From assembly GCA_007695365.1 (NCBI GenBank), contig REDV01000041.1, forward strand, positions 1 through 37,947: a stretch of DNA of 37,947 nucleotides. The letters run 5' to 3'. The notes under the pieces are model-generated. The model saw only the letters and a program-made list of their open reading frames with translations. It did no database searches and was not told the origin of the DNA. Position numbers and translations under genes: made by a program. Position 1 is the stretch's first letter. Each line of letters begins with the position of its first letter. Source of the DNA: Cryomorphaceae bacterium. GTDB taxonomy: Bacteria > Bacteroidota > Bacteroidia > Flavobacteriales_D > SKUL01. Shown here piece by piece: positions 1-37,947 of the stretch.

Positions 1-16
1 TTGCATCGCACCCATA

Positions 17-87
17 TTTTCTGCATCTTTGGGCAAACCAAAGCTTTGGGCCACATAAGCGATGAAAAGTTGGGGGTGTGGGACGAG
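17..87 (+). repeat. Direct repeat copy 1 (about 71 bp)
   Basis: This 71-base stretch recurs at 1583-1654 with two substitutions and one inserted base. Sequence outside the two copies is unrelated. Together they bracket the small lipoprotein gene and the MntA/HepT pair. In this copy the outer arms that could base-pair in the second copy are poorly matched. It may be a boundary of a mobile or cassette-like segment, or just two members of a dispersed family. Confidence 0.85.
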
Positions 88-168
88 GTGAGGTTGTGTG
101 CAATCAAAAAGCATTCAAAGTGAAACAGATGAACCACTAGGACATTAATTTTTAGTTGTGATTTTAAA

Positions 169-567
169 ATGAAAACAAAATCTATTTTGACACTAGTTGT
201 TGTATGCATTCTTAACATAAGCTGTAAGAAAGAAAAAAGTAGAATTTGTGAACTTTACAGTAATGATGTTGAATACACAATTGGTACAGTTCAATCTATT
301 ACTTCTTCTGCATTCAAGGCAACGTACAATTACGATTACTCTGTACTCGGAATAAACTTTAAGGGAAAAATGAAGGCATACGGAATAGGTCAAGGAAATG
401 AAAGGTTTATAGGCAAGCAGTTTGTTGTAATCTACGAAATAGGGAACGAATCAAATAGTGATTTGAATACAAATTATCTGATTGAATCAGAACAAGATTT
501 TGAAGACTTCAAATCTGAATTTTCTTCAGGACCACCACCTCCTAACTTCCCTAATAATTGTAAATAA
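169..567 (+). CDS. Small secreted lipoprotein, unknown function
   Basis: This 132-residue protein begins with a short basic stretch and a hydrophobic segment ending in NISCKK, a likely lipobox with Cys19 as the lipidated residue. The mature part is polar and ends in a proline-rich tail with a GPPPPNFP stretch. I recognise no domain. The gene is AT-rich compared with the genes to its right and lies in the segment between the two 71-bp repeats, which fits an acquired accessory gene. Start: the ATG directly before the basic N-terminus. No clear TAnnTTTG element precedes it. It is probably a surface or periplasmic lipoprotein. Confidence 0.7.
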   Translation: MKTKSILTLVVVCILNISCKKEKSRICELYSNDVEYTIGTVQSITSSAFKATYNYDYSVLGINFKGKMKAYGIGQGNERFIGKQFVVIYEIGNESNSDLNTNYLIESEQDFEDFKSEFSSGPPPPNFPNNCK

Positions 568-868
568 ATGGCAGACACATTCGAATAGGCCGTCCCGCCA
601 GCCATAGCTATGAGGGAGCGCACTTCGGCAGGCTCAGCAACCACCTCTCACACCACTCCCGAAATACTTCGGGATACGGTTCTCCCTGAAACCAGTTCGG
701 GGCAGGCAGTATACGGCGGTTCCCTTAGGCTGCGCTCAGGATAAACTCCAAGTGATGGGTTGAGCATTTTGTACATATCTACTAAAGCGATATACCCTCT
801 TTTACGCAGACGTTGAAGCTCATGTGGAAAGTTAACGCCGAAAATCATTAACTTTGGTGAAGAATGAC
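568..868. other. Non-coding junction with repeat-like fragments
   Basis: No convincing gene lies between the lipoprotein and mntA. The stretch contains a small hairpin (CCCGAA at 658-663, TTCGGG at 668-673) and patches such as CTTCGGCAGGCTCAG, which look like the degenerate intergenic repeats common in Bacteroidota. Its right end carries the mntA promoter element. A minus-strand open frame (648-848) is not supported as a gene. Confidence 0.5.
849..856 (+). promoter_or_regulatory. -7 promoter element TAACTTTG for mntA-hepT
   Basis: The octamer matches TAnnTTTG exactly and sits 12 bases before the ATG at 869. It overlaps the more upstream possible TTG (854) and abuts the GTG (857), so 869 is the preferred start of mntA. 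No well-spaced -33 TTTG was found. Confidence 0.55.
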
Positions 869-1171
869 ATGAAAGAATTGAACAATCATATTAAACAAAT
901 CAATGAAGCCTGTTCGATGAATCAGGTGAAACGATTATTTGCTTTTGGCTCTGTTACTCGAAATGAGCTAAAAGCCGAAAGCGATATTGACTTCGTGGTT
1001 GAAATCAATGACAGCGACCCTATTTCATACACCGACCACTACTTTGCCTTAAAGGAAAAACTTGAGCAGCTCTTAAAGCGACCCATTGATTTACTCGAAG
1101 AAAAAGCTATTCGAAATCCCTTTTTGAGAAGTGAGATTGACAAGACCAAGGTGATGATATATGGGGAGTGA
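869..1171 (+). CDS. mntA: MntA-type nucleotidyltransferase antitoxin
   Basis: This 100-residue protein is a minimal nucleotidyltransferase of the MNT fold. It carries the GS-x10-DxD signature exactly: Gly27-Ser28, ten residues, then Asp39-Ile-Asp41. In characterised MntA/HepT pairs the antitoxin neutralises the toxin by attaching AMP units to a tyrosine of HepT. All catalytic residues are present, so the enzyme should be active. The coding end overlaps the hepT start by 11 bases, which implies translational coupling and fixed stoichiometry. An upstream TTG at 854 would add five residues, but it lies inside the promoter element, so the ATG at 869 is chosen. Confidence 0.88.
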   Translation: MKELNNHIKQINEACSMNQVKRLFAFGSVTRNELKAESDIDFVVEINDSDPISYTDHYFALKEKLEQLLKRPIDLLEEKAIRNPFLRSEIDKTKVMIYGE

Positions 1172-1499
1172 AATCAATACCTGGTTGTCGGACATAAAAG
1201 TAGCTATCCGTGAAATCAATTCATTTCTTCCTGAGGAAAGAGATTTCAAGAAATTTCAAAGTGACTTAAAAACAAAGCGTGCCATAGAAAGAAACATCGA
1301 AATAATCGGTGAAGCCGTCAACCGAATCTTGCAGCTAAATTCAGAAGTATCCATTTCCAGTGCTCGAAAAATAGTCGATACAAGGAACAGAATTATTCAT
1401 GGATATGATTCTGTCTCAGAAGAAATAATCTGGGCCATTGTTATTCGTGACCTCCCGCATCTTGAAAGTGAAATTGACTCTTTGTTGAAAGAGAAATAA
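1161..1499 (+). CDS. hepT: HepT-type toxin (DUF86 ribonuclease)
   Basis: This 112-residue all-helical protein of the HepT/DUF86 family has the hallmark R-x4-H-x-Y motif at residues 75-82 (RNRIIHGY). Arg75 and His80 would form the RNase centre, and Tyr82 is the residue position modified by the partner MntA in studied systems. The toxin gene follows the antitoxin with an 11-base overlap, the usual MntA-HepT order. The motif is complete and the length is normal for the family, so the pair looks functional, not decayed. The module probably stabilises the locus or defends against phage, which is inferred from family behaviour. Confidence 0.88.
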   Translation: MGSEINTWLSDIKVAIREINSFLPEERDFKKFQSDLKTKRAIERNIEIIGEAVNRILQLNSEVSISSARKIVDTRNRIIHGYDSVSEEIIWAIVIRDLPHLESEIDSLLKEK

Positions 1500-1573
1500 A
1501 AGCACTGGTTACAACAACCAGGCACCTATGATCTGCGCTGAGAGCGCGGTTCATGGTGGTTGAAGCTACACCA

Positions 1574-1654
1574 CCCCAACCTTTTTCTGCATCTTTGAGC
1601 AAACCAAAGCGTTGGGCCACATAAGCGATGAAAAGTTGGGGGTTGTGGGACGAG
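1574..1654 (+). repeat. Direct repeat copy 2 with attC-like inverted arms
   Basis: Positions 1583-1654 repeat 17-87 at about 96% identity. In this copy CCCCAAC at 1574-1580 is the exact reverse complement of GTTGGGG at 1635-1641. The inner arms pair further with bulged bases (TTTTC against GAAAA, then ATC against GAT). A roughly 68-base imperfect stem ending in a GTT core resembles integron attC sites, although the outermost base of each arm breaks the RYYYAAC/GTTRRRY consensus. The repeat itself is certain; the attC interpretation is tentative. Confidence 0.6.
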
Positions 1655-1678
1655 CATACGATCTTCGTCAATATCATC

Positions 1679-1704
1679 AGACTCTTCACTTCGTTCAGAG
1701 TGAC
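1679..1704 (+). repeat. REP-like arm 1
   Basis: These 26 bases begin AGACTCTTCAC and end CAGAGTGAC. They occur in inverted orientation at 1783-1810 with about 24 of 28 aligned positions conserved. The two arms enclose about 78 bases with no gene, like a REPIN or a small MITE. Confidence 0.65.
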
Positions 1705-1782
1705 ATCATGGTTCAAAGTACGCGTATTACATACATTCCGGGCTGTCCGGATCCCTATGCCTGGTATGCATTGGATGAAGGT

Positions 1783-1810
1783 GTCACTCTGAGCGATAAG
1801 CGAAGAGTCT
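1783..1810 (-). repeat. REP-like arm 2 (inverted copy)
   Basis: Read on the minus strand this arm begins AGACTCTTCGC and ends CAGAGTGAC, matching the arm at 1679-1704 with a two-base insertion and two substitutions. Internally ACTCT can pair with AGAGT to form a small hairpin. It lies about 40 bases past the stop codon of the minus-strand T9SS gene, so it may be transcribed. Confidence 0.65.
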
Positions 1811-1851
1811 CTTTGCACCTTATTAGTAATTCGGAACCCCGCGGTCGCGAA

Positions 1852-4338
1852 CTAACGGAAAATGGTAATGGTGCCGTTGAGCTCCTCCTGTCGGCCATCG
1901 AGGTCGGTATAGTGCAGAATGTAGAGATACACGCCATCCGTCACATAATACCCCTGCCCGTTGTTGCCGTTCCAGGCAGGGTCACCGGGTCCACCGGTGT
2001 AGAGAAGCACTCCCCAGCGGTTAAAAATCCGTATCTCATAGTTTTCAATACATTGTGTCACCACACGAAATACGTCGTTGATACCGTCTCCGTTGGGAGT
2101 GAAGGTGTTGGGGATAAACACCAACGGGTCGCAAATGCCCGCTTGAATCGTAAGCGTATAGGTGTCCGAACAGCCTGCCGAGTCGGTGGCCAGAAGCGTT
2201 ACGTCAAAAGTGCCTTGCGTGTTGAAGGTGAAACTGAAGTCTTCGGCATCGGAGATAAAATTGCCGTTTACACTCCACTCATAAAAATCAGCCAGCTCAC
2301 TCTGGTTGTCAAAAGTTACCTCAAAGGGAATTTCTCCGCTGAGCGCACTGGCCTCAAAAAAGGCAACCGGACTACCATCGAGCACCTCAATAAAGGCGGT
2401 ATCCGAGCCGCATTCATTTTGCACAAAGGCGTAGTAGGTTCCGGGTTGACTCACTTCCAATGTTCCACCCGCAACGCCGTTGTTCCAGGTGATGGGAAGG
2501 GTAGAGGTGGCTGTAAGCGTAATGGACTCACCGTTGCAGATGGCAGCCTCGCTTCCCTGCCCGATAACCACCAGCGGTTGGGTAGGCTGAGTAATCTCTA
2601 TGGAGGCCACATCGCTTCCGCAATCATTGGTCACCTGAAGTGTGTACGTTCCGGGGAGAAAAACCTGGATTTCATCATCCGAAGAGCCCGTATTCCACAA
2701 GAATTCGCCCTGACCTTCGCCGAGCAGCACCACACTTTCTCCGGCACAAATCGAGGTGCTGCCCATTGGGATGATGGCCGCTTGTGGTGGAGCACCGCCA
2801 TCCAATACTTCGATGCTCAATTCAGCCTCTCCACAGGGGTGTTCGAGTTGAACCAGGTAGCTTCCGGGCTGAGAAACCGTGAACACATTGCCCTGCGTGC
2901 CGTCCTGCCAGATAAAGTTTCCGATACCGCTCACAATCAGTTCAATGCTTTCGCCCTCGCAAAGTACCACGGGCTGTTCGTTGAGCAGGGTGATTTCAGG
3001 TTCACCGGCATCAATGATTTCCCATGTTTCGGTGGCAGTTCCGCATTCATTGCTCAAGGTTACGGAGTAGGTGCCTGGGCTTGATACCACCCATTCCGAA
3101 TCAGTACTTCCGTCCGACCATTCAATTGTACCGTTGCCTTCTGCGCTGAGTGTAATACTTTGTCCTTCGCACAATCCTTGAGGGCTATCGGGTGAGGTTA
3201 TCAGCGTGGGCGTATCACCTTCAGTCACTTCAATGGATGCTTCAGTTTGTCCGCAGGGGCCATTGAGAACCACGGTATAGATTCCCGGTTCGGAAACGGT
3301 TAAGGTATTTCCCTCATCGCCTGTATTCCATACAAAACCTCCTATACCTGAGGCGGTGAGTTCAATGCTTTCCCCGGGGCAAAGCTCCAATGGTCCTTCG
3401 GGCGAAATGACGGGCACTACGCCTTCAATGATGACCACTTCCAGTTGATCGGTTACCACACCGTTGCAGTCGGTGGCGCTCAGGGTAAGAAAAAAGGTTT
3501 CGGTATCATCGGGCCCAAGGGTATAGATGGTACTTAGCGCGGTTGGGTCGTCAAAGGTTCCTGAACCACCGCTCCATTCCCAATCGGTAAAAGGGCCATC
3601 CACCACGCCACCAACCTGAATCACATCGCCCGGACAAGCTTGTTCCGGGTCACCGGCAAAAACCGTTGATACCGGAACGGGAGCATTACAACCCGGGTTG
3701 TGGTAAAAGGCATTTCCATCAAGGTCAAAATCAACCGTGGCGCCGTCTTCTGCCCCGGGCACACCGGCCTGCGTTACAAGCAAACTCCGGTCGTAGGTGG
3801 CAGTGCTGCTGCATCCACCTCCAAAGCTGATGGTGGTGGTGCGAAAGCCCGTTCCAAAATTGGCGAAATGCCCCTGAAAGTTACCGGGACATTGATAGAG
3901 AATAATCAGCGTATCGCTCAGGCTGGCAAATGAGTTGGACGGAATACACATATCCGCAGAAGTAACCACCAACACCTGTGAGCCAGCAGGAAGCACCCCG
4001 TCTTCGGGTTCTACAAGCCAGCCGCAAGCTTCTACTTGTTCGTTCAGGTCGGCAGTGTTTTGTGCAGTCAGCGCATTCTGGCAAATTCCCTGAAACGCAT
4101 TGTTGGGCCAATTGATGTTCAGGTTGGCTACATTGAGATCATCTGCTCCCACTTTAAAGCGAAACATCTCGTTCTTTCCCTCGCAACTGCATGTAGGTGT
4201 GGCTTCGTTTGGGCAGGTGCCACCCAATGTGCAGGCATCCACCATGATGCTTTCAATGGTAACACAATAGTCCTGAGCGATGGCAGGGTAAAAAAGCAAT
4301 AAAACAATGGCAGTAAGTAGCCGCGAAGCAATTCTCAT
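1852..4338 (-). CDS. Large secreted repeat protein with T9SS type B sorting domain
   Basis: This 828-residue protein has a signal peptide (about 1-21, ending AIAQ). A Cys-rich N-terminal region follows (about 25-220), then a PKD-like segment around 225-305. Five tandem modules of about 70 residues start at Cys320, 390, 460, 531 and 601; each has a C-x-G-x-S start, a W-x-x-G core, PG-x-Y and a closing Cys-Gly. A second PKD domain (about 658-733) precedes the C-terminal gliding-motility type B domain with its PNTFTPNGDGINDVF signature at 743-757. Family knowledge says this domain directs export by the type IX system and anchoring or release at the surface. It is probably an adhesin-like or matrix protein; no catalytic domain is visible. 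A weak GACTTTTG lies 19 bases before the ATG. Confidence 0.9.
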   Translation of the reverse strand: MRIASRLLTAIVLLLFYPAIAQDYCVTIESIMVDACTLGGTCPNEATPTCSCEGKNEMFRFKVGADDLNVANLNINWPNNAFQGICQNALTAQNTADLNEQVEACGWLVEPEDGVLPAGSQVLVVTSADMCIPSNSFASLSDTLIILYQCPGNFQGHFANFGTGFRTTTISFGGGCSSTATYDRSLLVTQAGVPGAEDGATVDFDLDGNAFYHNPGCNAPVPVSTVFAGDPEQACPGDVIQVGGVVDGPFTDWEWSGGSGTFDDPTALSTIYTLGPDDTETFFLTLSATDCNGVVTDQLEVVIIEGVVPVISPEGPLELCPGESIELTASGIGGFVWNTGDEGNTLTVSEPGIYTVVLNGPCGQTEASIEVTEGDTPTLITSPDSPQGLCEGQSITLSAEGNGTIEWSDGSTDSEWVVSSPGTYSVTLSNECGTATETWEIIDAGEPEITLLNEQPVVLCEGESIELIVSGIGNFIWQDGTQGNVFTVSQPGSYLVQLEHPCGEAELSIEVLDGGAPPQAAIIPMGSTSICAGESVVLLGEGQGEFLWNTGSSDDEIQVFLPGTYTLQVTNDCGSDVASIEITQPTQPLVVIGQGSEAAICNGESITLTATSTLPITWNNGVAGGTLEVSQPGTYYAFVQNECGSDTAFIEVLDGSPVAFFEASALSGEIPFEVTFDNQSELADFYEWSVNGNFISDAEDFSFTFNTQGTFDVTLLATDSAGCSDTYTLTIQAGICDPLVFIPNTFTPNGDGINDVFRVVTQCIENYEIRIFNRWGVLLYTGGPGDPAWNGNNGQGYYVTDGVYLYILHYTDLDGRQEELNGTITIFR
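2376..3381 (-). repeat. Five tandem 70-residue coding repeats
   Basis: Within the T9SS protein, modules begin at Cys320, 390, 460, 531 and 601, giving a period of 70, 70, 71 and 70 residues (about 210 bp). Each contains one Cys near its start and one in a CG pair about 42 residues later, suggesting one disulfide per Ig-like module. DNA identity between modules is low, so this is an old protein-level repeat and not a recent DNA expansion. Confidence 0.85.
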
Positions 4339-4586
4339 AGTGTGGAATCTGCTGCAAAAGTCGCGAAAAAGCCTCGTATCATCGGGGTTTAATGGCTTTA
4401 AGAAGGGGTTGTTTTATGCTGAACGAAATGCAAACGTAAACTGAACAATATGTTAAGCGCAGTTGAAAAGGTAAGCGTTACATACCTTTTGATGCGCGTA
4501 AAAGTTGAAGCCGACTGCTTTGGACAGAAATACTTCTCGCTTACAATTCTTAACATTGAAACCTGCTTTTGGTTTTACACCGCGGT

Positions 4587-4594
4587 TATCTTTG
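4587..4594 (+). promoter_or_regulatory. -7 promoter element TATCTTTG for ppk
   Basis: An exact TAnnTTTG match lies 16 bases before the ATG at 4611. A TTTG at 4568-4571 lies 15 bases upstream, somewhat closer than usual for a -33 element. This placement rules out the TTG at 4569 as the start of ppk. Confidence 0.65.
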
Positions 4595-4610
4595 TCGGCA
4601 GCTTAATGCC

Positions 4611-6686
4611 ATGGCCGTAAAAACCCGACAACAGCATATCAATCGCGAGGTTAGCTGGATGGCTTTCAACGAGCGAGTACTTCAGGAAGCAGCTGATCCG
4701 CGCAATCCACTCATAGAAAGGATTCGTTTTCTGGGTATCTACAGCAACAACATGGATGAGTTTTTCCGTGTTCGCATAGCTTCATTGCGTCGTATGGCGC
4801 AATTGGGAACCCGCGATTTATCCACGCTGGAGGACGACCCGCGCAAAATTTTGAGCCAGGTTCTCGATCTCGTAAAAAAGCATCAGGTTCGTTACGAAGA
4901 GTTATTTGGAGAGCTCGAAGAAGCGCTTCGGGCCGAAGGCATTCACCTGCTCGATGTGCATGAATTGTCGGATGATCAGTACGATTTTATTCGCGATTAC
5001 TTTCAGCGCGAAGTGCGCCACAACCTTTATCCGGTTATTGTTTCCAAGCGCACCCGATTTCCCGCACTGGAAGACCACGCCATCTATTTTATGGTTGGCC
5101 TGACCATGAAGGGGGGAAGCAGGGCTTCTCAATACGCAGTGGTTCAGATACCATCGGATATGCCGCGATTTGTGGTGCTCCCACCAGCCGAAGGCAAGCA
5201 ATACGTGATGTTTCTCGATGATGTGATCAGGTTGCAACTTCACCGAATCTTTGCACCTTTTAATGCGGAGCGGATAGAGGCTTATATCATGAAGATTACC
5301 CGCGACGCAGAGCTCGATATTGATGAGGATATTTCCAAAAGCCTGCTTCAGAAAATGGCGAGCAGTGTAGATCGGCGAAAAAAAGGACATTACGTTCGAT
5401 TTCTGTACGATTCGGATATGCCAAAACACATGGTGGATTACGTTACTTCTTGCCTGGGTGTGTCAGGAAATGAGAATGTTATAGCCGGCGGTCGATACCA
5501 CAACAGAAAGGATTTAATGGGTTTTCCGCTGATGGGCCGCAACGATTTGTGTTTTGAACCCCGTCCGCCGCTTCCTCACCCGCTTTTCCGAAAAGAGCGC
5601 CAGAACATTTTCGAGGTACTGGCCAGGCGGGATGTACTGCTGCATTATCCTTATCAGCAATTTGACCACGTGTTAAACCTGGTACGTGAATCGGCCATAG
5701 ACCCCCACGTAAAATCCATACGTATCAACCTGTATCGCATTGCTGAAAACAGCCACATTGCCAACGCCCTGATGAATGCCGTAAAGAACGGAATCAAGGT
5801 GACGGTGGTGCTGGAGCTACAGGCGCGCTTCGACGAAAAGAACAACATCAGGTGGTCTAAACGCCTGCAAGAAGCCGGCGCAACCGTGTTGCACGGCGTG
5901 CCGGGTTTAAAAGTGCACAGCAAATTGCTGCTGATTACCCGTGCCGAAAATCGCAAATCCGTGCGCTATTGCCACGTGGGTACAGGAAATTTTCACGAGA
6001 AAACAGCGAGGGTGTATAGTGATGTAGCCTTGCTTACGACTAAAAAAGACATAGCCAAAGAGGTGAAAAAAGTATTCGACTTCTTTGAAAACAACTACCA
6101 ACGCGTGCAGTACCGACAGCTACTGGTATCACCTTTCAATGCCCGAAGAAGATTTACCGAGTTGATCAAGAATGAAATTGACAACGCAAAAAAAGGACTT
6201 CCGAGTGGCATGGTGCTCAAATTGAACAACCTGGTAGATTCTACGCTCATCAAACGCTTGTACGATGCCAGCCAGGCAGGCGTGCAGGTGCAACTCATAG
6301 TGCGCGGGGTGTGTTCGCTGGTGCCGGGCGTTGCCGGGTTGAGCGAAAACATTCGCGTAACCAGTATCGTAGGTCGATTTTTGGAGCATGCGCGCATTTA
6401 CCGCTTTGAAAACGGCGGAAACCCGCTGTTTTATTTGGGAAGCGCCGACTGGATGACGCGCAACCTGGACTACCGGGTAGAGGTGACAGTGCCTGTGCTT
6501 GATGCCGATATTAAAACCGAGCTGGATGACATTTTAAGAATCCAACTCGCGGGCAACGTAAAGGCCCGCATCATTGACTCCTCGCTCAAAAACAAGTATG
6601 TGCCTCGTGAACAGGGCGATGAAGTGGTTCATTCACAGGAGGAACTGTATTCGTACTACAAGGCAAAACTGGAATCTTATCTTTGA
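4611..6686 (+). CDS. ppk: Polyphosphate kinase 1
   Basis: This 691-residue protein is a full-length PPK1, which reversibly makes inorganic polyphosphate from ATP. Domains run N-terminal (NREVSWMAFNERVLQEA near residue 10), head, then two phospholipase-D-like catalytic domains. The phosphorylated histidine is His436 in VHSKLL and the second histidine is His593 in EHARIY, almost the same numbering as the E. coli enzyme (435 and 592). The ATG at 4611 is preferred over the TTG at 4569 because the promoter element lies between them. The exopolyphosphatase gene follows 21 bases after the stop, so synthesis and breakdown of polyphosphate are encoded together. Confidence 0.96.
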   Translation: MAVKTRQQHINREVSWMAFNERVLQEAADPRNPLIERIRFLGIYSNNMDEFFRVRIASLRRMAQLGTRDLSTLEDDPRKILSQVLDLVKKHQVRYEELFGELEEALRAEGIHLLDVHELSDDQYDFIRDYFQREVRHNLYPVIVSKRTRFPALEDHAIYFMVGLTMKGGSRASQYAVVQIPSDMPRFVVLPPAEGKQYVMFLDDVIRLQLHRIFAPFNAERIEAYIMKITRDAELDIDEDISKSLLQKMASSVDRRKKGHYVRFLYDSDMPKHMVDYVTSCLGVSGNENVIAGGRYHNRKDLMGFPLMGRNDLCFEPRPPLPHPLFRKERQNIFEVLARRDVLLHYPYQQFDHVLNLVRESAIDPHVKSIRINLYRIAENSHIANALMNAVKNGIKVTVVLELQARFDEKNNIRWSKRLQEAGATVLHGVPGLKVHSKLLLITRAENRKSVRYCHVGTGNFHEKTARVYSDVALLTTKKDIAKEVKKVFDFFENNYQRVQYRQLLVSPFNARRRFTELIKNEIDNAKKGLPSGMVLKLNNLVDSTLIKRLYDASQAGVQVQLIVRGVCSLVPGVAGLSENIRVTSIVGRFLEHARIYRFENGGNPLFYLGSADWMTRNLDYRVEVTVPVLDADIKTELDDILRIQLAGNVKARIIDSSLKNKYVPREQGDEVVHSQEELYSYYKAKLESYL
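6678..6685 (+). promoter_or_regulatory. -7 promoter element TATCTTTG inside the end of ppk
   Basis: An exact TAnnTTTG match overlaps the last codons and stop of ppk and lies 22 bases before the ppx start at 6708. It could give ppx a transcript of its own in addition to read-through from ppk. Because the bases also encode Tyr-Leu-stop, chance cannot be excluded. Confidence 0.5.
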
Positions 6687-6707
6687 GCCCGATAAGCATC
6701 CTCCACC

Positions 6708-7607
6708 TTGAAATTTGCTGCCATAGATATTGGATCCAATGCCATTCGATTACTTCTTCAGGAAGTTTTTCTCGAAAATGGGCGGCATTACATAGAGAAA
6801 ACAGCCTATTACCGCGTGCCCGTCCGTTTGGGTGCAGATACCTTTACCACAGGGGTGATCAGTGAAGAAAAACAGCGGCAGATGATTCGCACCTTTCAGG
6901 CATTTGAGCATCTGTTGCACGTCTTTCCGGTGCAGGCATACAGGGTATGTGCCACCTCGGCTTTGCGCGAATCTGAAAATGCCACGGATGTTTTGATCCA
7001 TATCCGAAACGAAACGGGCATCAACATTGAACTGATCAGTGGGGAGGAAGAGGCCGATTTGATTTTCAATACGTTTAAGGTTCAGGATATTGACCACACG
7101 GGTAATTACCTGTTTATTGACGTGGGAGGAGGAAGCACGGAGCTCACCCTCATCAAAGCAGGCCAGCGTATCAGGTCAATATCATTGAGAATCGGAACGG
7201 TGCGGGCGCTTCAGAACAAAGTGTCCAAAAAGGAGTGGGTGCAGGCAAGGAGCTGGATTCGCGAGCTGGTAAAAGACGAGCATCAACTGGTTGCCATCGG
7301 AACCGGGGGAAACATCAATCGCATTTTTAAAGAAGCTGATAAGGAGAATCGCCGGCATATCACACGTGCTGAACTGCAGCGATACTACGAGTTTATTGCC
7401 GGATTGTCGTACGTGGAGCGAATTACCCAATTGGGGTTTAAGCCCGACCGCGCAGATGTGATCCTACCCGCCGCCGAAATCTTCTCGAAGATTATGGATA
7501 TGGCGGGTATTTCCGTCATGATGGTACCCAAAATTGGATTGTCGGATGGGATTGTGCTTCAGCTTTTTGCAGAATGGAAAAGCCGAATCCGGCCAAGCAA
7601 CGCTTAA
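6708..7607 (+). CDS. ppx: Exopolyphosphatase, Ppx/GppA family
   Basis: This 299-residue protein is a short form of the Ppx/GppA family (ASKHA fold) that splits phosphate from polyphosphate ends or the 5' phosphate from pppGpp. The phosphate-1 motif AAIDIGSNAIRL is at residues 4-15, and the FIDVGGGSTEL phosphate-2 loop lies around 137-147. It lacks the C-terminal HD domain of the long enterobacterial enzyme, as many Bacteroidota members do. Start is TTG at 6708, placing the first motif at the usual distance; no ATG fits. It follows ppk by 21 bases and its stop overlaps by 4 bases the end of the convergent lipoprotein gene. Confidence 0.93.
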   Translation: MKFAAIDIGSNAIRLLLQEVFLENGRHYIEKTAYYRVPVRLGADTFTTGVISEEKQRQMIRTFQAFEHLLHVFPVQAYRVCATSALRESENATDVLIHIRNETGINIELISGEEEADLIFNTFKVQDIDHTGNYLFIDVGGGSTELTLIKAGQRIRSISLRIGTVRALQNKVSKKEWVQARSWIRELVKDEHQLVAIGTGGNINRIFKEADKENRRHITRAELQRYYEFIAGLSYVERITQLGFKPDRADVILPAAEIFSKIMDMAGISVMMVPKIGLSDGIVLQLFAEWKSRIRPSNA

Positions 7608-8263
7608 CGAAAGTCTATTTTCAGCACGTTCACAAAATCATCTGCTACGGCGTCCTTCAAGGTCAATTCAACGCGCACGGAAGTTTGGTCATCACCCACC
7701 TCGGCAGGTGTACCACTCACAGATTGAATTTGGTTGGCAAAGTTAAACTGGTAATGGTACTGAATCATTCCAAACATTTCGCTGCTTCCTTCGGGATTGA
7801 GCGCGGGCTCTCCGTCCTCGTTTTCGCCCAAACCGGGGTTCTGCGTTTCAAAATGGATGTACAGCGAATTTCCGTCCTTGCTAAAACGCAAATAGGATTG
7901 ATTGTCTTCAGAACTTTCGGCATTTCCCTCCTGGGCCTGGTTCAAGGCTTCGAGGTTATCAAAAGCGAGATGAACAGAAATCTGGCTGTCCTCATCCTTC
8001 AGGGCCAGAAGCCTGAGCCCTTCAATTTCTCCCATTTCCTCACGAATCGCCGTCATGGTCGAATCGTCGAGCATGGTGAGTTCAACCTCTTCACCGGGTG
8101 TTTCACCATCTTCTCCCATTTGCATCAAGCCCTGCGCCATACTGTAGTCTATGCGCTGAATAAACTCACCGCTAAAGTCGCTGTTGAAAGTGTAGGTTTG
8201 TTCAATGGTGCATGAGGTACACACAAAAAAGGACAGTAAACAGATTACCAGAAATTGCCGCAT
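7604..8263 (-). CDS. Secreted lipoprotein, unknown function
   Basis: The protein has 219 residues from the ATG at 8263. An upstream ATG at 8296 would put 11 extra residues before a clear signal sequence, so it is rejected. The N-terminus MRQFLVICLLSFFVCTSC ends in a lipobox-like TSC. The mature region starts with EQTYTFNSDFSGEFIQRIDY, a pattern seen in uncharacterised Bacteroidota lipoproteins that begin with a beta-strand-rich domain; acidic residues are frequent. No catalytic motif is visible. It is convergent with ppx, overlapping by 4 bases, and divergent from msrA with a short shared upstream region. A near-match promoter element (TACCTTCG) lies 16 bases before the start. Confidence 0.75.
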   Translation of the reverse strand: MRQFLVICLLSFFVCTSCTIEQTYTFNSDFSGEFIQRIDYSMAQGLMQMGEDGETPGEEVELTMLDDSTMTAIREEMGEIEGLRLLALKDEDSQISVHLAFDNLEALNQAQEGNAESSEDNQSYLRFSKDGNSLYIHFETQNPGLGENEDGEPALNPEGSSEMFGMIQYHYQFNFANQIQSVSGTPAEVGDDQTSVRVELTLKDAVADDFVNVLKIDFR

Positions 8264-8324
8264 AAAAATTAATTTGCCGCGAAGGTAGGCAAACAATTGC
8301 CGTATGAACCTGTTTTGTGAGTGC

Positions 8325-8332
8325 TATCTTTG
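8325..8332 (+). promoter_or_regulatory. -7 promoter element TATCTTTG for msrA
   Basis: An exact TAnnTTTG lies eight bases before the ATG at 8341, leaving at most a few bases of 5' leader. The upstream GTG at 8317 would place the start before the promoter and is therefore unlikely. Confidence 0.65.
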
Positions 8333-8340
8333 TACTCCAA

Positions 8341-8994
8341 ATGATCAAATCACTGAAATACGGACTGCTGCCGGCCTTGATGTGTATTTTGCCATTCTCC
8401 TGCAAAACTGCCTCGGATCCGGTGCATGCTGAAAAAGCTCACACCTATATGAACAATGAAAATTCCCAGGTTGCGGTGCTCGGTGCCGGATGTTTCTGGT
8501 GCGTAGAGGCCATTTTTGAAGCGCTGAAAGGAGTGCAGGAAGTGGTTTCCGGTTACGCCGGAGGCGAGATTAAAAACCCGTCGTACAAAGAGGTTTGTAC
8601 CGGCAGAACCGGCCACGCAGAGGTTGTTAAAATTATTTTTCATCCCGACACCATTACATTCGATGAACTGCTCGAAGTGTTCTGGCAAACACACGATCCC
8701 ACGACCCTCAACAGACAGGGAGCAGATGTGGGAACGCAGTATCGTTCGGTTGTGTTCTACACCAGCGAGGAGCAAAAACGAATTGCCGAGACCTACAAAA
8801 AACGACTCAACGAGGAAGGGGCTTATCCCAACCCCGTGGTTACCGAGATTAGTGCGTTTGATGTGTTTTATCCTGCCGAGGACTACCACCAGGAGTATTT
8901 CCGCAACAACAAGGACCAGCCATACTGTGCGATGGTAATCAAACCCAAAATGGAGAAATTCCGAAAAGTATTTGCCGAGAAAATCCGCAACTAA
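8341..8994 (+). CDS. msrA: Peptide-methionine (S)-S-oxide reductase, lipoprotein form
   Basis: This 217-residue MsrA repairs oxidised methionine in proteins. The catalytic GCFWC motif is at residues 50-54 with Cys51 as the nucleophile; the substrate-binding GYAGG and the HDPTTLNRQGADVGTQYRS block typical of MsrA follow. A Cys near the end (QPYCAMVI) may act as the resolving residue. The first 21 residues form a lipoprotein signal (LPFSC, Cys21), so the enzyme probably works in the periplasm or on a membrane, repairing envelope proteins. The start is the ATG right after the promoter; an internal ATG at 8449 would give a cytosolic form of normal length. Confidence 0.95.
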   Translation: MIKSLKYGLLPALMCILPFSCKTASDPVHAEKAHTYMNNENSQVAVLGAGCFWCVEAIFEALKGVQEVVSGYAGGEIKNPSYKEVCTGRTGHAEVVKIIFHPDTITFDELLEVFWQTHDPTTLNRQGADVGTQYRSVVFYTSEEQKRIAETYKKRLNEEGAYPNPVVTEISAFDVFYPAEDYHQEYFRNNKDQPYCAMVIKPKMEKFRKVFAEKIRN

Positions 8995-9035
8995 GGGCCA
9001 CGGACTTAACACTCCACGAATAGATTTAATGATTA

Positions 9036-9068
9036 TTTGACAATGCGCCTCCCGAGGTTGTATCTTTG
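9036..9068 (+). promoter_or_regulatory. Promoter TTTG-N21-TATCTTTG
   Basis: TTTG at 9036-9039 and TATCTTTG at 9061-9068 are 21 bases apart, matching the Bacteroidota -33/-7 arrangement. The promoter lies inside the longest open frame of the following gene, which forces the true start downstream, most likely TTG at 9103. Confidence 0.65.
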
Positions 9069-9102
9069 CGGGAGAGGTGCTGATGATGGCCCTTTTCAAG
9101 AT

Positions 9103-10263
9103 TTGAGTTTCGAGCAAACAAACGGGCTAAGACGTTGGATAGGTTCACATGAAGGTGGACGTGGTGCAACGGTGGTTTTTGTAACCGGCTTACACGGTAA
9201 CGAACACACTTCGGTGTCGGCCCTCAATCAAGCTTTCCAAAAGTTTGAATACCTCGTTTCACGCGAATCCCTGAAAGTAAAAGGCAACGTATATGTGCTA
9301 GCAGGCAATCTGGGTGCGCTTGCCAAAGGAGAAAGATACCAGGTTGAGGATTTAAATCGTATCTGGAGTCTCAAAAGGATTGATGCCGTAGAAAGAGGTG
9401 TGACCTGCGAAAGCTGTGAAGAAGTGGAGCTTCGCGAATTGTTGATTGCTTTTCGTTCCATCCTGTCAAATGGAAACAGTCCGTTTATTTTTGTTGACAT
9501 CCACACTACCGGGTCACGCACCATTTCTCATATTCTTATGAATGACCTGCTTCTCAACCGAAAGCCAGGCAGCCATTACCCTTTGCCTGTGGTAATGGGG
9601 GTTGACAGTCTTGCAGAACACAGCATGCTTTCATTTGTGAATGAAATGGGGCATGCGGGGATAGGCTTTGAAGCTGGTTTGGACGGTCAGGACAGTACAG
9701 CGCGCCTGATAGAAGCTTTTTTTTGGCAAACCCTGGTTTGCAACGGGCTGTTGAAGTCCAAGGAAGTACCTGATTTTTCTGAATACAGAAAGATTCTGAA
9801 CAGCGTGAATCACGGTAAACAGGAGGTGTACGAAATTCACTATGTGCACCAGGCTTCGCAGGACGATGAATTTGAACTCGTTCCGGGCCACCACAACTTT
9901 CAGCCAATTGTGAGAGGCCAATACCTGGGCCACAACAAGCACGGTGCGGTGTTATCAAAAAGCCGCGGGTATGTGTATGTATCCGGTTGGAGTGGGGGTG
10001 AGAGCGGTGGATTTTTTGTGCTTCGGAAGGTGAGCAAAAGTTGGTTGAACCTCTCTGCACTGCTTCGGAAATCGCGTGTTGAACGACTCATGGGTTGGTT
10101 GCCCGGCATTCAAAAAACCAAAGAGCCTGCCGGCGCGTACAGGGTGAATATTTGGGTGGCACGCATTTTTGCAGCCGCCTTATTCAAGTTACTCGGTTAT
10201 CGGGTACATCGTCAGGACGGATTCCTGATTGTAGCCCGCCGCGAAGGCTCAGAGCACATCTGA
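9103..10263 (+). CDS. Succinylglutamate desuccinylase/aspartoacylase family zinc hydrolase
   Basis: From the TTG at 9103 the protein has 386 residues; earlier starts at 9037 or 9043 are upstream of or inside the promoter. It belongs to the M14-like AstE/AspA family of zinc deacylases. Zinc ligands are visible as GLHGNE (His31, Glu34) and DIHTT (His134), with the catalytic glutamate in GFEAGLDG (Glu190). The substrate is not clear; family members remove acyl groups from N-acyl amino acids or similar molecules. The C-terminal 80 residues are basic and not obviously part of the family core. It stands alone between msrA and the convergent tamA, whose stop is only six bases away. Confidence 0.82.
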   Translation: MSFEQTNGLRRWIGSHEGGRGATVVFVTGLHGNEHTSVSALNQAFQKFEYLVSRESLKVKGNVYVLAGNLGALAKGERYQVEDLNRIWSLKRIDAVERGVTCESCEEVELRELLIAFRSILSNGNSPFIFVDIHTTGSRTISHILMNDLLLNRKPGSHYPLPVVMGVDSLAEHSMLSFVNEMGHAGIGFEAGLDGQDSTARLIEAFFWQTLVCNGLLKSKEVPDFSEYRKILNSVNHGKQEVYEIHYVHQASQDDEFELVPGHHNFQPIVRGQYLGHNKHGAVLSKSRGYVYVSGWSGGESGGFFVLRKVSKSWLNLSALLRKSRVERLMGWLPGIQKTKEPAGAYRVNIWVARIFAAALFKLLGYRVHRQDGFLIVARREGSEHI

Positions 10264-10269
10264 TTGAGG

Positions 10270-12525
10270 TTAGAACGGATATCCTACCGCGATATTGAAC
10301 ACCGGTCGTTCGCGCCAAAACTGCCTCGACCACCCGTTGTTTTCCTCCTGGTAGGGCTTTCGCAGTGGATACGCCAAGTCCAACCTCAGCACAAAAAAGC
10401 TAAAGTCCATACGCATACCTACACCTGCACCCACTGCAAGGTCGTTGAGCATTTCAGAAGCCTCAAACTGACCTCCGGGCTGGGCCGGGTTGTCGTTTAG
10501 AAGCCACACGTTGCCTGCATCCGCAAAAATGGCCCCTTTGAAAATCGAAATAATCGGGAAGCGGTATTCCAGATTGAGCTCCAGTTTTAAATCTCCGTTT
10601 TGGTCAAGAAAACCTGTAGTTGCCATTTCAGATGAAGGCCTGAACGAACCCGGTCCCACCGTTCTCGCCCTGAAGGCCCTGATGCCATTGGGGCCGCCCG
10701 AAAAGAATTGACGCACATAGGGCATGTGCCGGGTTTCGCCGTAAGGCAGGCCGGCTCCGGTGTAAATCCGACCGATTAAACTGCTTGATTTCCCGGTTTT
10801 AAAGTAATAGCGCAAGTCTGAGGTAATTCGTACATAACTCGAAAAAGTGCTCCCCAGAAATCCTCCGGGGTTGGACAAATCCACCGTCCCTGCGAAATAA
10901 GTGTGGTTCCTGATTTCATCAATCACCAAATCGTTGAATACAAACCTGTAATCTGGCCCAATCATGAACTGCTCCTGGAAGCTGTTGGCAAGAAAGGGGT
11001 TGGCAGCAAGCAACTCGTCAAAGGCCGGCGTGGTTCTCGACAGGTTGGAGTAGGTGATATAACCGGGTGTAATTTCATGAGTCACCACCTTACTGGTTTG
11101 CACTACATAGGCAAAAGACGACGACACAGTGTGTAGCATAAAGAATTGTGTGCGGTTTACAAATTCTGTTGAAAGCCTCACGCGTGTTCTCGGAACAAAA
11201 TCGGTGAGGAGGCGCACACGAAAAGGTAAAATGAGCCTCGGTATCTGTAACTCACCATTCAAACCAAACTGGTAGGAAAGTAGGTCTGAACCTGAAATCC
11301 CCTCTGAGCCACTTCCGCCAATCACGGTTTCCACACCCACATTTCCATCTATCCTGAGCATTTCGGCTCCGCCAAAGGCATTGCGGTTCATCCAGTTAAT
11401 GGAAAGACCCGGCCCGGTAAAGTTGTTGGATTTACTCACCATTTCCAGTTCGGCGCGTATCGTTTTCTTGTCCAGGGGGGTGAGATAAATCCGGGCATCG
11501 AGTAAATCGGTGGTGTCGGAAACAGACTGAAACTGAATATCTGCAAAACGAAAAACTCCCAAGCCCATCAAGCGGTTCAGGGTGAGCCGGTGGGCATTGC
11601 GCGTGTACGTGGCATCGGGTTCAATAAAAACAGACCTGTGGAGCGCCTTGGCTCTGAACAACGGGTTCTCAATAGGATTGTAATACCTTACCCGGTTATA
11701 AATGGAAGCGTGCCCGGCGGATGTGTCTGTGGCTGCTCCAATGGTATATTCCGGAAATACATGCACATTTCGAAAACGGTATATTCTTCTGGCGTTAGCC
11801 GGTACGTCATCGGCGGCCTCTAGGTACAAATTCATGCGATGACGACCCGAGGTAGTGTCGGCCGTAATAAACACGTAGTCCGGATGAAAGTAGTAGTATC
11901 CCTTGTTTTTGAGCCTTAGGTCAATACGGTCTCGCTCCTGTTGCATTACTTTAAGTTGGTAGCGATCTCCGCGTTGCAGTAATGTTGCATCGGCTGAGCG
12001 GTAAATAGCCCTTCCTGGAGGCACCGTGTCGGGGACAAATTGTATTGTGTCGAGGCGGTAGGGGTAATGTAAATGCGCAGTGTACACTACTTTGGCCCGC
12101 CGTTTTTTATGGTGAACCACCTCAAAATCTACCTCTGCGTGCAAATATCCATGATTTTGAAGTCGGTTGGTTAACAGGCGACTCACAGATTCGGGTCGAA
12201 CAGCCTCAAGTAAAACCGGAGGTTTCCCGATTCGATACTTCAATGTTCTGCGTAATCCCTTCTTTTTCTTTGGTTCCCGAATCATGTTGTGAAGTACAAG
12301 AAAGGGACGCATTCCAAGCAGCTTAGCATTGGGCTCGGGCTGTATCACTTCGTTCAGTTCGTCTCGCAGCAATGTCTCGCGTTCTAGTTTCTCCGGACAA
12401 TGAAGTTCCAGTTTGGCACCGGTATAAAGGGTTTGGCCTTCCTTCAATCCGCGCACGCCCGAGCAGGAAACCGCGACCACGGTCCACAGAGCCAGCAGGA
12501 AGTATAGGGACGCGTGCTTATTCAT
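10270..12525 (-). CDS. tamA: TamA-like Omp85 outer-membrane protein (lipoprotein)
   Basis: This 751-residue protein is an Omp85-superfamily barrel with N-terminal POTRA-like repeats (about 25-400) and a C-terminal bacterial surface antigen domain. The barrel contains GGPNGIRAFRARTVGPGSF, the family's conserved loop motif, and ends in the aromatic GYPF expected of a BamA-recognised strand. The N-terminus ends in VVAVSC, a lipobox, so the protein is likely acylated, a trait of Bacteroidota TamA-like proteins. The ATG at 12525 is chosen over 12693, which would add 56 charged residues before the signal and overlap tamB deeply. It overlaps tamB by 8 bases and is likely translated by coupling. Role: assembly of outer-membrane proteins or lipid traffic with TamB. 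Confidence 0.9.
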   Translation of the reverse strand: MNKHASLYFLLALWTVVAVSCSGVRGLKEGQTLYTGAKLELHCPEKLERETLLRDELNEVIQPEPNAKLLGMRPFLVLHNMIREPKKKKGLRRTLKYRIGKPPVLLEAVRPESVSRLLTNRLQNHGYLHAEVDFEVVHHKKRRAKVVYTAHLHYPYRLDTIQFVPDTVPPGRAIYRSADATLLQRGDRYQLKVMQQERDRIDLRLKNKGYYYFHPDYVFITADTTSGRHRMNLYLEAADDVPANARRIYRFRNVHVFPEYTIGAATDTSAGHASIYNRVRYYNPIENPLFRAKALHRSVFIEPDATYTRNAHRLTLNRLMGLGVFRFADIQFQSVSDTTDLLDARIYLTPLDKKTIRAELEMVSKSNNFTGPGLSINWMNRNAFGGAEMLRIDGNVGVETVIGGSGSEGISGSDLLSYQFGLNGELQIPRLILPFRVRLLTDFVPRTRVRLSTEFVNRTQFFMLHTVSSSFAYVVQTSKVVTHEITPGYITYSNLSRTTPAFDELLAANPFLANSFQEQFMIGPDYRFVFNDLVIDEIRNHTYFAGTVDLSNPGGFLGSTFSSYVRITSDLRYYFKTGKSSSLIGRIYTGAGLPYGETRHMPYVRQFFSGGPNGIRAFRARTVGPGSFRPSSEMATTGFLDQNGDLKLELNLEYRFPIISIFKGAIFADAGNVWLLNDNPAQPGGQFEASEMLNDLAVGAGVGMRMDFSFFVLRLDLAYPLRKPYQEENNGWSRQFWRERPVFNIAVGYPF

Positions 12526-15500
12526 TTTCCTGTTCTGTTTCTTCCATTTCTTCGGGTTCTTCACCTTTCGGAAGCGGTTCTTCCTCCTGTGTGGTGGCCT
12601 CTTGCCGGCGTCTGTTCTCAAACAACTCGCGGGTTGCGTTATAACTTCGGCTAAAGATAAGGGCCACTCCTGTGCGAATGATTTCGCCGTCAATCATGCC
12701 TTCAAAAGTGTTTTTTCGGTAACCGCGCAAACGCCAGATGGCATCGGGGGTCAGCTTGTATTCAACCGAAAGGTCTCCAATTAGATCACTTGCGTTTTGC
12801 GTGCGGCGCTGATCACCTTCAAGGTCAATGCTTCCGCCTACGTGTACGGTAATTCGCTCGTTAAAAAGCTCTTTGCTTACACCCACATTCAACTGGGTTC
12901 GTCCTTCGGCCTGTCCGGTTGTGTAGTCTTCGTATGAGTCGAGGCTCAGGTTTAAATCCACGCCTTTTACGTATTCTTCGGTAACCCTTCTTATCTGACT
13001 ATTGAGCACATCGGCCATGCTGCTTCGCGCTGTTGACGCCATACTTCTACCGCTTCCGGCAAGAGGGTCGGCAGGCAGGAAATGCCCGAGAACGAGCAGT
13101 GAAAACACCTGTTTGTTCCGCTCTGATTCGGACTCAGGCTGATTGAGAAACATAAGACGATTGTTGACCTGACCACCCAGGGCTCCGCGCTGTGCATCAG
13201 GTAATCCCAGTTCAAAGCCGATGTCTGGTTCCAGCAGGTACTCGGTCATGATAAGACGTACCTCGAAAGGTAATTCCTGACGGTAGCGCCCCATTTCCTC
13301 ACGGCTCATGTTGGGTGATTGATCGCGGAGTAAACCCAGGGCATCGGTTCTCACCACATGAGTGGCCCGGAAATCAATGCGCGCGTCAAGCGGGTCGCCA
13401 AGCCATACGATGCTGCTGCCTTGCTCAAGCTCAAACTTGCGGCGTATAACCGTGCGGTACACCAACTGGTACACCCCGCGATCTACCTCGTACCTTCCGC
13501 TCAGGGTAACTTTTCCGCTTGGGTCCACACCAAAAACCAAATCGGCATCACCCTGTATGTCAATAAAATTATCTTTGGTTTCATCCAGGAAGAGTGTAAG
13601 CTCTGTTTCGCGGTTCAGCACCAGGTTGGCCCTGAGATCCACACCCTGAAGCGCACTGGTCATGGGGTCGCGTGCGGCCTTGCGGGTAATCACATCTGAG
13701 TACCTTCCGTGAACGTCCACAAAAGCATTGATACCCCCGGCAGTCTCAGCGCGCGCTTCGCTTTCGGGTACTACCAATTTGAGCGAAGACCCTTTGGCCA
13801 AACTGGCCTGCGCCCTCACTTTAGGTTGGTTCAAGTCTCCTCGAAGCCGCACAGTGCTATTCACCTTTGCGTTGCCGTAAAACAGGGCGTCCGTGCTTTC
13901 TGCCACCCGAAGCACGCTAAATTGGTCCATATCCAGATCAAGCTCAAAAACAATATCGGTGAGCGAATGCGTGGCAACCATTCCGTTGATGATGGCGGTT
14001 TTGCCTTCGTCATCGCGCAATGTGAATTTGTCAACGCGGATACCCGCATTGCTGGCAGAAACAGTTTCCTTATCCAGGGAATAGCCCACTCCGAGAAGCG
14101 GAACAAAAAATGAGGTCTCTATCAGAGTGATGTCTCCGTCGTAAACGGGTTTTTCCGGATTGCCCGACACAGCAATGCCCCCTGTAAGTGTACCGGTTAA
14201 GTCTTGCACATCATCCAAAAAGGGCTGAAAGCTTCCGAGATTGATTCGCGCGATGTTCAAGGCGATATCGATCTCGTTTTCGGGCTCACGATGGATGCTT
14301 CCTTCGAGGGTAAGTTCGTTGTTAACCCCTGTGAGATGCATGTCCAGATCGGCACCGATAGGGGTGTTTTCCATGTGCAAACTAAGGTCGCCCACTATCA
14401 TCTCCCGATAGCCGAGTTGGTCAATATTGAGGTCTGCTTCCAGCTCAGGACCCGTTTCAGGGTAGCTGAAGGCAACCACGCCGCTGAGCTTGCCTTCCAC
14501 AAAATCCCCTTCACTGTCAATAGCCGAGGCGAGGTCAGCGAGATTGAAACGCCTGAAAGACAAATCAAGGGGAGCATTGGGGACCGTGTCCCTGCTTTGA
14601 AGTTTTACCTCACGGTGATTCTGCGCTATACTTAGGTTATTGGCCCAAACACCGCCTTCGCCAAATGCAAATACGTGTTCTTCAGAAACCTGCCAGGGCT
14701 CATTGGCCATGATAACTCCGTCGGGTTGAAGCCTGAATTCAAATCGCCTGCCACCAATACTTTGAAAATAACCGCTCAGGAGCAGGCTTTGATAGTCTGC
14801 CGAATCAACAATACTCACCGTGGTACTGAGAATCTGGTCTTGCAAATTGCCATAAAGCCTGAAATTGCTGATTGAAAAAGCCTCGGTTCCGGCTTCCTGA
14901 AAGGCAAGGTCATATGTAAAGAGGCTTGAATCGGAACGCAGGTAAATATGCAGACTATCCAGATGAAATCCTGCATACACGGTTTCGGGCATGCGAATAT
15001 CCACATCGAGGTGCTTTTGCTGTTCCCTGAAACTTCCTTTGATCACCCCGGGTGTAAAGCGTTCTAAATCGGGAATCAGTACCTGGGTCAATAGGTTCGT
15101 GCTGTGAAAGGTAAACGAGAAGTCAAACTCGGCGTCGGTGCGTTTGGCAGACTCAATGGTGTCGCCAAAATGATAGTAGTATCGCACATGGCGCATCACA
15201 GCATCGCCAATGCCAGTGGCGGCGAGGTTCCCTTCAAAAGAGCCTTCCATAAAATCTGAGTGCACAGAAAAGGAAGTGCTGCGTGTTTGCGAAGAAAAGT
15301 TCATCACGAGCGAATCGAGGTGATAGCGCTTGTCGTAGCTGAAAAAGTCCCAATCGTCAAAGCGAATCATGGCCAGCAGTTCCGAAAGGGTATCGCCGAT
15401 TATGCTGAACTCCGTTTGTCCCCGCACGCGCATGTCGTTTTCTGCCAAACCGGCTCCGCTGGCGTCCAATCCGTGCAAGCTCAGTCTGCCCGTAGCATGT

Positions 15501-17578
15501 GGAACTTTGAGCCAGGGTTCGGCTACCACGCCTAAGTCAAGTGCTATCAGGCTGTCGTTGACGGCCAGATCGGCCACCAGTTCACCGTTGTGCAGCGATG
15601 ACTTGAGCGAAACATCCGTAAACATCCAGTGCGTGTAGCTCATCTCATGAATCAGAACATCTACATCGGCGGTGGCTGTTTGTGGGTCAAGTCCCTTTCC
15701 GGTCAGATGGACGTCGGCGCAAAACGGGCCCAGCGTATCGGGTTGATTCAGAAAAATACCTAGTTCAAAAGGGTCTATCAGCAATGTGGCCGTGTACTCG
15801 GGCAGGCTATCGGGGGGCATCAGGTAGCTGGCATCCAGGTGAAGAGTGGCAAGATCGCTTTGTACATCCAGCAAGCAGCTCAGGTCATTGGTTTTACCCG
15901 CCACTATTCCCGAAACCTTTACAAAACGGGGCAGTTGAAATTCGTTGGCAGCTTCACCCATCAAATGCCCCAAATCGTGCTTTCCGGTTCGCAAGGTTTT
16001 GATTTTGATGTCGAACTCGGGTTCATCCTGCGGGTTTAGCAGACTGCCATACACGTCGGCATGGGTTTCCTGTAACGCGTCGGCGCGAAGTTGCTTAATG
16101 CTGATTTGAGACGCATCGCCTTCCAGCAATGCCTGCAACGAAACCGAGGTTCCTGCCATCGAGGCCAGTGTTTCCTGCTCCTTGAGCGATGGCATAAAAG
16201 CAAACAAATCATTCCAGGCAAAGGAGAGATCGGGAAGGTGCAGGCGGAAACGCGACTGCTCAGGGTTGTTCAGTAGTACATCGCGGGTGGGGTAGCCCAA
16301 TTCGAGCGATAAAGCCGCTGAGCTGTTTCCGGTTTGCAGTAATAGGTCGTTGAGAACCAGGGTGTCCGGGCGAAGGTCCAGGTCAAAGCCGAGGTGGCGC
16401 AGCTCAAGGCCACTCTGCTCCTGAAAACTGAGGGCTGACCATCGGAGCGACTGCCGCTCGTCGGAAATATAAATATCCTGAATATCAGCAAGAAGATTCT
16501 GCAAATGGAGGTGGTTGGCGTCAAAACCCGGCGCAGGTGAAACCGCGTGATTGCTGAAAGCGATGTGCTGGTTTTCAATCAACAATTGATTGCCTTCAAC
16601 CCTCCACGGAATATCGGGAAAGGTGAGAAGGGAAGGCTCGTCGGACTCCGCAGAAAGCTGTTCTTCGGGTACTGCGTAGTTGTTTATGTTCACGCTACTG
16701 TGGGCAAGGTGAACTTTGTTGAAACGCACGTGCTGATCTTTCAGACTCACAAACAAGGGCTCCAGTTGGAGTGAGCCGAGGTTGAGCTCAAGGTCGGTGC
16801 TGTCGGGAAGATGTGCATAGCGCAGGTTGATGTGCTCCCAGTTCAAAGCGTCGAGAGTAATTTCCCAGCCCGGTATTTCTCCGCTTTCGTCGTCTTGCTC
16901 AGAAACGGGCGGAAGCCGTAACTGCCGATGTTGAATATCCGTGTGGGCCGTTTCGATGCTTCGGATATGCACGCGTTCTTGTTCCAAATCGAGGCTGTGA
17001 ACCTGCACGCTGAAGTGCCCGAGATTCCACGTGGTTTCCATTCCGCCAAAGTCATCCAGAAACGAGCCCCGTATTCTGTCGAGCCTCACTTTCTGAACAT
17101 CCACTGTCCATGCCGAAGGGCTATCGGGTTCGTCTTTTGGTGGTTCATCGGTGGTGTCAGATGCAAAAGCCTCCGGAATAAAGGAAAAGTTAAAGCGCTC
17201 ACCGTTTTCCTCGCGATGAATACGGGCGGTAACGTCACGCAAGCCCACGTAGTTCACCTGCACCTTGCTTCGGAGAAGTGCAGTCATGGCAATGTCAACC
17301 TTCAGCTCACCCAGGTAGAGCAGGGTATCTTGTTGTTGGTCTTCAACATAAAGGCCCTTGATGACCAGTTCATCGGGAAAAGCGATGTAGATTTTATGGA
17401 GCGTAACAGTGGTTTGAAGCTTGTTTTCAAGGTAGTTGGCGGCTTTTTTCACCACCCAGGTCTGCACAGGCGGCAGCAGAATGGCACCCACCAACAACAG
17501 CAAAAGCATGGTGCAGGCTGCGAGGAAGAGAAGTACAAACCGTACAATTTTGCGAATTACGCCCAATGCCTGCGCCAT
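12518..17578 (-). CDS. tamB: TamB-like translocation/AsmA-type protein
   Basis: This 1686-residue protein has a single N-terminal membrane anchor (about 9-40), then a very long region of beta-strand-rich AsmA/DUF490-type repeats. A C-terminal TamB domain (about 1250-1640) contains the LVYRTVIRRKFELEQGSSIVWLGDPLDARIDF-type block around residues 1390-1425. TamB proteins span the periplasm as a lipid-conducting groove and pair with TamA. The C-terminus is a highly acidic, Glu-rich tail. It is first in a two-gene operon with tamA. The start lies only four bases after a perfect TAnnTTTG, suggesting a leaderless message. Its large size is normal for Bacteroidota TamB. Confidence 0.93.
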   Translation of the reverse strand: MAQALGVIRKIVRFVLLFLAACTMLLLLLVGAILLPPVQTWVVKKAANYLENKLQTTVTLHKIYIAFPDELVIKGLYVEDQQQDTLLYLGELKVDIAMTALLRSKVQVNYVGLRDVTARIHREENGERFNFSFIPEAFASDTTDEPPKDEPDSPSAWTVDVQKVRLDRIRGSFLDDFGGMETTWNLGHFSVQVHSLDLEQERVHIRSIETAHTDIQHRQLRLPPVSEQDDESGEIPGWEITLDALNWEHINLRYAHLPDSTDLELNLGSLQLEPLFVSLKDQHVRFNKVHLAHSSVNINNYAVPEEQLSAESDEPSLLTFPDIPWRVEGNQLLIENQHIAFSNHAVSPAPGFDANHLHLQNLLADIQDIYISDERQSLRWSALSFQEQSGLELRHLGFDLDLRPDTLVLNDLLLQTGNSSAALSLELGYPTRDVLLNNPEQSRFRLHLPDLSFAWNDLFAFMPSLKEQETLASMAGTSVSLQALLEGDASQISIKQLRADALQETHADVYGSLLNPQDEPEFDIKIKTLRTGKHDLGHLMGEAANEFQLPRFVKVSGIVAGKTNDLSCLLDVQSDLATLHLDASYLMPPDSLPEYTATLLIDPFELGIFLNQPDTLGPFCADVHLTGKGLDPQTATADVDVLIHEMSYTHWMFTDVSLKSSLHNGELVADLAVNDSLIALDLGVVAEPWLKVPHATGRLSLHGLDASGAGLAENDMRVRGQTEFSIIGDTLSELLAMIRFDDWDFFSYDKRYHLDSLVMNFSSQTRSTSFSVHSDFMEGSFEGNLAATGIGDAVMRHVRYYYHFGDTIESAKRTDAEFDFSFTFHSTNLLTQVLIPDLERFTPGVIKGSFREQQKHLDVDIRMPETVYAGFHLDSLHIYLRSDSSLFTYDLAFQEAGTEAFSISNFRLYGNLQDQILSTTVSIVDSADYQSLLLSGYFQSIGGRRFEFRLQPDGVIMANEPWQVSEEHVFAFGEGGVWANNLSIAQNHREVKLQSRDTVPNAPLDLSFRRFNLADLASAIDSEGDFVEGKLSGVVAFSYPETGPELEADLNIDQLGYREMIVGDLSLHMENTPIGADLDMHLTGVNNELTLEGSIHREPENEIDIALNIARINLGSFQPFLDDVQDLTGTLTGGIAVSGNPEKPVYDGDITLIETSFFVPLLGVGYSLDKETVSASNAGIRVDKFTLRDDEGKTAIINGMVATHSLTDIVFELDLDMDQFSVLRVAESTDALFYGNAKVNSTVRLRGDLNQPKVRAQASLAKGSSLKLVVPESEARAETAGGINAFVDVHGRYSDVITRKAARDPMTSALQGVDLRANLVLNRETELTLFLDETKDNFIDIQGDADLVFGVDPSGKVTLSGRYEVDRGVYQLVYRTVIRRKFELEQGSSIVWLGDPLDARIDFRATHVVRTDALGLLRDQSPNMSREEMGRYRQELPFEVRLIMTEYLLEPDIGFELGLPDAQRGALGGQVNNRLMFLNQPESESERNKQVFSLLVLGHFLPADPLAGSGRSMASTARSSMADVLNSQIRRVTEEYVKGVDLNLSLDSYEDYTTGQAEGRTQLNVGVSKELFNERITVHVGGSIDLEGDQRRTQNASDLIGDLSVEYKLTPDAIWRLRGYRKNTFEGMIDGEIIRTGVALIFSRSYNATRELFENRRRQEATTQEEEPLPKGEEPEEMEETEQENE

Positions 17579-17582
17579 GCAG

Positions 17583-17590
17583 CAAAGATA
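17583..17590 (-). promoter_or_regulatory. -7 promoter element TATCTTTG, 4 bases before tamB ATG
   Basis: Read on the minus strand the order is TATCTTTG, CTGC, ATG. If transcription starts about five bases after the element, as its name (-7) implies, the first transcribed base is the A of the start codon. Confidence 0.7.
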
Positions 17591-17701
17591 ACCAATGCGC
17601 TGTGGCTTTGGTAGGCCTTTATTTCAATGAAGGAGGCACTGGTGCAAAAAAAACCGCGATTTGCTTTTACATAGAGAAGGCATTATCAATGAGTGGAAAT
17701 A

Positions 17702-17709
17702 TATCTTTG
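17702..17709 (+). promoter_or_regulatory. -7 promoter element TATCTTTG, 4 bases before cysH GTG
   Basis: The order is TATCTTTG, CATC, GTG, with the start codon at 17714. It excludes the ATG at 17693, which lies upstream of the element. It is divergent from the tamB promoter about 110 bases away. Confidence 0.65.
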
Positions 17710-17713
17710 CATC

Positions 17714-18370
17714 GTGAAATTTGAGGAGATACAAAGTTATTTGCAACGCTACACCGAGGAAGGTAAAAAGTGCTTCGTTACTTCGTCGTTTCAGAGTCAC
17801 AGCCTGCCGTTGCTTCACATGCTGAGCCGGATGCCCTTTGAAATTCCGGTGCTGTTTATCAACACGGGATTTCACTTTCCTGAAACACTGACCTTCCGTG
17901 ATGAAGTGGTTGAAACTTTTGGCTTGAAGATGATTGATGTAGAGTCGCTAGTAAACCGCATTGACCAGCGCGACCAAAACGGTCACTTTTACTTTACCTC
18001 TGACCCGGACCGCTGTTGCTACATCAACAAAACCCAGCCCCTGGAGCCTTTTCTGATGGCTTTTGATGTGTGGATAAACGGAGTGCGTGCCGACCAGAAC
18101 GCCAATCGCCGCAACATGCAAACTGAGCAGGAGGCCCCACACAGTGTAACGCGCTTTCATCCCATATTGGATTGGACGGCGCGCATGATTCACGAGTACG
18201 CCAAAGAGCACGAGCTACCACGGCACCCGTTGGAAGACCAGGGCTACCTGAGTGTAGGATGTGAGCCATGTACCCGCAAAACCGACCTGCACGATGATCG
18301 CAGCGGTCGCTGGTTCGGCATGCAGAAAACCGAATGCGGACTACACACTGATTTGATAAAACCATCATGA
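17714..18370 (+). CDS. cysH: APS/PAPS reductase family protein with [4Fe-4S] ligands
   Basis: This 218-residue protein belongs to the adenylyl-sulfate/phosphoadenylyl-sulfate reductase family, which reduces activated sulfate to sulfite with thioredoxin. Cys101-Cys102 (DRCCYI) and Cys183/Cys186 (GCEPC) are the four cluster ligands that mark APS-type enzymes, and ECGLH near the C-terminus (Cys208) is the catalytic motif. The nucleotide loop reads SSFQSHS instead of the more usual SFGAE/D form, a variation to note. GTG at 17714 is preferred to ATG 17693 because of the promoter. No sulfate-activation genes (cysD, cysN) or sulfite reductase are nearby; instead the stop overlaps the start of a sugar-nucleotide epimerase gene (ATGA). 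Confidence 0.87.
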   Translation: MKFEEIQSYLQRYTEEGKKCFVTSSFQSHSLPLLHMLSRMPFEIPVLFINTGFHFPETLTFRDEVVETFGLKMIDVESLVNRIDQRDQNGHFYFTSDPDRCCYINKTQPLEPFLMAFDVWINGVRADQNANRRNMQTEQEAPHSVTRFHPILDWTARMIHEYAKEHELPRHPLEDQGYLSVGCEPCTRKTDLHDDRSGRWFGMQKTECGLHTDLIKPS

Positions 18371-19281
18371 AAATACTGATCACCGGAGGAGCCGGATACA
18401 TCGGCACCGAATTGACCTACGCATTGGCCCAGATGCAGAGCGTAAGCGAAATCTGCGTGTACGACAACCTGAGCCGCGGCAACTACAACTTTTTTTTGGG
18501 CAACCGAAAGCTTCCTTCCAGCAAAGTGCGCTTTGTGCAGGGTGATTTGCTCGACACCCGAAAATTGCGCAAACACGTGGCGGAGTGTAATGTGGTTTTT
18601 CACCTTGCAGCACGCGTAACCACACCTTTTGCCGACGGACAGCCTCACCTGATGGAGCAGGTGAATCATTGGGGAACTGCCGAGTTGGTGCACGCCGCCG
18701 AACTGGCCGGAATAGAGCAGTTTTGGCATGTGAGCAGCGTTTCGGTGTACGGATCTACGAGCGTCCCGGCGGGCATAGGAAGCCCCATCGGTCCACAAAC
18801 CTTTTACGGTATTTCAAAGTTGCGGGGTGAGCAGCACGTTGAGCGGCTTTTGCAAAAAGTGCCGGGAGCCATCCTGCGCTGCGGAAACGTTTATGGCTAC
18901 AGCCGTAGCATGCGCTTTGATGCCATGATTAACCGCTTCATGTTTGAAGCGCGTTTTCAGAAGAAGATCACCATTCAGGGCAATGGCGAGCAACGCAGGG
19001 CTTTTATTCATGTAGATAAGGTGGTCGAGGTGCTTTGCAGTCTGATGCAAAATCCCCCCTCAGGCAGGCTCTACAACGTGGTGGAGCACAATCTGAGTGT
19101 GTTGGAAGTGGCCGAAAGGTTGCACGAATTGTATCCCTCGCTGGAGATGATTTTTGTGAACCAGCACATGCCCATGCGCTCGCTGGAAGTGATACCCGAT
19201 GAAAAACTCAATGAGCGTTTTAATCGCAATCGTCATCTGCGGAATGAACTGGCAGATTTTAAGGAAGCTTTTAGTTTTTGA
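18367..19281 (+). CDS. NAD-dependent sugar-nucleotide epimerase/dehydratase
   Basis: This 304-residue extended short-chain dehydrogenase has the NAD-binding GGAGYIG at 7-13, a Ser at 123/124 in the VSSVSVYGS strand, and the catalytic Tyr147-x3-Lys151 (YGISK). It most resembles the UDP-glucose 4-epimerase/dTDP-glucose dehydratase class; the exact sugar cannot be read from sequence. It starts within the stop codon of the cysH-like gene (ATGA overlap), so the two are translationally coupled, a combination that hints at linked use of sulfite or simply shared control. It is convergent with the thioesterase gene, with a small hairpin in the 48-base gap. Confidence 0.85.
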   Translation: MKILITGGAGYIGTELTYALAQMQSVSEICVYDNLSRGNYNFFLGNRKLPSSKVRFVQGDLLDTRKLRKHVAECNVVFHLAARVTTPFADGQPHLMEQVNHWGTAELVHAAELAGIEQFWHVSSVSVYGSTSVPAGIGSPIGPQTFYGISKLRGEQHVERLLQKVPGAILRCGNVYGYSRSMRFDAMINRFMFEARFQKKITIQGNGEQRRAFIHVDKVVEVLCSLMQNPPSGRLYNVVEHNLSVLEVAERLHELYPSLEMIFVNQHMPMRSLEVIPDEKLNERFNRNRHLRNELADFKEAFSF

Positions 19282-19296
19282 TTGTGGATATTCGGA

Positions 19297-19315
19297 TTTC
19301 AGTGGCGCACTGAGA
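19297..19315. terminator. Hairpin between convergent genes
   Basis: TTTCAGTG at 19297-19304 pairs with CACTGAGA at 19308-19315 (one G-T pair) around a GCG loop. It lies 16 bases after the epimerase stop and 15 bases beyond the end of the convergent gene. No T-run follows directly, so a terminator role is only possible. Confidence 0.35.
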
Positions 19316-19329
19316 AAAGAATGAGATTT

Positions 19330-19761
19330 TTATTCCAATTCCGAAAGCTTCATAGCTGATGTCATAAACTGCCCGCTTCCAATACCGCAGAGCCGGTTTC
19401 GGGCATCGTACAAACGCGACGATGCCAGTACAATGGTGGAGCCGGGTTTTTCTATCACCCCCTCGGCTCGTAATATTCCGCTCTTTACGGGTCGTATAAG
19501 CTGAACCTGAAAGGAGGTAGTAAGTATGAAAAACTCCGTTTGCAGGGAGGAAGCTGCGAAAAACGCCGCATCATCCAGCAGCTTGAAGTACACTGAGCCG
19601 TGCAAACTTTGTCCTGCGTGAAAAAACCTGTCTTCAACCATGTGCTCTATCACCGCTTTACCTTCTTCTAACAGGATGGTCACACCGCTGTATACCTCCC
19701 GATTCACGCGACCCCGCAGGTACATGGTTTCCAAAAAGCGAAAGTGCGATTCCTGATTCAT
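19330..19761 (-). CDS. Hotdog-fold thioesterase (PaaI/YdiI-like)
   Basis: This 143-residue protein matches the hotdog thioesterase fold. The HGSVYFKLLDDAAFFAAS segment (54-71) corresponds to the conserved HGG/HGS plus D/E catalytic helix of the PaaI-like group, with Asp63 or Asp64 as the likely acid. Family members hydrolyse acyl-CoA; the substrate is unknown here. It begins inside the stop codon of the upstream permease gene (ATGA overlap), so the two form an operon. The pairing with a permease has no obvious biochemical logic and may reflect only co-transcription. Confidence 0.8.
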   Translation of the reverse strand: MNQESHFRFLETMYLRGRVNREVYSGVTILLEEGKAVIEHMVEDRFFHAGQSLHGSVYFKLLDDAAFFAASSLQTEFFILTTSFQVQLIRPVKSGILRAEGVIEKPGSTIVLASSRLYDARNRLCGIGSGQFMTSAMKLSELE

Positions 19762-20852
19762 AAGTTTCGGGTAAGGGAACTAACCACTTTGTATTGAGAG
19801 AAAAGCTCCTTGGCTATAATCCGCAGCACCGTGTAGGACGGAATGGCGATAATCATTCCGGTGATACCGTAAAGCGTACCTGCTACGGAAATCACAATGA
19901 AAATTTCAAGCGGGTGTGCGTTTACCACGTTGGCAAAAAGCACTGGCTGAGTAATCATATTGTCAAACAACTGCATGCAGGCAAAAATGACGAGGATCCA
20001 GCCGCTCTTGGGTAAAAGCTCGCTGTAAAAGTTCAAATCGAGGTTGGTGAGCATCACGATAATAACCCCCAAAATGGCGCCCATTACCGGACCGAGGTAG
20101 GGGATGAGATTCAACAGACCGGCCATGAAGCCGATAATCAGGGCATTTTCGATTCCCAGAAAAAACTTGAGCGAAACGCTGATTATGAGTGTTACAAGCG
20201 CAACCTGAATCACCAAACCAAAGCAGTAGCGCGTTAACAGGCGCTTGGTGTTGTCAAGGATTACACGCACGTGGGGCACTTCGGCATCGGGCACCAGCGT
20301 TTCGAGAATGCGCTGCAGCAACATCCCGTCGCGGAGAAAGAAGAAGCCCATAAACAACACAGAAAAAATGGCGATAAAGAGGTTGCCCAGCACTCCGAAA
20401 ATGCTTTGAAATACACTCGAGACCTTTCCGAATTTGAGAATATCGCGGATTTGTGCCCTGAAATAGTGCTCGTCGAAGCGCTCTTCGGTGAGCTCATAGT
20501 CTGCCAGAAATTGCGAAAACCGATTCAGCGGCTCTGCAAATGCGCGGGCTACTTCATTTGCTTCGATGGAAGAAACAATGCGCGCCTGTTGGGCGATAAG
20601 CGGCACAAACAAACTGAAAATGCCCACCACAAAAAGTATCATCACAATCAACACAATCAATGCACTGAGCGAGTTGGGTAATCGAAAGTTCTTGATGCGG
20701 ATTTTGCCCAGAAGGTTCATCAGTGGACGGCCCAGCAGAGAAAGCACCACCGCCAGGATGATGTACACAAAAATGGTACGCAGCTGGTAAACAAGGTAAA
20801 CAGCCAGAACAATCCCCAGGATTGCACCGATAATTCGCAGCACATTTTTCAC
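19758..20852 (-). CDS. AI-2E family transporter (permease)
   Basis: This 364-residue integral membrane protein of the AI-2E/PerM family has about seven to eight hydrophobic segments. These include an N-terminal pair (about 5-80), a long soluble segment (about 95-150), and the family's conserved C-terminal block GFMAGLLNLIPYLGPVMGAILG around residues 244-265. Members export autoinducer-2 or act as ion/proton antiporters; which applies cannot be decided. Start is GTG at 20852. A weak promoter (TAATTTTC, last base off consensus) sits four bases upstream, the same spacing as in other genes of this window. It is co-transcribed with the thioesterase gene. Confidence 0.9.
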   Translation of the reverse strand: MKNVLRIIGAILGIVLAVYLVYQLRTIFVYIILAVVLSLLGRPLMNLLGKIRIKNFRLPNSLSALIVLIVMILFVVGIFSLFVPLIAQQARIVSSIEANEVARAFAEPLNRFSQFLADYELTEERFDEHYFRAQIRDILKFGKVSSVFQSIFGVLGNLFIAIFSVLFMGFFFLRDGMLLQRILETLVPDAEVPHVRVILDNTKRLLTRYCFGLVIQVALVTLIISVSLKFFLGIENALIIGFMAGLLNLIPYLGPVMGAILGVIIVMLTNLDLNFYSELLPKSGWILVIFACMQLFDNMITQPVLFANVVNAHPLEIFIVISVAGTLYGITGMIIAIPSYTVLRIIAKELFSQYKVVSSLTRNL

Positions 20853-20911
20853 CCCCGAAAATTAGAAAAACCAAGGGAATGGTGTGCGGCAACTGAAAAG
20901 TCTTTGTTGGT

Positions 20912-21502
20912 TTAGAAACGCAGCCTCATGCCCATGGGGCTTACTTCAAGATTGTTCAGGATGGGAGAGAGGTTTTTCTTATAATGTCCGCGGTAAATGG
21001 CGTACATCACGGCGTCAAGCACCAGTAGAAATCCGCCTTGCACCATGATGGAATAACCCCAGCCTGTGAAACGGTCTCGCTGGTCGGGCATGCGGTTGGC
21101 CAGCTCGGTGAGAAAAAGTCCGCTCATGATGTAGCCCACGTCCAGTCCGGCGTTGAGGAGGTAGATTTTCTCGGTTCCGTAGTGCCCGTCAACAGTTTGT
21201 TGCCACGATTTTCCCGCGCTTCCTTTGCGCAGACCAAGAAGCCCCACACCGGCAAGCCCTGCGTTCACCACATTCCAGTAAACATTCATTTCGTGAAAAT
21301 GAAAATCGGCACCTGTTGTCTGCGTCATGAACGCACCGCTTACAGCAAAATTTCCTACTGCCCAACCGCCTAAAGCATACATACTTCGTTTGCCGATTTG
21401 GTCTTTTCGTGCGTTGAAAGCATCAATGTCTGACTGCTGCGAAAACACAGGAACCGCAATAAATCCGAAAATGGCGAGTAGAAAAAGTGTACGTGTAAGC
21501 AT
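20912..21502 (-). CDS. Small polytopic membrane protein (DUF6992-like)
   Basis: This 196-residue protein begins at the ATG at 21502, which opens a clear signal sequence (MLTRTLFLLAIFGFIAVPVFSQ); the longer frame from 21565 adds 21 polar residues before it and is rejected. After the signal there are about four hydrophobic segments (near 40-60, 72-90, 118-135, 155-175). The layout resembles an uncharacterised Bacteroidota membrane family that I would place with DUF6992, but I cannot verify this. Its C-terminus is basic. It lies 77 bases downstream of the halogenase-like gene on the same strand and may be co-transcribed. Confidence 0.65.
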   Translation of the reverse strand: MLTRTLFLLAIFGFIAVPVFSQQSDIDAFNARKDQIGKRSMYALGGWAVGNFAVSGAFMTQTTGADFHFHEMNVYWNVVNAGLAGVGLLGLRKGSAGKSWQQTVDGHYGTEKIYLLNAGLDVGYIMSGLFLTELANRMPDQRDRFTGWGYSIMVQGGFLLVLDAVMYAIYRGHYKKNLSPILNNLEVSPMGMRLRF

Positions 21503-21579
21503 GGTATAATGGGTTTTAGAGTTCAACAAGGCAGCTCTTTGATTGTTCGGATGAATCCAACCCACTCCGGAGGTTTGTC

Positions 21580-22833
21580 TTACTTGACGGTGAGGTCGGC
21601 CGGATCAAACCCAAATAGAAAGAACCGCGTCAGAAAACTGTGCAGACCACGGCTGTAGCCACTTCCGTTGATGGCATCACCGGTAAAAACCCGCGACAAG
21701 TGCATTTCAACGTGGGGTGCAATGATTTTACCGACGGGGTTTTTGCTTTGGGCCATTCCCGCGCGATACAAGGTAAACAATCTGCCGTTGTACCACGAGT
21801 CGATCACCCTGCGCCATATTTTTACTTCCCATTTCCAGTCCTGCTCGTAGGCGGCCAAAGCAGATTCTTCACCTCCGGCAGCAATCACATCTGCCACGCG
21901 AAAAGCACTTTTCATACTCAGGTACAATCCCGTTGAAAACACCGGATCAATAAATCCGGCCGCGTCACCGATACATACCCAGTTTTTGCCGTAAAAGCGC
22001 TCGTTGATATTCTGCCAGTTGTTGAATTTCACCACTGGTGTAATGCGTTTTCCGCCCTCTGTAAATTCACGCAGACGCTCATCGCTGCGCACGTAGTGGT
22101 CGTATTGTTCCTCGGCAGTGGTTCCGTGTGCAATGAGGTGGGTTGGGTTAATGACAACCCCCAGCGAAACCCTGTCTTTCAAGGGAATACGCCAATTCCA
22201 TCCGCGCTCCAGGTAATCCACGTGGATATTTCCTTCGTCAATGATTTTCACCTTGTCCCAATGGGCAAAAAGCGCCCAGTCTTTGCGGTCGCCTTCAACG
22301 GTTTTTATCATTTCGGTTCGGGCAATCACGCGCGACCTTCCCGAAGCATCCACAATCCAATCTACGCCATCCTCAAAAAAACCATCCGTTTTCAGCAGGG
22401 TCTGGTTGTCCAGTCCGATGCGGTTGTCATCGAGCCTCACTATACCAGCCGTGTGCGGAAAAACCACACAACCCGCTTGTTTGGCACGTTGCAAAAGGGT
22501 CTCATCAAATTTATCGCGAGGGGTATTGTATGCGTAATCAGGAAGCTTTCCTTTTGCGCGAGAAAAATAGGAAGTGATTGTTTCGTCTTTACTCAGGGTT
22601 ACAGTCGCACCGGGCTTATGGCGACTGAAAGATTTCACTTCTTCTTCCACGCCCAGTTTTCGAAGCATGGGAATCACTGCAGGCAACAATGACTCGCCTA
22701 CGATCAAGGGTGGGCGTTTGCCCGTATGGAAAATTCCCACCTTAAACCCCTTCTCAGCCAGCAAAGTAGCCACCGTACTACCGGCAGGACCTCCTCCGAG
22801 TACAGCTACAGTTTGTGTTCTATTGCCGTTCAT
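21580..22833 (-). CDS. Flavin-dependent halogenase-like FAD oxidoreductase
   Basis: This 417-residue protein has an N-terminal FAD dinucleotide fold (GGGPAGS, 13-19), a GESLLP motif at 46-51, and GDAAGFIDPVFSTGL in the middle, the layout of tryptophan-halogenase/geranylgeranyl-reductase-like flavoproteins. It also contains WNWRIP at 212-217, an exact fit to the halogenase WxWxIP signature. A lysine in KPGA (Lys73) sits in the region that supplies the catalytic lysine in halogenases. A chlorinating or brominating enzyme is therefore plausible, but related Bacteroidota proteins include non-halogenating oxidoreductases. The promoter TAACTTTG lies 21 bases before the ATG and almost abuts the divergent cotH promoter. 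Confidence 0.8.
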   Translation of the reverse strand: MNGNRTQTVAVLGGGPAGSTVATLLAEKGFKVGIFHTGKRPPLIVGESLLPAVIPMLRKLGVEEEVKSFSRHKPGATVTLSKDETITSYFSRAKGKLPDYAYNTPRDKFDETLLQRAKQAGCVVFPHTAGIVRLDDNRIGLDNQTLLKTDGFFEDGVDWIVDASGRSRVIARTEMIKTVEGDRKDWALFAHWDKVKIIDEGNIHVDYLERGWNWRIPLKDRVSLGVVINPTHLIAHGTTAEEQYDHYVRSDERLREFTEGGKRITPVVKFNNWQNINERFYGKNWVCIGDAAGFIDPVFSTGLYLSMKSAFRVADVIAAGGEESALAAYEQDWKWEVKIWRRVIDSWYNGRLFTLYRAGMAQSKNPVGKIIAPHVEMHLSRVFTGDAINGSGYSRGLHSFLTRFFLFGFDPADLTVK

Positions 22834-22854
22834 TTCAATTCTGGTTGGGTGTTA

Positions 22855-22862
22855 CAAAGTTA
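22855..22862 (-). promoter_or_regulatory. -7 promoter element TAACTTTG for the halogenase-like gene
   Basis: An exact TAnnTTTG on the minus strand, 21 bases before the ATG at 22833. Only nine bases separate it from the plus-strand element of the divergent gene, so two polymerases cannot bind at once. Confidence 0.6.
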
Positions 22863-22871
22863 AGGAGTCGT

Positions 22872-22879
22872 TACTTTTG
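22872..22879 (+). promoter_or_regulatory. -7 promoter element TACTTTTG, 4 bases before CotH ATG
   Basis: The order is TACTTTTG, ATGC, ATG, again giving a start codon at the expected transcription start. No recognisable -33 element accompanies it. Confidence 0.6.
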
Positions 22880-22883
22880 ATGC

Positions 22884-24086
22884 ATGAAGCATCGTCAAAA
22901 ACCCAATGCTTTTTTCCACGTTTTGTTCACAACCAGCACGGCGATTGCCTTGCTTCTGGTTTCATCCTGCGCTCGTCCTTCGGCCGGTCACCAGGAGAAA
23001 AACTTCATCGACATTCGTTGCAAAGAGGGGCCATTTCAAAAAAACACGCCTTGCAGGGTGAGCTTTTCGGATGGTACGGTACAAAACGGAAACATTCGGG
23101 TACGGGGTCAGAGTTCGCTCAAATACCCGCGTCAATCTTACAGGATGAAGCTCAACAAGCCGCACTCTTTCTGTGAACTCCCGCAACATAAAACGTGGAT
23201 TCTGAATGCCAGTTACATAGATCGCTCCTTCATCCGTCACCGATTCAGTTTTGAGCTTTTTCGCCGCTCAGCTCCCGACCGTATCGCCCCGCATGGCTGC
23301 TACCAAGAAGTATGGCTCAACGGGCAGTACATGGGTTTGTATTTTGTGAGTGAACGCATTGACCGCGAACGCTGCGGCATATTACCCGGTTACAAGGCAG
23401 GTGGAATGCTGTTTAAGGAGCCGCCCGTTTTTATACAATCTGAGCAAAGCACATCCCGACCAGATGAAAAGTACAGGCAGAAGTTTCCGGGCTTTCCCAA
23501 GCGGAACGCAACCCATGAAATGCGGAAACTGGAGTTGTTCATTCAAAACAGCGATTCAGCTTCATTCAATGACAGCCTGGACTATTGGTTCGACAGATAT
23601 AACCTTACCGATTGGGCGCTGCTGCTGCTTTTTACCAACAACACCGATGGCTTGCTTCGCAATTTTTACCTCTACCGCGTGCACCACGGAGCGCCATTCA
23701 GGGTGGCGGTTTGGGATTACGACGAAACCTTCGGGCGGTTTGGAGATGGGCGCAGAAATGACTTTGAAGAAATGGTGAATTTGCGGGTGAACAGGCTTTT
23801 TGATCGCATGTTGGACTGGACAGACTTTGAAGCACGCCTCGGTAATCGCTGGCTGGAGCTTCGCAACGGCCCCTGGCACCCGGATACAGTGCTGAACCGC
23901 GTGGATGCATTGGTTGCTGATGTGGAACCCTACCTCGAACGCCACGAGCGCATGTGGCCTGCTCAAGGTGGTTGGTTTGCCGACAGCCTCACTTTTGAGC
24001 AGGAAATTGAACTGATTCGCGATTTTACCGCTCGCAACTACGCCAGGCTGGATAGTGTATTCGAAAATAGAAGCCTCTCTTACTGA
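22884..24086 (+). CDS. CotH-type kinase family lipoprotein
   Basis: This 400-residue protein carries a signal ending in LLLVSSC (lipidated Cys29). It has the hallmarks of the CotH atypical protein-kinase family: the NGNIRVRGQSS block (68-78) with YRMKL after it, TNNTDGLLRNFYLYR (251-265), and WDYDETFGR (277-285), whose aspartates bind metal and ATP. CotH of spore formers phosphorylates coat proteins. In Bacteroidota such lipoproteins act outside the cytoplasm on unknown targets. The gene is divergent from the halogenase-like gene with overlapping control regions. Its end overlaps by 7 bases the end of the convergent cytochrome/copper protein. The first ATG is preferred because the promoter is directly upstream. 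Confidence 0.87.
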   Translation: MKHRQKPNAFFHVLFTTSTAIALLLVSSCARPSAGHQEKNFIDIRCKEGPFQKNTPCRVSFSDGTVQNGNIRVRGQSSLKYPRQSYRMKLNKPHSFCELPQHKTWILNASYIDRSFIRHRFSFELFRRSAPDRIAPHGCYQEVWLNGQYMGLYFVSERIDRERCGILPGYKAGGMLFKEPPVFIQSEQSTSRPDEKYRQKFPGFPKRNATHEMRKLELFIQNSDSASFNDSLDYWFDRYNLTDWALLLLFTNNTDGLLRNFYLYRVHHGAPFRVAVWDYDETFGRFGDGRRNDFEEMVNLRVNRLFDRMLDWTDFEARLGNRWLELRNGPWHPDTVLNRVDALVADVEPYLERHERMWPAQGGWFADSLTFEQEIELIRDFTARNYARLDSVFENRSLSY

Positions 24087-25456
24087 TTGAGCGGAATGGC
24101 CTCGTCGCCTTCTTCGTACAGCACGTAGTTCACGAAAAACTGGAACATCTCGTCCGTGGTTTTCATGTCGCCTTTGGGCTCCCGAATGGTTTGGGGCGGA
24201 TCAAAGGGCTGAAAGGGATTGCCCGCGGTATTGTCAAAGGTGCCCCATACCTCAATCTTACTGCCTTTCGGGATTTTGAGTATGTGCTTAAAGGTGTAGA
24301 AGTACTGCCATCTGAAGTCCCAGCGCGGCAGGTGTACAAGCGGAATGGTGTCGCCGTCCGGGCGAATGGCATAGGCCAAAAACTCCTTGCCGAGCAGGTG
24401 CATGTGCGGATTGATGGTGAGTACTGACCAATCCTGCGGTACGCGGTAGGTGGTTTTAAAGGTAACGACCGAATCGGCAGGAATCACAAACTCCGGAATA
24501 ACGGGCGTATCACCCAGCGTGCCCATCTGCAATTCGCGCATGGGTCGTTGGGGGGGCGTGTCTGAAAACCACAATTTAAAGTGCGACAGGTCAAAGGTAT
24601 CGAGTGCGCTTGGGCCGTAGTGCATGGTTTGCATCAGAAAGGCCGCCTGCCGCTTGAGGTAGTACCCGCCAATGCCCTCGGGATAGGCCACGGCCTCCAC
24701 GCCCGGCAGGTAGTTCACCATCGAAGGCGAAAGAGGCGGGTAGGTGCCGTCGTCATTGAGCAGTTGCATGTAGTGATAAGCCGAAAACGAATCGGTGGTA
24801 TCGGGGTCAACGATGGTTTCGCCCTGCCAGATGTCGCTTTTCTTACCATCGGGGTAGTTGATCAGGCTGCCGTTCATGTGGTGCACAAGCTGGCGGTTGC
24901 CCGGCACAAACTCCACTGCGCGCAAGAAGGTGTCGGCCGGCAGCTCAAAGGGAACCTTGATGTAAAGAAAAAGGTCGCGGTTGTTTCCCGGAATCCATAC
25001 GGTATCTTTCATCGAAACAATCCTGTCGGGCGGGCCGAGCACCGATGCGCGGTCAAAATCGGGCAGGGGAGGAAGGTCGTCAGCACGTCCTTCAAGCGCT
25101 CCTTCTTCAAACCACCGCTGAATCATGGCAATTTGCTCGTTGGTTAACCCGCGCTCGTTGGCGTAGCTTTGGTATTCGCGGTTGGCCGGCCACGGAGGCA
25201 TAAAGCGGGTTTCGGTCACGTGGGCAATCATTTTGGCGCGCTTTTTCACGTCCTGATAACTCACCAGCGGAAACGGCCCGGCCTCACCCAGCCGGTGACA
25301 AACCGCGCAATGCTCAAAGATGATGGGGGCGATGTGCCTGTTGAATGTTAAGGCAGTATCGTCGGTGCCTGTATGCGCACTTTCCTTTTGCCGGGTGGGC
25401 TGGCATGCCGCCAAAAGCAGGATGGTGATTCCGGTTGAAACTACTCGATAAAACAT
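24080..25456 (-). CDS. Lipoprotein with cytochrome c and copper type II monooxygenase domains
   Basis: This 458-residue protein has a lipobox LLLAAC (Cys18) and a c-type heme site Cys50-x2-Cys53-His54 with Met86 (RFMPPW) as possible distal ligand. Its C-terminal region matches the peptidylglycine/dopamine monooxygenase fold. All expected copper ligands can be seen: HHM (His192, His193) and MHYG (His279) for the first copper, HMH (His351, His353) and DEM (Met437) for the second. A heme domain fused to a two-copper hydroxylase suggests that electrons pass through the heme in place of ascorbate; this is inference. It overlaps the upstream redoxin gene by 16 bases and was likely transcribed with it. 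Confidence 0.85.
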   Translation of the reverse strand: MFYRVVSTGITILLLAACQPTRQKESAHTGTDDTALTFNRHIAPIIFEHCAVCHRLGEAGPFPLVSYQDVKKRAKMIAHVTETRFMPPWPANREYQSYANERGLTNEQIAMIQRWFEEGALEGRADDLPPLPDFDRASVLGPPDRIVSMKDTVWIPGNNRDLFLYIKVPFELPADTFLRAVEFVPGNRQLVHHMNGSLINYPDGKKSDIWQGETIVDPDTTDSFSAYHYMQLLNDDGTYPPLSPSMVNYLPGVEAVAYPEGIGGYYLKRQAAFLMQTMHYGPSALDTFDLSHFKLWFSDTPPQRPMRELQMGTLGDTPVIPEFVIPADSVVTFKTTYRVPQDWSVLTINPHMHLLGKEFLAYAIRPDGDTIPLVHLPRWDFRWQYFYTFKHILKIPKGSKIEVWGTFDNTAGNPFQPFDPPQTIREPKGDMKTTDEMFQFFVNYVLYEEGDEAIPLNQ

Positions 25457-26001
25457 CCTACTGCCTGGGTTTTATCGGGTTCTATGCTTTCTCCGCGATG
25501 CATGGAGCTAATCGCTTCGTGAAGGTATTCGCGCTCCACCTGCAGTTTCTTCTGCCCGAGGCTGATGGCCCAGTCGTCAATGGCTCCCTGGTACAAAATG
25601 CTTCCATCCGGCCCGCAGAGAAATACCTCGGGCGTGATGGTGGCATTCAAGGTGCGCACAAGGCTCATTTCCGGATCGAGCATCACCGGAAGTTCCAGGT
25701 TGTACTTGCGGATGTACTGCCGTATTTCCGAAACGGGGTAGAAGGTTCCGGCCACCACACCCACAAACAGGAGGGAGTCTGAGGTCCACTCACCCACAAG
25801 CTCATTGATTCTGAGCGCGTAACTCTGGCACAGCGGACATTCGGGCGAGAGAAATACAAACACCACTTTTTTGTCGGCCAGTTCACCCAGCTCAAAGGAG
25901 GAGTCGTCGAGTTGAACCAGTGTAACTTCCGTCCAACGAGGCTTGGAACAGGAAACCGCGAGGAACACAAACATCATAGCAAACATCCACAAATGACGCA
26001 T
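25441..26001 (-). CDS. Redoxin/thioredoxin-like lipoprotein
   Basis: This 186-residue lipoprotein (FLAVSC, Cys18) has a thioredoxin fold with a CPLC active site at Cys55-Cys58 in SPECPLCQSY. The cis-Pro is probably in TITPEVFL. It belongs to the AhpC/TSA-redoxin class. It precedes the cytochrome/copper monooxygenase gene with a 16-base coding overlap; the same kind of pairing occurs in other phyla, so it may serve thiol chemistry or metallation of its neighbour. The C-terminus GCFIE ends in a further Cys. The ATG is four bases after a perfect TATCTTTG. Confidence 0.87.
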   Translation of the reverse strand: MRHLWMFAMMFVFLAVSCSKPRWTEVTLVQLDDSSFELGELADKKVVFVFLSPECPLCQSYALRINELVGEWTSDSLLFVGVVAGTFYPVSEIRQYIRKYNLELPVMLDPEMSLVRTLNATITPEVFLCGPDGSILYQGAIDDWAISLGQKKLQVEREYLHEAISSMHRGESIEPDKTQAVGCFIE

Positions 26002-26005
26002 GTGG

Positions 26006-26013
26006 CAAAGATA
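26006..26013 (-). promoter_or_regulatory. -7 promoter element TATCTTTG, 4 bases before redoxin ATG
   Basis: On the minus strand: TATCTTTG, CCAC, ATG. This drives the two-gene redoxin/monooxygenase operon and predicts a leaderless message. Confidence 0.7.
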
Positions 26014-26638
26014 GTTATTGCGACGCCCATGATAAATGGCCTAAGAAGAATCTCTATGGCAGAACTTTGTGTTTTAGGTTTATCCCAAATTAAGCAATTG
26101 GCCCTGCCAATGCATATTGTGGGTCTATATCCTTTGCGCTCATTGTGGTTAAGCCTTTTTACTGCCAGCCGTGCCGCAGGTTGAAAGGCCTAAGCGTACC
26201 GGGTAAACGTATTTAGAACACCTTGTAAATCAACAATTGCGAATAAGTTTGAATGAGACTTCTCCACTTCGCGTTTCGTACCTCTACGCTTCGGTCGAAG
26301 TGACAAATAGACAAATTATTTGTTACTAGATTGAATTCTATCCCGTTTTAAAGCGTTTGCCCAAGCTTTCAATGATTTTGCCCCGGAAGGCTTCTTTAAA
26401 TCCCAAATAATCCCAAAAGAGCAGCCCTGAAAAGAGGATAGGAAAGTTGCACGATGGGTTAAAGACGGGCGAAAGGTGAGGTGTTTTAGTTGGATACTAA
26501 ACAATTAGTTAGGACGGATTGACTTCCTGGCTCCACGACCTTTCAAACGACTCCAAACACCTTTATAGCAAATATGCAACCACACACTTTGAGAGGAAAT
26601 GACGCGTTTTTACGCTCATCAACTGAAAACCAACATGT
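26014..26638. other. Intergenic region, 625 bp, no gene seen
   Basis: I find no supported gene. It contains one REP-like element (26257-26305) and a perfect small palindrome ACAAAT-T-ATTTGT at 26311-26323. A minus-strand open frame at 26316-26504 has no recognisable features. No convincing promoter for the DUF4349 gene was found near its start. Confidence 0.5.
26257..26305 (+). repeat. Solitary REP-like element
   Basis: It begins AGACT-like (GACTTCTCCACTTCG) and ends TCGAAGTGACA, resembling the arms at 1679-1704 and 1783-1810 but with a longer middle. CACTTCG at 26265-26271 pairs with CGAAGTG at 26296-26302. Confidence 0.5.
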
Positions 26639-27448
26639 ATGAACAATCGAAAATTAGGATTTGCCCGTGGGCGGCTCCTCGCATTGGGGTTGCTTATTGT
26701 TATTGCCGGTTGCGGTGGTAGCGGAGACAGCGCCTATACGGACACTGTTTCGGAGCCGCATGTACCGTCTCAGAAGGCATCTGTGGAAACGCAGCAACCT
26801 CGCGAGAGCAGGATGATCAGAACCGGTCGACTGGTCTTTGAAACCGAAGACCCTTCCGCCACGCGTTCATTCCTGGTAGAGGAAATCAACCTACGGGATG
26901 GCTATATTACCTCCGATGAAACGAGTAAATCGTTAAACCGACTGAGCACCACGCTGGAGGTTCGCATTCCGTCGGAGCAGTTTGGGGGTTTTTTAGAGCG
27001 TGTTTCCGATCATGTAACGAGGTTTGATACCCGCCATATTTCAGCCCGGGATGTTAGCGAGGAATATGTGGACGTGGAAGCCCGGCTCAAAACCAAAAAA
27101 GATCTTGAGACCCGCTATCTTGAGCTGCTGTCAAAGGCTGTGACCATTTCGGAGATGCTTGAGATTGAACACCAGATCGGGTTGCTCAGGGCCGAAATTG
27201 AGTCCATGGAAGGCCGACTGAAATACCTCGACAACAGGGTGTCGTATTCCACGCTGAGCATTACCTACTATGAGCTGACGCCCGAGGAAAAGCGTTTCGG
27301 TTCGCGGTTTATTGTGGCGTTTAAAAGCGGGTGGGACAACCTTATCTCCTTCCTGATTATGATGACCCACATTTGGCCGTTTTTCGCCATCGGTATTGCC
27401 ATTGCGCTTGGCTTTAGCTATTTCGGAAAACGCAAGCGGACGAAATAG
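26639..27448 (+). CDS. DUF4349 domain lipoprotein
   Basis: This 269-residue protein has a lipobox VIAGC (Cys25), a DUF4349 domain from about 58 to 255, a predicted coiled coil near 145-190 (acidic and basic heptads around LEIEHQIGLLRAEIESMEGRLKY), and a C-terminal membrane helix (about 238-260) followed by a basic tail KRKRTK. DUF4349 proteins are found at cell envelopes of many bacteria and their function is not established. A lipid anchor at one end and a membrane helix at the other could tether two membranes or hold a loop in the periplasm. The ATG at 26639 precedes the signal directly. The next gene follows after 102 bases on the same strand. Confidence 0.83.
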   Translation: MNNRKLGFARGRLLALGLLIVIAGCGGSGDSAYTDTVSEPHVPSQKASVETQQPRESRMIRTGRLVFETEDPSATRSFLVEEINLRDGYITSDETSKSLNRLSTTLEVRIPSEQFGGFLERVSDHVTRFDTRHISARDVSEEYVDVEARLKTKKDLETRYLELLSKAVTISEMLEIEHQIGLLRAEIESMEGRLKYLDNRVSYSTLSITYYELTPEEKRFGSRFIVAFKSGWDNLISFLIMMTHIWPFFAIGIAIALGFSYFGKRKRTK

Positions 27449-27550
27449 GAGTATGGAAATGCGCATCATTGGGTAGTTACCTGCGAACGCTCCATTGCAT
27501 TTATGCTTATATTGTGCTGTGTTCTCCTCACAGGGAATGGCACATAGACA

Positions 27551-28129
27551 TTGGCAGACACACTCAGGAAATATGCAGCCCTTATTACAGTGCTCGCCCT
27601 GTTTTCGGATGGTTTTTCACAGTCCGGAATCAGCGTGGAGTCCAACCGGAGCAGCTACACAGTGGGCGACGAGATTGTTGTTGAATATCGCTCCTTGAAG
27701 GGTATCAATGCAGTTGGCGTTCCCGAGGGAAGTGGCTTTGAACTGAGCAGACCCGGCTGGCGGTACATCATCAAGATCGCGGATGCACAAGGCGAAGTCA
27801 CCTTTGTATGGCGTTACCACCTCAGGGCCCTGAAACCCGGCTTGCTCGTAATTGAAAGTCCGGATTTCTGGATGGAAGGCACGCTTCTCAAGGCAAACAA
27901 GCATTTTTTGTTCATTCACGAAAAACCGCTGATTGTGGCGGCCGGAGACCTGCGTGAACTCAAGCTTGCCGATCCGGAAACATTGGGTGAATTACCCATT
28001 CGGTACGTTGTGACCTCAAGCTATGGCTATGTACAGCGCATGTTTCGTGGGCAGTGGCATTTTGCGCGTAAACTCAGTGCGGAAGAGGTGTTGGAGATTC
28101 AGGAAAAGACGTCAGTCCGTAGGCCGTAG
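27551..28129 (+). CDS. Secreted BatD-like protein
   Basis: This 192-residue protein starts at TTG 27551 and has a signal peptide ending DGFSQ (about residue 24). The region SNRSSYTVGDEIVVEYR resembles the first domain of BatD/oxygen-tolerance proteins, which begin with a similar exposed strand, but the protein is far shorter than BatD (500-600 residues) and lacks its transmembrane C-terminus. I therefore call it BatD-like with modest certainty. Neither BatA/B nor MoxR genes are adjacent. Earlier ATG codons are absent from this frame. The neighbours are a DUF4349 lipoprotein upstream and an antiporter 60 bases downstream. Confidence 0.55.
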   Translation: MADTLRKYAALITVLALFSDGFSQSGISVESNRSSYTVGDEIVVEYRSLKGINAVGVPEGSGFELSRPGWRYIIKIADAQGEVTFVWRYHLRALKPGLLVIESPDFWMEGTLLKANKHFLFIHEKPLIVAAGDLRELKLADPETLGELPIRYVVTSSYGYVQRMFRGQWHFARKLSAEEVLEIQEKTSVRRP

Positions 28130-28189
28130 GAACTATATTCAGCATTGGTTTCACCCCAATTGCTACCTTTAGCCACCTTTCACGGAGGT

Positions 28190-30133
28190 ATGCGAACATC
28201 ATTCCTGTTGCTTTTTCTGTTGACGGCTTTCGGGGCTGCCGGTGCGCAAAGCGAGCCGGGGCCTGAAGACTATCGCGTGGAGCTTTCGGCTTTTTCGGTG
28301 AAAGGCATTCCCACTACCGGAACCATTTCGCTGCTCAATGACAGTTTGATGAACAATTGGGGCCAGGGAGCTGTGCCTGCCGTGGTCAACGGTGAGCGCA
28401 GGTACATTGATTTTCAAGGAGGGGAAGGCTCTTTTACCGTCAGTTTCGACCGAAACGAGCCCTTTTCGATACGCGTGGGGCAGTTTGCACACGTGCAGGA
28501 TATGACCCCCATGCCTCTGTGGCTGTCGGTTTTGCCGCCGCTGATTGCCATTGCACTGGCGCTGGTTTTTAAGGAAGTGATAGCCTCCCTGTTTCTGGGC
28601 TTGCTGTTTGGCGCCGGATGTGTGGGCTACTACAGCACGGGCTGGAGCGGTGCAGCGGGTGGGTTTTTCAGGGTGATTGATACCTACATCATTTCGGCAC
28701 TCAACGACTGGGGCCACCTGGCTGTGATTCTTTTTTCGCTCTTTATCGGTGCCATTGTGGCCATCGTCACCAAAAACGGCGGTATGCTGGGTGTGGTGAA
28801 TCGCATTTCGCGATTAGCCAAAACGCCCCGCTCCGGACAGCTTACCACATGGGGAATGGGTCTCGCTATTTTCTTTGACGACTACGCCAATACACTGGTG
28901 GTGGGTAATACCCTGCGGCCCGTAACCGACCGATTGCGCATCTCGCGCGAAAAACTGAGCTACATTGTGGATTCTACCGCTGCACCCATGGCAGCCATTG
29001 CCCTTGTTACTACGTGGATAGGTGCACAGCTTGGCTATATTGACGACGGCTTGAAAATCATCAATGCCGATGAAACGGTTATCGCTTCGGGTAGTTACGC
29101 CGTGATGGTGCAGTCGCTGGCATATTCGTACTATCCCATTCTCACGCTGGTCTTTATTTTTATGCTGGTGTGGATGGGGCGCGATTACGGTCCGATGTAC
29201 CGCGCCGAAGTGGCCGCCCGCAAACGACCCGAGGGTCAGGCGGACAAAAACTACCAGCAAAGCAAGGAACTGGAGGCCCTTCAGCCCGAGGACGGTATCA
29301 ATCTCCGGCCGCTCAACGCCATCATTCCCATTGCGGTGGTGATTTTTGGAACCGTAGCCGGTTTGCTCATTACAGGCTGGGATTCGGCAACATGGGCGCA
29401 AAGCGACACCGGATTTTTCAGAAAACTGGCACTTAACATCGGCGATAGCGATTCATACACTTCGTTGTTGTGGTCTTCGCTTGCCGGACTTGCCACTGCC
29501 ATTCTGCTCACCGTAACCCAAGGCATCATGCCGCTGGGCGACACGCTCGAGGCCATGTTTACAGGTTTTAAAACCATGCTTGGGGCCATTGCTATTTTGG
29601 TGTTGGCGTGGTCGCTGGCGGCCATTACCGAACAGATGCACAGCGCCGATTACCTTACGGGCATCCTCACCGGAAACATTCCTTATTGGTTGCTGCCAGG
29701 ACTTACTTTTTTGCTGGCCGCTTTGGTTGCGTTTTCAACGGGTTCGTCGTGGGGCACCATGGCCATACTCTACCCGTTGATGCTACCACTGAGCTGGTCG
29801 GTTTGCATGGCGGCCGGTTGTGATATGGCAGTGGGGCAGTCTATTTTCTTTCACGTAGTATCGGCGGTGCTGGCCGGCTCCGTGCTTGGCGACCATTGTT
29901 CACCCATTTCCGACACCACCATACTTAGCTCCATGGCCGCGTCGGTGAACCACATAGCGCACGTTCAAACGCAGTTGCCCTATGCGCTCACGGTGGGTGC
30001 TGTGGCCTTTGTGCTTTCGGTTGCAGCGGCACTGCTGCAAGTAAACGGACTGGTTTTTATTGCCCCGGGAGTCCTTGTGTTGTGGCTGGTGATCAGGGTA
30101 GTGGGGAAGGAGGTTGAGGGCAGGGGGCGGTAG
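28190..30133 (+). CDS. nhaC: NhaC-family Na+/H+ antiporter with secreted N-terminal domain
   Basis: From the ATG at 28190 the protein has 647 residues. A signal peptide (about 1-20, ending AGAQ) is followed by an 85-residue beta-rich extracytoplasmic domain and then about twelve hydrophobic segments typical of the NhaC family. The core motif IFFDDYANTLVVGNTLRPVTD (about 224-244) and GDHCSPISDTT near the C-terminus are the family's ion-binding signatures. It probably exchanges Na+ for H+ or organic substrates. A start at 28145 would put 15 residues before the signal and is rejected. A near-consensus TACCTTTA lies 18 bases upstream and GGAGG lies just before the ATG, a rare Shine-Dalgarno-like sequence here. 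Confidence 0.88.
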   Translation: MRTSFLLLFLLTAFGAAGAQSEPGPEDYRVELSAFSVKGIPTTGTISLLNDSLMNNWGQGAVPAVVNGERRYIDFQGGEGSFTVSFDRNEPFSIRVGQFAHVQDMTPMPLWLSVLPPLIAIALALVFKEVIASLFLGLLFGAGCVGYYSTGWSGAAGGFFRVIDTYIISALNDWGHLAVILFSLFIGAIVAIVTKNGGMLGVVNRISRLAKTPRSGQLTTWGMGLAIFFDDYANTLVVGNTLRPVTDRLRISREKLSYIVDSTAAPMAAIALVTTWIGAQLGYIDDGLKIINADETVIASGSYAVMVQSLAYSYYPILTLVFIFMLVWMGRDYGPMYRAEVAARKRPEGQADKNYQQSKELEALQPEDGINLRPLNAIIPIAVVIFGTVAGLLITGWDSATWAQSDTGFFRKLALNIGDSDSYTSLLWSSLAGLATAILLTVTQGIMPLGDTLEAMFTGFKTMLGAIAILVLAWSLAAITEQMHSADYLTGILTGNIPYWLLPGLTFLLAALVAFSTGSSWGTMAILYPLMLPLSWSVCMAAGCDMAVGQSIFFHVVSAVLAGSVLGDHCSPISDTTILSSMAASVNHIAHVQTQLPYALTVGAVAFVLSVAAALLQVNGLVFIAPGVLVLWLVIRVVGKEVEGRGR

Positions 30134-30326
30134 CACTGAGCAAACGGTTGAGCCGATCAACTTCAAATTATCTGTCAAGGTCGTTCCGGTGGGTTTAAGG
30201 CTTTCATCAGAACGGAATTGGGTTTAGGCTTCCCATCTCTGCTTCCATTTTAAAACCACGGAAGATTGGAGTAAGTTGTGCGGATTTTTAGTGGAAGTAG
30301 CACGCAAGGTGGTTTCCACCGGCATC

Positions 30327-30404
30327 CATCGTCTAATTGTCTCATCGTCTAATCAGCCCGTCACCAATCATCTCATCATCTCATTACCACATCATCTCAT
30401 CAAC
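30327..30404 (+). repeat. Degenerate TCTCAT/TCTAAT tandem repeat upstream of glcD
   Basis: Short related units (CATCGTCTAAT, TCTCATCGTCTAAT, CATCTCATCATCTCAT, CATCATCTCATCAAC) fill about 78 bases just before the promoter element. The low-complexity run may be a slippage-prone leader or a binding array. Confidence 0.65.
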
Positions 30405-30407
30405 CTG

Positions 30408-30415
30408 TATCTTTG
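30408..30415 (+). promoter_or_regulatory. -7 promoter element TATCTTTG, 4 bases before glcD ATG
   Basis: Order TATCTTTG, TTCA, ATG at 30420. It excludes the upstream start at 30276, since the 48 extra residues would be encoded by the repeat and promoter. Confidence 0.7.
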
Positions 30416-30419
30416 TTCA

Positions 30420-31847
30420 ATGAAGCCAAACATTGATTCTGAAACCGCAGCTTATACCCTGGTGGACGATGCAGCCATAGCGCAGTTTCAACAAATGCTT
30501 GGGGCAGAGCATGTATTTGAAGATGCCGAAACACGCACCCTATACGGACACGACGAAACGGAAGACCTCAGCTTTCCGCCGGAGGTTGTACTGAAACCGG
30601 AGACGCCTGACGAAATAGCCGCTGTTTTGCGCTATTGTAACGAGCGGCGGATTCCGGTAACGCCCATCGGTGCGCGCACAGGTTTGAGCGGGGGAGCGCT
30701 GAGCCTCTTTGGTGGCGTGGGCTTATCACTCGAGCGACTGAACCGCATACTTCATATAGACACCCAAAACCTCCAGGCCACGGTTGAACCCGGTGTGATT
30801 ACCCAGGTGTTTCAGGAATCCGTTGAAGAACACGGGCTCATGTATGCGCCCGATCCGGCAAGCAGGGGCTCGTGCTTTATCGGTGGAAATATCGCTGAGA
30901 ACTCTGGCGGACCAAGGGCACTGAAGTACGGAGTGACCAAAGACTTTGTGCTGAACCTGGAGGTGGTGTTGCCCAACGGCGAAATCATCTGGACGGGCGC
31001 CAATACCCTCAAAAACTCAACGGGTTACAACCTTACCCAGTTAATGGTTGGCAGCGAAGGCACGTTGGGCATCGTAACCAAAGCCGTGATGAAATTACTG
31101 CCCAAACCAGGCCACAATATGCTGATGCTGGTTCCATTCAACAGCGCTGAAAAAGCCTGCGAAGCGGTTTCGGCCGTGTTCAGGGCGGGTATTACACCAT
31201 CGGCGATGGAGTTTATGGAGCGCGATGCCATTGACTGGTCCTTGAAATACGTGGATGATGTTTCCCTGCCGGTGGGCGAGGAGGTGGCAGCACATCTGCT
31301 GGTGGAAGTGGATGGAAACAATCCGGAACAACTGATGGAAGAGTGCGAGAAGATTAGCGCCTTGATGGAAGATTACGGTGCCACAGACGTTCTTTTTGCC
31401 GATGACGAACAGCAAAAAAACACCCTGTGGAAATTGCGCCGCAAGGTAGGGGAGGCGGTAAAGGCTCATTCAGTATATAAGGAAGAGGATACGGTCGTTC
31501 CGCGCTTTGCACTTCCGGTGCTGTTGAATGGGGTGAAGGAAATTGGAAGAAAATACGGGTTTCATTCGGTGTGTTACGGACATGCCGGCGACGGTAACCT
31601 GCACGTGAACATTATTCGCGGGGAGCTCTCCGAGGAACAGTGGAACGAGACCCTTCAAAAAGGAATCCGCGAAATTTTTGAGCTCACTGCCTCGTTAGGC
31701 GGTACCATTTCCGGTGAGCACGGTATCGGTTACGTGCAACGACCATTCCTCGATGTGGTATTTTCATCTACGCACCGAAACATCTTTCAACAAATCAAAC
31801 AGGCTTTCGACCCCCGTGGTATACTCAACCCCGGCAAGGCAATCTGA
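30420..31847 (+). CDS. glcD: FAD-linked oxidase, GlcD/D-lactate dehydrogenase type
   Basis: This 475-residue flavoprotein of the GlcD/LldE-type family has an N-terminal FAD-binding PCMH domain with PIGARTGLSGGA near residues 80-91 and PDPASRGSCFIGGNIAENSGG near 140-160. The C-terminal FAD-oxidase domain includes the metal-binding YGHAGDGNLHVN motif (about 385-396) and GTISGEHGIGY near 420-430. Such enzymes oxidise glycolate or D-lactate and pass electrons to quinone or cytochrome. The usual partners GlcE/GlcF or LldG are not beside it, so a stand-alone D-lactate dehydrogenase is the safer reading. The start at 30420 is fixed by the adjacent promoter. Confidence 0.92.
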   Translation: MKPNIDSETAAYTLVDDAAIAQFQQMLGAEHVFEDAETRTLYGHDETEDLSFPPEVVLKPETPDEIAAVLRYCNERRIPVTPIGARTGLSGGALSLFGGVGLSLERLNRILHIDTQNLQATVEPGVITQVFQESVEEHGLMYAPDPASRGSCFIGGNIAENSGGPRALKYGVTKDFVLNLEVVLPNGEIIWTGANTLKNSTGYNLTQLMVGSEGTLGIVTKAVMKLLPKPGHNMLMLVPFNSAEKACEAVSAVFRAGITPSAMEFMERDAIDWSLKYVDDVSLPVGEEVAAHLLVEVDGNNPEQLMEECEKISALMEDYGATDVLFADDEQQKNTLWKLRRKVGEAVKAHSVYKEEDTVVPRFALPVLLNGVKEIGRKYGFHSVCYGHAGDGNLHVNIIRGELSEEQWNETLQKGIREIFELTASLGGTISGEHGIGYVQRPFLDVVFSSTHRNIFQQIKQAFDPRGILNPGKAI

Positions 31848-32063
31848 GGTCTTCCTTGGTTAACGGGAAATACTATAATTAAAACCGGATTGCGGTTGAT
31901 TTTCCAAACTTCACGCTCAAACGAATGGCGTATTTTCTAAGATGAACCACTTATTTCAATCGGCAAAACCTAACGCATGAAAAAATATTAGAATTAAATA
32001 ACCACATTTTCAGTCACATATAACGAAAAGAGGTGTAAAAGCAATAAAAAACTGTTTTGGGGC

Positions 32064-32094
32064 TTGCTTCAGTAGGTGTGTTTCTATACTTTTG
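32064..32094 (+). promoter_or_regulatory. Promoter TTG-N20-TACTTTTG without a gene behind it
   Basis: TTG at 32064-32066 and TACTTTTG at 32087-32094 are 20 bases apart, a good -33/-7 match. The next supported coding region on this strand is far away, so it probably serves a small RNA. Confidence 0.6.
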
Positions 32095-32098
32095 GACT

Positions 32099-32215
32099 GC
32101 GTTAACTTTAAAAGGCCGCTGCCACCCCCCGGTAGCATTTCGATACGAAAAGGCCTATGCGAAGTTTTTCTGTTTCATAGCTTCAAAAGCCCTCCACGGA
32201 GGGCTTTTGAATTTT
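32099..32215 (+). ncRNA. Candidate small RNA, about 115 nt
   Basis: Between a good promoter (32064-32094) and a strong terminator (32182-32211) lie two further compact hairpins and no reading frame of note. GCTGCC at 32118-32123 pairs with GGTAGC at 32131-32136 and exposes a loop of one A and six C. TTTCG at 32138-32142 pairs with CGAAA at 32146-32150. CTATG at 32155-32159 can pair with CATAG at 32176-32180. A C-rich loop is typical of trans-acting small RNAs. I do not recognise a named family. The main alternative is that only the terminator is real and belongs to lolA on the other strand. Confidence 0.55.
32182..32211. terminator. Strong intrinsic terminator, usable from both sides
   Basis: A perfect 13-bp stem (TTCAAAAGCCCTC against GAGGGCTTTTGAA) has a CACG loop. 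TTTT follows on the plus strand, where it ends the candidate small RNA. On the minus strand it lies about 43 bases past the lolA stop, so it could end the ftsK-lolA transcript too. Confidence 0.8.
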
Positions 32216-32253
32216 ATGGCATGTGCATAGCCTTCGTACAGAGAGAGGTCTTG

Positions 32254-32901
32254 TTATCGCAAATCAATTACTTCCGCGCCGGGAAACTTCGATTTTTCAA
32301 AGGCAAATGTGCCGCTGGGAATACTTTGGTCGGCCTTGAATGACTGCAACTCGTAGGTGTAATTGTCGCCTTCCTTGCCCATCACTTCAACTTTCAGCAG
32401 TTCCAGTTTCTCGCTGTCAACGTGCACCTTTACGGTGTGAAAAGATGAATCGCCCGGCTTTACGGGGTGCAATTTAATTTGGTGGGCTTTGCGTCCGTTT
32501 ACGTCTCCTGTGCCATCGTAGAACTGCTTAAACCCCGACTCCCAAATGGTAAAAAGCTTGGAAGGATTCAGCGCATTGTCTTCTTCGGTGGCTTCGTAAT
32601 CCACGTATACCTCGTTGCTTTCGCTCTGAAAGGTCCATCGGGTATCCCCATCACCAATCACCACATCTTTGTCGAGTTTAACCCGGTACTTGTCTCCGGC
32701 CACCACAATGCTACCGGATTTTTTCATGGCGATATCGCTTTGGAGATCGACCAGACTCATGGTAAAATCGGCAGAAAAATTCTTGTAAGCCTTGGTTTTG
32801 TCGCTCACTGAATTTAAAATGTCTATTGCCTTTTGATCCTGGCTCATTACTCCCGAGGTAAACCCTAAGGTTATGAGGATCAATGTTGCGATGGTTTTCA
32901 T
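32254..32901 (-). CDS. lolA: LolA-like outer-membrane lipoprotein carrier
   Basis: This 215-residue protein has a signal peptide ending GVMSQ (about 20) and the LolA/LolB half-barrel fold, with the conserved tryptophan-containing strand VIGDGDTRWTF and the YEL-x-SF region near the end. LolA moves lipoproteins through the periplasm from the inner to the outer membrane, which matters here given the many predicted lipoproteins in the window. It lies 10 bases behind the ftsK stop and forms an operon with it, a pairing known from Bacteroidota. A strong terminator follows. Confidence 0.88.
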   Translation of the reverse strand: MKTIATLILITLGFTSGVMSQDQKAIDILNSVSDKTKAYKNFSADFTMSLVDLQSDIAMKKSGSIVVAGDKYRVKLDKDVVIGDGDTRWTFQSESNEVYVDYEATEEDNALNPSKLFTIWESGFKQFYDGTGDVNGRKAHQIKLHPVKPGDSSFHTVKVHVDSEKLELLKVEVMGKEGDNYTYELQSFKADQSIPSGTFAFEKSKFPGAEVIDLR

Positions 32902-32911
32902 AAGTCTCGTT

Positions 32912-35401
32912 TTAATTGTCAGATTGCTCCCTGTTCAAGAACTGTTCCAAACTGTATTCATCAGGGATAAGCACCTGGCGTGCTTTGCTTCCCTCAAAAG
33001 GCCCCACCACACCGGCGGCTTCCAACTGGTCAATTATGCGTCCTGCGCGATTGTAGCCGAGCTTGAGTTTTCGCTGCAATAATGAAGCAGAGCCTTGTTG
33101 ATGAATAACCACCACACGGGCAGCATCTTCAAATAGATCGTCGCGGTCTGCGTCATCAAAGTCTGCCATACCACCGCTGCTTTCGTCCTGGTATTCAGGC
33201 AAGAAGTAGGCGCTGGGGTATCCGCGCTGGCTTCCGATGAATTGCGTGATTTCTTCCACTTCGGGTGTGTCCACAAAACCGCATTGGATACGGGTTGGTT
33301 CATTGCCCAGCGACAGCAGCATATCTCCGCGACCAATCAACTGATCGGCACCGCCGGCGTCCAGGATGGTGCGCGAGTCAATCTTTGATGTTACCCTGAA
33401 AGCAATGCGCGCCGGAAAGTTGGCCTTGATGATACCCGTTATCACATTCACCGACGGACGCTGCGTGGCAATAATCAGATGGATACCAATGGCGCGTGCC
33501 AACTGCGCAAGTCGTGCAATGGGGCCTTCCACTTCTTTTCCGGCCGTCATTATAAGGTCGGCAAACTCGTCAACTACCAATACGATATAGGGAAGGAACC
33601 TGTGCCCTTCTTCCGGGTTGAGCCTGCGCTTTACAAATTTGGCATTGTACTCCTTGATGTTTCGCACCTGCGCCATTTTCAGTAGCTCATAACGTTCATC
33701 CATTTCCACACATAGCGAATTCAAGGTAGTAACCACCTTGCTGGTGTCGGTAATAATGGCTTCCTCGGTATCGGGGAGTTTGGCCAGAAAATGGCGCTCA
33801 ATCTTATTGAAAAGGGTCAGTTCTACCTTTTTGGGGTCAACCAACACAAACTTAATCTGCGAAGGGTGTTTCTTGTAGAGAAGCGAAACCAGGATGGCGT
33901 TCAGACCTACCGATTTACCTTGTCCGGTAGCTCCTGCCATCAAAAGGTGGGGCATTTTGGCCAGGTCGGTTACAAAGGTCTCGTTCGAAATGGTTTTTCC
34001 CAGCGCAAGGGGCAATTCAAAGTCACTGTTTTGAAACTTGTCAGAAGCTATGAGCGAGCGCATGGAAACCACTTCGGGCTTGGAGTTGGGTACTTCAATA
34101 CCGATGGTTCCTCGTCCGGGAATAGGTGCGATAATTCTGATTCCAAGGGCGGCCAGACTAAGCGCAATATCATCCTCCAGGTTCTTGATTTTTGAGATAC
34201 GCACGCCTGCTTCCGGAACGATCTCATACAACGTTACGGTTGGCCCAATGGTAGCCTTGATGCGCGAAACACCTATTTTGTAATGTCCGAGGGTTTCAAC
34301 GATTTTGTTTTTGTTGGCCTCAAGTTCTTCCTTATCTACATTGATATTGCCGTCGCCATGCTTTTCAAGTATGTCGAGTTTGGGGAACTCATAGGACGAC
34401 AAATCGAGGGTAGGGTCGTAGTCTTCGAGATTTTTGAGGCGGTCTTCAATTTCTTCCTCGCTCAATTCTGCCTCCGGACTGCTAACTTCAACCTCCAGTT
34501 CGTCATCGGCAGAGCCTGCGTCCTGTGTTTCCCGGGGAGTTTCGGCCAATTGATCTGCTTCTTCTACGGGTGTTTCCGGTTCAACCTGCCTCACGGTAAA
34601 CTCGAGTTCCGCTTCGTCAATGTCATCCTCGTCATCGCTCAGCAAATCGTCAATTACGTCATGGCTTCGGCCCTCAAAGTCACTTTCATCCGGAATTTCT
34701 GCTTCTTGCTCAGGTTCAGCAACCGGATTTTCTTCGGAATCGGATACTCCTCCTGACCTAAAAAACCGCTGATATGTTGAACCAAACAGGCCGGTGAGTA
34801 ACTGCGGCGACAGATTGAAACCAACCATCAAAAAGCCAACCCAGCCAAAAAACACGAGGGCACCGGTACCGAAACCGCCAAGCGCGCTGTGCAGCCAGTG
34901 ATGAACATGATAACCGAATGCACCACCCAGGTAGGGATGGTTAACCCCGAACATTGCGGTGAGGGTGAGGGGCACGAGCAGAAACAGCGCCAGCAGGTAG
35001 GAAAGGGTTTTTCCTATGGGGAGCACCCAGGTTTTGAATAAAATGCGCAACCCCGTTAACCCGGTAATCAGCACCAGCCCGAAAGACATCACTCCAAACC
35101 CTGCGTGAATCAACAGGTGGCTGAGCAGTGCGCCAAATTTGCCGAGCCAGTTTTCAACCTCAATTTCGGGGTTCATCATAAACTCCCACCACGAACCGCT
35201 GAGTTGACTTTGGTCGTGTTTCCATGTGAAGAAAAACGAACACATAGCCACCGTAATAAAAAGGGTGATTAAGAGAAGGAGTAGGCCGATGATGCGCTTA
35301 AAACGCTCACTTTGCAAAAAGGCCAGCACACTTCCGATCACTGATCGCAATGTGCTGCCTTTGGTTTTGGTGTTTTTTTTTGCAGACGATTTCGCTGCCA
35401 T
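32912..35401 (-). CDS. ftsK: DNA translocase FtsK/SpoIIIE
   Basis: This 829-residue protein has an N-terminal membrane domain of about four helices (37-200), a highly acidic linker (220-325), then the RecA-like motor with Walker A GATGQGKS at 490-497 and Walker B VLVVDEFADL near 615. A C-terminal winged-helix gamma domain (about 765-829; AARVVVIHQQGSASLLQRKLKLGYNRAGRIIDQLE-type region) reads the polar KOPS-like sequences. FtsK pumps sister chromosomes apart and activates dimer resolution at the division septum. The linker is short compared with E. coli. Its promoter TAACTTTG lies 45 bases before the ATG. The lolA gene follows 10 bases after the stop. Confidence 0.97.
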   Translation of the reverse strand: MAAKSSAKKNTKTKGSTLRSVIGSVLAFLQSERFKRIIGLLLLLITLFITVAMCSFFFTWKHDQSQLSGSWWEFMMNPEIEVENWLGKFGALLSHLLIHAGFGVMSFGLVLITGLTGLRILFKTWVLPIGKTLSYLLALFLLVPLTLTAMFGVNHPYLGGAFGYHVHHWLHSALGGFGTGALVFFGWVGFLMVGFNLSPQLLTGLFGSTYQRFFRSGGVSDSEENPVAEPEQEAEIPDESDFEGRSHDVIDDLLSDDEDDIDEAELEFTVRQVEPETPVEEADQLAETPRETQDAGSADDELEVEVSSPEAELSEEEIEDRLKNLEDYDPTLDLSSYEFPKLDILEKHGDGNINVDKEELEANKNKIVETLGHYKIGVSRIKATIGPTVTLYEIVPEAGVRISKIKNLEDDIALSLAALGIRIIAPIPGRGTIGIEVPNSKPEVVSMRSLIASDKFQNSDFELPLALGKTISNETFVTDLAKMPHLLMAGATGQGKSVGLNAILVSLLYKKHPSQIKFVLVDPKKVELTLFNKIERHFLAKLPDTEEAIITDTSKVVTTLNSLCVEMDERYELLKMAQVRNIKEYNAKFVKRRLNPEEGHRFLPYIVLVVDEFADLIMTAGKEVEGPIARLAQLARAIGIHLIIATQRPSVNVITGIIKANFPARIAFRVTSKIDSRTILDAGGADQLIGRGDMLLSLGNEPTRIQCGFVDTPEVEEITQFIGSQRGYPSAYFLPEYQDESSGGMADFDDADRDDLFEDAARVVVIHQQGSASLLQRKLKLGYNRAGRIIDQLEAAGVVGPFEGSKARQVLIPDEYSLEQFLNREQSDN

Positions 35402-35446
35402 GTGTATTGGGCTTTCGCGGAAAAACTCCGCATTGCTTTAAGCTTC

Positions 35447-35454
35447 CAAAGTTA
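35447..35454 (-). promoter_or_regulatory. -7 promoter element TAACTTTG for ftsK-lolA
   Basis: An exact TAnnTTTG on the minus strand, leaving a 5' leader of about 40 bases, one of the longer leaders in this window. Confidence 0.55.
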
Positions 35455-35526
35455 GGTGAAACTACAGGAGCTCGCCCATCAAGCACGCTGCTGTTTTAAC
35501 AGCGGTTTGTTAACGAAATTCCGCGC

Positions 35527-36201
35527 TTATTCTCCTCCCATGGCGCCCATGGTTTTCTGAAACTCATTGAAGTCCATATGGGTGTATCCATCGGGGATTG
35601 AAAACTCATCTTCGCTTACTTTTCGCTTTTCAACACTTTCGGCTTCAAGGGTCATGATAAACTGGCCGGTAGAGGTGGAATACTTCAACGGAAAACCTTT
35701 CAATCCGGGAAGAGAGCTGTTCTTGCTGCTGGTGAGTTTGTCGGTGTAATAGATTTCAAGTACGATCTCCTGACCGTCTTCCTCCACGCGCATGATGGCT
35801 TTTTTGCAGTCGTATCCGGCAATGTTTTTTGTTTCGTTTACGTACTCAAAATCGGGCACATCGTCTTCGCCGCGCATCTCTTTTCTGCTTTCCTGATCAA
35901 GAACAACGGCCATTTTCTGTCCCATCATATCCATCAGCATCACACCGGTTTCGGCGGCGTTGTCCATAATGGTGGTTTGCTTCATTCCCATTGAGAGGGG
36001 CTGCTCCAGTTTGGTCATCTCTCCTTTCATGGTAGTGATGGATTGCGAGGGAAGCATGGAAGCGTAAGGTGCCATTTCTTCAGGAAGGTTCTCGTAGGTG
36101 ATCTTATAGGTAATCACGCCCTCAAAGGACTGCGCGTTCAGGTTAAAAACGAACCCAAGGGCAACCATGCTCAGGGACCAGCGAATCATCATGTTTTTCA
36201 T
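35527..36201 (-). CDS. Secreted GLPGLI/DUF4412-like protein (paralogue B)
   Basis: This 224-residue protein has a signal peptide ending NLNAQ (about 24). The mature part reads SFEGVITYKITYENLPEEMAPY, then KNIAGYDCKKAIMRVEEDGQEIVLEIYYTDKL. The same order (GVIxYKITxxxL, IAGxxCKKAI, IYxTD) occurs in the adjacent paralogue, so the two arose by tandem duplication and diverged. The layout fits the GLPGLI/DUF4412 group of Bacteroidota periplasmic or surface proteins with unknown function. It starts four bases after the stop of the paralogue and must be co-transcribed. It lacks the lipobox of its partner. An ATG at 36192 would also fit. Confidence 0.78.
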   Translation of the reverse strand: MKNMMIRWSLSMVALGFVFNLNAQSFEGVITYKITYENLPEEMAPYASMLPSQSITTMKGEMTKLEQPLSMGMKQTTIMDNAAETGVMLMDMMGQKMAVVLDQESRKEMRGEDDVPDFEYVNETKNIAGYDCKKAIMRVEEDGQEIVLEIYYTDKLTSSKNSSLPGLKGFPLKYSTSTGQFIMTLEAESVEKRKVSEDEFSIPDGYTHMDFNEFQKTMGAMGGE

Positions 36202-36205
36202 GGAG

Positions 36206-36949
36206 TTAAAAATTAAAGGTGGAAATTACTTCTTCTAGTTCTGCTTGCAGGCGCTCAACCGGTACACGGTCATAACCGGGTTCCGGAACGAGGCTCGATT
36301 CGTTTATTCCCAAACTTTGTACCGAAACTGCTTTGAAACGCATACGGATTCCCATTTGTTCGAGGTCGTATTGCAGCAGCACGCCGTCAATCTCGTGAAA
36401 CTGTGTGCACCAATTGGGGTTGGGTATGTTAATCGCGTCGGTGAAATAAATGGTCATTTCGGGCATGGAGATATGGTCAAAAATACCGATGGCCTTTTTA
36501 CAAGGTAATCCGGCAATGGTGTCCAACTCACCGGTTTCGATAATGGTTAGCCGGGGCATTTGATTGAGCTGCCCTAAAATATCCGACTCATTGTATTGGG
36601 ATTCAATCTTTTTCTTGAAGATTTTGATCTGATGAACCATACTGCGCTCGTTGCCGTTCACCACAAACCTGTTTTTGAATAGTCCCCCTACCGTTGATAA
36701 TTCTGTGGAATAAACGCCCTTGTTGAAGTGCATGGTCATCTTTTCCGGCAGGAGGCTCGTCATCAAACCGCTGTCGTCCTCGAGTGTTGGAAAGGTGATT
36801 TTGTACTCAATGACGCCCTGCTGGGGCCGCTGATCGAAAACCTTGATTTTGTCGCAAGACCCCAGTAAGAATATGATAACAAGGCATATAGCCGCATGAA
36901 AGGCGAGCGGCCTACGTTTCTGGAGTAAGGAAAAGTTGGTCATGATCAT
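36206..36949 (-). CDS. GLPGLI/DUF4412-like lipoprotein (paralogue A)
   Basis: This 247-residue protein has a lipoprotein signal (IIFLLGSC, Cys32). It shares a pattern with the next gene: GVIEYKITFPTLEDDSG, IAGLPCKKAIGIFDH and MTIYFTDAI. The two are lipoprotein and non-lipoprotein versions of one family in a two-gene operon with a four-base gap. The function is unknown; the family is linked to the outer membrane of Bacteroidota. A possible promoter is TATATTGG, one base off consensus, 14 bases before the ATG. The start could also be the ATG two codons later (36943). Confidence 0.78.
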   Translation of the reverse strand: MIMTNFSLLQKRRPLAFHAAICLVIIFLLGSCDKIKVFDQRPQQGVIEYKITFPTLEDDSGLMTSLLPEKMTMHFNKGVYSTELSTVGGLFKNRFVVNGNERSMVHQIKIFKKKIESQYNESDILGQLNQMPRLTIIETGELDTIAGLPCKKAIGIFDHISMPEMTIYFTDAINIPNPNWCTQFHEIDGVLLQYDLEQMGIRMRFKAVSVQSLGINESSLVPEPGYDRVPVERLQAELEEVISTFNF

Positions 36950-37057
36950 TCAGGGTGCCAATATAGTTAATCTGTGCTTTTGGAAGCAACCTTGTTTGTT
37001 TCAGTGCACAATATGTTTGTTTGAGAATGTTCAGGCCGGCTAATCGCAGTGCTTGTG

Positions 37058-37065
37058 TACCTTTG
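37058..37065 (+). promoter_or_regulatory. -7 promoter element TACCTTTG for the arginase-family gene
   Basis: An exact TAnnTTTG lies 16 bases before the ATG at 37082. No well-spaced -33 TTTG was found; two overlapping TTTG copies lie too far upstream (37016-37023). Confidence 0.55.
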
Positions 37066-37081
37066 CCGGAGATTTTTCACT

Positions 37082-37947
37082 ATGCATACCATACAGTTTG
37101 TAATTAACGAATCAGAAATAACCGCAGGCACACGAGGTGCTAGTCTTGGGGCAAAAGCGGTTGAAATAGAAGCGCTCAAGAAGAACGACGACCTTTTTGT
37201 GCGTTCCCCGGTGCACGCTATTGCCCACCGCAACAATGCCCTCTACGATCGTACGCGCTTTCCGCTGGCTAAGCGCATTGATGCTTTCAGCGAGGTGTTT
37301 GCTGATACGGCACGCGTGGTGGCAGATGTGATAGACTCAGGGTATTTTCCGCTGGTTATTTCCGGTGATCACGGCAACGCCGCGGGTACCATTGCCGGAC
37401 TTAAAATGGCCCGGCCCGACCAGCGAATGGGCGTGATTTGGATTGATGCCCATGCAGACATGCATTCGCCTTACACCACCCCTTCGGGCAACATGCACGG
37501 AATGCCGCTGGCTATTTGCCTCAACGAAGACAATGAAAGCTCCCGAATCAATGACCCCGACAGCGAAACATCGGGATACTGGAACAACCTGAAAGCTTTT
37601 GGCGATATCGCTCCCAAAATTCAGTACGACGACCTCGTTTTCTTTGGCGTTCGCGACGTGGAAGAACCAGAGGTTCAACTCATGCAGGAACGCAACGTGC
37701 CCAACTATACCGTTGAGACCGTAAAAAAACGCGGCGTGAAAAAATGCGTAACCGAAGTGCTTAACAAGCTCAAAGACTGCGATTATATCTACATTTCGTT
37801 CGACGTTGACAGCATGGACCCGAACATCGTTTCGAAGGGTACTGGCACGCCTGTGAAAAATGGGTTCCGTCCTGCTACCGTTCTCGAAATTATGCAACTC
37901 ATCATTGCTTCAGGCAAGGTAGCATGTCTTGAAATTGTAGAAGTAAA
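37082..37947 (+). CDS. rocF: Arginase/ureohydrolase family protein, truncated by window end
   Basis: The plus-strand frame from ATG 37082 stays open to the window end (288 residues visible). It shows all manganese ligands of the ureohydrolase family: SGDHGN (His97), WIDAHADMHSP (Asp122, His124, Asp126) and SFDVDSMDP (Asp241, Asp243). The TPVKNGF and LEIVEV stretches near the end also fit. Arginase hydrolyses arginine to ornithine and urea; agmatinase and formiminoglutamase are close relatives and cannot be excluded. Family members have about 300-330 residues, so only the last 20-40 are missing. The minus-strand open frame at 37337-37897 is antisense shadow. Confidence 0.92.
   Translation, partial: MHTIQFVINESEITAGTRGASLGAKAVEIEALKKNDDLFVRSPVHAIAHRNNALYDRTRFPLAKRIDAFSEVFADTARVVADVIDSGYFPLVISGDHGNAAGTIAGLKMARPDQRMGVIWIDAHADMHSPYTTPSGNMHGMPLAICLNEDNESSRINDPDSETSGYWNNLKAFGDIAPKIQYDDLVFFGVRDVEEPEVQLMQERNVPNYTVETVKKRGVKKCVTEVLNKLKDCDYIYISFDVDSMDPNIVSKGTGTPVKNGFRPATVLEIMQLIIASGKVACLEIVEV

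Follow-up and report, generated by a model that had tools for sequence, protein, structure and literature searches.

Ribosomes of the Bacteroidia initiate translation without Shine-Dalgarno pairing, which makes their choice of start codons a matter of interest. In mapped Flavobacterium promoters, a TAHHTTTG element occupies positions -12 to -5, and transcription begins 4 to 5 nt beyond it (PMC6847099, PMC9723704). Figures have also been published for messages with little or no leader: leaderless mRNAs account for 5.5% in F. psychrophilum (PMC9723704), leaders of 10 nt or less for 13% in F. johnsoniae (PMC6847099), and leaders under 10 nt for 3.7% in Bacteroides thetaiotaomicron (PMC7366714). 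Leaderless signals were suggested in Bacteroidetes by Nakagawa et al. 2017 (PMC5397173). Zheng et al. 2011 (PMC3160421) took a box near -12 as the mark of leaderless genes, the TA-led genes, in Actinobacteria and Deinococcus-Thermus; their reference was the Pribnow box, and many Bacteroidetes genes were left "atypical."

Element and start codon in the window

The window, the whole stretch of 37,947 nucleotides analyzed here, is contig C41 of the fragmented genome of an uncultured member of the Flavobacteriales (3.52 Mb in 154 contigs); the glcD-like protein shares 90% protein identity with a Flavobacteriales MAG. The initial annotation had described TAnnTTTG followed by exactly four bases and a start codon at tamB, redoxin, CotH, glcD, and a cysH-like gene, together with a near-match before an AI-2E transporter gene with GGGG and GTG. 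All five exact sites read directly as described, and the near-match is likewise present (Table 1). The element was also supposed to be positioned as in characterized Bacteroidota promoters, and this matches the geometry of F. johnsoniae and F. psychrophilum. With only four bases after the element, that geometry makes the initial base of the start codon the predicted transcription start, leaving no leader.

Table 1. Positions of the -7 element and start codon at the six window sites, with one leadered promoter for contrast
Gene	-7 element	Spacer	Start codon	Span	Strand	Remarks
tamB	TATCTTTG (17590-17583)	CTGC	ATG (17578-17576)	17576..17590	-	
cysH-like	TATCTTTG	CATC	GTG (17714-17716)	17702..17716	+	
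AI-2E transporter	TAATTTTC (near-match)	GGGG	GTG (20852)	20850..20864	-	
CotH	TACTTTTG	ATGC	ATG (22884)	22872..22886	+	
redoxin	TATCTTTG	CCAC	ATG (26001)	25999..26013	-	
glcD-like FAD oxidase	TATCTTTG	TTCA	ATG (30420)	30408..30422	+	
divergent gene starting 22833	TAACTTTG			22855..22862	-	Leadered contrast; distance 21, predicted leader ~17 nt; conserved in G001

Pfam assigns these window genes to TamB (PF04357), PAPS_reduct (PF01507, cysH-like), AI-2E_transport (PF01594), CotH (PF08757), AhpC-TSA/Redoxin (redoxin), and FAD-linked oxidase (glcD-like); a search for Rfam families in the window found none. The start codons of tamB, CotH, and redoxin are credible because a signal anchor, holding the protein to the membrane, directly follows that of tamB, and lipoprotein-type signal peptides directly follow those of the other two. 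The bare 8-mer TAnnTTTG occurs 27 times in the window against 22.4 expected, which is no enrichment, and the nonrandom property is the distance of the element to starts rather than its abundance. With four exact ATG cases at distance 4 against 0.47 expected, the window is richer in such sites than is usual for this genome, and the initial annotation thus rested on a favorable sample.

Several further features of this DNA can be recorded here. The tamB and cysH-like genes form a divergent pair, both predicted leaderless, across one short intergenic region (17578-17714), and a second such pair consists of cinA and a gene encoding 301 amino acids (L010; C92, about 176822-176900). A 61-bp direct repeat occupies positions 17-77 and 1583-1643 of the window, its copies 97% identical and 1566 bp apart. 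Positions ~1671-1812 have matches of 79-82% elsewhere in related contigs, and a CTTCGGTCGAAGTGAC stretch at 26260-26320 resembles a dispersed intergenic repeat.

Distance from element to start codon across the genome

Genes were called with a home-made hexamer model holding no promoter information, in 0.69 Mb sampled outside the window. Among the 423 called ATG genes of this sample, 0, 8, and 1 start at distances 3, 4, and 5 from the end of TAnnTTTG, whereas shuffled upstream sequence averaged 0.19 at distance 4, with a maximum of 2. Within 52 nt of the 423 starts, 82 occurrences of the element were counted, against 7.6 in shuffles. A count independent of the start caller, for which every ATG after an element was taken and kept if gene-start-like, gave 1, 12, and 2 at the same three distances outside the window, an excess at 4 over the neighboring distances with a Poisson P of about 1e-6; none of four control words produced a case at 4. 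The sharp genome-wide peak that the initial annotation had proposed to look for is therefore present outside the window.

The distances fall into two groups, a sharp one at 4 and a wide one at ~7-30, with only 2 gene-start-like cases each at distances 5 and 6 against the 12 at 4. The initial annotation had proposed two classes of initiation, of which two classes of distance can be upheld. Such a dip at 5 and 6 is what one would expect if the start codon had to stand at the 5' end. Promoters at distance 4 make up ~9% of recognizable promoters (12/132), in line with the shares published for Flavobacterium.

Raw word counts over the whole genome are 42, 62, and 49 at distances 3, 4, and 5, so that ATG at 4 is only weakly raised (62, where distances 3 and 5 average 45.5; P=0.01) and classification of the words as gene starts is needed. 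All 62 TAnnTTTG-N4-ATG words were accordingly fetched and classified, and about 44 proved to be gene starts (43 by score, plus yidD). At distance 4, GTG shows no excess by raw count (23 against 42 in a backward control); single GTG cases are nevertheless conserved, as at uvrB and the cysH-like gene. Allowing one mismatch in the element added little.

The four spacer bases had been thought free to vary, with only their number conserved, and to differ at each site. This reading finds no support: C is the first spacer base in 21/44 and the last in 28/44, and most spacers are unchanged between species of the genus. Leadered promoters also favor C after TTTG (29/62), which is why the preference looks like part of the promoter. 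A -33 TTG, tried at only one fixed spacing with the distance-4 word, gave 1 match, the same as the control; in F. johnsoniae, the -33 element is weak (PMC6847099). In a search of the open reading frame for a special translation signal, predicted leaderless starts had slightly more structure and a lower A content than leadered ones; since GC content differs too, we draw no conclusion from this.

Conservation and membership of the distance-4 set

A second species of the genus (G001; genome 81% complete) has ~84% DNA identity to the window genes and keeps the four-base spacing at every one of them. The sites of tamB (on its contig C111), CotH, redoxin, glcD, and AI-2E are identical to the letter, and at the cysH-like gene the spacer has changed from CATC to CCGC with the 8-mer, the spacing, and GTG kept. 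The glcD site is identical in both G001 and a further locus (L052); there, the sequence can be aligned only from ~21 bp before the start codon onward. Raw word counts in G001 are 25, 55, and 32 at distances 3, 4, and 5. The whole word is common to G001 at 22/43 scored gene starts against 1/19 of the other words (P=0.0005). Conversely, 20 of the first 30 G001 words precede orthologues that have the same arrangement here and align from residue 1; 12 of these pairs are identical, 8 have changed spacer or element letters, and the spacing is 4 in all. These 20 orthologue pairs indicate that the exact spacing is kept by selection in relatives. Even the start codon may be exchanged at constant distance: a CopA-like copper ATPase begins with ATG here (L231, G000 C125) and with GTG in G001 (L370), both at distance 4. 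At uvrB, both species have a GTG start at this distance.

The arrangement extends beyond the genus, where related species are nonindependent samples. In two genomes from other families of the same order, gene-start-like counts at distances 3, 4, and 5 are 1, 9, and 2 (G019) and 0, 6, and 6 (G002), with 4 and 5 equally common in the latter. For glcD, 26 of 110 Bacteroidota loci have the element at distance 4, in Flavobacteriales and Chitinophaga, many of these loci being closely related. For holB (DNA polymerase III delta'), 10 of 26 Bacteroidia genomes, belonging to several families, have the element at exactly 4 (L372, L373, L374, L378, L380, L384, L388, L389, L394, and L396), though the window's own genome does not. 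For mnmA, the distance is 4 in three Flavobacteriales and 17-29, hence leadered, in several relatives of the class. Predicted leaderless status is thus not fixed per gene, as mnmA and holB illustrate, and the mixed distances for glcD, holB, and mnmA suggest that the arrangement is old and recurrent, with single genes gaining and losing it.

Among the members of the distance-4 set in the window's genome are uvrC, guaA, mnmA, rsgA, recR, lpxD, moaA, cinA, tatC, bamD, pyrE, and rmlD. DNA-repair genes at this distance are uvrB (L282), uvrC (L230:6184-7974), recR (L210:2348-2968), and a uvrD/pcrA-type helicase (L349), the last named from its sequence only; uvrB and the helicase gene have GTG starts, each with the element exactly four bases before. 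A functional bias of the predicted leaderless set to DNA repair is possible, and as it was noticed afterwards, we offer it as a lead only. It could be speculated, and we hold it to be rather unlikely, that an old, recurrent leaderless set of the Bacteroidia is enriched in replication and repair (holB in several families; uvrB, uvrC, the uvrD/pcrA-type helicase, and recR in this genus) and is kept so that its translation avoids the route that needs a leader and can be tuned on its own, for instance, under stress.

Predicted leaderless initiation and its relation to known systems

The reading that we consider very probable, as predicted from DNA, is that these are ordinary primary-sigma (sigma-A/ABfr) promoters in which exactly four bases separate TAnnTTTG from the start codon, so that the mRNAs would carry no leader. 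It draws on the spacing peak, on conservation within the genus, on the matching start codons of orthologues, and on the presence of the arrangement in other families; where precisely transcription begins, and that translation proceeds from the 5' end, are what we infer within that explanation. RNA polymerase would begin on the first base of AUG or GUG, and the ribosome would have to recognize a 5'-terminal start codon. A small class at exact spacing would then be under selection beside a larger leadered class with leaders of about 3 to 26 nt. For leaderless messages of other organisms the translation route is known, and the messages predicted here may be translated in the same way.

Three other explanations were weighed against this one. 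That TAnnTTTG is simply common in this DNA and that five coincidences were picked would agree with the unenriched 8-mer in the window and with window cases in excess of the genome-average prediction, and yet the peak at 4 recurs beyond the window and in two further genomes, none appears with control words, and orthologues keep the spacing. We therefore reject chance coincidence, on the control words, the shuffles, and the conservation in orthologues, and regard it as scarcely credible. It is also conceivable that the true starts are downstream ATGs with short leaders and that the ATG at distance 4 goes unused, as some proteins have a second ATG a few codons in (guaA begins MPEMILILDFGSQ). This is very unlikely: the conserved N terminus of mnmA, uvrB, cinA, and recR begins at the distance-4 codon, as do the lipoprotein and anchor sequences, the 20 orthologue pairs match from their first residue onward, and chance ATGs would give no peak at 4.

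Less improbable than either, and still unlikely in our view, is that the element is real and transcription usually begins 1-3 nt away from the predicted position, or most of the message comes from another promoter farther upstream, so that leaderless transcripts are minor. Bacterial genes commonly have several promoters, and G002 shows distances 4 and 5 equally. In F. johnsoniae, promoters use a spacing of 4 or 5 nt (PMC6847099), so that a leader of -1 to +1 nt is indistinguishable from zero here. The depletion of distances 5 and 6 in the window's genome nevertheless agrees with transcription that begins right at the start codon.

Several uses would follow if these promoters do give leaderless messages. 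The rule of an element plus exactly four bases can be read from DNA and predicts leaderless genes without RNA data; it also helps to correct the annotation of start codons, GUG starts included. Furthermore, it names holB and uvrB as candidates for tests of leaderless translation in Flavobacterium.

When placed beside the TA-led genes of Zheng et al. (PMC3160421), the predicted set is alike in having a promoter box of the -10 type ~10-12 bp before the start codon, and differs in that those genes carry a TAnnnT box and represent >20% of genes. The leaderless richness of the Deinococcus/Actinobacteria type is far from that seen here, with ~44 exact-word ATG genes in 3.5 Mb. A second comparison is with the leadered, non-Shine-Dalgarno initiation of Bacteroidia, which has an A-rich, Kozak-like upstream region (PMC6847099). 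A enrichment also appears around -13 to -9 in the genes of this genome overall, whereas distance-4 genes have the promoter in that place and are predicted to have no transcribed upstream sequence.

The closest likeness is to Flavobacterium and B. thetaiotaomicron, which belong to the same phylum, use the same TAnnTTTG, and have a minority of leaderless messages or very short leaders; theirs are RNA-mapped, and the set presented here is read from DNA. The excerpted text of the accounts of F. johnsoniae, F. psychrophilum, and B. thetaiotaomicron describes no exact-spacing peak, between-species conservation, or stable gene set. Leaderless mRNAs as a kind have thus been reported before in this phylum; new relative to these accounts are the sharpness of the spacing, its conservation, including the exchange of AUG and GUG, and the gene specificity of the set.
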